DNA of 64,000 bases from Cladocopium goreaui (taxonomy: Eukaryota > Sar > Dinophyceae > Suessiales > Symbiodiniaceae): contig CAMXCT020004046.1 in assembly GCA_947184155.2 (NCBI GenBank), forward strand, positions 1 through 64,000, in the 5' to 3' direction. A model generated the notes under the pieces. That model worked only from the letters and a program-made list of their open reading frames with translations, had not been told where the DNA came from and made no database searches. Shown here one piece after another: positions 1 through 64,000 of this stretch; the first letter of the stretch is position 1; each line of letters begins with the position of its first letter. Made by a program: the position numbers and the translations under genes.

Positions 1-3000
1 AGCATTTGAATGTACTTCGCGCGAAGTTCTATGTGCCGGACGCGTCGCAACAACCCTTCCATCGAGCTAATGCTGATCGCGGCCGTAGCATCGTTGCGCA
101 AAACCAACTGGTAAGTCCCGGTTGTACACTGCGGGGTTCCCAGAATGGTCAGCGGAATCCCATCCAAAATGGATTCCAGCAACATGCCTAACGACACCAA
201 CTCCTTCGAGTTTTCTGTCATCGCGCACAATTCCGCTTCTGCGCTACTCAAAGCTGGGCATTCTTGTTTTCTAGAAAACACCTTAATGCAGCAACCTTCG
301 AACATCAAGACTCCCCCTGACACGGAGGCCACATTCCAAGACGCGTCGCAGAAACCAACAACGCTTCGCGGTCCTACGCTTGGCGATCCTTCCGGAGAAG
401 GCATAGTCTGCACGCGGTGAAGGCGCGTCAACAACCAACGCAACAGTGCACGCAAACAAGCTTCCGCTGCACCTGATGGCTTCGACTGGAATCGCGCAAG
501 GTATGAAACTGAAAAACACAAATCAGCTCTAGACAAAGCGGCCCACGCTAACTGTCCTAGAACCCTGCGATACCGTGCTTCACCCTCCGCTGTCAGAGGC
601 GTGTCTTCGCCCTGTTTCTCGCGATCCTTGTAGATCTTTTCCAGCTTTGGTGGTGTCTCGTTTGGTTTCAGTTTCTCGTGCCAACTGTCGATGACCCCTG
701 TCATGTATGCTTCACTGACCCCCAGATTTAAGGTGGATTCCCCATCCCTTTCTCGATAAATGGTTCTCCCCAAAAACTGTAGGACGCCTTTCTCAAGCGC
801 TGGAATCCTTCCAGTCAGTTTGATTCGCCAAATCTTCTGCAACTGTTGCAAGAACGATTCACCCTCTTGCGGACTTTCAGCCGCGACGAGTAAGTCGTCG
901 ACGTACACAAGCACTAAAAGCATCCCATTGGGCGTCTGCAACCTGAATAAAGCATTCTCAAAGGTGTCTTGACCTTCCATGGAATATACCACCCGCTGCA
1001 ATTCGAGAAACCACAACAGTGGGGCTCGCCTGAGCCCATTCATGGCTTTCCTTAGCCATGCGATCACTCGACATCCCTTGATTGTGAGGTTCGCCGGAAG
1101 TAACACTAAGTCACAAGCTTCAGCTTCCACTGGCGCATGCATGAACGCCACAGAAACATCAGCAGTCAGCAAACTGAGATCTTTCACCACGGAAACTGCT
1201 AGCACACAACGAAGCCCGTCCAACGACGACGTTGGAGCGTAGATCCCAGCATTCAAAGCTGAGGTCCCTCCCGTAGCGAAGTCTCGGACTACAAGGCGAC
1301 ACCGAACGATTTCTGAGGTCTTTTGGGTCAATACCCAACGTGAGGTCAAGACCGTGACTTGTTTCTCCTTAGCAAGTGCCCGGCCATCCCGTTCTACAAG
1401 GCAGCGCCCGACCTTAAGTCTCTCAAGCTGCTGTACCTCAGTCTTCATTCCCTGTTTCACCTGTTCAAAGTCCAAAGCAGCTCCAGTGAGCTCGTCAAAA
1501 GAACTTTCAGGAATGTCGACTCGAACCTTTTGACCTCCAAAGTCCTCTTCAAAGAAATCACCATTTCCCTCACCAACAGGGAAAACACAACCAGACTCTC
1601 TTAAACAAAAAGTGTTCCACACATCAGCTTGTGTTTGAAGAATAAGGTTGTTCAACCACGCATCCCCTTCTTCCTCCTCAGATCCTTCCCCTTCTGAACC
1701 CTCATCGACCCTGTCGATCGTCATGGGCTCAGGACCTTCACCTACCTCACCTGCATCTACATCCATGCCATCAGCTCCATCTGCAATGGGCTGTGGAGAC
1801 ACCTCTTCCCTTGGGAAAACGGGTGGATCCAACTCTGGTGGAAAATCAGGTGGTGGTAAAGCCTGTTCTGCCTGTGGCGCCTCAAGACGTGGTTCTGGGA
1901 AGTCCTGTGGCCTGACGCCTGCCAAAAGAGGAAAAAGAGATTCAACATCATACTGGAGAGGTTCCTTCAGTTTGAAAGAGTGACCCTTGATCACCTCACG
2001 ATACCCTTCAGCATCAACAGAAAATGGGTACCCCAAACAACCTCCACCAGTCACATACCTCATGCCGAGAAAATGGCACAACACCAAACGCTGACCAGGC
2101 CATTTTGCAGGGTGAATTGGTTTCAAAAACCCAACTGCCCCAAAAGGATAAGACCTAGGTGCCTGACCTCCCCGTTTCTCTCTTAAACGTTCTAAGGGGG
2201 TGCTCCCAGCTTTTCCCTCACAGTATGCGTTGTACGTCCTGTAGACATGTCCCACCAGATATCCCAAAAGGGGGGATTCCAACGCAATCCTGGCATTGCA
2301 ATGGCGTTCAAGTGCCAACCAATTGGCATAGATCCCTTCTTTCATGATGCAAACGGCTCTTTCGATGCCTTTTGCCTGGGGTCTTGCCTCTGAAATGTTT
2401 CTCCAGTGATAGCCTCGTGCTGAACTAGCTGCAAGGCCTCTTTCAACCAAAGATTTCAGTGCTGCCTCATTGTCAGTAGCTACTTCTACAGACAACCCTC
2501 CAACACCAATCTCATTGAGAACTGCTGCAGTGGACTGCACGTCACGTTCTTTGTCACCACCACAAACCACCATGCCAACCATCCCAGTGTGAACCATCAA
2601 CAGGACCAGAACTTTCCAATGTTTCCCTGCTACAAAAAGGAAATCAGCAGTAAGACTGTGGGGTGTTTCATGCTTATGACCTACTCTCCTAGCAGGTGTG
2701 CGTCCTCTTGACTGCACGCAATCATCACATCCCCTGTCATAAGGCCAATGGCCCCTGCACTCATGTTCCAGCCTGAGACGTCCATCACCCAATTCAGGGA
2801 CACTGCACTCCAGATCTGATCCCTCTGGACCATCTGGTGTGCCTGGGCGTTCTGGCAAACCAGGTTCATGGGGACCCCAACCCTCCAAATCTTCTGAATT
2901 GGCAAGTGATGGGGAACCAACTTCAGAAACCTCACCTGCCTGAGGTCCATCACTGTCAACAATTTCATCCTGTGTCAAGTCCTCAACCTGAGGAAAACCA

Positions 3001-4660
3001 CGCATCATCCTAAAACAAGGGTCCACAAACGTCCAGTCATACCTGCATTTCCGATCAGATTGACCTGAACCTGTCCTCCCTTCATGGTCTTTCCACCCCA
3101 TGTATACAGATGTGCCATGATCTTCTTGACAAAGCTCTTCAAAATCACAACATGACATGTAATCATCATCACTGTCTGTCGTTTCAGATGTACAACATGA
3201 CATGAAATCATCTTCACTGTCTGTCGTTTCATCGTTTGTTTCAACGTTTGTCTTAAACAAAACGTCTGTTTCAATGGTATTGGGCTCATGATCATCAAAA
3301 ACATGCTGAAAAAGGCGACTGCTTCCAAAATGAAACATCCTACAAACATAGGAAAACGACTGCAACATGTCTGCACTCTTCATCTGAAGCTCCCGACGTT
3401 TGGCCTTGACCTTGGCAGAACCTCCTGACCTACCCTTGGTGACCTGCGCAACCTCCTGAGTGGCAACATGATTCACAGGGTCCTTAGTCAAAGAGTCCTT
3501 AGTTCCCTTAGTTACCAGGTCCTTAGCCACAACATTCTCAGGGACAACTGCTGCAACTGAACTACAACCACAACAAGTGTTTCGTTTGGTTTGTTTCGTT
3601 TCAGTGCTGTCAGTGTTCACAGTGTTTCCAGTGTTCATGGTGCTCAAGTCCATCGGTGCTGGTCCAGAACCCTTCACACCACTCTTGTGCTTTGAAAGCA
3701 AACTGACTTTCAGCCACCATGCTCTCTCAGAAATCTTCAAAGGAAGTTTCAATTTCTTCAAAAACAATCCACTCTCCTCAGCATTGCCAAGGACGGTCTT
3801 CCAACCAGTTTCCAAAAGGGCATAAGTTGAGATCACATTCAAAGGAATTCCTACCACTACTACACGCTTCATGGTAATCTTCGTCTTACCTACCTTGAAT
3901 TCCAGATCTACAACCCCTTTGACAGGCAGATCATTGCCTCCTGCACCCTTCAAGCTTGGAGATGGACCAGGATACTCAAAACTCACAGTGTAGTGCTTGA
4001 CCCACTTCTCAGAAACGATGTGGCATGTAGCCCCTGAGTCTACCAGCCAGCAGGTCTTAGGATCTCCTATCCCTACACTACCTACAAAACCCTCCAATGT
4101 GCTGCTCAGGTGGTGTGTCACCGGTCTCTCAGTACTCGATGTCCCTGTGGCCCCCTTTGGCCCACCAGCATCTGATCCAGTCTTCACTGCAAAGGATTTG
4201 ACTACCATAGCAGCCTGGTTTCCACCCTCCTGCTCAACTTCTGGTTCTTGAGACTCCTCAGCCTCACAAGGCTCTTCACCTTCTTCAAATTCTCGAAACT
4301 TTCCTCCTTTCCCTCGACCTTTGCCTCGGCCTTTGCTGCCTTTGCTCTTTGCAGCAGGCTTTGCCTTGGGCTTTGCAGAAGGCTTGGGTGTTGAGGAAGC
4401 TCCAGGTCGTTTGCTGGGATCCTTGGCCCAGCAGTCCTTAGCTGCATGACCTGACTTGCCGCAATGGCTGCATTTCACAGGCTGTGGGCAATCACGAGCA
4501 AAGTGTCCTCGTTTGCCGCAGTTGTGGCAAGTGACACCTTCAGAACCTTGCTTTGGCCCTGTTGCCACATGAACTCTGCTGTCCAGGTCATTGGTGAGTC
4601 TCATTCTGGTGTGGTACGCGACCACAGACTCCCAAACCCTGGCAACAGTAGTGGCACCAC
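1..4660 (-). CDS. copia-1 Pol polyprotein (zinc knuckle, protease, integrase, RT, RNase H), open at window edge
   Basis: One uninterrupted minus-strand frame runs from about 4660 past base 1. It shows two CCHC knuckles (about 4445-4535), the aspartic protease motif DSGAT (4026-4040), a short acidic linker, the HHCC integrase zinc site (about 2700-2770), the integrase core with its D, D and E residues (TADF near 2640, ATDNE near 2490, KGIERAV near 2360), a proline- and acid-rich spacer (about 1600-1990), RT with DVSVAFMHAP and YVDD (894-905), and RNase H with FCDAS and SSAEAEL toward base 200. Every catalytic motif I looked for is present, so the enzyme part could be functional. The upstream part of this frame encodes the end of Gag; it is separated from the Gag ORF by a frameshift near 4680. 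The C terminus is missing. Confidence 0.9.
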
Positions 4661-5865
4661 AGTGGAGTTGAACATATTCTGCCCCTTCTCTGGTAAATTT
4701 CTCAGATATAGCAAAAATTGATCTCCCTCATTGATGCGCAAATCAGCCAATTGACCTGCAATCAGTGAAGCTTCCAACATGGAGTGAAATCCTTCGATCT
4801 CAGCCCCAATTTCTCTCAGCACATCCATGAGAAGATGCCTCTCACTCTTCTTCACGGTGTACTTCAGGCAGACTTCTCTGTATGGCAGCGCCTCTGGACG
4901 GCTCATCAAACTGAACTCTCTGCGCAGCAATCTCAAAAGCTCAAAACCATTTGCCTCCTGAATGCCATAAAATGCAATCTGAGATCTCACCACATTGTCA
5001 ACCCTTGAGTATCCAGAAAAGCTCTGCTGGAGCAGATGAAACAGTCGACGACTTCGAATGGCTTGATCTTGGTTCACGATCACCACAGAGTATGGCAAGT
5101 TCAGAGCTTCCTTGAGCTCTTGCGCATAGCTATCGTGGACAAGACACAGCCACGATGCAAACTTGTCTAACCAACCCTTGAAACCAGACAGCTCTTTTGA
5201 CCTTGTACTCCAAGACTTCCAATCTGGCAAGGGTGCTGCTGGAATCCACTTGGTATCCATGGTAAGACGTTCACTTCCTTGTCCTTGACTTCCTTGGACC
5301 TGAGCTTGGGGCACTGGCCCTTGAGCTCCAGGCAGTGGAGGACTGCACCTGCTCCCTGCGCTGTACGTGACAGAAAGTCAACCATGGATTGGGTCAGCAA
5401 CATTTGCTGTCGAAGTACTTGCATCATCAGTGGATCTTGGCTCACAGGAACTCCGACAGGAACTCCTCCTGGACCTCCTGCTGGACCACCTGATGTGTCC
5501 AGAAAACCTGGCGGCATTGCAAACGTAACTCCAGTTGCTGGTGTGCTCGGTGCCCCTGATGGGCCTGTTGACTGGCCTGTCGATTGGCCTGTCTGGTAGG
5601 TACCAGATGACAAAAAACTTCCATCTGATCTTCCACCCATACCAGTATTGAAGCTCAGCCATGGGTCTCCTGATCCTTGCAGAGGATCTGGGTTTGTCGG
5701 CACATAGACAGTGGGGGGGCCTTGTGGCCCTGACATACTAAACACAGGTGTCGTTCCAGTGTCTAAATGTCCAGAAACCAGCCCGGCAGGGGCACTACTG
5801 GCACTTCCAGTGGCCACAGCGGTGTCTGGCTCTGTGCTGGGACTCATTGGCCCAGGTCCACTCAT
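4601..5865 (-). pseudogene. copia-1 gag, frameshifted
   Basis: The first Gag frame starts at an ATG at 5865 (MSGPGPMSPSTEPDTA) and is rich in Gly, Pro and Ser. Near 5300-5340 the coding switches to a second frame (5314-4601), which carries the capsid-like part with QEANGFELLRLLRREFSLMS. The same core, QANGFELLRQLTLEFSL, occurs in the copia-2 Gag, so this is real homology and not chance. Near 4680 the coding switches again into the pol frame (VWESVVAYHTRM before the zinc knuckles). Two frameshifts argue for decay. A single gag-pol shift could be a programmed event, but two within gag are unlikely to be. Confidence 0.8.
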
Positions 5866-5975
5866 CTTAAGATGCCAGATCTTTCACAGACCTCTTCTGC
5901 AACTCTCACAGCAAGACAGCGGCAGATCTTAACTGTCTTTCTTAGCGTCTGCCCCTCTCCCTCAGGATCACTGGG

Positions 5976-5987
5976 GCTCCGCTACCA
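5976..5987 (-). promoter_or_regulatory. copia-1 primer-binding site
   Basis: On the minus strand the bases are TGGTAGCGGAGC, directly after the LTR terminal CA. This resembles the complement of an initiator-tRNA 3' region and is identical to the sites at 40879-40890 and 56336-56347. Confidence 0.85.
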
Positions 5988-6553
5988 TGTGAAAACACGA
6001 GAGCGGCGTGGCAGCTCTTTTTCACAGCTTGGACTTGAGCCAAACCACACAGGTTTGACAGCTCAGTCACTCTTCTTCTTAGAAGAGTCGTGCAGAGTAA
6101 AACGCAGTGACACTCAAACGTCTTCAAACTTCTCAAACTACTTCAAAAGAGTTCTCAGGCTTCAAAAACGTTCTTCCAGCTTCTCCAAATAAAACGTCTT
6201 CAGCTCAAACTCACAAATAACCTACAAAACTCCTACCAAATAAGTTCACAACATCAAGTTCCTAAGACATGGGTCAAACAACATCCAAAAACACCAAAAA
6301 CCACAAAAACAAACGAAAAATCCATCTCCAAGCTCTTCCATGCACAAACTGGTTCCATTTGGTTCCAAATTGGTTCCTACCTGGTTCCTATAGGTTCCTA
6401 TGGGTTCTATAGTTCACAGATCGGTTCCTACAAACTTAAAATGGTTTCCTAAATGTTCACATGCACATGCATTGTTCCAAGATAGGTTTAAAGATGTTCA
6501 AGTAGGTTCAAGGTGGTTCAGTACACTGTACATCCTCTCACCAAACTTTCACA
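5988..6553 (-). repeat. copia-1 5' LTR (566 bp)
   Basis: The LTR is bounded by TGTGAAA and TTTCACA, so it has TG...CA ends with a 7 bp inverted match. Its inner end abuts the PBS. Its outer end lies inside the coding region of the adjacent gene. It contains several short GGTTCC-rich repeats (about 6350-6450). At 6034-6044 it also holds CTTGAGCCAAA, an 11-base match to the complement of the dinoflagellate SL. The partner LTR is outside the window, so the ends are inferred from PBS position and terminal bases only. Confidence 0.75.
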
Positions 6554-9500
6554 GGCTGCGTGTGTCTCCCAGAAAGGCCAACTCTTCCCAGACAACGGCC
6601 ATGGACGGGTGGTCTTCAATGGGTTTCAGCCAATCCTGTGCAGAATCAAAATAACTCATGGTTCTAAGATGCAGATCCAAAAGTCGCCCACAAAAGGTCC
6701 GAGCAATAGGCAGAGAGACAATAACCAGCTCCAGCATCTTTGGGGCAATGCGCTTGAGCGCTCTTTGAACAGGGTTTTTGCTAGTTCCGCTCGACATCAC
6801 CTTCTCGTGTACCAATGCTATGACACAACGCTGCTGATTGTCTGGCAACTGGAATATACCCAGTAGGGCTCTGCCTGCCATCACGTTCGCTTCCAGGTTG
6901 CCCAGGTTCCCAGCTTCACAGAGAGCACGCGGCGAAAGCGCTGGAACATCGGAAGGTGCACTAAATAGCAGGAGTGAAGCACCATCAGTATGTAGGTGGA
7001 TGACATGAAATCCGGCATACGCCTCATATTGATAGGTAACCTGTAACCGTGTTCCAGTCTGTCCTCGCTTCTTCTGCTGAGCAAGTTCTACACTGACCCA
7101 AGGTTGTAGATGTTGGAGCTGCCGTCCCGCATGATACGCGTCTAATTGCGGAAGCACCATGTCCAGGAGGAAGATGAGGGTGCGCAGGGAAAAGCCTCGC
7201 AGAAATTCCGCCAGTAAGTTGCGGACTAGCAATCCTCCCTCATCATGGGACCCTCCCGGTGTGGGAATCATCGCAATCAGGGCCGCTTGCAGTTCAGCTT
7301 CCGTTTCAGGCTGGCCATCCCGGATATCCCTTCCGTCAATGGGCACTGTGTGCAGTTCAGTGTTCCCTTCACCAGCTGCTACTAACAGAGAACTTAGAGT
7401 TGTCTTGAGATGTTCAGGAAGGTCAAAGCTAACCCATGAAAGTACACGCAGCAGACCCTCGCAACGTACCCCATGTGGAATGACTTGAGGGGTAGTGATT
7501 TGTAGTCTTTGGACTTCATGAACCCCTTCGTCAAGATCAATGAAGAGCAAGTGGCCATAGGGGTGTTTAGCACGTCCACTCCATGTGGGGTGCCCTTCTA
7601 TCAGGACAATCTGATAGTTGAATTCTGTCAGAGAGTCAGGTTTCCACACACAAAGCCGGTCCTCCAGGCAGTGCACCAGTGTGACTGTGCGTTCGCCTGT
7701 GGCAAGTCTCATCATCTCTGGTGGTGTCGCAATCGCAGCAACTTTGGTGAGGCCAGGGAACACTGCAAACGCACTCAGGATCTCATGGACAGCAAGGCCC
7801 GTATAGGACCCTGCCGAAAAACCGTGCACGTTGACATCCCTGAAACCGCTTGCTGCCGCTGTGGTGACTAACTGTGGAAAGCATGACTTCAGAAATAGAT
7901 GTTTGCCTTGCGGATGGTAGCAACGAAAGATTTGCATAATTGCTGTTGTCCAGGTCGGGTGTGGTGGCCTGGCATGGGCTGGCCGGATATTCGCAGCCTC
8001 AATTAGGCGAATCGCTCGCGTGAGCAGCAGTTGTTGATCAGCGAACTGCCCAGGGAGAAAATCTCGCCAGGCTGTCCATCCTTCTGCCGTGGAGAGTAAC
8101 TGATAGATCACATATTCATGCACAGTTTTGGTGAGGCCCAACTGGGTGATATGTTCTTCCCAGTCATCTGTCATCGCAAGCGATGGGCCATACACCTTGG
8201 TTTGCGCAAGATTTTGCAGAAAAATATCATATTCATGCTCGCCACTAAGTAGGCCACCCCCTAGTCCACTGCAATGCACTTCAAGGGGTCGGTCTTGCAT
8301 CGGGGCATCATCTTGCCAGACTTCAGCGAGGGAAAACACCCAGGATGCCCACTCTGCAGAGCCTGTGAGGGCTACGGGCAGCGCATCTGCGGGTGGGCCC
8401 CCACTGTAGTGTTGTTTGGACACTTCCCCAATATCTATGGCCTGCTCATTGACGGTGACTTCCCAATTAGTCATCTCTCTGAAGGGTAGCGGAAGACCAA
8501 ACGTGAGGGGAGCTGCCTGCTGCAGCGATGTACATGAAGGTTCAGATTGTTCCTTCCGGTGCCACAGTCCACACAGCAATGTGAGTTGAGCTTGGGAGAG
8601 AGGAACAGGAGGCACTTTAGCATGCAGTCGCAGACCAACCACTGGAAGGAAATTGGGATGCAACCATTGGGGCTTCCATTCTTGTGTCCCAAATAGAGTC
8701 GCAGCCAGTGGCAACCAGCCAAATTGGGCCAGCTCAGCGAGACTGCTGGGCATTCTTTTCTTGGCAGTACTGCCAAACCCATGCAGAATCACAGGCCGCA
8801 TGTAGTGTGGCTCAATTGTCATGGCTTGGTACATCTTGTCTCCCGGTAGTACTCGTACGCTGACTTCCGCTTGGTACCTTTGGGCTCCCATATAGGGCGC
8901 ACCCTGGGGCGGTACCCTTTCCACCAGAAAGGACGTACACGGTCTCCCTGTGTATTCGCTCGCCAAAAAGGCGGCAACCCGCAGAAGCAAGCAACACAAG
9001 ACCGTTGATGTCTTTGTCCGATGTGGCCTGCGAAGGTTCCCACATGAGGTATTTCGGTGGGTTGGTTTCTTATCCACCTTATAACCTCCCCTTTTAAGGG
9101 TGTGGTCCCAACGCAGCACAGCTCGATCCTTGGTGTAGGACCTTACTGTGGCCTGACTGTACATTAAGCCGAGGTGCTTCTGCCAGAACCTCGACCGCTG
9201 GGTGACCCAGTCGATAGCGATCCTACCCCTCCATGTGACACATACCCGAAAGCATGGGAACACACGAAGGAGGTCCAGGTTACCCCAGACACCGTAACTA
9301 CTCTGGCATTCGTCACGGAGGAACCGACGGTCTGATCCGTGCGGAGCATAGCAACCCTCACACGAACTTTGACCGTTAGCCAGGACACAAGCAATGGATC
9401 GGAAGTTGAAGCAGTGGTGACATCCAATCGTGGCGGGCTAGGCCCCGTTACCCATTCATTTCCTCCGAGTCACCAAGGAGGACGTGGGACCACAATCGAA

Positions 9501-11384
9501 AAACAATCACTACCTAGTCAACAACCGACCAAAGAAGTGTACCTGACCCCCTTTGCATGAACAACAGTAGAACGAACCGCAGTCCGAACTCAGTGAGTCC
9601 ACACGCAGGGGTTCACCCAACTTCCCGACCATCCCAAAGCGAACCCACATAGAAGGGTGGGATCCACCTCCGAGTCACCAAGGAGTGGATGGCGCTGTGG
9701 CCCGTCGACCACGCAGCACAGGTTGACACGTCTGAGTCACCAAGGACAGCACCAACCTGCCGGCTAGGGAGTGCGACGTAACCATGTCCTTTCATGGTTC
9801 CAGGTCGAGAGGTCAACGGGTACCTGCTTTTAACCTCACTCAACAACCTTGGGACCCTCGCGGGTCCACGCTCCCTCTTCCGGGCTAGGTATCGGGGACC
9901 CCATCCCCCTACCCACCCGGCAGCAGGCTAAGGGTTGGAAGGGCTCCTTGCTCATAGGCAGGTCGAGCCCATTTGTGGAAGTTGGGTTGTCTATCTTGGT
10001 AGCCATCAAGGATTCTCCGTAGATGACCGTGGCGCGGCCAGACTCCAGAGGCTGGGACCGGAAAAGTAACTAATCCAGACCACTGGCCCAACACACTCCA
10101 CGCATGGCACCAATCAGCAGTAACCCGGGTGGACGTGCCGAGCAGAGGAGAGCCAAGTAATCCACCAGCAACTGCTTGCTCAACGTCCGCAGGTGGATAT
10201 GTAGTAGCAAGGTAGGCTTCGACATGTCTATGATAGGCACGAGTAATGTCGTGAGCTATTTCGTCAGGATCCGTGTCTGAGTCCTCCAAGGCTGTGACAG
10301 GTACAGGGCTCTCATGACCCGAAGCTAACACAATGACCAGACCCGCATTGATTTTAGTGAATGCCTCACTCACAAGGATGACTCCTTTGGGCCTACACGC
10401 ACTGGCAGTTTCATCCACGTCTGATTTGTTCTTCCGGTTGGGTTTAGTTGACCCAGCCGGCGAAGAGTCAGTGCTGCTAGACGTCGCCCGCCGAGACATG
10501 CGGGGACTCGGGTCTGGTGACCCACCATAATCAACTTCATCTGCCAGATCGGCACCATAGGTAAGTGGCGGAGCTCGTAGCGGGTCAGCTGTTCGGACAG
10601 CAATATGGTCAGCACTATGTGATCTGGACAGCTTCGATGGTGGGCCAGGTTGCTGCATATCCCTGCTCGTGTCCACAGAGCGCGCACGTTTGTGCGATGA
10701 TGCAATGGGACTTGGCAGTTTGCTTTTGGCAGCTTTGCTTGACGTAGCTGGGAGGGTTGGATCAGTGCTCGCTAGCCAAAGTTCTCGTATCTCAAAGAGG
10801 GTCACAGGCACGCAATCGCTGTCAATCAGTGCAAAGTTGATGATCGGAAAGAGGAATACACAAGCATCAAGGATGTACGTCCCAGCCCATGTTGGGTGTA
10901 CCTTGTGAAGACCCGTGTCAGCCGAAATGTGGACAAAGACAACTGTGGTGAGTTCACCATATGGACCGACATATCGTAGCCGTTCTTTCCACCAAGCAGC
11001 GACCATTGGCCAATGGCTGAGTCCAGACACAGACTTGACCTTGTCTGATTGCAGATCCCGGTTGTCCGTAACCAGATATACCGTGTGGTAGGGCAGAAAC
11101 GCTGAGCTCTGACTAACCAACCATCGGTACAACTTGTGCCAATTCGGTCCAGGTAAGGCTTCGTTCCCGTCGACCGTGGCAATTTCATAGTCATGCCGAT
11201 CCGGTGTAGCTGTCTTCTTATGGGGGTCTCCAAATCGCCAGTGCTGCTCAATCGATACATTCAGCCCGTATTCAGTCGAAATGCTCTTGTGCTGCTCGAT
11301 TGCGTAGAGCAAGTCAAAGAAGCTGATATTTGGGTTCTTTTCATACCAAGACTTCGTAATCTGTTCTCTAGAGAGCAGAGACAT
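6549..11384 (-). CDS. large two-exon protein of unknown function with alpha/beta-hydrolase-like motifs, 3'-truncated by copia-1
   Basis: Exon 1 is 11384-9917 (ATG at 11384; a GTG precedes it) and exon 2 is 8869-6549. Removing the GT-AG segment 8870-9916 joins codon CCG-G|CG in frame and gives about 1262 residues. Exon 1 has a hydrophobic stretch ending in LIDSDCVPVTLFE and then a long Ser/Pro-rich low-complexity part. Exon 2 has GFSAGS, a GxSxG nucleophile-elbow pattern. Downstream HCLEDRLC and KHPYGHLL could supply the acid and histidine of an alpha/beta-hydrolase triad. I do not recognise the family. The stop codon TGA comes from the copia-1 LTR, so the native C terminus has been lost. The leader contains four hairpins (11448-11935) and a relict SL near 12176. 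Being truncated, it may no longer be functional. Confidence 0.7.
8870..9916 (-). mobile_element. introner R1 (divergent copy, 1047 bp intron)
   Basis: On the minus strand it begins GTGGGTAGGGGGATGGGG and ends CCCAAAGGTACCAAG. These ends are shared with the introns at 21168-22217 and 29661-30709. Conserved internal blocks include the region around 9325-9400 (GAGGAACCGACGGTCT and GACCGTTAGCCA on the plus strand). The length is within 3 bp of the other two copies although the sequence is far more diverged. Excision restores the frame of the host gene (phase 1). Three hairpins unique to this copy lie at 9461-9752. Confidence 0.85.
9461..9752 (+). repeat. three hairpins with shared loop GAGTCACCAA inside introner R1
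   Basis: The loop GAGTCACCAA occurs at 9467-9476, 9672-9681 and 9734-9743. The flanking stems differ but still pair: TCCTCC/GGAGGA; ATCCA-C-CTCC/GGAG-TGGAT with one bulged base; and GTCT/GGAC with an outer GGTTG/CAACC. The same loop is not present in the two younger introner copies. Confidence 0.6.
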
Positions 11385-11447
11385 CACTCTATGAATTCCT
11401 GGGCAACTGATTTGACTGTAGAAAAGAAGAGCGGGGGAGGGAGGGAG

Positions 11448-11935
11448 GTGTTGAGAATCCTGACACGTCCTTGGTCAGAAGACTCAAGCACACCAAAAGG
11501 AAAAAACAACAGAAAAACCGACAGGGAGAAACAAAGAGAAAGACAAACAAAGCAGGCAACAGGAAGAAAGGGCCAACAGCACAACACACAACCAAACCAG
11601 ACAAACGAAACAGAAAAAAAGGGGGGGAGAGGGGGGGGCGAGTGTTGAAAAACCTGGCACGTCTTTGGCCAGGCAGTTCAAGCACCCAGAGCTAAAATTG
11701 AAAGATCAAATCAAATACCCAGGACACTAAGACTTAGGAGCAATGGCTAAACTACGCACACGTAGTGAGCGAAAGAGGTGAATGAGGGGGAGGAAGCAGG
11801 AAGAGGAAGCTGGAAGCCCTGACAGTCTTTAGTCAGAGAATCCAGGCACGAGAAAGAGACAAGAAAAGAAAGGGGGAGGAGGGAAAGGGAGGTGCTGGTA
11901 ACCCTGGCACGTCTTTGGCCAGAGAAACCAGGCGT
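11448..11935 (-). promoter_or_regulatory. four copies of the conserved leader hairpin
   Basis: Plus-strand inner hairpins lie at 11460-11478 (CTGAC, loop ACGTCCTTG, GTCAG), 11653-11673 (CCTGGC/GCCAGG), 11819-11836 (CTGAC, 8-base loop AGTCTTTA, GTCAG) and 11904-11922 (CTGGC/GCCAG). Each has a roughly 4x4 internal loop and then an outer stem: TTGAG/CTCAA, TTGAA/TTCAA, CTGGA/TCCAG and CTGGT/ACCAG. An unpaired G follows the outer stem on the 3' side, and further pairs (GTG/CAC) follow it in the first two. They lie in the 5' leader of the gene starting at 11384. The stretch 11385-12175 holds no convincing gene. Confidence 0.8.
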
Positions 11936-12175
11936 CAGATGGAAGGGAGGGAGAAGCAGGATGAAGTGAAATGAGCAATGATGGATGCTATCGTTAAATG
12001 TGGTCCCTATGCACGAAAGATCAATATGTACTTTGTTGAATGGAGAAAAAGCGGTAGCAATACCCTTCACCCAATATCCGGGAAGTTGGCTGTTTCAATC
12101 CCTTGATGTGGTTAGGAGGAGCTGTATGTCCCTTTCCTGGAACTGAGCTAAGGGCAAGACTGGCTACGACTGTCT

Positions 12176-12196
12176 CTTGAGCCGATGGGATCACAG
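12176..12196 (-). other. relict spliced-leader sequence
   Basis: Plus-strand CTTGAGCCGATGGGATCAC matches the complement of the dinoflagellate SL over the first eight bases and again at ATGG, with a two-base deletion. It lies about 800 bp upstream of the gene starting at 11384, beyond its four hairpins. Alone the match is weak; the repeated arrangement in this window supports it. Confidence 0.5.
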
Positions 12197-12377
12197 GGAG
12201 CAGTATCTCTTTGTGACAGAGCACACAGTACTGGTGCATTGCAAACATCATGGTTCAAATGAAACAAAAGTTCTTATGCGTACTTTCTTTCGTGTGTCTT
12301 AAGATAACAAGCAAGCCAGAGTTCCTTTTTGCTGATGCCCGCATCCTACTGGGAAAATGGTCATCTGGAGCACGCAA

Positions 12378-13496
12378 TTAGTCAACTTGGTGGAGGAATG
12401 TTTCTTCCTGGTTGTGCTCAGGGGGTATCTGCAGCTCAGGGCGTAGTTGTACTGGTAAAGACAGGCCATCGAGTATTCTGCGCCATCTAAATGTGGTGAA
12501 ATTAGTCTGTCGAGACTGTTTTTCGATTATGTGTTGATATTTCCACACTATTTGTTTGAGGATAGCGGTGGCCCTATCTGTCAGAGCAGTGAATTTGATT
12601 CGCACCTGAGAAAGTTGCTCACTTCTCACCACGTCGGAGGGGCTACTGGCACGCTGTAAAATGTCAATGACTGTGTCTTCAGTGTTCTGCAAAGCAGCAG
12701 CTTGTACAGCGTTGAAAACTTCTTTACGGGCAGGGTAACCATACCATTCCAGGGAGTGGCAAAGCACCGAGGCAATCGTAATCTCCTGCCACGGGTCCGC
12801 TTGTGCGTCTAGGAGCAGCTGGACATTAGTCCTGTGTCGATGGAGGACAGCAAGGAAAAGGGGTGGGAGCGCTCCTTTCACGGGTATCACCGAGGCACCA
12901 GCTTCAAGCAAAATTTGCACGTGCTGTGAGCTGCCCAACTCAACTGCTAACTCCAACATGGTGGTAGGTTTTGTTTTGGGCGGAATGATATTGGGGTCAG
13001 CATGGGCTTGTAGCAGTAGGTAAGTTAGTGTGGCTCCATGTCGAGGAAAACAGTGGCCAGCAGTAGGCTGGTAAGCGTATGGATCAGCAGAGTGGTCTCG
13101 AAGGATAGCAGAAGCTACTAATGTACTAATATGCCCTTCCTCCGTTGTCATGTCCATAAGGCCCACACCCTTACCAAGATGATAGCTTACATCAATCACA
13201 TCCTTGTGACAAATGGCAGTGAGAAGGTCTCGGTATTGCTGTGCTGACGGGACTTGTAACGACTGTACTATATAGCAGAACGTTGTCTCATTTGTATCTG
13301 TGTCGAACTGAACGGCCCTCAAAGGCAATTGGATTGCTGACGAGCTGGCTGCATACAGGACCACTTGGAAAGGTGAGTCTAACCTGAGCACCTTGGCCGT
13401 CTGTTTAATAATATCCCATCCGAGGGTTGTCCGTTCCACGACGTCCATCGTCAGGGTGGTTTCACCACGGATTCCATGGCAGACACGGAGTCGCAT
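12378..13496 (-). CDS. ankyrin-repeat protein
   Basis: This ORF of about 372 residues has a run of ankyrin repeats in its middle: TMLELAVELGSSQHVQILLE AGA-type repeats, then LFLAVLHRHRTNVQLLLD with AQADP, and VQAAALQNTEDTVIDIL. The first 60 residues (MRLRVCHGIRG...) are reminiscent of a ubiquitin-like beta-grasp start, which is tentative. Ankyrin repeats bind partner proteins, and the target cannot be told. The frame is open to an earlier ATG at 13586. I prefer the ATG at 13496 because it leaves the conserved hairpin (13531-13548) in the leader, as in the sibling genes. Two relict SL candidates lie upstream. Confidence 0.8.
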   Translation of the reverse strand: MRLRVCHGIRGETTLTMDVVERTTLGWDIIKQTAKVLRLDSPFQVVLYAASSSAIQLPLRAVQFDTDTNETTFCYIVQSLQVPSAQQYRDLLTAICHKDVIDVSYHLGKGVGLMDMTTEEGHISTLVASAILRDHSADPYAYQPTAGHCFPRHGATLTYLLLQAHADPNIIPPKTKPTTMLELAVELGSSQHVQILLEAGASVIPVKGALPPLFLAVLHRHRTNVQLLLDAQADPWQEITIASVLCHSLEWYGYPARKEVFNAVQAAALQNTEDTVIDILQRASSPSDVVRSEQLSQVRIKFTALTDRATAILKQIVWKYQHIIEKQSRQTNFTTFRWRRILDGLSLPVQLRPELQIPPEHNQEETFLHQVD

Positions 13497-13520
13497 ACTT
13501 ACCCCTGGAAATAAGTAATC

Positions 13521-13559
13521 AGAGGCAACCCTGACAGTCCTTAGCCAGAGGGGCCTCGC
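13521..13559 (-). promoter_or_regulatory. conserved leader hairpin
   Basis: The inner stem is CTGAC/GCCAG (13531-13548) with the 8-base loop AGTCCTTA. The outer stem is GAGGC/GCCTC across a 4x4 internal loop. One inner pair is A-C on the plus strand but G-U on the minus strand, which supports a minus-strand RNA. Confidence 0.75.
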
Positions 13560-13660
13560 ACTTATATTTGCAACCACGAAATTCATAGATGCCTAGGCAG
13601 GATACAGAGGGGTGTATAAGGAACTGTAAAAGGACTAGTAACAAATCAGACCATCTAAAT

Positions 13661-13679
13661 TTGAGCCGATATTGCTTAG
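13661..13679 (-). other. relict spliced-leader sequence
   Basis: Plus-strand TTGAGCCGATATTGCTTAG resembles the SL complement: TTGAGCC, AT and GCTTA align. It shares TTGAGCCGAT with the relicts at 12176 and 18804. It sits upstream of the ankyrin gene. Confidence 0.5.
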
Positions 13680-13821
13680 CAGATCACACGAGAAGAGTTC
13701 GCAAGGGCTTGCAAGCAAATACAACGAAAACATAGTAGCCAGTCAGAAGAAAACGGCATGTGCTGTATAGCATATCTAGGATCCCTTAGGTCTAAAGATC
13801 GATCTAGTTGGTATGCTTTTA

Positions 13822-13842
13822 TTTGAGCTGAAAATTCTGCGG
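13822..13842 (-). other. second relict spliced-leader candidate
   Basis: By position, 14 of 21 bases match the SL complement, including TTGAGC, AAA and the terminal CGG. It is a second, older-looking copy upstream of 13661-13679, as expected if an mRNA was retroposed and trans-spliced more than once. Confidence 0.45.
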
Positions 13843-14044
13843 GCCTTCTATCGAGCAGCGTGGCAAGGGGTCACATGCAAGAAACTCTTCTACTCGACTG
13901 CCAGAAATCTGGTAGCAGATATAGCAAGTATCGCACTTACCATCTTTTTCTGTCCTGCATCCTCAGCGTGAGGAAAGAGCCACAGTCTTCGCTGCAGTTC
14001 CTTCGGACTGTAGACAGCATGCAGATGTCAAAGGTCTATGTCAC

Positions 14045-15208
14045 TCAGGTTTGACTTCCCTCTGTAGCTGGATCTGTGCACGATTCTGTCGGAGCAGCGG
14101 AAACAGCTTGAACCAAATCTTCCTCTTTGGCCGTGGCTTGTTCATGCTCGATCTGCACCAAGTTGCCCACGACTTCTTCCATTTGGGTGGCTGCCTCCAT
14201 TACGAAGGTTAATAGAGTGCGTGCATACGCCAGCTGTTTAGCGGCCCGGGCCCGGCCCTCTGTTGCAGGTCCTAGCGGCGGTACCTCACCATGCCGCCAC
14301 ATTGTGACTTTGCTTGTTGTATGAGTTGGCATGGAGGGTGATTGCGGCTCCGATCGACCAGCAAAGGTCGCATTGAGTTTCTGCAAGTCGCGTTCACTGT
14401 AATTCCCAGTCGGGTCGAGCTGTTGGGTACTTGTCTGTCCCGTGGGGTCTGTATACTTCCTCTTGCCATGCAAGTTCTCCTCTCTTCGCGGCATAGACTT
14501 TATGGCACTTTTGTGTTCAAAGCCAGTCTTGAAAGTTTCGTGAGCTGCTGAACTACAGCGGGATTCTCTGTTCAGGGCAATAATTTTGTCCATCACCTTG
14601 CCTGAGCTATTGGTCATTTCTGTAAAGGGCCAGCAGGGCGTGCGATTCGCCAGGATATTGTGTTCATGCATCCGGTCAACATAGAAATGATTCAATTTCT
14701 CATTGTGTCGATGGTTCGTGATGACAGCAAATCTTCTGGGACTGACCCAAATCCATAAATCCTCCTGAAAGGACTCTGTGGCATAGAAGGGCCAGATCTG
14801 CCGGCCTCCCATTTCCACAAAACAAAAATTGGTGTAGACGTCATCACTGGCTTCGGTATCTATATGACAAAAGTCATGTGACAGCTTGGCGGAACTGGAC
14901 CCTGGATAGGCCCAGTCCACTGGGCTCTTCATGTCATCATTGAGAATAATGTCCCAACATTCGCCATTGATGTACATTCTATATTCATAGAAGGACCATG
15001 CATGGAGCTGCTTGGCGTGCTCATAGCAGCCTTGCTGCCGATAGACCTGGATGCCATCGTACTCCGCAAGGTAGGACTCTTTGTATTCAAGTCGCTGGTG
15101 TTCACTGTGAGCTTCAGTATCATTACTGCCACCAGCGGGGCCCGCTTGGTCAGGCCCAGTCAGTGGGCCTGCTTTTAGCGTGACCTTATCACCGATCCAC
15201 TGCGCCAT
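14045..15208 (-). CDS. unknown protein, paralogue of 17822-18631
   Basis: This is a protein of about 387 residues from the ATG at 15208 (MAQWIGDK). The frame extends further upstream only with non-ATG starts. It shares with the protein at 17822-18631 the order NGE-W-I, WPFYATE / FYPFAAE, W...SRRFA and MHEHNILANR / MHAYNILGNR, so the two are paralogues. I do not recognise the domain. After it comes a low-complexity part and a C-terminal stretch (about residues 315-370) with heptad-like spacing, possibly a coiled coil. A conserved hairpin (15432-15450) lies in the leader, and TTTGAGCCA at 15482-15490 may be the remnant of an SL. No membrane segment is evident in the chosen product. Confidence 0.7.
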   Translation of the reverse strand: MAQWIGDKVTLKAGPLTGPDQAGPAGGSNDTEAHSEHQRLEYKESYLAEYDGIQVYRQQGCYEHAKQLHAWSFYEYRMYINGECWDIILNDDMKSPVDWAYPGSSSAKLSHDFCHIDTEASDDVYTNFCFVEMGGRQIWPFYATESFQEDLWIWVSPRRFAVITNHRHNEKLNHFYVDRMHEHNILANRTPCWPFTEMTNSSGKVMDKIIALNRESRCSSAAHETFKTGFEHKSAIKSMPRREENLHGKRKYTDPTGQTSTQQLDPTGNYSERDLQKLNATFAGRSEPQSPSMPTHTTSKVTMWRHGEVPPLGPATEGRARAAKQLAYARTLLTFVMEAATQMEEVVGNLVQIEHEQATAKEEDLVQAVSAAPTESCTDPATEGSQT

Positions 15209-15426
15209 GACTGCCCACCAGGGTTTACAAGGGTATGGCAGAAGCAGGAACGACGTGCAGGAAAAGAGAGGAGAGGAAACAATCACAGACGAGTGAGAGG
15301 GACGGACCAGAAGGTAAAGACGAGGGGCCAAAAGTTACGGACAGCAGCAGAGGTAGCAATAGGGGGCAGCCAAAGAGAGGAGGAGACTACGGCAAAAGAG
15401 AGGGAAGGCAGGATAGAGAGAGGGTA

Positions 15427-15457
15427 CTCCCCTGACACGTCTTTGGTCAGAGGAGTG
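15427..15457 (-). promoter_or_regulatory. conserved leader hairpin
   Basis: The inner stem is CTGAC/GTCAG at 15432-15450 with loop ACGTCTTTG. It can extend across one mismatch into ACTCC/GGAGT. It lies upstream of the gene starting at 15208. Confidence 0.8.
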
Positions 15458-15693
15458 GGAGCCCTGTACATGGGGCGATGGTTTGAGCCACAGGTATGCA
15501 ATAGGGTATACTAAGAATGATGCCGTATCTCTCCCTGTCGACATGTACCAGATTCACGTGTACACATGAAGCATATGCTGAGCATGCACGCTGCCTTGGC
15601 GGAGACACGACTCTCTTTTTGCCAGAATTTTGAATTGGCAAGATCACACCTAAGGATGATAAGCATAGTCCTTGCTTCGCGTCACTTGATTCA

Positions 15694-16089
15694 TCAAAAA
15701 ACAGTTAAACAGTGAGTAAGTTCAGTGTAACTGTGTTGTACATAAGCTGTGGCGATGTACATTGTAGATGAATCCGTGAGGCCTATTCCTTCACGGAACA
15801 GCTGTTCAAGGAGCCCAGCATCAAGGCAATCTACCGTCTCTTCCTTGATCGAAAAAACGCAAGGGGTCCTATGCATGAGTCCATTGGATATGAGGAGATA
15901 GTCTTGAATTTGTTGCTCGTCGATTCGGATTACTGCGTGTGTAGCAGTGTGTGCAATCCAAGTCTCCGCATCAGGCATTCGTAGGTGCAAAATTAGCAGT
16001 TCGATGTTGTCTCCTATCACTGCAGACGGAGGTCTTGCTTCGAGCGAGGTTGCTCCGATAACTCCATCCACAACGTCTAAGTGCTTCAT
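15694..16089 (-). CDS. hypothetical protein
   Basis: This ORF codes for about 131 residues from the ATG at 16089 (MKHLDVVDGVIGATS). The same frame is open to 16161 with a GTG. No domain is recognised; it is acidic and without a clear membrane segment. The main support is position: a well-preserved relict SL lies at 16225-16244, and the gene fits between two other minus-strand genes. No conserved hairpin was found in its leader. It is small enough that chance cannot be excluded. Confidence 0.5.
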   Translation of the reverse strand: MKHLDVVDGVIGATSLEARPPSAVIGDNIELLILHLRMPDAETWIAHTATHAVIRIDEQQIQDYLLISNGLMHRTPCVFSIKEETVDCLDAGLLEQLFREGIGLTDSSTMYIATAYVQHSYTELTHCLTVF

Positions 16090-16224
16090 TTCGTCACCAT
16101 GGCAATACCGTATGCGCTGTCTGACTAGGTCTCCGTGTCTAGCGTAATTGCTTGGAAACACCTAGTGATCTCAACCAATAACTACAGAGTGGTATTGTTG
16201 GATGTGTGTTGTGACGTGTCAACT

Positions 16225-16244
16225 CTTGAGCAAACGATGGCACG
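16225..16244 (-). other. relict spliced-leader sequence
   Basis: Plus-strand CTTGAGCAAACGATGGCACG aligns with the SL complement at CTTGAGC, AAA, ATGGC and ACG, with small indels. It is one of the best relicts in the window and lies upstream of the ORF at 15694-16089. Confidence 0.65.
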
Positions 16245-16331
16245 CGTAGGTAATGAGTGGCACATAAACCATGTTGTTGCACCGATCTGTTATGCGGCAA
16301 TTCTAAAATCCACAGCAATTTCACTGTTTTG

Positions 16332-17078
16332 TTATAGGAGGACGACCTCCGGTGCACCCAACTCTCTGTCAGGACTTCGAGTGGCCGCAGTGGGCGGGTC
16401 CTGCACAAGAAGTCTAAATCTTATGTCGGGAGCCATCATTCTGGCTACTTCGACTAGGAGCGTGCTAGGTTGTAGTCTTTGCACAGTTGAATTTGTTCCA
16501 GCTGCTCTGTTGGTCCAGATGCGGAGGTTGGGTGGCAACCCTATCCGTAATAGGAGAAATGCCACTTCCACCACTGTATCAACCGTTTGCTGCATGGTCC
16601 TGCGGTCCAAGAAACCGCCCAAGGCCGCAGTGATGTGTATTGTCTGGATAATCAGCCGGAATGGTCGGGCATCGATTGGCACTGGTGCAAATCCCGCCTG
16701 ATCGGTCATGCCTCCATCAGCAGCTGGAATTAGGTATAGGTGATTGACCCACACACCTCGTGTAGACGGGCGACTAAAACCTGCCACTTGGACTATGTCC
16801 TCGTATGATGCTGCTAGTGCTGTCAAAAGATGCTGTGTGATGCTCTGTCCATCCAATTCAACTTGTTGGAGGTCAGCTTCCAATGTGTTATAGATCAATT
16901 GCAGCCCATGTGCTTCTTCTGGAAAGAAGGTGACACATCCACTCTGCACCAGCCGTACTGTGCGCCTGAGGTCTCGCACAGCCACCATGAGTTCCTGTGC
17001 TGCTTCCAAGCTATATAAGATCATCTTTACTGGCATAGAGAAACAGTGTTCTTCACCGCGGAGTCGTACAAAGTCCAT
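16332..17078 (-). CDS. hypothetical protein, 248 residues
   Basis: The ORF starts at the ATG at 17078 (MDFVRLRGEEHCFSMPVK). The N-terminal half is helical-looking (LEAAQELMVAVRDLRRTVRL). No catalytic motif or known family is recognised, and no signal peptide or membrane helix is evident. A conserved hairpin with one of the best extended stems (17180-17225) lies about 100 bp upstream. A poor SL-like sequence (TGTGAGCAGAAAT near 17606) is farther upstream. The reading frame and context suggest a real gene; its function is unknown. Confidence 0.65.
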   Translation of the reverse strand: MDFVRLRGEEHCFSMPVKMILYSLEAAQELMVAVRDLRRTVRLVQSGCVTFFPEEAHGLQLIYNTLEADLQQVELDGQSITQHLLTALAASYEDIVQVAGFSRPSTRGVWVNHLYLIPAADGGMTDQAGFAPVPIDARPFRLIIQTIHITAALGGFLDRRTMQQTVDTVVEVAFLLLRIGLPPNLRIWTNRAAGTNSTVQRLQPSTLLVEVARMMAPDIRFRLLVQDPPTAATRSPDRELGAPEVVLL

Positions 17079-17179
17079 GGCAGTACGGGTAGAGAGAGTG
17101 GGGGCCCACTACATAAAGATTGCTATTTGCAAGTATAAGAGAGTGGCAATTAAAACGGTTATTAGTAATGTTGTGGTCA

Positions 17180-17225
17180 GTCAGTTGCAATCCCGACACG
17201 TCTTTGGTCGGAAAGACAACGTGAC
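17180..17225 (-). promoter_or_regulatory. conserved leader hairpin (extended form)
   Basis: The inner stem is CCGAC/GTCGG (17193-17211) with loop ACGTCTTTG. The outer stem is GTTG/CAAC across a 5x5 internal loop. A single unpaired G on the 3' side follows, and then GTCA/TGAC pairs. Confidence 0.85.
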
Positions 17226-17821
17226 CGTCAAGGTTACCCTATTGAATGTCAGGCATGTTGGGAATTGGGTCATGTCAGCCATGTCTCTATGATGACTGTC
17301 TCGCTAGGGTATTTCAGTAAGTGTGATGGGGAAGGTTAATTTTTATCCCATTGTCGCTGAAACACGCTCACGTCATCTTTGTACACCTTTGAATTAGTGA
17401 AGAGCCCAGGGGCACCGTGCAATTTACCATTGTGTGCGAGTGAGCTAGATAACAAGTACAGACAAAAGACATGCAGGTTAGGGACCATCCTAAGCCCTTG
17501 GCGAAAATTCCATGAAATTGCCTGTATCAGACTGTCTTCTACCTTGCGGGTAGGTGGGCAGGGGATATTGCGTATTAGGCATGCTAGCTTAGGGGGAGAA
17601 AAACCTGTGAGCAGAAATAGCGGCATGTTCACACTGCAGTCATCGCCAGCAATGGCAAGATGAAGATGAATGTGCCCCTACTAGATGAGCATGTGGTTCA
17701 ATTCCCGTAAAAGTTACTTGCAAGACATGCGAGAATCACCACCGGAAAAGCAGACCAATGAAAACCTCTTTTGATTAACTGTCGATCAGCTTCACCGGTC
17801 TTCTGCTAAGTCATGTAGGCC
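17226..17821 (-). other. intergenic stretch, no convincing gene
   Basis: A 98-codon minus-strand frame (17632-17336) is present, with a Leu-rich stretch, but it has no recognisable domain, hairpin or good SL relict. I leave it unassigned. Confidence 0.4.
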
Positions 17822-18631
17822 TCATAGGTCATTGAAGATGGTTGCATAAGCTTCACTGAGGGCATACCAATTTTGCTGTAGTCGGTAAAGTGCTCGGTTG
17901 GCTTCTTGTACGAGGTCATTATGTTGCCTTTGCAGCACGTGGATGCCTTCACTGAGTTGAAAGATTCGATCCGCTTCATCTTCATGATTAGGAAAATGGC
18001 CTGCTATTGCATTTTGGCACTCTTGCGAGAGCCGAAAATCAAAGCACGGTCGATCATCTTCATGGACAGCACTGTTGATACGTGATTGCTCACTCAGTGC
18101 GATTCCTTCGAGAGTTGGCTGCAGTGTTTCAATGCGATTGCCTAGTATATTGTAAGCATGCATAATTTCTGCAATAACAGCACATTGTTGAGCGTTTTTT
18201 GCAACAATTGCAAAACGTCTGGAGTTGGCCCAGCATGCATATCCATTGTGTCGCACCTCTGCTGCAAAGGGATAAAACCCTCCATAACCTGCAATATTCA
18301 ACCAAGCCTGTAGGTAAACCTCGTCACACTCTCGAGGAATGACCTTATGGAATCCATGGGGCAATGAAGCTCCCATCACTACTGTCGTCTCATCAGGAAG
18401 CCATGATTCATCTTCAGCCCAGAGGATGTTCCATTTTTCGCCATTGAGCCATGTGCATGCTTCCATCAAGTTAAATACCCTGCATTCTATATTAACATTG
18501 TGACATAGCCTATGGATAGGATACTTGCCGCGATGTAGATTCGTCAACATATTTGGAGTGCTCTGAATGGTTTCAACGTTATACCCTTTCCAGTGGTAGT
18601 TCCTCAGAAAGGTCATGAGCGCGGTCGACAT
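17822..18631 (-). CDS. unknown protein, paralogue of 14045-15208
   Basis: This is a 269-residue protein from the ATG at 18631 (MSTALMTFLRNYHWKG). It shares with 14045-15208 the blocks NGEKWNI, FYPFAAE, NSRRFAIVAK and MHAYNILGNR in the same order and spacing. The C terminus (about residues 205-265) is heptad-like. No catalytic signature is recognised. The leader is short: a conserved hairpin (18653-18698) begins about 20 bp before the ATG, and a relict SL lies at 18804-18822. This is the most compact example of the SL-hairpin-ORF unit. Confidence 0.72.
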   Translation of the reverse strand: MSTALMTFLRNYHWKGYNVETIQSTPNMLTNLHRGKYPIHRLCHNVNIECRVFNLMEACTWLNGEKWNILWAEDESWLPDETTVVMGASLPHGFHKVIPRECDEVYLQAWLNIAGYGGFYPFAAEVRHNGYACWANSRRFAIVAKNAQQCAVIAEIMHAYNILGNRIETLQPTLEGIALSEQSRINSAVHEDDRPCFDFRLSQECQNAIAGHFPNHEDEADRIFQLSEGIHVLQRQHNDLVQEANRALYRLQQNWYALSEAYATIFNDL

Positions 18632-18652
18632 GGCTACGCGAGTGGAGCGCCT

Positions 18653-18698
18653 GCCAGGTGCAGTCCCGACACGTCTTTGGTCGGAAAAGCACCGTGGC
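18653..18698 (-). promoter_or_regulatory. conserved leader hairpin (extended form)
   Basis: The inner stem is CCGAC/GTCGG with loop ACGTCTTTG (18666-18684). The outer stem is GGTGC/GCACC across a 4x4 loop, followed by one unpaired G and then GCCA/TGGC. It is the cleanest full structure in the set. Confidence 0.88.
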
Positions 18699-18803
18699 TT
18701 GGCAGCTGAGGATAACCTGTACTATTTATGTTGGTGTCAGGCAACATTGTTAGCATCATTGGAGGTAGCACATCATTAAGTTAGGTGTATTGTCTAAAGT
18801 CTG

Positions 18804-18822
18804 TTTGAGCCGATAGACTACG
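18804..18822 (-). other. relict spliced-leader sequence
   Basis: Plus-strand TTTGAGCCGATAGACTACG aligns with the SL complement at TTGAGCC and CTACG with a diverged centre. It lies about 170 bp upstream of the gene starting at 18631. Confidence 0.6.
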
Positions 18823-19098
18823 TGTGCTAGGATGACGTTATGAACTTCGTTATCCTGTATTGGAGATCGAGTGGCTGCCGGCATGGAAGAGCTTGGTTAT
18901 TACCTGTCACCAAAGCTGACAACACAAGTGAGCTTATTTTCTCAGTGGCTGAACAAAACTGCGCTATGCACGGCGTAAACACATTGGGACTAGCCAGCCT
19001 CTCATATCTCAGCAAGTTGGGACAGGGAACTTGCAGGCACATTGTCATCTTGCTTCTCTTATAGTGCTAGCACTTCTCGGTCTTGCGTATACCCACTG

Positions 19099-19482
19099 CT
19101 ATGGTGAGGGTGGGAAGCAGTTCTCTCTCACATCATGCAGTTCTTCGTCTACACTTGAACTGATCTCAATGCCATCGGGATACACCACTGGGACCAACAG
19201 CTCGGTCTGAGCATATTCCATTTCACGTATGATGCGAGCTTTGTAGTCAGCTATCATGTGAAGTAAAGTGACTTGCGCTTGAATGCTCTCATCAAGCGTT
19301 TCTGGCATTGGTATGTCGACCCAGAGTACTTCTCTGGCCTGTTGCTTCGCCTTGAGCAAATGGTAGTGGGCGGACTGCAAATTATCCAGTAAGGTACAGC
19401 AAGCCGTATACTTGTTGATGACTCGTTTGATGTGTAAAAGTCGCTCGTCGCAGCTTGATGCATCCGATGTTGCGCACGCCAT
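19099..19482 (-). CDS. hypothetical coiled-coil-like protein, 127 residues
   Basis: The ORF starts at the ATG at 19482 (MACATSDASSCDERLLHIKR). The frame is open to 19539 only through a GTG. The sequence is largely helical with leucine-rich heptad-like stretches (residues about 18-55 and 70-95). No domain is recognised. A conserved hairpin lies at 19618-19636. GAGCCAAAA at 19811-19819 may be part of an SL relict. Function is unknown. Confidence 0.6.
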   Translation of the reverse strand: MACATSDASSCDERLLHIKRVINKYTACCTLLDNLQSAHYHLLKAKQQAREVLWVDIPMPETLDESIQAQVTLLHMIADYKARIIREMEYAQTELLVPVVYPDGIEISSSVDEELHDVRENCFPPSP

Positions 19483-19607
19483 GGCAGGTAACCCGACAAC
19501 TAATCTGGTAGATCTCTTTCGACTCCAACAAACTCGCACAACTTATGTGGGGGAGAAGTGAAAGCTGATTGAACTCCGGGGACAAAAAAGGCTATTACAT
19601 GTTTGTG

Positions 19608-19646
19608 TGAGGGACCCCTGTCACGTCTTTGGACAGAAGTACCCTG
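19608..19646 (-). promoter_or_regulatory. conserved leader hairpin
   Basis: The inner stem is CTGTC/GACAG (19618-19636) with loop ACGTCTTTG. A shorter outer stem GGG/CCC follows an internal loop. It lies upstream of the ORF starting at 19482. Confidence 0.78.
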
Positions 19647-20131
19647 AGCTATCTTAGAAATGGAAAGCGATAAATACTTCTCAAGGTCCATTAAATAATT
19701 AGGGAGGAGACTACAGCACAAGGATGATTATGGGAGAGAGTAGCCAAGATCCATGTGGTACATGAAAATTTCACAAGCTTGGTCATTTGCCTCCTAATGC
19801 TGCTACTGAGGAGCCAAAAAGTAAAGTATGCATGGAGTCCTCAACGTCAGTACTACTAATCAAGTGCGACGTTGGAGTGTGACTCATGGACCTATGGAGA
19901 GCAAGCTTGAATACCACCAGGAGGCACGCTCAGACGATAATGAAGGCAGAGAGATACGACAGGACGGAGAGTAAACAGAGTACCCTTCGAATCTCGCTAC
20001 CCAGGATCGAAATCAAAAATGAGAGAAGTGGTACACAATTGGCAAGACACCTAGACAGTTGACCAGTCATTTTGCTCACTGCGCTACTGACTGTTGTATG
20101 GCACGAGCACATTGTGCAGCAATAAGTCCGC

Positions 20132-20512
20132 TCATTCATCCAACTTACGCTTCATAGAGCTTTGACTCTGTTGCCTACCGTGCTTCTCTTGCTGACGATT
20201 TGCCTCCCATCGTTGAAAGATTTTTGCTCGATCGATGGCAGTCAAGGATTTCCGGCCAATCTGTTCTTCACAAGCTGCTTGTTTTGGGACTGCGTGATTC
20301 CTTTCCTCGTTTGCCAGGAATAATATAGCTTCATCCAACGCTCCTAATGCCAATCTCAGTTGATTGACAGCTTTCTCCGTGTCCATGCCGGCTAGGCTTA
20401 CCTTGTCAGTTGCCTTAGCCAGGCAATTTCGCAGCTGAGTGACATGATGGGATAACGGGTTCACTGAGCATGGCAATGGTTTCTGTCTAGGTCTCTCGGT
20501 CTCCGTGCTCAT
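20132..20512 (-). CDS. hypothetical basic protein, 126 residues
   Basis: The ORF starts at the ATG at 20512 (MSTETERPRQKPLPC). It has a helical central part and a charged, Gln/Lys-rich C terminus ending KRKLDE. No family is recognised. A relict SL (20544-20563) lies only about 30 bp upstream, so the leader is very short, and no hairpin is present. It lies just downstream of the LINE end at 20852 in the same orientation. Confidence 0.55.
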   Translation of the reverse strand: MSTETERPRQKPLPCSVNPLSHHVTQLRNCLAKATDKVSLAGMDTEKAVNQLRLALGALDEAILFLANEERNHAVPKQAACEEQIGRKSLTAIDRAKIFQRWEANRQQEKHGRQQSQSSMKRKLDE

Positions 20513-20543
20513 TGGCGGAGATACGGAGTACAGAATTAGCTAC

Positions 20544-20563
20544 CTGTGAGCAATAAAATGGCT
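20544..20563 (-). other. relict spliced-leader sequence
   Basis: Plus-strand CTGTGAGCAATAAAATGGCT matches the SL complement at TGAGC and over the nine bases AAAATGGCT, with two extra bases between. It lies immediately upstream of the ATG at 20512. Confidence 0.68.
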
Positions 20564-20851
20564 CATAAGTTACAGCAATATGCCTTGCCTTATGGCTGTT
20601 AGGCAGAGAAGGGTACTCCAGGAAAGGTGAAGGTTCTACAGCACTTGTCAAGTTCATTGGAACGAAGGGCTCTATACATCTGAAAAAACAGAAACAAACA
20701 AGATAAATGAAGTAACGACAAACCGAGTGTGTGATCCATTTGACTAAAGTACACAGGACGGGTACTTAGGTCGCTCTACGTCGTTTGGCCATGCGTTCCG
20801 TGAAGATAGCGTAGCCCGATGTTGGTGCTTGTGTGTTCCATCGGATGGGTC

Positions 20852-23800
20852 TCATCCCGAAAGGCTCACTCTCGATGTTTCTTTTCCGTTCGATTCGTGG
20901 GAGGGGGGGGGTTTCGCGGCCACGTTGACATCATCAAGGGTTTGTATAAGGGCTTGAGCATCTGCGGCGAGTTCACGTAAACTGAAAAGGGGGGGATCGC
21001 ATGACTCTAGCTGTAACTGATGGAGCATCGCTCGCTCTGCTTCATAAATTAAGTGTGGAGAGATTTCTTTTGGGAGCCAGAGTCCATCATGAAGCCAAAT
21101 TGCTGATGTTACGTGACACCTTCTAGTTAGTTCCTTGTAGTAAGAGATCATAATGTGTTCTTCATCGCTTGGTACCTTTGGGCTCCCGGTGCAGGGCCAC
21201 GCCAAAAAGGCGAAATCCACGCAGAAGCATGGCCCCCCGCAAGCACCAGGCGCACCCTGGGGCGGTACCCTTTCCACACCACGAGTCCCAGGTCAACCAA
21301 GGAGAGTGGATCCACTCACCGAGTGACGTGGGAACCGAACCCATTCATTTCCACCAAGAATGTACAGCGTAAACCGTACACCCCGAATGGACGTGGAGAC
21401 GGAACCCATTCATTTCACCCAAGATGATCACCACTCAATCCAAGGGACCAACTCATGATGCCCCCATAGGTTCCCGGACTCCAGCGATTACCGGAGAAGA
21501 CGATCCAAGAAAGGAGTGGAAAGTCTTAGTCACCTTTTCAGTGACCCCAGTCCCTATGGAGCACAGCTCGGACCTTAGAGCCAAAAACAAGGTCCTCACT
21601 GTGGCCAGACTGTACATTGAGCCCACTCTCCCCGAAGGTTGAGAGTGAACCGGTCGGTGACCCAGTCGTTAGCGATCCCATGTATCCCAGGGGGATACAC
21701 CTGTCTTGCGACAGGACCCTAACACTGTTAGGGAGGAACCGACGGTCTTGTCCACCGCGAGCTTAGCTACCCAACGATGAATATTGACCGTTAGCCAACG
21801 GGTTGCCCCGTTGACCCCTCCTCGAGACAAGTCCCCAAGTCTCTAAGAGGTTCACCGACCTTGCCTGTTCCCCCGTGTCATCATTGGGTGTTGCTACCCT
21901 AGACACAAGGTAAGGTGAGACCCGTCGGTCCCGTACCACGTGTGTACCGATCGGTCCGGGAGAACCCCGAGATACCGCACGATCACCCAAGGATGTGCGC
22001 AAACACAAACGAGGGTGTGACATGAGGAGCAACCCAACATGTCAACACACGCCGACTAGGGGGTACCAAGGTACCGTGTTAATTCACGGTTCGTTAGGGA
22101 CGGGGGCCTTCAGCACCTCCCCAGCGCTATACTTGAGTTTAACGTCCCCCCGGACCCTCACGGGTCCACCTCCCCCTGTTAATGGCATGGTATTGGGGAC
22201 CCCATCCCCCTACCCACCATTCAAGAGTTCGAAAAGCAGCACCTCTGACATGATCAGAATATTGTGGCCTCCGTAAGGACAGGTGGTCGTTAACAAGCGC
22301 TTGTGTTGCTGATTCAATTTGAAAACTGAGATGATATAATGCTGGAGGACAAGTGATATGGTGGTCCCTTTCTAGTTTGGCACACGCTTCTCTCGCCCCT
22401 GCGTTCATTACAATTAGCGGATGTCGCTTGACAACAGCAAACCGCTGATTCAGCGGTACCAAACCTAGCAGATCAGTAAGTATCGCTCTCAGATCTACTA
22501 TGTGCGGGAGGTGGCTGCTGCGAAGGAGGCGTCGCATGATTTCATAGAAAGCGCCGACCATGTCAACTTCCTGGTGCGTATTTCCAAATAAGAGTAATCT
22601 CACCTTTCGTGGCAGTCTTTGAGCACAGGGTCCCCTACCATACAGTCGGCCCAGACAGTCTGTTGCAGAAGCCGTATACTCTACTACTCGGGGCTTCGTG
22701 AGATTGACAGTGCCCGCTAAATAGGCCTCCACCTCTTTGAGATATTGCTGGTTTGCAGTTTGCACCATAAATTTATTTACCAATTCCATGCTTATATTCG
22801 GGACTTCGGTAAGTAATAGGATCGTAACACCTAACGGCCTCTCTTCCAGTACAATGGCTCCAGATCGCATAGCCAGCTGAAAGGGCGCATCAACCACGAT
22901 TTCAGTAGGCTCGCTTACATGAGCTGGTAAGGCCTGTGCCGCTCGGCTAGCTACTCCAGCAAGATAATCTGCGAGTATATTGGCTTCTCTTGGGCGGTAT
23001 ACCCATTTTCCATTGTCAAAAAACCTAGATTGTTTCCTAGGTGCTTAATGATGGGGAGGATATCGCCTTGTAGATAGGCCTGGTCAACTGCGTAGCTTCT
23101 GTGTACCATTTCTTCACACAACAGGTCTGTTGCGAGGTTAGCTGACACTGCCTCAGCAAAAATGTTGTCTGGGCAGCTAGGTAGTGCAACAGCCCTCCAC
23201 TTGAGCAACGTTAGTCCTTCTCGCTGTAGTTCTAGGAGAGCAGCGCCCGCTCCACCTGTTCCCTTGTCAGCATGACAGGACCCGTCAAATTGTACTAGCA
23301 ACGTAGTTTTGTCAGAATGAAGATAGCTGCTGAGCATTTCATTGGTGCCTATAGGCTGCAATGCTGTGAGACGGCAATGATAGTCACCGCACTCACACTG
23401 AAAAGTGGAGAGCGAGACATTAGGGGAGATTCCTGTTCCAAACTGGATAGTTTGCTGAATTAATTGTAGCGGCTCAGAGCCTAACGGGACAACAGCAATT
23501 ATTTGATTGGTGTCTACTGTTTCACGCGTGATGCATACCCGAGCTGGAGCAAGGGCACACGATATGTGGAGTGGGGGTTTGTCACAGCACGAGAGTAGCG
23601 AATCATCGACAGAACAGTGGGCGGAAACTAACTGTGTCCTTACATGCTGCATACGAAGGTCCAGGGGTAGTTCTGTTTGTACTCTTTGTACGAGGTTATG
23701 TATCCAGGTGTCCATGGGGATAGGGGGAGCAGAGACTTGATGTTTCATTGCGCCTGATTCCCGTAGTAGCAACCTGAATTGATGAACTACTCGCGAGGCT

Positions 23801-26800
23801 ATTGCTAAGTGCTTAACGCCCTTCCTTGACCCTTCGGCCAGCGACAGTATTGAATCATCTCCTGTCAGGCTTCGTAGTGCACTGATAGGTACGACACACC
23901 ACCTCACCCAATGTCCTACCGTATTGTCTCCCTTTGCACAAGCAATGCACTTTTCCCAGTCTTCACTTGCTGCCAATTCTTCTTGCATAGGGAGTTCTCT
24001 GCATGAAGTCTCCAGCAGTCTGACAAGGGAGTCTGTCGTAAAGGCCGTGAGCTGTTTAGTGACTATGCATGTTTCACAAATTGCAATTTGATAGCCGCCG
24101 AGTGGATACGCGCGGCCAAAGTTAGCACATAGGGCACATTTTTTTTGCCGGCTTCGGCCACGTCGTGCTAACCACTCATCATCATCCTCATTGACTGCCC
24201 AGCGTAGCAGAGTGAACCTAGTAATACTAGGAATCCATCGCTTGTTGGCCTCGCAAGCATGACTGAGCCATGCCCAGCTGATTCCTCCCGTCCATCCTGC
24301 TGTTAGCACCTTATTACGAAGATAGTGAGATGCAAGTTGCATCATGTGATGGAGCACACATTTTTTGACTGCGTTGATTCGTTGTTTGATTGTACCACTT
24401 CCTGACACTGCTCTTGTTAGGACACCTTCCCCAACAACTCGTGCCCACGCTTGCCAAAGTATCCTAACTTCGTGTGTTTGTCTGTTCACTGCCGGTGGAG
24501 TTTCAACATATAGTTCATGAACCTCTCCTCCTTTTCGCAGAAATAGCCCTAATGCAGAAACAAGGATGCTTACACCCGGGTCAAGTAGTGGTGCAATTTT
24601 ACACAGTCGGAACACAAATGCAAGGAGGTCATGCCTAATCCAACTACGTCCTAGTAAGAGTTCCGTTGCTGCCGCGCGCAGCATTTGAAGATCTTCCGTG
24701 GCAGCACCAAAATAGGATGTGGTATAGAGTACCACACTTTGTGCAAACGTATTGAAAGCAATGCTCTTAGAGACAACCGACAGGACTGGTTGCCGAAACA
24801 GCCTGAGCCGATGTATAAACTTCTCGGCAGCTTTAGGATTAATTTGTTTAAGGGTAGTAGGATGTGTAGTAACTGTCCATAAGTTACGATTAGACAATTG
24901 GGCACGCCCCAGTAGCAATAGCCCGAGTGAGGTCGCAACACCTTGGATGCAGTGTGCCCCGAAACCTGACTGATCTAATTGCCGGAGCACCCAGCTTGGA
25001 AGCGGGCTGTTGATTACCAAAGCTGTTTTGCACCTGCAGCTACATTCCAACGCCAACAATGAGCATATAGGTGTATAATCAGTTCCGTTGAGGATACCAC
25101 AGGCTTCTCTGGGGGTCAACCCAATACACTTGTCGGCTCGTGCAAGAATGAGTGTCTTTTGGGAAAGGATAGCTGATAAGATCGCTGCTCGTGCAGTGGG
25201 GTATTGTTTCTGTCGAAGAATAACTTCACTTTCAATTCGCCCAGGCAGGGATTGGACTGAGAAGGGGAGACAGTCAGAGCTGATAGCTTGCCAACAGGCA
25301 TGCTGGTCAATTTGAAAACCTGCCGACCAGCAACATTGATAGCATTTATGGACTCTACTTACCCAAGTAATGTCATGTCCTGGTCCTGCAATCGTATTGT
25401 CGTCAATATATCCCTGGACACTCATGACCCGGGGGATACGATTCATATAGTGATATATCGGGTCCATTGCCAAGCAGAATAGGAAAACTGAGAAAGACCT
25501 TCCCATGTCAACTCCCACATGCACCGCCCTAGGCGGCAGAAGTCTGCCTTGAACTTTATGGCGAATGAGCCTTCCAAATAGAATGTATTTGGCATAATTA
25601 CATACCCATGTCGGTGCTTTACGCATTCGCAGGATATGTAGAATCCAATAGGGATTAACCCGCTCAAAGGCTTTTGATAGATCAACTAGTAGCGCGGCTA
25701 CGGGAGTATTGCTATCCAGTAAAGCTTGTATGGCATGGACAGCGTGCTGTGGTTCTTTAAAGCAATTCATGACTACTTGCGAGGGATGCATATATGAGCA
25801 AGTTGCTTTCATGACTACAGCAGCTATGGTGCCATCCACAAGCCTATCACAGGTATTGGGCATTCCTAAAGGCCTAAAGTAGTCAGCAGTCGGACCTACT
25901 TTGGCCTTGGGTATCCAAACACCAACTTGTACAGGTGCAGCTCGTAGGCCTGCTAGCATTTTCATCATTAGCTGATCTAAAACTGGGTAGCTGTCTTCAG
26001 GGGAGAGTCTCCATGCAGAGTAGGGGATTCCATCAGGGCCAGGGGCTGAATCTTTGGTGCCAAGGAGTGTGTGGAGAAAATCCTGTTTCTGGGGGAGTTC
26101 AATGCTGGGCCAGGGCGATGCAGTCTGGTACTCCCGCAAAATGGGTTCCCATTCTTGAAGAGAGTCTTGAGGCTTAGCAAACCAAAAGTTCCGCGTGTCC
26201 AACATGGCTTCGTCCAGCATCTGGGAGGTGGTGCACTGTTCACCCTGCTGATTGAGGATCGGCCCATTATAGATGACGCCCTTGGGGCAGATGGATCGTA
26301 ACCGGTTCCAAAAGGTAATGTTATTGCCGATACCTCTGGCTTGTTGATTTACCTGCTCAAGAGCTGGATATTGCCGAGTCATAGTGATCTGGTCGAGAAA
26401 ATCAAAAATCTGTTTCAATAGATCACTTCGAATTGTTACTTTTCCTGGATATAGCTCACTAGCCCCGTTAGAAGTAAATATATGGTAAGTGGCAGTCTGA
26501 AGTGCATGATATTGTTTTGCAGGTACATGTAACACCTCAGCTCGAATTTTAAGGAATTTCCGCAGGAGTTCATGCTCGGGAATCCGAGGGTGATTCGACG
26601 GAATAGGTTGTTGTCTCCACCAAGACCAAAGGGTGGCCACAAACTCAACTTCATCTGTTTGGGGTAGTCTTTGGATCCTTCTTATCAGCTCTTGTAGATC
26701 ATTAGGAACCGTATAGGGGTTAGCCTCGTTCTTTCCTGGGCAAAACACGTCAGTGGGGATGGTCTGATGGACTGGGTCTTTCATATCACTTTTTACTCTT

Positions 26801-27822
26801 GGTCGAACTACAAAGGTCGCAGTGAGTTGGTAATGTCCACTTAGGTGATGTCGCCGGTTGGCTGCTACAATCACATCTATTTGGGCTGCAGCGATATAAT
26901 CAGTAGGACACAATATTCTGTCGAGTGCTGAACTGCCAGTCGGGCTTTCGAAAGTATGGAGTTGTGGATGCGTGTCGAGAACTTGCGCGTGGACTAATAA
27001 TTCATTCCAAAGGTCCGGGCAACTGGTATCTACCTGGTTGAAGTCTCCTCCCATATAGAGGGGAAAGTCTACTTTACTGGTCTTGACCCAGGCGATGAGA
27101 TCTTTCAGTTCAGCGACCTTAGTTTGTGGATGTAGATACACTGACAAAAGTCCGATAGTAGAGTATCTGTCTTGGATTACTGCGAGGACAATGCGACCTG
27201 GGATGACAACTTCTGTTCGGTCAAGTTTCCATCCTGGCGGAATTAGGGCTGCCGCACCACCAGACACCCCACCTCTTTCTGTTAACAGTCCTTGGGTGTG
27301 TGCTACTTGAATGCCTGGTATGTTATGGTGCAAGGCCTGATGGGTTTCAGCATGCCATCTGGTTTCTTGTAGTAAAACCGGGCCTGTCCGTAGAAGTCGT
27401 TTAATTAGTCGCATTTTGGCATCGCCTACCCTAGTTGCAAGTGTCCACCCTGATACATTCCACACATGTAATCGTTTAAGCCTGAATGGAAGATCTTGCC
27501 TGATAGCTTTTCGGTATTCGAGAATGCCTCTTCCTATTTCTTCTACTGCAAGAGAAGGTAATGTTCGAGAGTCATACATAAGTTGCTGATAGAAATCATC
27601 AACACTCTGATGGAAGAGTGCAGCGACATGTTGCAAGTTTAGCTTCCACCATGGTGTTCGGACATGGAGTATATTGGGCAGTATTGATAGGTCGCGTATC
27701 TTTGATAAGTATGGCGGACATTGAGTTCCTGTTTCAAATAGGTAAGTCGTTTTGACACATCGCGTGAGCATCTTGAGCAAAGTACGGAGCAGAGGAGCAG
27801 GCAGGTTCCGCAGAATCATCAT
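20852..27822 (-). CDS. LINE ORF: AP endonuclease, reverse transcriptase, RNase H, C-terminal domain
   Basis: The ATG at 27822 opens a 1623-codon frame. The endonuclease shows WNVSG (near residue 120), LLQETRW, GGDFNQVD, LDRIL and LSGHY. The RT shows SAPGPDGI, LVDLSKAFERV, MGRSFSVFLF and YIDD (25399-25410). Two zinc sites follow (CALCANFG... and CIACAKGDNTVGHWVRWC). RNase H shows FDGSC (near 23280), FAEAVSANLA and LQGD. A run of six A (23018-23023, plus strand) marks a one-base frameshift: the last RNase H motif, REANILADYLAG, is in the next frame, which continues to 22218. That frame is then interrupted by introner R2 (21168-22217); after its removal it goes on in frame from 21167 to the stop at 20852. 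The C-terminal 300 residues are unrecognised. All key EN and RT residues are present. Confidence 0.88.
21168..22217 (-). mobile_element. introner R2 (1050 bp intron)
   Basis: The donor is GAATG|GTGGGTAGG and the acceptor is GTACCAAG|CGATG (minus strand). It is almost identical to R3; I counted four differences in about 1050 bases. Excision joins GAA-TG|C-GAT in frame (phase 2) across the LINE C-terminal coding region. Internal features include a 7 bp hairpin CCCTAAC/GTTAGGG near 21717-21733. Confidence 0.88.
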
Positions 27823-27840
27823 CGTTCCGAGTAGAAAAAA

Positions 27841-30800
27841 TTAATTGACTCCCTCCGTTGGGGCTTCTCCCAGTGCGAAGAGCAGCCTGCTCCACTCCTC
27901 CGTACTTGCAAAAATAAGATATTCTCCCGATGGGTCCAGTGTATGCGATTGTATGAGCTGAGTTCCAATTTGCCTGGGCATTCGTCGCATGGACGATGAC
28001 TGCGTATACCACATTGGTGACCATACTACAGGAGTGGCAACTTTGTATGCAACAAAGGACTTAGAGTCTGAAAGAGCTTGAACTTGGTGATTGTCAACCA
28101 CATGTATGGCGATCCATTGTGGAATGGCACCACTAACATCTCGTGCTAATACACCTATAATACTTAAGCCTCCTGTGCCATCCAGACCACCGAGGAGATG
28201 GATGACAGTGCTAGCTGTCGAGGCGTTGTGCATAAGACACTGTGGGGCACCAAGTGTGTGCAGGTAACACAAGGCACAGAAAGGGCACTGTAACGCCGCA
28301 AATTCACTAAGATGTATATAGTGTTGCCCGTTATCTATGCGAGCAGTTATCGGGTAGGTCGCAAATGTATGATAAGAAAATTGCACCACATCAGCAAAAA
28401 TCTTTGGCATACTGGCATGAATGAGAAGGTCTTTACTTTGTCGATAGTCAAATGCGACAGTTCCAAAGCGAAACGGTTGATCAGGCTCATGAGAAAGCAA
28501 CAGGAATAGCAAGCAAGGTCGTTGTACCCCAACATAGATAAGGGTAGGTTGCATTATTTTTGGTGCCCAAATGATAAAACCGTAGGGAAATTGGTGCTTT
28601 ACACTGAGCGTTGCAATCTGGAAAACGACAAATAATTGTTTGATAGCAGTAAGTTGTTCAGCACCAGTATATTCTTTCAACAGTTCAATATGCTTTGCTT
28701 TGATCTCTTGAGCTTCGGAATGAAATCCAAGACCATTTTTAACAGCCAAGTACAGCATGTGCGCTGATAGGGTAACATTTTCATATGTGTTGGAGGACTC
28801 TAGCACCCAATCAATCCGAGTTTGGGTCATAATACTGCTCAACTCTTTATCCCCGAAGGGGGGTTTATCCTCACTGTGAGCTCCATGATACTTAGGTGGG
28901 TTGGATCCTTGTAGAAAGGCAAAGACTGTCGGCTGGTGTACTACTGGGGGGCAAACTGATTCGACGTTATCATTAAGGGAGTAGTGCCGCCATTTTGCTT
29001 CAAAATCCACTTTATCATCTCTGAGTTGAACTCCTCGAGCGGCTGCTTGTTCTAGAACCAACTTCAGCAAGTCTTGGTATTTAGAATAAACTTCTTGGAT
29101 GCTAGGCAGATCCTTGTGGTCCGGCTGCGCATCATTATTTCCCTCAACCCACTGTTGTAATTGATCATCGGTGCCGAGGGCTGCACTGATGAGGGATGGA
29201 TGAAAGCTATTTCCACAAAAGTCTCGAATCACTTTATCCGTGAGAAGGGAAGGCCCATGTCTTTCTGTCGTTAAGATATTCTCAAGTCCTGCTAATTTGC
29301 GTACTTCTTGGACCGTCAGAATTCTCATTGGCAGTACAATATTCGGGTTATGGAAGATAGGCAAAAGTTGTTCGATGAGTTCATCTTTTTTGGATGCGGT
29401 CGCTCTGTCCGTTTGAAGAGTGATAAGGAAACTTTTCCATATAGGAAGAAAATGAGCAGGGATGAAACTAGCCCATGGCAGGTTTGGGACCCTAGCTCCC
29501 TCAGCAATTTGAGTTAACAACATGAAAGATTTTCTCCCACCAAAAAAGGAATAATCCCATAGAAGTGCACTGGGCTGGTAGCCTGTCCAGGAGAGCTTCA
29601 GGATTCCACTGTTTGACAGCCCTCTTGTTCGGAGTAATGGAGCCAGTGGTAAGTTTTCCGCTTGGTACCTTTGGGCTCCCGGTGCAGGGCCACGCCAAAA
29701 AGGCGAAATCCACGCAGAAGCATGGCCCCCCGCAAGCACCAGGCGCACCCTGGGGCGGTACCCTTTCCACACCACGAGTCCCAGGTCAACCAAGGAGAGT
29801 GGATCCACTCACCGAGTGACGTGGGAACCGAACCCATTCATTTCCACCAAGAATGTACAGCGTAAACCGTACACCCCGAATGGACGTGGAGACGGAACCC
29901 ATTCATTTCACCCAAGATGATCACCACTCAATCCAAGGGACCAACTCATGATGCCCCATAGGTTCCCGGACTCCAGCGATTACCGGAGAAGACGATCCAA
30001 GAAAGGAGTGGAAAGTCTTAGTCACCTTTTCAGTGACCCCAGTCCCTATGGAGCACAGCTCGGACCTTAGAGCCAAAAACAAGGTCCTCACTGTGGCTAG
30101 ACTGTACATTGAGCCCACTCTCCCCGAAGGTTGAGAGCGAACCGGTCGGTGACCCAGTCGTTAGCGATCCCATGTATCCCAGGGGGATACACCTGTCTTG
30201 CGACAGGACCCTAACACTGTTAGGGAGGAACCGACGGTCTTGTCCACCGCGAGCTTAGCTACCCAACGATGAATATTGACCGTTAGCCAACGGGTTGCCC
30301 CGTTGACCCCTCCTCGAGACAAGTCCCCAAGTCTCTAAGAGGTTCACCGACCTTGCCTGTTCCCCCGTGTCATCATTGGGTGTTGCTACCCTAGACACAA
30401 GGTAAGGTGAGACCCGTCGGTCCCGTACCACGTGTGTACCGATCGGTCCGGGAGAACCCCGAGATACCGCACGATCACCCAAGGATGTGCGCAAACACAA
30501 ACGAGGGTGTGACATGAGGAGCAACCCAACATGTCAACACACGCCGACTAGGGGGTACCAAGGTACCGTGTTAATTCACGGTTCGTTAGGGACGGGGGCC
30601 TTCAGCACCTCCCCAGCGCTATACTTGAGTTTAACGTCCCCCCGGACCCTCACGGGTCCACCTCCGCCTGTTAATGGCATGGTATTGGGGACCCCATCCC
30701 CCTACCCACCATTCAAGGTAACTAATGGGCCCCACTCATCGTGAAATGTAAGTGGAACAATGGCTAGCTCCTCTGTGTCCATGTGACTCCGTAGAAATAC

Positions 30801-33299
30801 CCTTTTTCGCTGAATGCCATAATAGGGACTCGTGTCCCAGACCCACCGGTTGGTTGGTTGCTTGGTAGGGAGTCCAAGGCAGTATAAAAACATTTGGAAA
30901 TGTTCAGACTGCTCAAGGCGCTGTATACCTTTAGGTTTGCGGTCAGTTTGTACGAGTTGCATGCTTCCAGCATTCTCTGTCAAGTATCGGATCGATTCAG
31001 TTCCAAAAAGCTTCTGAAGATGCAGAATAACAAGGTACACTATGAAGAAGAGCATACTTCGCTTACCTGTCAGTCCGAGCAATCCATTTAAGTACCCTGC
31101 ATAAGTAAGATCTTGACAGGGAGATCCTGCAACAACAATCCACTTGATCGTAGGGTACATTGCCTTGGCTTGACGAAGGATCAGCGAGTCACGGGCAACA
31201 AGATCCCATACATCTTTCACGTAGATGGTAGCAACCCCTTCAATCGTATAAGCCCACTGTTGGTCTTCACGTAGCCCTATTTCGGCAGCAACAAGCCGAC
31301 GTAATACAGGATCAATTTCTGCAGCGATGAAAATGGTAGGGGGTTTACCTAGTTTTTTCTTGATGATGTGATAGACAGATCCGACTCCATCAAACATCGA
31401 GATAACACCAATGCCAGCAAGCGTTCCGTGTGCGATAATCCTAGGTAATCCTTCAGGGTCAATCTCTTCAACCATATCCTCATTCTTACCATCTTTGGGG
31501 GGGCCATGTCTGGTTGCTTTCGCCTTCTTCTTGTTCGACTTGGTTTTAGCATTGTGCTTGCATGAAGGGTGAGAAAGCTGCGAGTTTCGTGTTCTTTTCT
31601 GCTTGCGAGGTGATTTGAGAAAGCCTTTGACAACCTTTAATTGTCTTCTGCGATATTGCGCAACTTCTCCACCTCCTGCTGCTTCAGAAAGTTGTTTTGT
31701 CATTAAAATTGCTTTGGGCGATTTGACTGGCAATATGACCAGCCCACTGATGAGGAGCTTCCCGCTGACGAGCTTGTAGTCCGCAACTCGTATGCCATTG
31801 TTGTGGTCGTAAATACTTATCATTCCAGGCTGGCTAGTATGCAGGACTATGAGCTGGCTGTCATGGTCAAGCCTAGTGGTGGCTATGAGACACTGGATTT
31901 CATACTCCCTTTCTTGGAACATAAATTTGTGCCCGAGTGGGAGTCGTTCTTCCTCAAGCTTCGGATAGGAGCATCCTGGAGGTACTTTGATTCGAACAAT
32001 GATCAAAGGGCCGAATTTACCGCACTTCCACTTGGCTTGGGCAGTGTCTAGACATGAACAAGCTTGACACTCTGTCAATTCGTCAGCATTCCAGATCGGA
32101 GCTAACAAGTCACAAAGTTCATCTATGCCTGTATTAGGCTTGATTGTCGCAGTGAAGGTGTCAATTGGTAGTGTGCTAGACCGTAAACACGCCTGACATT
32201 GCAGCACAAATCTTGAGAAGAGGAAGCTACGAGTACTCTGACTAAGGTTAGCGCATATAATTGAATATAGTTCATACACAGCGTCATTTTGGGTAGTGCC
32301 GTTGGGGGGAATGGTGCTAAGCGTTGCTAGGGAAAGGCAGGCGTCGAAACATGTAAAGGGAAAGACAGTGGGCACTTGATGAACCCAGCTCCACCCTACA
32401 CCTACTGCTGCAAGGGCTGCTTGTCGAACATGTATGCTGACATGTGTTGGGATCCAAGGCCCTCTTGAAAGGAGGTACAATGCAGTATTCATGCTAGAAA
32501 TGTGGCTACAGTGGATCGCAATGTCTTGGGCTTTGTGAGCTAAGGCAGCGATAACGGTGTCATCAAGGGTCGGGAACCATTTGCGGCTAGATTCAGCAAA
32601 GGGAGAGAGAGAGGCAAACCGACCTTGTTGGGACTGACTTTGGGTCTCACGTTCAAAGGATGGCTGGGTGAGGTCAATTTGCTGAGTATGGTCATCTTCC
32701 CCAGTGATATCAATGCACACACGCGTTTTGTCGTTAGCCGGGAGAACAGAGCTTCGTTGAAGGGCAGCCTGGATGAGGGGCACAACATCTCCTTGATGTG
32801 AGGAAGAAGCCTGGGACGGCTTGGTCTTTGTGGGGGTTGCAATGCCAGGGGGGTCTTTACCGACTTCTACGACAACATCGTCATCAGGCAACAATGACTG
32901 TTCTTCTGGTACAGTAACATTTCCTATAGGGGCCTCAGAGGCAGCATCTAGAGGCTGGGACTGACTTGGAAGTGTATGTACAATGGGGTCACTGCTCTCC
33001 TGTTTGGCATTGTCAGTTTGTGAGGGAGTGGAGACACCGGGTGGGGAGGAAGGAGTGATAACAGGGTCAGAGAGTTCATTAGACAGTCTGACTTTACTTG
33101 CAGTACCACCTTTCACCTCTCCACCAGTGGGTTTGATCTCTTGCAGGCTAGTTTTTCGACTGCTGAGAGCTTCTCTTTCACATGTAGGGGGTTTCTTGAG
33201 AGGGGTGGAGAGAAGTGCAGGTTGAGGAGGTAGCATCTCTTTATCTTCCTCCTCTACTTTGCGTACATCATTTCGGTGATGGTCTTGATCAACAACCAT
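27841..33299 (-). CDS. DNMT3-like cytosine-5 DNA methyltransferase with possible ubiquitin-protease-like region
   Basis: Exon 1 is 33299-30710 and exon 2 is 29660-27841; joined they give 1469 residues. The first 200 residues are Ser/Thr/Pro-rich. Residues about 210-540 resemble a C19 ubiquitin peptidase: CSHISSMNTALYLL, two CxxC pairs, and YEIQCLIATTRLDHDSQL before SIYDHNNG; this is tentative. A Lys-rich linker follows. The methyltransferase shows motif I FDGVGS (near 31390), AAEIDP, GSPCQDL with the catalytic Cys (31113-31121), ENAGSM and QRKRVFL. After the intron it continues with MRILTVQEVRKL and CGNSFHPSLI, the latter being motif X. The intron therefore lies inside the target-recognition part. 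About 430 residues follow motif X, unrecognised. The stop at 27841 is in frame with the next ORF. The start overlaps ORF1 by 46 bp. Confidence 0.85.
29661..30709 (-). mobile_element. introner R3 (1049 bp intron) inside the methyltransferase domain
   Basis: The donor is GAATG|GTGGGTAGG and the acceptor is GTACCAAG|CGGAAAAC. Excision joins AAT-G|CG in frame (phase 1) and reunites methyltransferase motifs I-VIII with motif X. It is nearly identical to R2. Both younger copies are preceded by CTTGAATG, which suggests that a few exonic bases came in with the element. Confidence 0.9.
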
Positions 33300-35284
33300 A
33301 TCAATAATTGGTTGCTCACTGGTGCCAGCTGGGTGACTAACAGGAAGGTTGGTCCATGGGATAGTTGGGCTGACAGTAGGGGGGTCAGTGTGTGCATTCC
33401 TTGCCCTTCTGGACCTTTACAAACACGCTGAGCACCTTTGGGTTCACCTTGACTGCTTGACCGCTCTGTATTTGGCTTCGCAGTGTCATGGACGCTTGCC
33501 CCAGCGACTGCATCAGCAAGGGGGGGACTGTTTTGATAAGGGTTGATCTGTTGGGAAGGCGGTGTTGGCGGGGGGGTGGTGCCTACCGCGGCGTAAGCCG
33601 GAAATTGATCTATTTCTTTCTTACTGCCGGGGGGGGTAGACGGGGTCCTAGGCAGTTTGGCACCATGGTCAGTAAGTTTGTCCTTCGTGACCGGCTGGTT
33701 TTGTGTGGAGTTTGGAGAAAGTACCGCAGTAGTTTTCCTATTGGTACCGCTGTTGTCGAAGGTATTAAATTTCCATGCAGCAATGGCTTCAACTTTAGTA
33801 TCAGCCGTGATCATGGCACTGAAGTCAAAGTAGGGAGGCACGAGCATGACTAGATAACAAGCTTTGAAGGGATAAATTTGTAGAGCGTCGACTTTGGTGA
33901 GGTATAATGAGCTTTCGAGGCCGTCAACTCGATTGATTTGACATTGCCTTCCTGTCGGTATTTCAAACATTATAATTCTGGTAAATTTGGAGACTTGCTC
34001 AAACCTAAGGACGTTTTGCTTGCAGAAATCTCCTTTCGCACTATTCACTGCTTCAAAATGACTGAAATGAGTCAAAAAGATATCTAGTGTGTCTTTTACA
34101 GGTATTGGTTCAAGGAAGAGTATCCATGGGTAGGTCTCTTCAGAATAAGTGTATGACACCTGTTGAGTCGGTAGGTCAACTGCTGAGTCCTTAAGGAGCC
34201 CAAACCGTCGCTTCTGTGAAGCATTCTGGGTGCTGACAGGGGCGATGACAGTGAGTCTGTTTTTGAAGCTTGGATTACACTTTTCACCGATTCTACGCCA
34301 ATGCTCTCCTTTGGTCTCGTGCCTGGGTGGTTCACCCGGTGCACCAGTTTGTGGCAGTATGTTTCCGCAATGTTCTATCGTGAGAACAATATTGTTTCCT
34401 CTTCTGTCCTTGACTGAGAAAGAACATGGGAAGTTCTGCTTAACTTCATGAGGGATCCAAAACGTGAGCATCGTGATATTGGCATTATCTTCATTAACGA
34501 TGGTTTGAAATTCAAATTTGGAGGCTGAAAAAGCGTTAATGAGTGCAAAGCCAAGATCTGAGTCAATGACTGCTACTTCATTTTCCAGGAGTGGGATGAT
34601 GCTACTTTTTGCAATTTGAAGTGGTATAAAGGGCATACTGCCTATTGGTGCATATCTTACTTCAATTCGGTACCAGTTGCTGCCAATGGCAGTCACTTGA
34701 CTAAGAACAAATTGTGTCGATTGCTGTCGTTGTCCAAAGGGCAAGTACGTTGTTGAACAATGCAATAAATTGCGGAGCACTTCGATTTCTATGCCTTCTA
34801 GTTTCAGCATTACTTGAGCTTTAGACAGGAAAAAGTACTTTATTCTAAAGGACATAAGCTCCAGCGCAAGAGCATTTCGTTCTTGATCACTTAAGTGCCG
34901 AGTGGAAATAACAGTGAAAGCAGCAGCCTCCCGCAGTTTATGTAAGCGAGTCCAGTCAATGCCTTCTTTGATTTGGAACTGGGTATCTTGTGCTGTGTTA
35001 ATTTCTTTCTGTAGTGATTCAATTGCTTCACGGATTTTGGTTCTTTGTAAGCATGAGTTCTTTTCATATTTAATAGTAAGCGGAACGCTTCCTTTTGACT
35101 TGTCAGAATTATAGCAGCCATTTGGTGATGTACTGGTCTCACTGATCCCTGGATATTGCCCTTGCCGTAGTTCTTTGCCAACAAAATTTTCAAAGGCAAT
35201 ACGAGCAGGCATTATCAGCTCATCAGTAATCGTGTCAGAGATTTGCCATTCGATTACCGACGGACTGCTTGACAGGCTATCCAT
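33254..35284 (-). CDS. LINE ORF1, unknown structural or RNA-binding protein
   Basis: The first ATG is at 35284 (MDSLSSSPSVIEWQ) and gives about 676 residues. The frame is also open upstream to 35437 through a GTG within the 285 bp repeat. The N-terminal third is helical; the middle is mixed alpha/beta (for example LTFWIPHEVKQNFPCSF). The C-terminal 180 residues are Pro/Ser/Thr-rich. There is no CCHC knuckle or RRM that I can recognise. By position it corresponds to the ORF1 nucleic-acid-binding protein of other LINEs, which is an inference. Its last 46 bases overlap the methyltransferase ORF in another frame, an arrangement that would allow reinitiation or frameshifting. Confidence 0.7.
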   Translation of the reverse strand: MDSLSSSPSVIEWQISDTITDELIMPARIAFENFVGKELRQGQYPGISETSTSPNGCYNSDKSKGSVPLTIKYEKNSCLQRTKIREAIESLQKEINTAQDTQFQIKEGIDWTRLHKLREAAAFTVISTRHLSDQERNALALELMSFRIKYFFLSKAQVMLKLEGIEIEVLRNLLHCSTTYLPFGQRQQSTQFVLSQVTAIGSNWYRIEVRYAPIGSMPFIPLQIAKSSIIPLLENEVAVIDSDLGFALINAFSASKFEFQTIVNEDNANITMLTFWIPHEVKQNFPCSFSVKDRRGNNIVLTIEHCGNILPQTGAPGEPPRHETKGEHWRRIGEKCNPSFKNRLTVIAPVSTQNASQKRRFGLLKDSAVDLPTQQVSYTYSEETYPWILFLEPIPVKDTLDIFLTHFSHFEAVNSAKGDFCKQNVLRFEQVSKFTRIIMFEIPTGRQCQINRVDGLESSLYLTKVDALQIYPFKACYLVMLVPPYFDFSAMITADTKVEAIAAWKFNTFDNSGTNRKTTAVLSPNSTQNQPVTKDKLTDHGAKLPRTPSTPPGSKKEIDQFPAYAAVGTTPPPTPPSQQINPYQNSPPLADAVAGASVHDTAKPNTERSSSQGEPKGAQRVCKGPEGQGMHTLTPLLSAQLSHGPTFLLVTQLAPVSNQLLIWLLIKTITEMMYAK

Positions 35285-35366
35285 TTTGACTAGATATAGT
35301 ACAGTAGGATATTTTTGATATCTGAGGGTTCCAGTGAGTTGCTTAATTTCTCGGATGGCTGCAATA

Positions 35367-35651
35367 CACTGGTAGGACAAAAGTTGCGCTTGTTGAGCTT
35401 CCCACAGTGAACATGGTTGGTTTCTTCTTCTGCACACCCTTTCCCCGGTAGAATCCTAGCATGGAGCTTTGCCGTACCCCGGTCGCATTTCCACCCTCCA
35501 AAAGCGTTAAAATCTTATATATTTAAAAGAGGGTGATAATTGACCGTCCCACACCTGCCACACAAAACGGACTTGAAAATGTGATCCGTGGTTGACCGAA
35601 ATGGGTGTTTTGTAAAGCTTTCAAGAAGCATAAACTTTGTTCCTCCTGAAG
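35367..35651. repeat. 285 bp direct repeat, copy A
   Basis: It begins CACTGGTAGG and ends TCCTCCTGAAG. Copy B at 37441-37725 has the same length and I see no difference. It includes the start region of ORF1 and an AT-rich block TATATATTTAAA. Confidence 0.95.
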
Positions 35652-37440
35652 GGTGCAAAAAGCTTATTTAGTGGGAATTGCCAAGTCATTTGCTGATTTT
35701 TGCACCTGCTTCAGCTTGGCCATTACTCCACATAGCATGTCTGTCTCCATCCTCTTTGTCTGCACTGCTACACATGTGCCGTGACGCAGGGTACAAAAAG
35801 CTTATTTAGTGGGAATTGCCAAGTTATTTGCTGATTTTTGCACCTGCTTCAGCTAGGTCATTACTCCACGTAACATGTCTGTCTCCATCTTCTTTGTCTG
35901 CACTGCTACACATGTGCCGTGACGCAGGGTACAAAAAGCTTATTTAGTGGGAATTGCCAAGTCATTTGCTGATTTTTGCACCTGCTTCAGCTTGGTCATT
36001 ACTCCACATAACATGTCTGTCTCCATCCTCTTTGTCTGCACTGCTACACATGTGCCGTGACGCAGGGTACAAAAAGCTTATTTAGTGGGAATTGCCAAGT
36101 CATTTGCTGATTTTTGCACCTGCTTCAGCTTGGCCATTACTCCACATAACATGTCTGTCTCCATCCTCTTTGTCTGCACTGCTACACATGTGCCGTGACG
36201 CAGGGTACAAAAAGCTTATTTAGTGGGAATTGCCAAGTCATTTGCTGATTTTTGCACCTGCTTCAGCTTGGCCATTACTCCACATAACATGTCTGTCTCC
36301 ATCCTCTTTGTCTGCACTGCTACACATGTGCCGTGACGCAGGGTACAAAAAGCTTATTTAGTGGGAATTGCCAAGTCATTTGCTGATTTTTGCACCTGCT
36401 TCAGCTTGGCCATTACTCCACATAACATGTCTGTCTCCATCCTCTTTGTCTGCACTGCTACACATGTGCCGTGACCAGGGTACAAAAAGCTTATTTAGTG
36501 GGAATTGCCAAGTCATTTGCTGATTTTTGCACCTGCTTCAGCTTGGTCATTACTCCACATAACATGTCTGTCTCCATCTCTTTGTCTGCACTGCTACACA
36601 TGTGCCGTGACGCAGGGTACAAAAAGCTTATTTAGTGGGAATTGCCAAGTCATTTGCTGATTTTTGCACCTGCTTCAGCTTGGCCATTACTCCACATAGC
36701 ATGTCTGTCTCCATCCTCTTTGTCTGCACTGCTACACATGTGCCGTGACGCAGGGTACAAAAAGCTTATTTAGTGGGAATTGCCAAGTCATTTGCTGATT
36801 TTTGCACCTGCTTCAGCTTGGCCATTACTCCACATAACATGTCTGTCTCCATCCTCTTTGTCTGCACTGCTACACATGTGCCGTGACGCAGGGTACAAAA
36901 AGCTTATTTAGTGGGAATTGCCAAGTCATTTGCTGATTTTTGCACCTGCTTCAGCTTGGTCATTACTCCACGTAACATGTCTGTCTCCATCTTCTTTGTC
37001 TGCACTGCTACACATGTGCCGTGACGCAGGGTACAAAAAGCTTATTTAGTGGGAATTGCCAAGTCATTTGCTGATTTTTGCACCTGCTTCAGCTTGGTCA
37101 TTACTCCACATAACATGTCTGTCTCCATCCTCTTTGTCTGCACTGCTACACATGTGCCGTGACGCAGGGTACAAAAAGCTTATTTAGTGGGAATTGCCAA
37201 GTCATTTGCTGATTTTTGCACCTGCTTCAGCTTGGCCATTACTCCACATAACATGTCTGTCTCCATCCTCTTTGTCTGCACTGCTACACATGTGCCGTGA
37301 CGCAGGGTACAAAAAGCTTATTTAGTGGGAATTGCCAAGTCATTTGCTGATTTTTGCACCTGCTTCAGCTTGGTCATTACTCCACATAACATGTCTGTCT
37401 CCATCCTCTTTGTCTGCACTGCTACACATGTGCCGTGACG
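35652..37440. repeat. tandem array, 13 units of about 138 bp
   Basis: Units begin at about 35651, 35789, 35927, 36065, 36203, 36341, 36478, 36615, 36753, 36891, 37029, 37167 and 37305. Two units have one-base deletions and the last is slightly short. Units differ by a few substitutions (for example CATAACATG versus CGTAACATG). The minus strand has an in-frame stop in every unit, so the array is not coding. It is bounded exactly by the two 285 bp repeats. Confidence 0.95.
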
Positions 37441-37725
37441 CACTGGTAGGACAAAAGTTGCGCTTGTTGAGCTTCCCACAGTGAACATGGTTGGTTTCTT
37501 CTTCTGCACACCCTTTCCCCGGTAGAATCCTAGCATGGAGCTTTGCCGTACCCCGGTCGCATTTCCACCCTCCAAAAGCGTTAAAATCTTATATATTTAA
37601 AAGAGGGTGATAATTGACCGTCCCACACCTGCCACACAAAACGGACTTGAAAATGTGATCCGTGGTTGACCGAAATGGGTGTTTTGTAAAGCTTTCAAGA
37701 AGCATAAACTTTGTTCCTCCTGAAG
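37441..37725. repeat. 285 bp direct repeat, copy B
   Basis: It is identical in length and, as far as I can see, in sequence to 35367-35651. It encodes the last 45 or so residues of ORF0 on the minus strand. Confidence 0.95.
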
Positions 37726-38044
37726 TATGCCTATGGCAAGTGTCGAAAACTTTAGCTGCTATTTCAACTGGGCCAGTGTTGGCATGACACTCATAGATAA
37801 AAATGACAGTCTGTTGCATCGTCGCCAGTGTTCTCATAGCACTTTGCGCAGCTCCAAAAGAGGGAAAAGCGTAAGCAGTCGTCTCCTGCTTCGCTGTCTG
37901 TGAATGCAGCTGATCATAAGTGGTCAAAAGTATGCCTTCAGGTGCTTTGATTTTGCTAGGAAAATGCACCATGAGAGTGGCATTCAATCCAAGTGCACCG
38001 AGACCTTCTGCAGCAGCCTGTTGAGCCTCGATGTGCTCCGACAT
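37589..38044 (-). CDS. LINE ORF0, hypothetical protein of 151 residues
   Basis: The ATG at 38044 (MSEHIEAQQAAAEGLG) begins a protein with an alpha/beta-like pattern (QTVIFIYECHANTGPVEIAAKVFDTC). Its last part, from SGGTKF on, is encoded in the 285 bp repeat and includes a CGRC pair. No family is recognised. The eight-hairpin leader ends about 90 bp upstream, which makes this the first ORF of the LINE transcript. It might be a short regulatory ORF or the N-terminal exon of a longer product. Confidence 0.6.
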   Translation of the reverse strand: MSEHIEAQQAAAEGLGALGLNATLMVHFPSKIKAPEGILLTTYDQLHSQTAKQETTAYAFPSFGAAQSAMRTLATMQQTVIFIYECHANTGPVEIAAKVFDTCHRHTSGGTKFMLLESFTKHPFRSTTDHIFKSVLCGRCGTVNYHPLLNI

Positions 38045-38119
38045 TCTGGCTTTGTCTTCTTACTAGGAAAAGGGGGTGTGTGTGAGAGGTATGACAAGTT
38101 ACTCGAGATAAGATTGGGG

Positions 38120-38910
38120 AGGGGGGGGAGTACCTGCCACGTCTTTGGACAGATAAACCCGTAGAGCAGGGAGAGAGAACTTAACAAAGGAAAGAGGGAG
38201 AAGAGGGGGTGGAGTAGGTAGCAGAGCACCTGTCACGTCTTTGGACAGATGCACTGTGTAACCAGAAAAGAGCAGTCTCTCCAATTGGTTCACGTAAGAC
38301 GTAACAAAGTAAATCGAGGCTCAGACAAACAAAACAAGGGGGGGGGAGGAAAAGGTGTCCTAAAAAAAGGGGGGGTAAGGTGGGGTAGGGGACAGAGACC
38401 TGTCACGTCTTTGGACAGATACACTGTGTAACCTGAAGGGAGATCCGGGGACACAAACAAAAAGGGGTCTTGAAAGGACCAATATAAGAAACAGAGCACC
38501 TGTCACGTCTTTGGACAGACACACTGTGCAAACAAAAGAAGGCAGCTGTTATCAGAGGGGTCGTGAGCGAAAAAGATGAAAAACAGAGTACCTGCCACGT
38601 CTTTGGACAGACACACTGTGAAAGGGTTATGTGGAGGTAATGAGAAGAAGTCCCGAAAGGTAAAAGGGAAAAGAAGAATCACTATAATAGAAGCAAAAAG
38701 AGGACCTTAGTAGAGCAATGCAGAAAGAAGAACAGTGACCTGTCACGTCTTTGGACAGACACACTGTGTGAGCGCAAAAATTCCTTAGTAAGTAAGAAGA
38801 AGTGAGCCTGTCACGTCTTAGGACAGACACCCTGTGTAGACACAAGCAACCGAAAAGGGGTGAACGAAGGTTGCGCGGGGTGCCTGTCACGTCTTTGGAC
38901 AGACACCCAG
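38120..38910 (-). promoter_or_regulatory. array of eight conserved leader hairpins
   Basis: Inner hairpins lie at 38134-38152, 38230-38248, 38400-38418, 38500-38518, 38592-38610, 38740-38758, 38818-38836 and 38884-38902. All have CTGTC or CTGCC, loop ACGTCTTTG (one ACGTCTTAG) and GACAG. The two CTGCC forms pair as U-G only on the minus strand. Outer stems differ: ACAGTG/CACTGT around 38740 and GGGTG/CACCC around 38884. Poly(G) and purine-rich tracts lie between several of them. Short frames in this stretch are not convincing genes. Confidence 0.85.
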
Positions 38911-39071
38911 GCAACAGAGAGAGCAAAACTTGAGATCTGAGCTCGATGCCAATCAGGTGATCAAAAATCACAAAAACAGAACGAAGGTTTACGCAATCTC
39001 TCAACCAAGTGTTCAATCTAAGGGCCAGACGAAAACCGTAAGAGAGCAACAAAATTAAACACAATCTCAAA

Positions 39072-39175
39072 TTAAAAAGGGGGGTTCCGGCAGCACAGGA
39101 GGAATCGAGCACAGTAAGTCGCCCCAGCAACAAACTACACACCAAGTCCCTTACCCCTGGGCTAACTACGCAGTT
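39072..39175 (-). repeat. tRNA-like (SINE-like) Pol III unit
   Basis: The minus strand contains TAGCCCAGGGGTAAGG, which fits an A box. About 55 bases on comes GCTCGATTCC, one mismatch from a B box. A TTTTT run (39073-39077) then gives a Pol III terminator. The arms do not fold into a good cloverleaf, so this is not a functional tRNA gene. Confidence 0.5.
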
Positions 39176-39218
39176 ACCAGTACTCTCCTCTGCAACAGGT
39201 GTGCTCGGCTACTGGTAA

Positions 39219-39250
39219 CTTGAACCGAAAACTTGAGCCAAAGGCTACGG
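39219..39250 (-). other. double relict spliced leader
   Basis: Plus-strand 39232-39250 equals the complement of the dinoflagellate SL except for a two-base deletion in the centre (CTTGAGCC, AAA, GGCTACGG). Directly beside it, 39219-39231 (CTTGAACCGAAAA) matches the 3' part of a second SL with two changes. A full plus a 5'-truncated SL is the known signature of an SL-bearing mRNA that was retroposed and trans-spliced again. Confidence 0.85.
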
Positions 39251-39514
39251 ACCGATTCGCACTAGGCACGGTCCTTACAATTGCGTAAGCAGTGAAAAGC
39301 AGTAGTGTACAGGACACGTGTGGTCCAAAAATCTCAGACAAATCATCATGAGAAACTAATCAAACAACAAGAATCACAGCCAAAAAACGACCCGCAAATC
39401 CCCCAGCCAGATTTGCGTTTCGCCACCAAGCAAAACAGCGAAGCAACAAAGAAAGGGGCAGGGCCCAACAAGAACCAACACAAAAATTTCTCAGATTTGC
39501 CTTGGATACACTGG

Positions 39515-39607
39515 GGGCACGTTCTCGGTTCACTTTTTTTTTCTTCGAGTGTGGCCGATGTCGCGCTAAGGCTCGGTTCTTACAAAGAGGGCACGTTCTC
39601 GGTTCAC
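39515..39607 (-). mobile_element. 55 bp retroposed insert with 19 bp target duplication and A9 tail
   Basis: GGGCACGTTCTCGGTTCAC occurs at 39515-39533 and 39589-39607. On the minus strand the 55 bp between the copies ends in nine A. Direct repeats plus an oligo(A) end are hallmarks of LINE-mediated retroposition. I do not recognise the source RNA. Confidence 0.75.
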
Positions 39608-40045
39608 ATCTGCACTCTTCTTGGCTGCTCCAATTAGCTCGGAGAGAATTGGACGAAACCAATGCATGGCACACAGCAGGCATTCAGTCTCTGGGATTGC
39701 CAGAGACTCTGCTCGTCGAGTTTGCGAGCAAATGTACTGCGCAAGTTTTTTGGCAAGCCGGAGCGTGAAGTTGCGGGCTGCAGGCGTAAATACTTCTTCC
39801 ACCGTATCGATTGCATCTCTCAGCCACAGTTCAGCCGCAATCGACATGAAGAGGCGGGCAAACTTTTCCTGCATGGACGTTAAAGAGATGGCAAGGCAGC
39901 CACAAGTGTAGGAGAGCACCTAGGTTGTCAGGCTGGAAGAAGACGTTGGCTTGAGGCTGAGAACTGTTGATCATGGTGGCCAGCCTGTCATCTGGAACGT
40001 TCAGTTTTATCACTGTTTTTGTGCCCGCATGGATGATCCCTCCTG
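39566..40045 (-). pseudogene. broken minus-strand gene cut by copia-2
   Basis: From the copia-2 boundary downward, one frame reads GGIIHAGTKTVIKLNVPDD...FFQPDNLG. Near 39915 coding seems to move to another frame reading CGCLAISLTSMQEKFARLF...ECLLCAMHWFRPILSEL, which ends at 39566 inside the retroposed direct repeat. Both parts look protein-like and no family is recognised. The 5' part would lie beyond copia-2, at 50234 and up. There a frame is open, but it does not join in phase without a splice site (AG|G near 50232 is possible). Confidence 0.4.
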
Positions 40046-40878
40046 TGTGAAAATTGTGTGACATCTGTGGTGAGATGAATCCATTGGTCTTTTTTTCTGC
40101 ATTGGAAGAGGTGAATTTGGTTTTCATCTTGATGATGAGCTCAACCGTGATGGTTGACATCGTATTTGCACGTTTCATGTTTTGCACGTCTTATTGGAGA
40201 TGACGAAACTCAACAACGATATACTTTCGTCTTCTTTGAGTACTTTGATTGCACGGAGAACATCGTGAGGATTTGAATTTGTATAGTGACATGGAAAATC
40301 AAACCATTTTCCATACCTTTTGCATTAGTTGTCGTCGACGAAGTGCACGAAGGAATTGTGAGAAGATCGTAGAATTCATTTTGTGACTTCGGAAGAAGGA
40401 ACTTTGTTTGACATTGATCGGAGAAGTTTAGTTTGTTTTGTCCTCAATGATGACAGCGAGAGCAACATTCTGAAAGGCATTCAGAACTGGAGTTGCGAAC
40501 AGATCTGAGGGAGACATCATGAATCATGTTTTGGTGCTTGAAATGTTTCAACGTTTTTCAAACACTCAAACTTATTTAAACAAACAAACCATGTCTTGAT
40601 GTAAAGACTTTTTGTGAGGAAATGTGTTTTTGATCGCTTTTGTGAAAGTTAGCAGAAAGATGGTGACTGGCGACTCCGCATCATTTTGTGTCAAGGCGTG
40701 ACACACCAACAAGAACCATAGCGACATGAGCAAGATATGTTTCTGTGCTTGTGTGTTTGGTAAAAGTGGCTGAGCTCTGGGAGTGGTTGACTTGGTTGCG
40801 TGGACGGTCTTAGTGAGTTAAGGACGACGTCCTGGACGCTGACCCAAGTAGGTTTCGAAGGTTGCGGTACCTTCTGCA
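40046..40878 (+). repeat. copia-2 5' LTR (833 bp)
   Basis: It starts TGTGAAAATTG and ends CTTCTGCA, so it has TG...CA ends. It carries promoter and polyadenylation signals by analogy; none can be pinpointed. Confidence 0.95.
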
Positions 40879-40890
40879 TGGTAGCGGAGC
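40879..40890 (+). promoter_or_regulatory. copia-2 primer-binding site
   Basis: TGGTAGCGGAGC directly follows the LTR. It is identical in all three LTR elements of this window. Confidence 0.88.
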
Positions 40891-40978
40891 TGCCTGCTTG
40901 CTACACGTAAGCAAGGTGTGCAAGGTTGTCCTAGTCCTGGTATGGCTGAAAGAGGTGAAGGAAGTAGTGGTACCGGAA

Positions 40979-43130
40979 ATGGTGGTTGTAACCGTGGTGA
41001 CGGATGGGATGGATGGACAAACACCTGAAGTAAGTAACATGCCCCAGCAGCAGCCACAGCAACAACAAGCAAATGTGTCACAGAACGTACAGGGATTTGC
41101 GAGCACGACAAACCTGGATGCAGGTGGTCAGGTAGGTCCGGTGCAGGGATGTCAACAAGGAAATGTCCCCGGAATGCAAGGACCGGGACCAGCATGGTTT
41201 GGTGCGCAATGGATTCCCCAACAACAAAAGTTTATGCAACAGAATTCGCAAGCGCGTGTGCCAAGTTATGGTTGTGCGAGTATGCCTGGTGGACCAAGGT
41301 CTGGAGATTTTCCAAACTTAGGAGTGAACCCAATGAGTTGCCAAGGAAACATGCCGAGTGGCCCGGTTGGAGCGAGCTTGGGAGGTTTGACGCCTCAGGC
41401 GGCGCAGATCCAAGAGGTCATGGCCATGTTAGGTAGCATGAGTGAGGGACAGCTACAGACAGTGCAGCAGCATATGCAAGATCGTTTTGTAACTATGCAA
41501 CAGAGAAGAGGGGTTCCAGAAGTGTTTGGTGATGGTCTTGGTAGGGCAGCTGATTCGTCGTTTGTGACTCCGCAGCCATTTGATGTTTTGCCTGGTTTTG
41601 GTGTTCAACAATCAAATCATGGAAATTGTGTTAGGTTGGGCTGGCTATTTGGATGAGTTGTCATCCTGGGCAGCTGGTGGAAGTTTAGAATTTTCTGTAG
41701 AAATCCAGCATAGTAGCCGTTGGCCCGGTCCCATCAGATGGAGTGCTCTCAGTGGAGCACAACAGGCAAGGTCTCGAAGGCTTATGTCCATCTTAAAAGC
41801 TGCGTTTCACGACAACCCCAGGTGTGTGGCGTTGGTGAACGCCTTCAGTGAGGGTGTGGCATTACATGGAGTAGGATCTAGTGACAGAGTGGCAGTAGCA
41901 GTAAACCAACAAGCAAACGGGTTTGAACTGCTTAGGCAACTTACTCTTGAATTTTCTCTGAGGTCAAGATCCGAAGCGCTCTCACTAAGGACGCAGATTG
42001 CAGGGAGATCCTTTGTCCTGGCGGCGACACAGACATCGCCGAGTTCCTTGGTTAGTGATACTATCAGAAGAATTGATTATGAGGCTGCAAGGTTCTCAAG
42101 GTTGCTAGGAACTCTCCCTATGCAGGTGGACACCACAGGACTGAAGCTGGCAGATTCTGACATGCTAGTTGTTCTGTTGAAAAGCCTGCCTGAAATAGTG
42201 AAGAACTACGTTCTCCACCACAGCGGCGCAGACAATTACGAGTCCTACAGGAACGCTGCGATGCGGTGGGAAGAGCAACAGCGCCTGTTTAGTGATTTTG
42301 AGACAACAGGCCACAGCAAGAGATTGAGTTCCCTGGAGGGGAATGTAGAACATCATTCTCTTGATGCCGAACTTGTAGATGCGGTGGAAGGCAGATGCGG
42401 GAAGTGTGGAAGTCGGAAACACACGGCAGCAGCTTGTACCGCAGACATGAGCAGGATCCGGTGCTTTAGATGCGGTAAGACCGGACACATCAGCTTCAAC
42501 TGCCCTGAGAGCAGAGAAGGTAAGGGTAGTGCAAGGACTGACACTTGGGACAAGAAAGGTTCCAAAGGAAAAGGCTCTAAAGGTAGCAAAGGAAAGGGAA
42601 AGAAAGGCAAGTTGAATGAAGTTTCAGAGGATTGGACCGACTGGACTGCAGAGAGTTGGGACGATGATGACTATTGGTGGCATGACCAATGGCCGGAGAG
42701 CTGTGATGGTCAATGGGGAGTTTCGCAGACATGGTGGGACGATGGTTCTGGATGGTATTGCGACGGGTATGGGTATACCTGGCAACAGGGACCAGTCCAA
42801 AGTGCGGAACCGAGTGCAAGCCACGACAATAGGTCTGATGTCCAAAAGACTGGCAGTGTCGGCAGCATGATCATAAATCCTTTGTTGTTTGACATGACAT
42901 GTGAAACCACTGGAGGTCTTAGGTTTGTGCATGAGCATGAGTTTGCTGACATGGAAACCGAAAATAGGCTTGTGGTTGATTGCAAAGACTTTGAAAGTGA
43001 ACTGGCTGACACGGGTTGTGTGCTGGCAAGAGGTTGCGACAGCTGTACTCGTGAGTCGAAGATGAACTGGCTGACATGGGTTGTGTGCTGGCAAGGAGTT
43101 GCGACAGCTGTACTCATGAGTCAGAAGTGA
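40979..43130 (+). CDS. copia-2 Gag (frame change near 41620)
   Basis: The Gln-, Gly- and Pro-rich N terminus (QQQPQQQQANVSQ) is in one frame up to 41656. The capsid-like core and zinc knuckles are in a second frame from about 41620 (LDELSSWAAGG). The core contains QANGFELLRQLTLEFSL, as in copia-1. Two CCHC knuckles follow (CGKCGSRKHTAAAC and CFRCGKTGHISFNC, about 42390-42510). Then come a Lys/Gly-rich stretch and a Trp/Asp-rich tail. Gag packages the RNA. The frame change may be a lesion or a shift site; the ATG at 41009 or 40979 is the likely start. The C terminus runs into the minisatellite at 43002-43408, which ends the frame. Confidence 0.82.
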
Positions 43131-43408
43131 GCTGACTGACACGGGTTGTGTGCTGGCAAGAGGTTGCGACAGCTGTACTCGTGAGTCACTGGCTGACATG
43201 GGTTGTGTGCTGGCAAGGGTTGTGTGCTGGCAGTTGCGACAGCTGTACTCATGAGTCAGAAGAGAGAGATGAGCTGACTGACACGGGTTGTGTGCTGGCA
43301 AGAGGTTGCGACAGCTGTACTCGTGAGTCAGAAGGATTGGAGAGTGAAGTGGCTGACATGGGTTGTGTGCTGGCAAAGAGTTGCGACAGCTGTACTCATG
43401 AGCCATGG
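43002..43408 (+). repeat. coding minisatellite between gag and pol
   Basis: About six irregular copies of a 55-75 bp unit start at roughly 43002, 43068, 43132, 43189, 43273 and 43348. In one frame each reads ADTGCVLARGCDSCTRES or a close variant. Unit lengths are not all multiples of three, so the frame breaks several times. Confidence 0.9.
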
Positions 43409-43491
43409 TTTTGTGGTTTGAAGTTTGGAGATGAGGTTGGACTTGGTGATAGTTCCAACTTAGAAACACGTTTTGTTAATGACCCCAGCCG

Positions 43492-46400
43492 ATGAAAGTC
43501 GTTTTGGTGCGTGCACATGATTGGTTTGACGACCACAGTGAGGTTTCGGTTGAACAGCAGATTGAACCTTATTTTGAGTTTTTGCGACCTCTGCTTTCAC
43601 AGGTCGCTGACAACACCGATGCTTCTTGGTGGCTTCTTGACTCTGGTGCATCCACAAGTGTTTTGGCTGAATCGAACTTGTCAGCCTTCAGGTCAGTGCT
43701 GCAGGACAGTGAGGGGTTAGGTGGCTACAAAGCTGCCAATGGATCCTCAGTCAACATGTCAGGCACTGCTGAGATTGGAGTACAGATGCACATGTCAGGC
43801 ACATCAGGTGATGATTGGTGTTGGAAGAAAGCACGTTTGAATGTTTTGGTGGGTTCCATCCGGCACAACATGTTGCCAATCACTTCATTGGCAGATTCGG
43901 GATGGAGATTCACACAAGGCCCAAAAGGTTTTGATTTGTTCCATGAAAAGCTTGGAATGCATTGTCTCGACGTTGCTTATTTTGCCAATTGTCCTTGGGT
44001 TCGTTTGTATCCCGATGTTGGTAGTAGTAGTGCATACAGGTCTGACTTGACTGTGAGTAACATTCATGACTTTTCTGTCGCAGCTGTGTCTGGAGGAGAC
44101 GACGGTGAACTGGCACATCACCGGAGACAGGGACATATTCCATTCAATCCGAATTGCTTGGAGTGTGCCAAGGGTCGTTCTGTTTTTCAGCACAGAAGAG
44201 ACAAAGGTGACAGGAAAGAGGTTTCTATTCAGGCCGATTTTGCATTCCTCAAGACATCAGGCGAGATCGCCGCAGACGAACTCCCAGGTTCGGTGAAGAT
44301 CCTTGTGTTGACCGAGATGATGTCGAGGTGCATTGGCTATGTGGTGGTTGGAGAAGATGTCGAAGCAGCCAGGAGACAGATTGTTGTATGGCTTCAACAT
44401 TTTGGGTTGCCTTCGAAGGCAGTCTCCATTGATGTCCACACCGATAGCGAGAGGGCCGTGGGAGAGATCATTGGAACCTCCACTGGCCGATACACGTTCG
44501 CTATTCGGAGAGCCGCGCCACAACAACATCGATCAATTGGGTCGGCTGAGCGAGCAGTTAGGGAATTAAAAGAATCCTTTTCTGTACTAAGGGCTGATCT
44601 GAATGCACAAGGGTTGGATGTCACGTTTTCACATGAGAATTTGGTTGATGTTTTGACGTATTTGGCTTTGTGCAACAACCATTTTTCAACATCACGAGGT
44701 TCAGACAGAAGTCCATTGGAAATGGTTTCAGGAAGGAAGTTATCCAAACCAGTTTCGACTTTGTTTGGTGCTCAGGTTTTGGCAGAGATTCCTGATTCAA
44801 TTCGGCAGCATTCACCACTTTCCACGAGAAATGTTGAGTGTACTTTCATTCACATGGGATTGGAACGAGGTCCAGTTGTGCAGGGTCTCATTCGTGTGGA
44901 TGGTAAAGCTGAGTTGATGCGTTTTGTAGCTAGGAACATCAGGGCTATTTCACCTTTGAGATGGGATTTGAATTCGGGACAGGGAGTTTTGACTCAATTT
45001 GACACTGGGACTGTAGGTAGTAGACCCCAAATTGTGAATGACAGTGGGACTGCACCAGCTGATATGAGTCAGCTACCTCCTGAAGAGTTGCGAAGGTTGA
45101 AAGGTCAAAGTTTGCCTGCACCTTCACAGCCCAAACTTGTCTTGCCAGAGTCCAGCAGTGTGAAGAAGAAATCTGGTGAGTTGCGTTTGGCGCCATCAGT
45201 GCCATTGGCAAGATCGAACGTTGTCGTGACTCCACAGGAAGTTCCAGCAGAGCCGTCTCGAGTTTCTGTCACTCCATCTCCTACGTCACCAGCAGATACT
45301 GCAGATGTAGCCATTGGTAGTCCTGAGAGTTCTGAAAGAACTTCACCTGACATATCACGTTTTGAACCGACTCGTCGATGTCCAGCATGTGAGAGTGGCA
45401 TGGAAGCACCTGGTATTAGGCACAACAAGGAATGTAGAAAGCGTTTTGCTGAGTTTGAGGAACAACGGAGAAAGGAAAGACGTATTGAACCTGCACTCTC
45501 TCAGGAGAGCCCTGTAGTTGTACCCCAGGTTCAGGTACCAGTAGAAGAGGTCGATGATGAAGAAGTGGTACCAACACCTGAGTCCGCTCGGCGACAGCCG
45601 GAAACACAGGTTGAGTACACTAGAAGGTTTAAAAGGAAAGCTGAAACCGACCGAGAACAGTTGGAAAGAGAGATCCGTGAAGATTCGGAAGAATTGCTTC
45701 AAACAAACATGGATTTTGATTGGTTTTGGGTTGGTAGTGGTGAACCTGTGTTGGTTGCGAGTTTGGGTACACTTGAAGGTCCAGCGTCTTTTGCTCCGGC
45801 AACATCTCCAGAAATGTTTTCTGGTTCTCTTGATTCTGTTTGTTTCAATCGAGGCAATGAGCATGATTTTGTGAAGATGCGTCTTGGAGGTCAGGATGTC
45901 TTGGTTTGGAAACCGGACAGCATCATAGATGACCAGAGTTTGCAAGAGCTTGATTTGGAACAAGGCTTCAAAGGTATGCAAGAGGAGGTTAGGAACTTGG
46001 AACACTGCAAGACTGGCCGCATCATCACCCAGTCAGAACTGGACGATATGAAGAAGGCTGTTCCGAACCTTCGTTTGATCCAGTCGAGGTGGGTTGCAGC
46101 TTACAAAAGCAGTGAGAGGGTTCGAACCAGGATTGTTGCGAAAGACTTCAATCGTGGCTCCTCAGCTAGATCTTTGGGATTTAGTAGTCCTACCCCTTTG
46201 ATTGAAAGTGTTCATTTGGTGCTTGCAATGGCAGCGACACGGAAGATGCTTTTGCGTGCATTGGACGTGAGTCATGCCTTCATGCATAGCCCATTGGGAA
46301 CTGGTGTACATGTTGTCTTGAAAATGCCGTTGTCGATTAGCTTTCCACCAGGTGAAGCGACCTACTATTTGCTTGAAAAGGCATTGAACGGGTTACGTGA

Positions 46401-48297
46401 TGCTTCACTGGCATGGTTGCAGCTTTTGACATTTACGGTTGAACATGTAGGCCTTTGGTCTGATTCGTTGGAGCCGTGTGTGTATGGTGGACAGATCGTG
46501 AAAGATGGTCATGAGATTGGGTTTTGTTTGTGTGTGGTGTATGTTGATGACATCTTGTTGTTGTCGACCACTAAGGAAGCCGAAGAATATGTGGTTGCAA
46601 CTTTGTCGTCTGTAGTGCCTGTGAAGACAACTGGAGAGATCGGAGAAGAGGGAGGATCCCTGACCTTTATTGGTCGTGTCATCAAAAGAGAAAGAGATTC
46701 CTCTGAGATCACTCTGGGTGTTGATCCACATTATCTTGACTCTACGTTTCTGGATTATGGCGTTACCCGTGGGTCTGAGAATGTGCCTGACATTTCGGGA
46801 CATCTGGAGAAAACACTCACGGATAGCAACTTTCAGAAACCTTTGTCAGATGAAGCATACTCACGCTTCAGAAAGGCGTTGGGAAAATTGCTTTGGTTGT
46901 CACAGGTGCGTCATGACTTGAAGACATGGATGTCTGTTCTTGGGACACAGCAAGCGAAACCGATGCACGGAACTGAGCAAGCATTGAAAGGAGTCTTGAG
47001 ATTCTTGTATGTTGACATGCATGCATGCTTGTGTCTACCGAGCAGAGATGAGACCATCATGAGTCAAGTTGACGATACTCAACTGAGATCAGTCCATCTT
47101 CATTCTTTCAGCGACGCTTCACATGCGCCGTACCGTTTCAACAACCGCAAAGGTGTTAGCGGTGGAGCTGTTTTCTTTGAGAGATCATTGGTAAGGTCTC
47201 TGAGCCGACAGCAACAAGCTTTGAGCTTGAGTTCATGTGAGGCAGAGCTCTATGGTTTGCAATCAGTGTGTCAAGAAAGTGTTGCGTTTGAAAGACTGGT
47301 TCACCGTCTTCTTTTTGCACTTCATGAGATTGATGAACCAGAAGAAGTTGTGATTTGGCTGGAGAGCGATTCAAGCTCCGCATTGCAACTTGTGAGATCC
47401 ATGGACGTGCCACGTCGCTCACGACACATTGAAATAAGATTGCATTGGTTACGAGAGCAGATGAGAGAGGGTTTGTTGAAATTGAGACACAGAAGTGGTG
47501 TTGAAAATCCAGCAGATCTTTTCACTAAATGCTTGAGTGCTAAAGCTTTCTATAAACACCGTTATGCTCTTGAGATTGTTGTACCAGATGGTTTGACAGC
47601 TGAGTTGGCAGAACTTTGTGAGCTGAGTGTGTTGCAGCAAGTGTTGACTCAGGGTTCTTCGATTGCGATTGTGGAACTGTGTTGTTCGGAACATTCGAAC
47701 TTGAGAAAGGTCTGTGAAGTTTCAAAGGTCCCATATATTGGTGTAGTTGCTAAGGTGCAGAGTTCTGGAACGTTGAGTCGTGTAGCTGTTTGCATTCGAC
47801 AGTGGAAGAACTCGTCATGTCCACCTTGGGTGCATATTCATGCATCGACTCCTTGTGGAAGTGGAAGTCCACTTCGCAATTTCAACCCGGACTCAGTCAC
47901 TGAAAAGGACCAGGAATGGGATGAGATCATCAACGCGATTGGTGGTTACTTCAAACATGCAGACTCATGTTCGTTTGAGCTTCCAGAACGAAATACCATT
48001 TGGTCCCGACCTGAGACAGTGAGTCTTTTGCAGAGTTTTGACATGAGGCATGAGGCTTTGGTGAGGTTGTGCAAGACTGGATGTCAGAACAAGGATGGTA
48101 TTCCGATTGGAAAGACATTGAAGTTTGTTTCCAATTCAGCTTGGTTTGCACTAAATCTTCACTCCAAACTTTCTACATGTACATGCCAGACTCATGCAGA
48201 ACTTTATCAAATCAACTATACTGAAACAGCGTTTTACAACCGAAAGTTGGCAAGATACATTTTGATTGCGGTCAAACATGCTTCGAAGAAGAGTTGA
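43492..48297 (+). CDS. copia-2 Pol (protease, integrase, RT, RNase H) with C-terminal methyltransferase-like domain
   Basis: This is a 1601-residue intact ORF. The protease has DSGAST (about residue 50). The integrase zinc site is HHRRQGH...CLECAKG (207-230). The integrase core has ADFAF, VHTDSERA and GSAERAVRELKE, giving D, D and E. RT has LDVSHAFMHSPL and YVDD (46541-46552). RNase H has SFSDASH, SSCEAELYGLQ and ESDSSSALQL. Copia Pol normally ends there. This one continues for about 240 residues with IVELCCSEHSNLRK and HIHASTPCGSGSPL, which look like motifs I and IV of a SAM-dependent methyltransferase. The start ATG overlaps the TGA of the upstream frame as ATGA (43492-43495). Confidence 0.93.
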   Translation: MKVVLVRAHDWFDDHSEVSVEQQIEPYFEFLRPLLSQVADNTDASWWLLDSGASTSVLAESNLSAFRSVLQDSEGLGGYKAANGSSVNMSGTAEIGVQMHMSGTSGDDWCWKKARLNVLVGSIRHNMLPITSLADSGWRFTQGPKGFDLFHEKLGMHCLDVAYFANCPWVRLYPDVGSSSAYRSDLTVSNIHDFSVAAVSGGDDGELAHHRRQGHIPFNPNCLECAKGRSVFQHRRDKGDRKEVSIQADFAFLKTSGEIAADELPGSVKILVLTEMMSRCIGYVVVGEDVEAARRQIVVWLQHFGLPSKAVSIDVHTDSERAVGEIIGTSTGRYTFAIRRAAPQQHRSIGSAERAVRELKESFSVLRADLNAQGLDVTFSHENLVDVLTYLALCNNHFSTSRGSDRSPLEMVSGRKLSKPVSTLFGAQVLAEIPDSIRQHSPLSTRNVECTFIHMGLERGPVVQGLIRVDGKAELMRFVARNIRAISPLRWDLNSGQGVLTQFDTGTVGSRPQIVNDSGTAPADMSQLPPEELRRLKGQSLPAPSQPKLVLPESSSVKKKSGELRLAPSVPLARSNVVVTPQEVPAEPSRVSVTPSPTSPADTADVAIGSPESSERTSPDISRFEPTRRCPACESGMEAPGIRHNKECRKRFAEFEEQRRKERRIEPALSQESPVVVPQVQVPVEEVDDEEVVPTPESARRQPETQVEYTRRFKRKAETDREQLEREIREDSEELLQTNMDFDWFWVGSGEPVLVASLGTLEGPASFAPATSPEMFSGSLDSVCFNRGNEHDFVKMRLGGQDVLVWKPDSIIDDQSLQELDLEQGFKGMQEEVRNLEHCKTGRIITQSELDDMKKAVPNLRLIQSRWVAAYKSSERVRTRIVAKDFNRGSSARSLGFSSPTPLIESVHLVLAMAATRKMLLRALDVSHAFMHSPLGTGVHVVLKMPLSISFPPGEATYYLLEKALNGLRDASLAWLQLLTFTVEHVGLWSDSLEPCVYGGQIVKDGHEIGFCLCVVYVDDILLLSTTKEAEEYVVATLSSVVPVKTTGEIGEEGGSLTFIGRVIKRERDSSEITLGVDPHYLDSTFLDYGVTRGSENVPDISGHLEKTLTDSNFQKPLSDEAYSRFRKALGKLLWLSQVRHDLKTWMSVLGTQQAKPMHGTEQALKGVLRFLYVDMHACLCLPSRDETIMSQVDDTQLRSVHLHSFSDASHAPYRFNNRKGVSGGAVFFERSLVRSLSRQQQALSLSSCEAELYGLQSVCQESVAFERLVHRLLFALHEIDEPEEVVIWLESDSSSALQLVRSMDVPRRSRHIEIRLHWLREQMREGLLKLRHRSGVENPADLFTKCLSAKAFYKHRYALEIVVPDGLTAELAELCELSVLQQVLTQGSSIAIVELCCSEHSNLRKVCEVSKVPYIGVVAKVQSSGTLSRVAVCIRQWKNSSCPPWVHIHASTPCGSGSPLRNFNPDSVTEKDQEWDEIINAIGGYFKHADSCSFELPERNTIWSRPETVSLLQSFDMRHEALVRLCKTGCQNKDGIPIGKTLKFVSNSAWFALNLHSKLSTCTCQTHAELYQINYTETAFYNRKLARYILIAVKHASKKS

Positions 48298-48639
48298 ATT
48301 TGCGTTTAAAAGGGGGACCCTGTGACAGAGAGAGAGACAGAAGTTGGATCCACGCTTCGTTTCATTTCGTTTCATTTCTGTTTGCACGTTGTTTTCAAAC
48401 AAACGTTGCCAAAGACAAACAGGAGTTTTCACCATGTTTCATTTTGTGCAGAGTTTTGTTGCGCGATACTGGGAAATGCAGTGTGCTTGCGCAGCGCAGA
48501 ACGATCGGAAAGGTTTCTGATCCTATCACGACTGTGATGGCGGTTCGACACTTCGTTTCACGTTCTAGGTTGATTGCTCCTAAGAGTTTAGCCACGGTCT
48601 AGTGCTTTTTCACTACCGGACGCGGTTTGGTTTGTAGCC
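48298..48639 (+). other. spacer with internal polypurine tract
   Basis: TTTAAAAGGGGGACC lies just after the pol stop (about 48304-48318). It resembles the true polypurine tract at 49388-49396. No gene is seen in the rest. Confidence 0.6.
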
Positions 48640-49221
48640 ATGGCCAAGTCTGGATGGACAGATGAAGATGAGAAGGCTTTGCTTGGTCTCCTTCAGAAGA
48701 AGTGGCACAGTGGGAATTCAGGGTCAGGCTATGCAGCCGGATCCAGTATTTTGACTCCTTTGGAGAGTCAAGGAGCAATGACAGATGGAAGCAAGCGACT
48801 TCGTGAGGCTCTGGATGATGATGAATTCGATTTGATTTCTTCGGCAGCTGAACCTTTGAGTGCGCAGTTGCCTGTGATGCCTATCCCAATCTTTCCTGGG
48901 ATCGCCGACAAGGTCCTTGATCAGCTTACTGCTGATTTGGTGCCTGAAGGCATGAGTTTTCGAGATTGGAGCAGAACGAAGTTTGCGTTTGGAAAGTTTG
49001 CCAACGAGGGCAAAACATACCGAGAGGTGTATGTCGATGATGAGATGGCCGGATATTGCAAATGGAGTATGGGTCACCTGGGAAACAAGAGTACAAGTCC
49101 AATTGCAAAGGATTGGTATTCTTTTCTCTGCGCATGCAAGGTTGTGGAGGACTCTGGAAAGGTTGGAAAGCCAAAGGGTTGCTTCACTGGAACTTCAGTG
49201 CAGAGGCAGCTGGGTGATTGA
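48640..49221 (+). CDS. copia-2 accessory ORF, 193 residues
   Basis: The ATG at 48640 (MAKSGWTDEDEKALLGLL) begins a protein with an acidic N-terminal half. The C-terminal half contains KTYREVYVDDEMAGYCKW and AKDWYSFLCACKVVED. The pattern 'K-T-Y-x-E-V-Y...Y-x-x-W' recalls small domains seen beside retroelement ORFs in dinoflagellates, but I cannot name it. It lies between pol and the 3' LTR, where copia elements usually have no gene. It might be an envelope-like or regulatory accessory gene, but no signal peptide or membrane helix is visible, which argues against an envelope. Confidence 0.72.
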   Translation: MAKSGWTDEDEKALLGLLQKKWHSGNSGSGYAAGSSILTPLESQGAMTDGSKRLREALDDDEFDLISSAAEPLSAQLPVMPIPIFPGIADKVLDQLTADLVPEGMSFRDWSRTKFAFGKFANEGKTYREVYVDDEMAGYCKWSMGHLGNKSTSPIAKDWYSFLCACKVVEDSGKVGKPKGCFTGTSVQRQLGD

Positions 49222-49387
49222 GAGTATCTCATTGGTGCAAAGGCGAGAAAAGACTATGAGCTGGTTGTTCATTGGATGGTGGACAACGGGACAATTCGTA
49301 CTATATGTATTGACCTGTCGAGTTTGAGCGATATGTGCTGAAGTCTGGATGGGTTACAGCGTATACCTATGGAATGGAGTTCATCTC

Positions 49388-49396
49388 AAAAGGGGG
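49388..49396 (+). promoter_or_regulatory. copia-2 polypurine tract
   Basis: AAAAGGGGG is immediately upstream of the 3' LTR and primes plus-strand synthesis. Confidence 0.85.
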
Positions 49397-50228
49397 TGTG
49401 AAAATTGTGTGACATCTGTGGTGAGATGAATCCATTGGTCTTTTCTGCATTGGAAGAAGTGAATTTGGTTTTCATCTTGATGATGAGCTCAACCGTGATG
49501 GTTGACATCGTATTTGCACGTTTCATGTTTTGCACGTCTTATTGGAGATGACGAAACTCAACAACGATATACTTTTCGTCTTCTTTGAGTACTTTGATTG
49601 CACGGAGAACATCGTGAGGATTTGAATTTGTATAGTGACATGGAAAATCAAACCATTTTCCATACCTTTTGCATTAGTTGTCGTCGACGAAGTGCACGAA
49701 GGAATCGTGAGAAGATCGTAGAATTCATTTTGTGACTTCGGAAGAAGGAACTTTGTTTGACATTGATCGGAGAAGTTTAGTTTGTTTTGTCTCTCAATTA
49801 TGATAGCGAGAGCAACATTCTGAAAGGCATTCAGAACTGGAGTTGCTAACAGATCTGAGGGAGACATCATGAATCATGTTTTGGTGCTTGAAATGTTTCA
49901 ACGTTTTTCAAACACTCAAACTTATTTAAACAAACAAACCATGTCTTGATGTAAAGACTTTTTGCGAGGACATGTGTTTTTGATCGCTTTTGTGAAAGTT
50001 AGCAGAAAGATGGTGACTGGCGACTCCGCATCATTTTGTGTCAAGGCGTGACACACCAACAAGAACCATAGCGACATGAGCAAGATATGTTTCTGTGCTT
50101 GTGTGTTTGGTAAAAGTGGCTGAGCTCTGGGAGTGGTTGACTTGGTTGCGTGGACGGTCTTAGTGAGTTAAGGACGACGTCCTGGACGCTGACCCAAGTA
50201 GGTTTCGAAGGTTGCGGTACCTTCTGCA
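49397..50228 (+). repeat. copia-2 3' LTR (832 bp)
   Basis: It is collinear with 40046-40878, with about ten visible differences, for example TTTTTTTCTGC versus TTTTCTGC near 49440. The block 49789-49872 also occurs downstream of the third element at 61871-61953. Confidence 0.95.
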
Positions 50229-50290
50229 TCCTGTCTACCACAGCCTGCGCAGGGAAAGCATCAAGAACGCCAGTTCCGCCAGTGCAATAG

Positions 50291-51300
50291 GTGTCCAGTC
50301 TGTCCCCCACCTGGTTCGAAGACCTCGCGGTGCCCACAGGACCTACACCTCAAATGGACCAAGGGCAGCCCCAACCGCTACATGGCCTTAAACTGGTTAT
50401 TAAAGAAGAGGTGCTGCCGATGAAAGACCAACCAGAATTCCCAGCACCAGCATTGCCGGCCTCACGTGGCTTGCTTGCACCGGATGCATGGAAATGCAAA
50501 CGAGCGCAGGTCAGCCTCAAGGCAACAATTGACGTCCCAATGCTGGCACAATCATCGAACAAAATGGTGATGGGCTTCTGGAAGATTCCCACATGCCAGT
50601 GGGATGGCCACTACACATCGATGGTGCCGTCCGGCAATGTTGTATTCATCGATCTGCAACGCTCCAAGAACTCGACGACATGTTAAAAGAATACGACATG
50701 AAAAGAAATTCAGTAGAAATAAATCACAAAGCACCCCAATGGTCTCACAACGCAGTGTGGAACCGAAGATACATGGAACCGAAGGCAGGATACACACTGC
50801 GGCAACTTTGGGCTGACTCCGAGCCGGCCATTGGACAGAAATCCTCCCCCTCTTATGAAGTCAAAGATGGGGACATTTGCCGTGCAGTTGCCGCTATCGC
50901 AGACCTGCCGTCCTCCACGCTGCCTGATAGACCCTTCGTCCTCGCATTGGGAACGCCAGCAGCCCAAAATGTCCCACCACAAACTGGCACCTTGGCACAA
51001 AGAGCCCTAGAGGAATGGGAACGCACCCTGTGCGAAAACAAGGCAGTTGCGATCCTTGCACAGATGCAAGCCGGCCGACCGGCCCTCATCCAAAAAGATG
51101 GCGGCGAAATGCTCATTGCCATTGTCCTTGACAGGCCACTTGCGGACGCCAAGGCATTAGTGGACGACCCTGCAGCTTTCACAGAAATGACCAAGATTCT
51201 GCTCGAAAAGCAAAGTCATCCACTTATTGCGCAAATGATCAAGCCAGCAGGAAGTAGTGACCCACCTCCCCCAAACAGCGCAGTCAGTGGCACCGGATAG
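50291..51300 (+). CDS. hypothetical protein, probably one gene with a frame change near 50650
   Basis: Two overlapping plus-strand frames (50291-50686 and 50593-51300) are both protein-like. The first is Pro-rich and ends VPSGNVVFIDLQRSKNSTTC. The second continues with ATLQELDDMLKEYDMKR and later RALEEWERTLCENKAVAILAQMQAGRPALI. A frameshift or short intron between them is likely. No domain is recognised. It begins just after the copia-2 target duplication, so its 5' end may have been separated by that insertion. Confidence 0.45.
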
Positions 51301-51369
51301 TAACATTCTAAAAGCGCCACTAATCGTATCTAGTAACTGGTATAGGACGATGTCAAAGTACATCAAGCC

Positions 51370-51876
51370 ATGGCGCCCGTTGCTGTTTTGCTCAGCTCAA
51401 CCCACTGCTTTCACTGCTCGTCTGACCATATGGATACAGCTCAACCGAGTGAACTGGCATGCCTGCCTCAAGAACCCCAGAGTCACAATGAGGCACAAGA
51501 TCTCCTACTCTTACAAGACTATGTTTGCAAACTGTCGCATACCCAACGGACACTGGAAGACACTTATGCCTTATTGCAGCAAACAGAACTCCTTGCAGGC
51601 GTAATCAATGAGCAAGATTGCAGAGCCATACGCACGGCTTACTATTGCCCAAAGAGTCTGCGCATCCGTGTAGAAGCCCCGAGCCAATGTAACAGAACGT
51701 GCAGTTATGAGCCGACAACTACAGCTCATGCAAGCGAGCGTGCAACACTAACCCGACAGAGGACCCCAACACAGCTGACACAAGTTGCCTGTCCAGGACC
51801 TCTGCTGAACACTTCGATGACAGACCTGGTCCCTGTCCAGAGAATAACGCTCACATCCCTGTACCAATGTGACTGA
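51370..51876 (+). CDS. hypothetical protein, 168 residues
   Basis: The ATG at 51370 (MAPVAVLLSSTHCFHC) begins an ORF with a helical, Gln/Leu-rich middle (DYVCKLSHTQRTLEDTYALLQQ) and a Thr-rich C terminus. No family is recognised. It lies 70 bp after the previous ORF on the same strand. It could equally be a chance frame. Confidence 0.35.
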   Translation: MAPVAVLLSSTHCFHCSSDHMDTAQPSELACLPQEPQSHNEAQDLLLLQDYVCKLSHTQRTLEDTYALLQQTELLAGVINEQDCRAIRTAYYCPKSLRIRVEAPSQCNRTCSYEPTTTAHASERATLTRQRTPTQLTQVACPGPLLNTSMTDLVPVQRITLTSLYQCD

Positions 51877-52697
51877 GCCAGCAACCATGGTCAACCGACC
51901 GCATCGAATACAATTGACTGCAACGCATGCATTTGTTGACCGCTGAAGGAGCTCCACGCTTGCAAGCCTGCATCAATGCTGTCGAGCTAGCGATCATCGC
52001 TAACTTGATCGCATTGGATACAGTTTTGAAAGCATGCACCGCAAGGGTGCCCTACAGCTCCCAATGATGATGATGCTTGGAAAAGCAGTACTGAGCGGAC
52101 TCTGAGTGCGCCCTGAATGCCGTAGCTACTGCTGTCTTTTTTCACAATAGATCATGTCTCACCTCCTGTTTCACCTTTTATTCGTTTTTCACCATCGGTG
52201 TTTGCTTCGAAGTGCCAGGGTGAATGTTATGCCTGAACGGCTGCTCTCTGTGATCTCGGGGATCCTGGCTGGGGGGATCCCTGGTTTCCGCATTGAGCTG
52301 TGTTGCTTCTCACCCTCTTACCTGGCCCCTTTGTGTGATTCTTGTGTTTTCGTTGTTTTGCTTCTTGTTCGGTGGCCATTCTCATAATGACACACAAGAT
52401 GTCATCATGCATGTTATTCCCATTGCTGGTAGCGATCCCACTTCTCTGTGTTTTGTTTGGTTTGGTTTGGTTGTGGTTGTGTTGTTTTTGTTTGCTTTGT
52501 TTCTTTTCTTTCTGGTTGTGTTTTTCGTTTGGTTTCTTGCTGGGACAGCTCGCTGGACTGCGTACAGGTCCACTACCAGCACTTTTGTGGCTATCGATAA
52601 TAGACAGCCTTGCATGCTAATTACAATTCAACTTTTGCTGCGATTGAATGTGTGTAACGACCTGGCGGAAGCCATGAAGGCGTTGGACGGAAAAAAA
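51877..52697. other. gene-free stretch, T/G-rich
   Basis: A 142-codon frame at 52293-52721 is a translation of a TTTG/TTTC-rich tract (about 52450-52550) and is not credible as a gene. Nothing else is seen. Confidence 0.6.
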
Positions 52698-53438
52698 CCT
52701 TTTGAGCGAAGCCGGTTTTGAGAAGGTTTTCCGGACCCAGAATTGGGTCCGTCGGAGCAAGCTGTTTTGTAGATGATTTTGTTTCTTGTTGGGGCAAGCG
52801 GGGTGCATATCGGTTGCTGCTTGAACCCACTTGAAGTTAGCTTCTTATTATTTCGTTGCGTCTGGTGGCTTGATTGTTTGCCGCTAAAAGAAGGCGCATC
52901 AGCCTTTTGCAGCCCTTAGGTGATTGCTTGAGGTGTTTCTTGCTGTTGCGGAGTTTGTGGGTTTTCGCGCAGGTGGCCGGCTTCCATTTAAATGATTGTA
53001 TTGAATACTCTACTGCCCCTTGTTGGCCCCCCTTGCCCCTGTAGACTCCTACCGAAGTTTTCAGCCCAGAAAGAACATGAATCATGATCTTTTCAGTCAA
53101 TCCCGTTATTAATTAATATAAATTTAAAACGGGATGGAGTAGGAATCTGCTTAGGAAAAGATGTGGGAAAGTGGAGTATTGAAGGCTTTCTTACTCCGTC
53201 ATCGTTTCAATATCGTGTCAATTACATTGGGCACTTGAATTGAAACATAGCACGGAGTAGCGGAGTAGCGCGGAGTAGCGAAGGATTGGTAAATGTTGCC
53301 TGGGTGGTGCTGCATCGCAAATCGTCACATTGGAGCTAGGGAACGGAGACAGCTGATACCACATGTGCGCTTTCAGGTTCCATTTCAGGGGCCGGAAAGC
53401 CAATTGAAATCAGGCTTCGCATGTGCGGGCCTCCTCTG
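52698..53438. repeat. 741 bp repeat, copy 1
   Basis: It begins CCTTTTGAGCGAAGCC and ends GGGCCTCCTCTG. Copy 2 at 53706-54446 has the same length with few differences. It contains the perfect 8 bp hairpin CGGACCCA/TGGGTCCG (52732-52751) and three tandem copies of the CGGAGTAG type near 53251-53281. The motif GCGAAGCC occurs near both ends in inverted orientation. Confidence 0.9.
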
Positions 53439-53549
53439 TTCCAAATCTATATGCTGGTTGCTTAAAATAAACGCAGTTGTAATTTTTTGTTTGTTTGCAA
53501 GGGTCGGCCTTTGCTGTGGATTTTGCGATTTTGCGGTCTCATTTTTGGT

Positions 53550-53581
53550 ACCGCCTGACGGTGGGACCGCCAGGCGGTCCC
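53550..53581. repeat. overlapping perfect inverted repeats
   Basis: GGGACCGCC-A-GGCGGTCCC (53563-53581) is a 9 bp perfect palindrome. It overlaps ACCGCCTG...CAGGCGGT (53550-53578). They lie in the 267 bp spacer between the two 741 bp copies. Confidence 0.9.
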
Positions 53582-53705
53582 ATTTTTTGGGACCGTGTTT
53601 AGGTTCATTTTTTGAAGTTTTTTGTATCAGGGTTGCAGAAGCGCAAAGTTTTGGTTTCAATGAAACTTTGTGGCCTATGGCGACCGGTAGGGCAACTAGG
53701 GAGGC

Positions 53706-54446
53706 CCTTTTGAGCGAAGCCGGTTTTGAGAAGGTTTTCCGGACCCAGAATTGGGTCCGTCGGAGCAAGCTGTTTTGTAGATGATTTTGTTTCTTGTTGG
53801 GGCAAGCGGGGTGCATATCGGTTGCTGCTTGAACCCACTTGAAGTTAGCTTCTTATTATTTCGTTGCGTCTGGTGGCTTGATTGTTTGCCGCTAAAAGAA
53901 GGCCCATCAGCCTTTTGCAGCCCTTAGGTGATTGCTTGAGGTGTTTCTTGCTGTTGCGGAGTTTGTGGGTTTTCGCGCAGGTGGCCGGCTTCCATTTAAA
54001 TGATTGTATTGAATACTCTACTGCCCCTTGTTGGCCCCCCTTGCCCCTGTAGACTCCTACCGAAGTTTTCAGCCCAGAAAGAACATGAATCATGATCTTT
54101 TCAGTCAATCCCGTTATTAATTAATATAAACTTAAAACGGGATGGAGTAGGAATCTGCTTAGGAAAAGATGTGGGAAAGTGGAGTATTGAAGGCTTTCTT
54201 ACTCCGTCATCGTTTCGATATCGTGTCAATTACATTGGGCACTTGAATTGAAACATAGCACGGAGTAGCGGAGTAGCGCGGAGTAGCGAAGGATTGGTAA
54301 ATGTTGCCTGGGTGGTGCTGCATCGCAAATCGTCACATTGGAGCTAGGGAACGGAGACAGCTGATACCACATGTGCGCTTTCAGGTTCCATTTCAGGGGC
54401 CGGAACGTCAATTGAAATCAGGCTTCGCATGTGCGGGCCTCCTCTG
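53706..54446. repeat. 741 bp repeat, copy 2
   Basis: Direct copy of 52698-53438 with the same length. Flanks differ from those of copy 1, so the unit behaves as a dispersed element and not as a simple tandem duplication. Confidence 0.9.
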
Positions 54447-54451
54447 CATTT

Positions 54452-54505
54452 GACGATGGCTGTGGATGACGAGTTCTGGACGATGGCTGTGGATGACGAG
54501 TTCTG
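54452..54505. repeat. 27 bp tandem duplication
   Basis: GACGATGGCTGTGGATGACG is repeated at a 27 bp period directly after the 741 bp copy 2. Confidence 0.85.
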
Positions 54506-56335
54506 GATATCGCGCAACAACAATGGAGGTATATGTGAGCAGTGACACTCTAGAACTTAGAACTATGGGGAGGATTAAACCCCACCTATGCACCCCAGCC
54601 AGTCCGGCGGCTTCGAGAGCATCATAAAATTCAGGAATCGGGGAGGCAGCGATGACCATAAGCGCGAGGGCAGCAGCATTCAATCCACTTGTCCTATCAA
54701 TCATTGGATAGTCTGGATTCCAAGCAGCCGGGTGAGCACTATGGAAATTTGACGCTCTATGGGAACACCCTTTGTGTAAGGGTGAAGCGACATGCCACTC
54801 ATCATCGTGACATAGTTTTATGCACAGAAGATATGTGGAAGGCTGCTACAAGAGTTCATCGCTTACACATAACGCGAATGGTAGAGAACACTCTACTTGT
54901 TGCGGAAGGAATCTGTGTATTTGACCTAGAGGTTGGTCACAATATTCTATTAGTCTTCGGACTCATCACTCTGTGACATCCTGAAATGTCATTGATCAGT
55001 GTTTACCTGATTGTGGTATATTGATCAGTTCTACATCTTATTCTGGATTCGATTTGAGTCTGGTACAGCTTATTGCTTGAGCTGAAGATACCTACATTGG
55101 TTTGACATTGAGATTGTTTATTGTGTCTTCGACGCTGAGAAGCTTATTCTCTCCAAGTGATGAGAACATACAGCTGAAACTCTTGGAGAGGAGTTTAAGC
55201 TAGCTGAAAGTATCTGATGGGGAGAAGCTACTACACTTTGAGTTTGGACTATGAGATGCATTGGCATTGTGAGGACAATGGCCATATTTATTCGTCTTAT
55301 TTGTCTGAAAGTTTTGTGATGAGATGTTTCGGTATTGTGAGGACAATACCTACATCATCGTCATCGTGACCTATGGATCATACACTTGATCTTATGATGT
55401 GCATTTTATCGTTCTTGAGACGACTTTGGTTATCTCTATGAGGACGACATTGTTTTGAGACGACTTTGGTTTACATTGTGGATCAGCTATTACGGTGGTC
55501 GAAAGACTTCAGCGATACAACTGTATCTGGCTGACCTACATTGACAATGTCGAACAGAACATTCTATTCTACATTGAGGTTTGAAGCTGTGAGATGCTAT
55601 CTCTATGTGGAAAGCTGATTTGGAGAAGGAACGTTGTGTTCTGACTACGTTTTGTATCCAGAAGAAGGTTGTACAGATACCTTGTGTGAATCACTTCGTT
55701 CTTGAGAAGCTAACGGGCAACGCTAGTCAGACCATCAGTTAGCTGGCTGGTTACTCACGTTTGGATGAGAACCAGTTTGATTTGAGAACTTTTGGAAGTG
55801 TTTCGATGTGTTTGAATTCATCTAGTGAAATTGAGTTTTGTAGACTTGTAGCAGCTGGAATAGTTTCAACAGAACCTTTATTTGAAGAACTTGAGGTTTG
55901 TTAACTGGAAACCTGGAATCGAGTTTACCAGTTGAGACATCGGCTCGAAGGACTGGTGTCAGAAGTTCATTTAATGAACAAGAGCTGCTGTGTCACTTAA
56001 CTTGACATAAGACAGATCAACAGAGGGAACACATCTCCCTGTCCTTTGGCTTCCTGTTTTGTTTTGTTTGTTTGCTTGTTGTGTTTCTGTTTCCCTGTGA
56101 CTGATCGTGTTGCGTCTGGAGCGAAAAGGAGGAGCTTGACGTCAGCATGTGGGAGTCGAGGGTGAAACAGTCTTCTTGACACGGTATTGCTTTAGTTTAA
56201 TTAGGTTTGTGAATTTACGCTCTGCGCTTGTGTTTGGTGTGCGTGGTTGACGTACGCGTCTGCCTGCGTAGTTCTGTAGGAATTTTGATGAAGCGCTGGA
56301 TCTAGCCGCAGATCTGTGCACGGCGCTTTTTCACA
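54506..56335 (+). other. gene-poor stretch ending in a putative LTR
   Basis: No ORF here is convincing. The right end (...GCTTTTTCACA) abuts a primer-binding site at 56336, so at least the last few hundred bases should be the 5' LTR of the third element. Its left end cannot be placed. GAGGACAAT-type short repeats occur at about 55260-55350. Confidence 0.5.
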
Positions 56336-56347
56336 TGGTAGCGGAGC
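56336..56347 (+). promoter_or_regulatory. primer-binding site of third element
   Basis: TGGTAGCGGAGC follows a terminal CA. It is the same 12 bases as in the other two elements. Confidence 0.8.
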
Positions 56348-56669
56348 TCTACGGAGCTACCCACACCATTCTCCGCTGACCCTTGTTGCAGTGCACTAAG
56401 GACGCCATCTAAGGTGAAGCTGAGATCGTTTGTACTGAGCTCCTAGGTTTTCGCGAGATCTGTGTTGAGCTTGTACTAGGGTTCTGAAGTGATCACTAGG
56501 TTGGTGCATTGCTGATGTAAAGTCAAGGGGATCGAGGAACTTGAGTATTCTTGATTCAGGTAACGTGTGTTTTGTTTCACTTCATTTTTGTGGCATGTTG
56601 GCTGTAAGGTCATTTGTTGAAGGTGACTTGTCAATTGATTGCCGGAGACGACATGTTTTTGAAATGCTT

Positions 56670-56965
56670 GGAGTATCTCGACAGGCTGAAGTTGGGAGTG
56701 AGTCCTGGAGACACAAGTGAGGTGTTTGGACAGTGAAAACTCCGACAACTTGCCTGGAGATGAACATTGAGAGTATCTCGACAGGCTGAGGTTGGGAGTA
56801 GGTCCTGGAGACACAAGTGAGGTGTTTGGACAGTGAAGAGCTCCGACAACTTGCCTGGAGATAAGCAAAGAGAAATAGGTAAGATTGGTAGGTTGAAGTT
56901 GGGAGTAGGTCCTGGAGACACAAGCGAGGTGTTTGGACAATAAGGACTCCGACAACTGCCTGAAA
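56670..56965 (+). repeat. three tandem copies of a roughly 105 bp unit
   Basis: Each copy carries GGTTGGGAGTAGGTCCTGGA or a close variant, then GAGACACAAG and CTCCGACAAC. The copies are diverged and a weaker fourth block lies near 57665. Confidence 0.85.
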
Positions 56966-57061
56966 ATCCTTGAAAGTAAAAATTTGAGAAACCACTGGAT
57001 TCTGGTTGGAACCGAAGCGTTTAAGCTCAAGGAAAGTGTCGCCATACGATCTGTGCTAAGA

Positions 57062-57355
57062 ATGGACAATCGCACCAACACCCGACCGTTACGCGAGGCC
57101 GTGGAAGACCAACTTATTGGCTGGATTATCGGTTTAGAGAGGGTGACAAGTGTCTTGAGGCTGGTACAGACTCTGATCGTTCTCTTGGAATGGCTTTTGC
57201 CGTTGCTTGAAGATGTTCGTCTGAGTGCGAACCAGCGAGACATCCTAGCGATGTTCCGTGACCATCTCAGAGAGTTGGAAGCCGAGATGCAGAGGCAGGC
57301 TTGTGAGATGCGTGAGCATATCTTAGGCAGATACCACGGGGCACTGCAAGGTTGA
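57062..57355 (+). CDS. small helical ORF of third element, 97 residues
   Basis: The ATG at 57062 (MDNRTNTRPLREAVEDQL) begins an ORF with a leucine-rich amphipathic or membrane-leaning helix (LVQTLIVLLEWLLPLLEDV) and then a charged coiled-coil-like end. The frame is open upstream to 56933 with a TTG. No family is recognised. It could be an accessory protein of the element. Confidence 0.45.
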   Translation: MDNRTNTRPLREAVEDQLIGWIIGLERVTSVLRLVQTLIVLLEWLLPLLEDVRLSANQRDILAMFRDHLRELEAEMQRQACEMREHILGRYHGALQG

Positions 57356-59483
57356 AATACCTTTGACCCCAATGTTGTATTAGAGATGTGGTAGATATAG
57401 GCGATGGAGTTCCTGACAGTAGTGGTAAGCGTGAGAGAAATAGGTGTCAACGACTGAGCTGCATGTGAGAGTGTGTTGCAGTTGCGTTGCATGTGAGATC
57501 TGCATTTTGGTTGTGTGAAAGGTTTGGTGACTTTGGCAAGAGAGAGAGAGAGCCTGGAGAGTCACTGGAAAGTTTGGTGATTTTGGCAGAGAGAGAGAGA
57601 GTGCCTGGAGAATCACTAGAAAGCATTGAAAGGAAAACATAAAAGTACCATAAGAAATGGTGTACATCTCGACAGGTTGGTCAGGTTGTAGTTGATCCTG
57701 GACGCACGGAGTGCACAGTGCGTGGTGCTACTGAGCCTGGCGTCATGCCTGGAGGTGGTAGTTAGAAAGAGAAACTTTGGCATGAGAACCTGGAGGGTCG
57801 AGTTTGCTTTGTCAGTGACCTTGGTTTATTTGCCACATTTGTGAGATAAAGATGTGAGTAGTTAAACACCTGAGGTTCGGTGGTGTGCAGGAACAGTGGA
57901 GCTTGACGGACGCTTGCACTGACTGGTAACCTTGAGATTGAAGCCTGAAGCATTGTTGTTTGCCTGGCAGTATAGGTACTGGAGTGCTGAGAGAGAGAGA
58001 GAGAGATAGGAACCGTCATGGCACTGAAGGCACAGTGGAACTTGGTGTTGAGACTGTTGGTTGACAACAGAGTGAGAGAGAAAGAGACATGGGGACACCA
58101 CCTGTTTGGGAATGTTGATCTTGATTTCTCAGATGCATCAGGTAGCATCCGTGGTTTGAACTGCAGTTGTGGAAGTGTTTGAGTTGAGCATGTAGTACTG
58201 TAAGTCAATGGAAACGACCTGAACTGTGTAGGAAGTGGAACTGTTTTGAGCTGAACTTGAAACGAAACAGGAAACTTTGTTGTGAGTTTGCCTTCATGTT
58301 TTTTCTTTGACCGGAATTTGAACAGTTGTTTAGTGTCACAGGCAGGTCAGGTATGACTTTTGCTACTTGGGTTGTTGCAGTTGTTTGTGAAACCTGGAAC
58401 GGATGTAGTCGTGAGGACTGGGACAGATGCAGAGAAGGTACATTGAACCCTGAGACAGGTAGGTACTCTGGAGTTGTTGTCAGACTGACTGAACTTTGTG
58501 TGAAGATAACTTGAATACAAGCATTCCCCTTTTGGCTTAGAGCAACCGTACCGTACCTCTCTAGATGGATGGATGAGCGCGGAGATATCTGCAAGCCAAT
58601 TTTGACTGTGAGACGAGCTCTATGGTCTTTGTAGTGATGATTGCCAGTGTGATTTGCCTACGTTGGATATGGCACTTCCTTTGGTAGAAATGTAGTTTGA
58701 GAACAAGATGCTTGTGATGTTAGTCGACCCTGGCGGGTTTCCTTTGCGAACCTTGGGCCATGTTGATTGGACATCTTGTACTACCAGAAGGCTGGCATGG
58801 AGTTCAACGAGATTTGCAGCATTGGAGCTTTGCAGAGTATCCTGAGAGGGAAGTAGAGCGGTAGTGTAGTTTGTGCGTTTGCGTGTGGCTCAGAGTGAAA
58901 AGCAAAAGAGGGAATCTGGGATTTGAAATTTGCAATTTAATTGAATTGAAAGAGTTTTGACTTACAACAAAAGAAAGAAATGGGCTGGATGGCAGAGGCG
59001 CTGCATAGGTCCATAGGGAACTGGACGGCAGAGGCGACGAGACGATCTGCATAGGTTCCAAAAGGAAAAGAAAGGTTGTAGGAAGTCAAAACGTGGACCA
59101 TATTGCAAGACGTTGCAAGGTTCACACATGAGCTGGGTTACAGACGTGCATAGGCTCAGATAACAGATTAAGTCAGAAAGAGAGAAATAGGGAACTGGAC
59201 GGCAGAGGCGACGAGACGATCTGCATAGGTTCCATAAACGTGACACTGACGTGAAATGAATGTAAATGTGACGTCAGTTCGGTGCTCGACATACTGTCCA
59301 AGTGGGAGACGAAGTATGGAGCTGTGTATTCTGTTGGACTTGACTTGACCTCTTGTTTGGACTTCTCATGTCTGTATAGGTTCCATTCCATTTTTGCTGT
59401 TTTACTATAAGACAACTTTGGCTCAGTGTTTTGCGTTTCAGCTGCCCTAACGATCACTTCGAGATCCGTTAGCATCAACGGCA
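57356..59483 (+). other. repeat-rich non-coding stretch
   Basis: It holds GA microsatellites (about 57541-57551, 57590-57600, 57987-58005). A 45 bp sequence (GGAACTGGACGGCAGAGGCG and following) occurs at 59016-59060 and again at 59187-59235. No convincing gene is seen. Confidence 0.6.
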
Positions 59484-59858
59484 ATGGAGTCCATTCGTCT
59501 TTGGTTGGCTCTGACTCCTAAGCAATTTGAGGATTTGAACAATGGCAAGGAGGTACAGCCTGACGAATATTCCAAAAGGTTTGGACTACGAAAAGACCCG
59601 ATTGCTGCCGTTGAGCGTGCACAGTACTTCAATGATTGGACACCAGAAGGTCCCAAAGGTGAGTTCTGTGCCAAGGATTATGTCCTGGTTGAGGTCGAAT
59701 TGACCGCCATTGGCTATCTCCAGAAGGCCGAGGCGGGGATCCTTCTGAAGTACAAGCCCAACGAATATCGTTGGCAAGGCACTATGAAGGCTTTGGAATT
59801 CGACGAGAATGGCAACTTGTTGTACAAGTTTGCCGCGGACGCTCACAAGATCGTCTGA
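59484..59858 (+). CDS. hypothetical ORF of third element, 124 residues
   Basis: The ATG at 59484 (MESIRLWLALTPKQFEDLNN) begins a compact, balanced globular sequence (KDYVLVEVELTAIGYLQKAE). The composition and the presence of many charged and aromatic residues suggest a real protein. The pattern around residues 45-70 (YFNDWTPEGPKGEF) recalls small host domains, but I cannot name one. It may be a captured host gene. Confidence 0.55.
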   Translation: MESIRLWLALTPKQFEDLNNGKEVQPDEYSKRFGLRKDPIAAVERAQYFNDWTPEGPKGEFCAKDYVLVEVELTAIGYLQKAEAGILLKYKPNEYRWQGTMKALEFDENGNLLYKFAADAHKIV

Positions 59859-60450
59859 GTGGGCAGGTCTCCTCCCAATGTATAGGTTTTTGTAGTGGTT
59901 CCAGGCCGGGTAGTGCTAGGCTTGGAAGCCGCCGACAGCTGCGAGGAGAAATGCAAAAGCTGCGACGAAAGAGCTGTCAAGCTGAGATTGGAGTGGAATA
60001 ACAATTTTGAGATGTCTTGGAATTTCAGAGTTTTGGACAATTTCGGACTGGACGGAACTTGGACTTGTGGAACTCAGCTTGAGTAGTTTTTGTCAGCTGT
60101 CACGAGCTTTGCATGAGTTTTCATTTTTTACTGCATGACATGTCTATGGGTTTTATGCGCAGAAACCACTGTGATCTGTTTTGCAGTTGTGTGAAGGGTT
60201 GTGCATGCATTGGCAGTTGGATGTGGATTAAGTTTGCAGTTTGCCACAAGTTTGCGATATTTTTGTTTTGTCTGAGACATTGAGTTGTGATCGACTGCAC
60301 ATTACCTGTCAAGATGTGCGGCACGCATCTTGGGGTAATAGTGAGTGTGGTCTCTATTTGAAGTGTGAGTCATCTGTTAAGGTGTGAGTCACGCACCTTA
60401 GGATGAGAGAGAAACATGAGTTTTGTTCTTGGTGTCCTGGTTCGGTTGTG

Positions 60451-61659
60451 ATGTCTGATGGCACTATCAGTGCAACTTGGATCATAAAAAAATTGCCGAG
60501 TATGCCCAAGCTGTATCTCGGACCTGGTCTCTCCCAGCGGGTGCATCGAGCTCTCAGTCAAAGGCTTGAGAGATTCATGGCAAACGCCGCGCTTCCAGCA
60601 GCACCAGAGTTTCCCCTTTCTGAGAATCCGCCATTGTCGGCACAGGCGGGACCTGCTGATACGGAATCAGAGAAAGGAGAAGAGCATGGTATCCCTCACC
60701 CTGAAGAAGGCAACAAATCACCGGCAGACAAAGAGGAAAAGGATGATGACCGATCAAGGTCTCCCAGACCAAGGGTCCCTGAACCAGACCCTAACGACCC
60801 GGCAAGCCTCCTGGCTTCCACCACAGCCCTGGCCATCGGGGTCACGTCGATGATCGGTGCATTGAAGGGTTCAAGCGCGAAGCTGGAGATCCTTATCCAG
60901 AATTCGCAGACTCTTCAGCGAGACCTCTGCCGTAGCTTAGAGACGGTGGGCTCAGCAGTGAACAATATGTCGAGAGCAGTAGAATCATTGACTGCTGGTG
61001 TTAGCCACAATACTGGCCGCGTGGGTGCGGTTTGTGGGGAATACTCCAAATTGAGAAAACACTTAGAGTGGGCAATGGATGTGTCCATGGGAGATGTTCT
61101 CAAGAAGAACGCCAAGAACCGCACGGAGCGAGACCAAGCTCTGAAGGAGCTGATGGACCAGCTTTTCGAATCAATGGACAAGCTACAAGAAAACATGCAG
61201 AAGATTGCTGTGAGGATTGAGAAGGCACCGGTAGGTCATGAGGGAACCACGGACTATGATCCACCTCAACCTCCAACGGGACACCTGGGTATTCCATCTG
61301 TGACACCATTGACACCGGCACCTGGCATGACTGTGGGGTCTGGGATTCCGCCTCCACCGGTGGTACCACCCATGGTACCACCAAAACCCATGGTACCACC
61401 GCAGCCACCCCTTCCGGTGGTGAAGTTTGCGGGCTACAGTCCGGCTAAGATGGGGGAGTTACCGATGAGCTACCCTTTGCAAAGAGAAGTGACAGATATC
61501 AAGACTCCACCTTGCCAAGTACTTGAGGAGTCTACGGGCCGCATTCGGTGCGTGTCACCCACGGGTCGCCATGACCCGGCGACGGGTACAGCGGCATTTG
61601 CCCCGCTAGGGTACGTCCAGATAAAGGGGACGAGCGAGTACCGGCGGGTATACCCCTGA
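60451..61659 (+). CDS. hypothetical coiled-coil and Pro-rich ORF of third element, about 402 residues
   Basis: The first good ATG is at 60451 (MSDGTISATWIIKKLPSMPK), and the frame is open to an ATG at 60403. A short N-terminal part is followed by an acidic, Arg/Ser/Pro-rich linker and then a long helical, probably coiled-coil region (LASTTALAIGVTSM to QKIAVRIEKAP). A proline-rich segment (VVPPMVPPKPMVPPQPP) precedes a C-terminal globular end (RIRCVSPTGRHDP). There is no zinc knuckle. A Gag-like structural role is possible by position, but homology is not visible. Confidence 0.6.
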   Translation: MSDGTISATWIIKKLPSMPKLYLGPGLSQRVHRALSQRLERFMANAALPAAPEFPLSENPPLSAQAGPADTESEKGEEHGIPHPEEGNKSPADKEEKDDDRSRSPRPRVPEPDPNDPASLLASTTALAIGVTSMIGALKGSSAKLEILIQNSQTLQRDLCRSLETVGSAVNNMSRAVESLTAGVSHNTGRVGAVCGEYSKLRKHLEWAMDVSMGDVLKKNAKNRTERDQALKELMDQLFESMDKLQENMQKIAVRIEKAPVGHEGTTDYDPPQPPTGHLGIPSVTPLTPAPGMTVGSGIPPPPVVPPMVPPKPMVPPQPPLPVVKFAGYSPAKMGELPMSYPLQREVTDIKTPPCQVLEESTGRIRCVSPTGRHDPATGTAAFAPLGYVQIKGTSEYRRVYP

Positions 61660-61792
61660 GAAGGGTGCCAAAGGCACCTGAATTCGTCTGTTGTGACGAC
61701 GAGAGAATAGTTGACTATTTTTGTCAACTCGAGGTTCACTCGTTGTTTCCAATAAGACGACATGGCTGAGTACAGAGATCAAGCGCGAGTTT

Positions 61793-61804
61793 AAAAAGGG
61801 GGGG
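61793..61804 (+). promoter_or_regulatory. polypurine tract of third element
   Basis: AAAAAGGGGGGG follows GTTT, as in the copia-2 tract near 48305. Confidence 0.65.
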
Positions 61805-61870
61805 CTATGCCGAGTGACACAACTTGGAGCTGAGTTGTCAGTGGCTTGAAGGTATTTGAAGTTTTCATGG

Positions 61871-61953
61871 GTCTCTCAATGACGATGGCGAGAGCAACGT
61901 TCTTGAAGGCATTCAGAACTTGGAGTTGCTAACAGATCTGAGGGAGACATCAT
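61871..61953 (+). repeat. block shared with copia-2 LTR
   Basis: It matches 49789-49872 closely (GAGAGCAACGTTCT, GGCATTCAGAACT, CAGATCTGAGGGAGACATCA). It supports a 3' LTR here. Confidence 0.8.
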
Positions 61954-62937
61954 GAAGAAAGGTTGATGTTGTTTTGATTGGACTTGTGTGTTCATGTGTG
62001 CTATGTTTTAGTTCTTGTGTTTTGGTTTTGAAACTTGTGCATGTCTTGAGTTTTGTTGCTTGAAATATGGAACTTGATGTTGTGAGTGATTTCATGAACA
62101 TGTGGTGTGATTGAGTTGTCATGGCAAATGATGAGAACCTGGGAAGAAACTCAGACGGAATCTGAGTCAAAGTAATCGGAGGATCTTCCGGGGAATCTGA
62201 TGCCATGATTGCAGACACATTACACTTTCATGTCATGATATGGACTTAGACAAGACATATCACACCTCCGAGATCATTAGGATGGATCAGACGTTGAAAG
62301 GGGGACAGCGATCTATACGATGATGAAACTGTGAGAGCTGTTCTGTCAGAATGTCTCTCACCGCTTCCTCATTCTGTGCCGATCTTAGCTAGTCTTGACC
62401 CTAGCTGTGAGCGATTTTCATTCAGAACGTTTTGAATTCACTTGCAGTGACTGTGAACGTTACTTGCAGAAGTTTTGAATTTGAGAATTGCATGAGTGAT
62501 ACTGACTCATTTTTGTTTCTTCTCATACGCCTACCTTCTACATGAAGGTGCGGATTAGCTGAAACAGTTGGCCTTTGTTTTCGTGTTGACTCCGATCGTG
62601 TGACGTTAGGTTTCGTCTTGGGTCTCGTGTGTGTGTGTGTGTTTGTTTGTTTTGTTTTGTTCTGTTGTTGTTGTTTCGTTTGTTGTAGGATGACAACAGC
62701 ACTGTAGATACATCTTTATTGACGCCATGGTTTATCCGAAGAACTGGATTTTTGGAAGACGAGTTTAGTACTGGAAAGACCTCAGGAGTCTTTGGACTGA
62801 ATATGGTATTCTTACATCTAGATGGATGGAAGAAGATTTTGAATTTGGAAGTTACGACATTTTGCATGAGTCGACCGAGATGTGTGTGTGTGTGTACACT
62901 GCTATTCACATGCAGAAAACTACAACTGGACATTTGA

Positions 62938-63013
62938 TGACTATGCACGTTATGTTTTCCGAATTCATGCGCCAAAGACTATGCACGTTATGTTTTCCGA
63001 ATTCATGCGCCAA
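62938..63013. repeat. 38 bp perfect tandem duplication
   Basis: GACTATGCACGTTATGTTTT and the following 18 bases are repeated back to back. Confidence 0.9.
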
Positions 63014-63042
63014 AGACTACTTAACAGCAGGGGGCTGCAGGG

Positions 63043-63083
63043 AATGTCATAGTTCTGCAGCCAACGAAGACGGCTATGACATT
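63043..63083. repeat. 10 bp inverted repeat
   Basis: AATGTCATAG and CTATGACATT are separated by 21 bp and form a perfect stem. Confidence 0.85.
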
Positions 63084-63447
63084 CTGTGATATCGATCCGG
63101 GACGCTGGATCGACGTACCTGCCTAATCATGTCTTTCCTTTTCCGCGATGGGATGTGGCTAACCCAAGAACCACCTTGCTGATTAATGATTTGGACCTGG
63201 TTTCACCTGTTTATCAAGGATGATGGACTCAGGAATTCTACCAGGCGTGTACAACCACATCGTCATTGCAGTTCACTTCCAAAAAATCAACAGTGTGCAT
63301 TAGTCATGTGTCCTATACAGACCATGACCTTATCATCCCTAATGGGGAAGAACAATCTTGGCATAGTGTGCCGAATCCGCCCTCTACGGAGGCAGAAGTT
63401 GAGCGAGTAGCCATAGGGGCTGCTAGAAGTGATGGCAATAGCCGAAG

Positions 63448-63543
63448 GGGGGTCAAGGACAATTGAAGGGTGGCATAAGCCGAAGGAGTGCCCAACGGGC
63501 GAATGGTGCCCATAGGGCGAAGGTGGCCATGTGCCGAAGGATT
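63448..63543. repeat. degenerate short repeats (GCCGAAGG type)
   Basis: GCCGAAGG or GGCGAAGG-like words recur every 20-27 bp with intervening TGCCCA/TGGCCA words. Confidence 0.7.
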
Positions 63544-64000
63544 TTATTGGCCGGGAACCCTACTTCTTACTGTCATTTTATGAGTATCACAAAAGTGTGC
63601 GGACACACATAGTTTGTGATGCTCAAACCAAGCAGAATGTCAAACACGGTAGGGACCTTATCGCTGCAGATGTGTGTACGATCTTGATTCATGTTTTCGA
63701 TCATGCGCAAGTTGACACATGATTTTGATGCGTTTTCAATCTGGGTAATGCATTCCCTTGGCTCATAGCAAGCTCTTTGACATGTTAAGTCAATTTGTTG
63801 CTTTTCATTTCTACATGTCATTCGTCATAACACACCATGCGCTAAATGTACTGACAATTCTTGAACAACTCATTTCTTCTTTCGTGTTCAGCAGACTTTT
63901 TCGCGATATGGAACTCCATGCAAGAAGCAAAGCTGCCAATGGACCGCCGTTGAGTGCTACCGTTGCGTATCTTCCGTCACAACCGATGGTATCACTGTCT

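Follow-up and report, generated by a model that had tools for sequence, protein, structure and literature searches.

Repeated RNA hairpins in a spliced-leader-headed, multi-ORF retroelement of Cladocopium goreaui, with a tentative role in internal translation

Positions 39251 to 6554, read on the minus strand, of the 64,000-nt stretch of Cladocopium goreaui DNA analysed here (the window; contig CAMXCT020004046.1) are one multi-ORF retroelement of the dinoflagellate nuclear genome, incomplete in the window. The hairpins that recur along it are almost certainly a functional RNA element of this one retroelement, and they look like a sense-strand RNA structure kept by selection. The copies of the element are colinear with one another, which, together with the spliced leader (SL) at 39251, points to one large element; the preliminary description, which assigned the hairpins to small genes of their own, to the gene at 11384 and to a LINE, is not supported. 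The element is about 32 kb or longer, a length pieced from overlapping copies, no single copy having been read end to end. Among the matches listed on 17 contigs, 12 of 20 SL/hairpin pairs have the hairpin 18-35 kb downstream on the same strand, nine of these at 18.3-25.3 kb (the distance expected from the window is 19.3 or 23.3 kb).

The relict SL that forms the 5' end of the element (39232..39251, minus strand) is recognized from its sequence and from the SL-headed copies. It stands at the 5' start in three of three copies found without using the SL (the window, L062 and L063), and the SL end joined to the leader start has at least 105 exact copies in the genome, against none for the reversed control. 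When 20 copies chosen by the SL end were read, 19 also carried the first half of the SL, and their flanks were unlike each other except in L063 and L077. These insertions thus have an SL relict at the 5' edge and unrelated flanks, as in an SL-tagged retroposed element. The template RNA starts with the host spliced leader and is then copied back into DNA.

All features of the element lie on the minus strand. A 5' leader of about 1.2 kb (38045..39231) is followed by the ORF1 region (33254..38044), which is split in the window by a 138-bp tandem array (35367-37725) absent from other copies; in L062 the frame from the ORF1 ATG is open across all 1,104 codons present at that locus, and ORF2 shares one open frame with ORF1. 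ORF2 (30702..33299) carries motifs that are presumably cytosine-methyltransferase-like, and searches by sequence or profile gave no Pfam or PDB match for a methyltransferase. The reverse-transcriptase (RT) ORF region (20766..27822) is broken in the window and open up to the locus end in L050. Of the arrangement of a DNMT upstream of an RT, the RT is seen as an RVT_1 match in the downstream ORF (E 8.6e-10) and the DNMT as putative motifs only. Neither ORF2 nor the RT ORF, nor a possible small ORF (20132..20512), nor the conserved ORF g6b (15694..16089, 131 aa) has a hairpin before it. Further ORFs are g4 (19099..19482, 127 aa), with third-position bias between copies, g5 (17822..18631, 269 aa), g6 (16332..17078, 248 aa), g7 (14045..15208, 387 aa), the ankyrin-like g8 (12378..13496; Ank_2 E 5.9e-06, narrowly short of the curated threshold) and the g9 region (6554..11384), split by an insert at 8868-9913. 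The g5 and g7 products are 26.6% identical over 173 residues; g7 has 70 homologues, with a start Met invariant in 19 aligned sequences, and no relative of its family was found among the viral or genome contigs searched. At 6554 the window copy ceases to match the others, which continue into a weakly helicase-like region. The 1.05-kb inserts were considered as introns and rejected, their ends being unlike simple GT-AG borders.

Written on the plus strand, the hairpin loop ACGTCTTTG occurs 13 times in the window, always on that strand, where 0.49 occurrences are expected and none of 100 shuffles reaches 13. With the loop variants of the preliminary description included, 24 loops are found on both strands, of which 17, all on the plus strand, bear a stem. 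A covariance model (R1), built from 75 hairpins that include some of the window's 17, matches the window at full length 17 times, each time on the minus strand and at 44.5-61.1 bits, with no further window match at E <= 1. The earlier count of at least 17 same-strand hairpins is thereby confirmed, all 17 being present. Eight lie in the leader, as they likewise do in L062 and L063, at 38875..38911, 38799..38835 (loop variant CUAAGACGU), 38731..38767, 38583..38619, 38491..38527, 38391..38427, 38221..38257 and 38125..38161, the last being closest to the ORF1 ATG at 38044; alignment and R1 identify each of these, and the first, third and seventh were also folded, the third giving the weakest fold. 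Single hairpins precede g4 (19609..19645), g5 (18657..18693), g6 (17184..17220), g7 (15423..15459) and g8 (13522..13557, with an 8-nt loop), all supported by copy alignment, conservation, folding and R1. The g8 hairpin, at 13536, precedes the ATG at 13496, with a 5-nt deletion between them in one copy. Four more precede g9, at 11895..11931, 11810..11845 (8-nt loop), 11645..11681 and 11451..11487; alignment, folding and R1 support all four, joined by conservation for the last two and by alignment among element copies for the fourth.

The 17 hairpins have a fold in common, in which a 7-bp stem, containing a U·G that hardly varies, is joined through a small internal loop to an outer stem. The 5-bp closing stem described previously is there as part of a longer inner stem, in which the sixth pair is U·G in 16 of 17 hairpins and C-G in one; at the seventh position all 17 have a standard pair, of six types. 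The internal loop, once given as about 4x4, is replaced by one of 2x2 to 3x3 in the 75-copy alignment and in folding. The supposedly invariant loop proves to be nearly constant: CAAAGACGU accounts for 67 of the 98 full-length R1 matches, UAAAGACU for 13, CAAAGACGC for five and others for 13. Thermodynamic folding of 12 of the 17 gives z scores of -2.3 to -5.9 in 11 and -0.9 in one, the third leader hairpin. For comparisons beyond the window, 15 of 124 exact-loop occurrences were dropped as lacking the stem, and five chance matches of another stem were removed from 121 pattern matches before reduction to distinct hairpins. The resulting 88 became 75 (set A1) once hairpins sharing a 20-nt context had been merged and those situated too close to the end of their locus omitted. 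One of the 15 dropped occurrences, C35:267919, does form a hairpin, its closing pair containing a U.

The stems covary, as had been proposed. In the 17 window hairpins, 89.5% of cells are paired against 69.9% in shuffled alignments, two-sided cells number 51 against 18.4, and the covariation score is 0.521 against 0.161, none of 500 shuffles being as high on any of the three; pairs with two-sided change (8 against 6.7) and further pair types (26 against 21.5) were reached by 59 and 21 of the 500 shuffles, respectively. Partners slid by 1-3 columns leave 33-47% of cells paired and three to five pairs with two-sided change. The 75 distinct hairpins behave similarly, with 90.7% of cells paired against 71.7%, 201 two-sided cells against 81 and a score of 0.502 against 0.166 (again 0/500), while slid versions have 32-47% of cells paired and 29-61 two-sided cells. 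The eight pairs with two-sided change in this set (against 3-6 in slid versions) and its pair types both exceed all slid versions and do not exceed shuffles, 136 and 439 of 500 being as high. Pairing and covariation beat both kinds of control; the two of five measures at shuffle level in the 75-copy set count against the overall explanation given below.

The strand of the RNA is indicated by the wobble pairs. They were counted in 68 distinct hairpins for which the invariant pairs were the sole criterion of acceptance. Stem position 2 has 54 Watson-Crick, 14 G·U and no A·C pairs, and stem position 7 has 39 Watson-Crick, 27 G·U, one A·C and one other. In the genome, the stem pattern CTGN...GNCAG has at least 2,395 copies and its reversed control none; the 100 matches listed, judged by eye, comprise 81 Watson-Crick, 19 minus-strand G·U and no plus-strand G·U pairs. 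Wobbles are thus G·U almost only when read from the minus strand, which identifies that strand as the RNA and upholds the asymmetry noted earlier from three copies. Hairpin identity between copies is 96.4-98.6%, against 61.7-92.1% (mostly 62-87%) in the flanks, in the seven of nine tested hairpins that had informative copies. That no described element is known to have such a structure agrees with the Rfam 15 covariance models, none of which matches the window at its gathering threshold, and with searches of two hairpin regions, which gave only matches far below the gathering score. A viral origin was considered and rejected: the pattern occurs once in each of 15 IMG/VR contigs, where R1 reaches at most 23.8 bits, with 15 of 16 matches covering only the core and the single full-length one scoring 11.7 bits. 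All 98 full-length genomic matches score 37.6 bits or more, and the IMG/VR matches are taken as chance.

Hairpin sites in the element comprise the eight in the 5' leader, those before six downstream ORFs and one or two after the last long ORF. The last kind is seen outside the window copy, at L053:2095-2151 and twice in L045, and no clear ORF follows in the stretch past these hairpins (ORF list, by eye). The earlier placement in leaders accordingly holds for most copies and is incomplete as a pure leader reading. Mapped against start codons, the nearest hairpin centre lies 43-233 nt from each of the six internal ATGs, a mean relative distance of 0.27 of the intergenic length (P = 0.007, for nine hairpins of one copy and with intergenic borders of the analyst's choice); all nearest copies fall within 250 nt of the ATG (P = 0.011, with the limit set after seeing the data).

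Leader copies retained in the SL-bearing template, together with a nearest copy 43-233 nt from six ATGs, make cap-independent translation of internal ORFs the likeliest job of the hairpins, a proposal held tentatively. Each hairpin would be a docking site, where a single protein, or else the ribosome, may recognize the conserved U·G together with the near-constant AAAGAC loop (its closing pair probably C-G, with one U bulged out), the variable stems merely holding the shape. Docking would drive internal or re-initiating translation of the ORFs in the long RNA. Taken as a whole, a selected, repeated hairpin that serves as a docking site for internal translation is the best explanation at hand, favoured with reserve. 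Exact, narrow searches found no genomic copy in which the SL is attached 0-30 nt upstream of the g5 start motif or 10-40 nt upstream of that of g9, motifs carried by 6/6 g5 and 9/9 distinct g9 aligned starts; this absence, against the at least 105 SL junctions at the element 5' end, is counted for translation. Hairpins beyond the last long ORF that precede no clear ORF, the bare starts of g6b and the RT ORF, and a fivefold range of hairpin-ATG distances count against it.

A possible, somewhat doubtful alternative is that a protein of the element or of the host recognizes the hairpins and exports, protects or packages the unspliced genomic RNA, like a constitutive transport element or packaging hairpin; many copies would then provide avidity, and any non-coding site would suffice. 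The spread of copies over the leader, the stretches that separate ORFs and the part past the last long ORF suits such a role, as do the clustering of eight in the leader and the location of all 17 window hairpins outside ORFs as counted from assigned ATGs, although a bias toward ATGs is unexpected under free placement. The AAGAC at the core of the loop is reminiscent of the AAGACA loop reported, in the text available, as bound by NXF1, but AAGACA is in the loop of none of the 98 R1 matches (seven have AAGGAC), a count taken from R1, the regular-expression searches being blind to AAGACA by design, and the fold is unlike that of the retroviral element with its twofold internal loops. It is unlikely that the hairpins instead flag or hide internal 3' splice sites, a control by which part of the RNA would become SL-capped subgenomic mRNA and the template stay whole. 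The host does have SL trans-splicing, the element 5' end is itself an SL junction, and pyrimidine tracts and AGs follow several hairpins; against this, the AG after the g8 tract reads CAG in two copies, the window and L049, and ACG in three others, the g9 tract end differs among copies while AGs nearer the ATG are shared, and the SL-joined g5 or g9 starts are missing in the searches above. Cleavage at the hairpins by a nuclease or by the RNA itself, separating units, is very improbable: hairpins do stand at most unit borders, but no Rfam ribozyme family matched and the templates of SL-headed copies were uncut in the leader. A DNA-level protein site, cruciform or by-product of repeat amplification, suggested by palindromy and high copy number, can be set aside given G·U tolerance in one strand sense only, two-sided stem changes and hairpin conservation far above the flanks.

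If the hairpin is an internal entry signal for translation, the element would rank with the longest retroelements of non-LTR type and the hairpin would be a compact, many-copy eukaryotic translation element, relevant to how a eukaryotic retroelement's single long RNA expresses many ORFs. A single SL-capped RNA, at least 30 kb long and with at least seven translation units, the hairpin of about 37 nt serving as entry signal in an RNA-virus-like gene plan, is conceivable, if rather speculative. With thousands of natural stem variants around a near-constant loop, the recognition rule should be directly readable.

Several described systems share parts of this design, as far as the available text of the reports goes. 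SymbioLINE-Dnmt (de Mendoza et al. 2018, PMC5890265) is a dinoflagellate LINE-type element in which an ORF with a DNMT precedes the RT ORF, an order resembling that of the putatively methyltransferase-like ORF and the RT ORF here; the present element differs in its further ORFs after the RT, its SL 5' end and its hairpins, and in the available text of that report neither "hairpin" nor "spliced leader" occurs (0 times each). In trypanosomatid L1Tc, Pr77/L1TcRz, the first 77 nt, combines a promoter with an HDV-like ribozyme, and Pr77-bearing transcripts are described as lacking an SL (PMC4748587). It too is a structured RNA at a non-LTR element 5' end, and its host too trans-splices an SL and transcribes its genes polycistronically, whereas the hairpins here are repeated, eight after the SL in the leader and others internal, with no ribozyme match. 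Terminons, giant multi-ORF retroelements of up to 40 kb with structured RNA motifs, are similar in scale and plan, and are described with a Penelope-like RT and hammerhead motifs (PMC6431247), unlike the RVT_1 match and the absence of a hammerhead match in the window. Constitutive transport elements are likewise retroelement stem-loops, with NXF1-bound AAGACA loops (PMC4330393, PMC4174252, PMC7551171), and in one of these reports the effect needed four or eight tandem copies; the AAGAC core is shared, but loop and fold here do not match.

SL-tagged dinoflagellate retrogenes, in the text available, carry DNA-encoded 5' SL remnants that mark retroposed trans-spliced RNA (PMC12014239, PMC11453091). 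The element has such a remnant at its 5' end, and differs from these host genes in that what follows the SL is tens of kilobases long and moves repeatedly. Recurrent use of the SL, if real, would matter for how dinoflagellate genomes grow and for where SL-tagged retrogenes come from. At some element copies several SL relicts stand in tandem, and SL-headed copies, some with such serial relicts, suggest that the 5' end is supplied by host trans-splicing in each generation.

The hairpin is a selected sense RNA structure, retained in a template RNA that bears the dinoflagellate spliced leader (SL). The 64-kb window contains its loop, ACGTCTTTG, 13 times (0.49 expected), on the plus strand only; inclusion of the variants in the preliminary description gives 24 loops, with a stem present at 17. 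A covariance model, R1, for which 75 distinct hairpins from the host genome served as the training set, also returns 17 full-length matches in the window (E <= 1), exclusively on the minus strand within 11441-38921, in agreement with the earlier count of at least 17 same-strand hairpins. Across the 1.17-Gb genome, one exact hairpin has at least 190 copies and the pattern CTGNCACGTCTTTGGNCAG at least 2,395, with none for the reversed pattern. The minus strand is the RNA sense, because a plus-strand RNA would show every G·U as A·C: inner-stem positions 2 and 7 hold 41 G·U versus 1 A·C in 68 distinct hairpins that carry one of four exact loops and were accepted by invariant pairs alone, the tested pairs themselves not serving as a filter. 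Position 6 of the same hairpins is U·G in 64, C-G in three, and U-C in one. The proposal that imperfect pairs are G-U solely on the minus strand is thus borne out, apart from the single A·C in these genome copies.

In minus-strand sense, the consensus loop is CAAAGACGU. It caps an inner stem of 7 bp (5' side N-U-C-Y-G-N-C, complementary side G-N-C-R-G-G-N), which a small internal loop separates from an outer stem that often has a bulged C. An 8-nt loop, UAAAGACU, has no G to serve as partner for the C that opens the 9-nt form. The first loop base is U in 12 of 12 such gapped rows of the R1 alignment, and two 9-nt rows have U and G at the loop ends. Because 8-nt loops without that G start with U, the alignment is compatible with, though no proof of, an AAAGAC hexaloop closed by a C-G pair, with the U bulged. 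The loop had been described as invariant, a term too strong for 98 full-length R1 matches with 67 CAAAGACGU, 13 UAAAGACU, 5 CAAAGACGC, 4 CAAGGACGU, 3 UAAGGACU, 2 each of CUAAGACGU and UAAAGACGU, and 1 each of UAAAAACU and CAUAGACGU. Covariation of the stems, claimed alongside, is borne out: in the 75 distinct copies, 90.7% of cells are paired versus 71.7% after shuffling, and 201 cells are two-sided versus 81, values reached in 0 of 500 shuffles. The numbers of pairs with two-sided change (136/500 shuffles as high) and of pair types (439/500) show no excess over shuffles. Sliding the partners, a control that preserves relatedness among copies, leaves 32–47% paired, with 3–6 two-sided pairs versus 8 real and 16–20 further pair types versus 32 real. 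The window's 17 copies alone are 89.5% paired versus 69.9% shuffled.

What had been taken for separate small genes, a gene at 11384, and a LINE is instead one element, with colinear copies and an SL at its 5' end. Other copies align with window positions 6554-39250 in one order. At 6554, all six copies read across it stop matching the window; beyond this point they match one another for up to ~5.4 kb, and the window copy is thus truncated there. Among the matches listed, 12 of 20 SL/hairpin pairs (17 contigs) place the hairpin 18–35 kb downstream on the same strand, and eight do not fit; nine of the 12 are spaced 18.3–25.3 kb apart, where the window without inserts predicts 19.3 or 23.3 kb. 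Summed over copies, none read end to end, the unit is about 32 kb or more. Members of a ~1.05-kb insertion family, two of them 99.6% identical, lie within its ORF regions (8868-9913, 21166-22215, and 29659-30717); the first two sites, those read across in other copies, are empty there. A 138-bp tandem array of ~13 copies (35367-37725) interrupts ORF1 and is missing from other copies.

The 5' end consists of a relict SL followed by a 1.2-kb leader. This SL start is shared by the window and two other loci, L062 and L063, all found by other means and differing in their flanks. Twenty more copies were chosen by a pattern including the SL end, so for these other features alone count. The first half of the SL (CCGTAR) is present in 22 of the 23 copies and missing in L073; six (L068, L073, L075, L079, L083, and L084) have the SL relict doubled or tripled in tandem, imperfectly in L084; and flanks differ among all but L063 and L077. 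At least 105 genome copies contain the exact SL end joined to the leader start. The SL halves, tandem relicts, and differing flanks are a probable sign of repeated trans-splicing and retroposition, and the SL itself marks the host, on sequence grounds, as a dinoflagellate.

The gene order is ORF1, ORF2, RT ORF, g4, g5, g6, g6b, g7, g8, g9. Copy L062 keeps the ORF1 frame open throughout the 1,104 codons available, which span ORF1 and ORF2; the same frame has a stop after 716 codons in L063 and after 73 in L064. ORF2 has what we take to be methyltransferase-like motifs, a likeness for which sequence and profile searches gave no support. RVT_1 is the sole Pfam domain of the RT ORF, which ends near 20766, as seen in L050; endonuclease- and RNase-H-like stretches were recognized by eye alone. 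Third-codon-position bias between copies is found in g4 to g8 and g6b, with g8, ankyrin-like, in its own frame. For the g7 protein there are 70 homologues, many of them full-length, with identity down to 44% and a start methionine invariant in 19 aligned sequences. Where g9 continues in L053, it has a weak likeness to helicases: AAA_19 (E 0.0013) and Viral_helicase1 (E 0.007) score below their curated cut-offs, and there is no PDB match. The element seems to carry an old internal gene duplication, since the g5 (17822-18631) and g7 (14045-15208) proteins are distantly related paralogues, with 26.6% identity across 173 residues.

The ORF1 leader contains eight hairpins in the window and likewise in L062 and L063. 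A single hairpin lies upstream of each of g4, g5, g6, g7, and g8, and four upstream of g9, with none upstream of ORF2, the RT ORF, or g6b. Their assignment to leaders holds at these positions and is incomplete as a whole, since other copies have one hairpin (L053) or two (L045) downstream of g9. In six intergenic stretches, with borders of our choosing, the nine hairpins of one copy are shifted to the side of the following ATG, at a mean relative distance of 0.27 (P = 0.007). The nine intergenic hairpins were also compared between copies; seven form conservation islands (96.4–98.6% identity, flanks 61.7–92.1%), and two had too few differing copies to judge.

The near-constant loop could be recognized by one partner. 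Among proposed roles, internal translation of the element's ORFs is tentatively ranked highest, on the strength of the ATG bias and of two narrow, exact genome searches that revealed no SL joined at an internal start (g5 or g9); SL-joined internal RNAs need not be retroposed. A role in RNA handling, to which the copies downstream of the last ORF point, is somewhat less likely. Control of splicing, with pyrimidine tracts and AG dinucleotides of several leaders in its favour, is less likely again.

Retroelements with cis-acting RNA hairpins are already known. This hairpin has no match in Rfam and was not found in the accessible literature on dinoflagellate or giant retrotransposons, spliced leaders, and polycistronic RNA, subscription papers and preprints excepted, which to that extent agrees with the preliminary description that no element with this structure had been described. 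What is new, within the scope of the searches, is the hairpin family, its recurrence along a multi-ORF RNA, and the giant element with an SL at its head.

Around the element, an exact SL end, TTTGGCTCAAG, lies on the minus strand at 6034-6044, ~0.5 kb past the break-off point. On the other side, a Copia-like RVT_2 element occupies 40045-50229 on the plus strand between direct repeats 98.6% identical, and at 52698-54446 a 741-bp segment is duplicated, 1,008 bp apart, with 99.3% identity.
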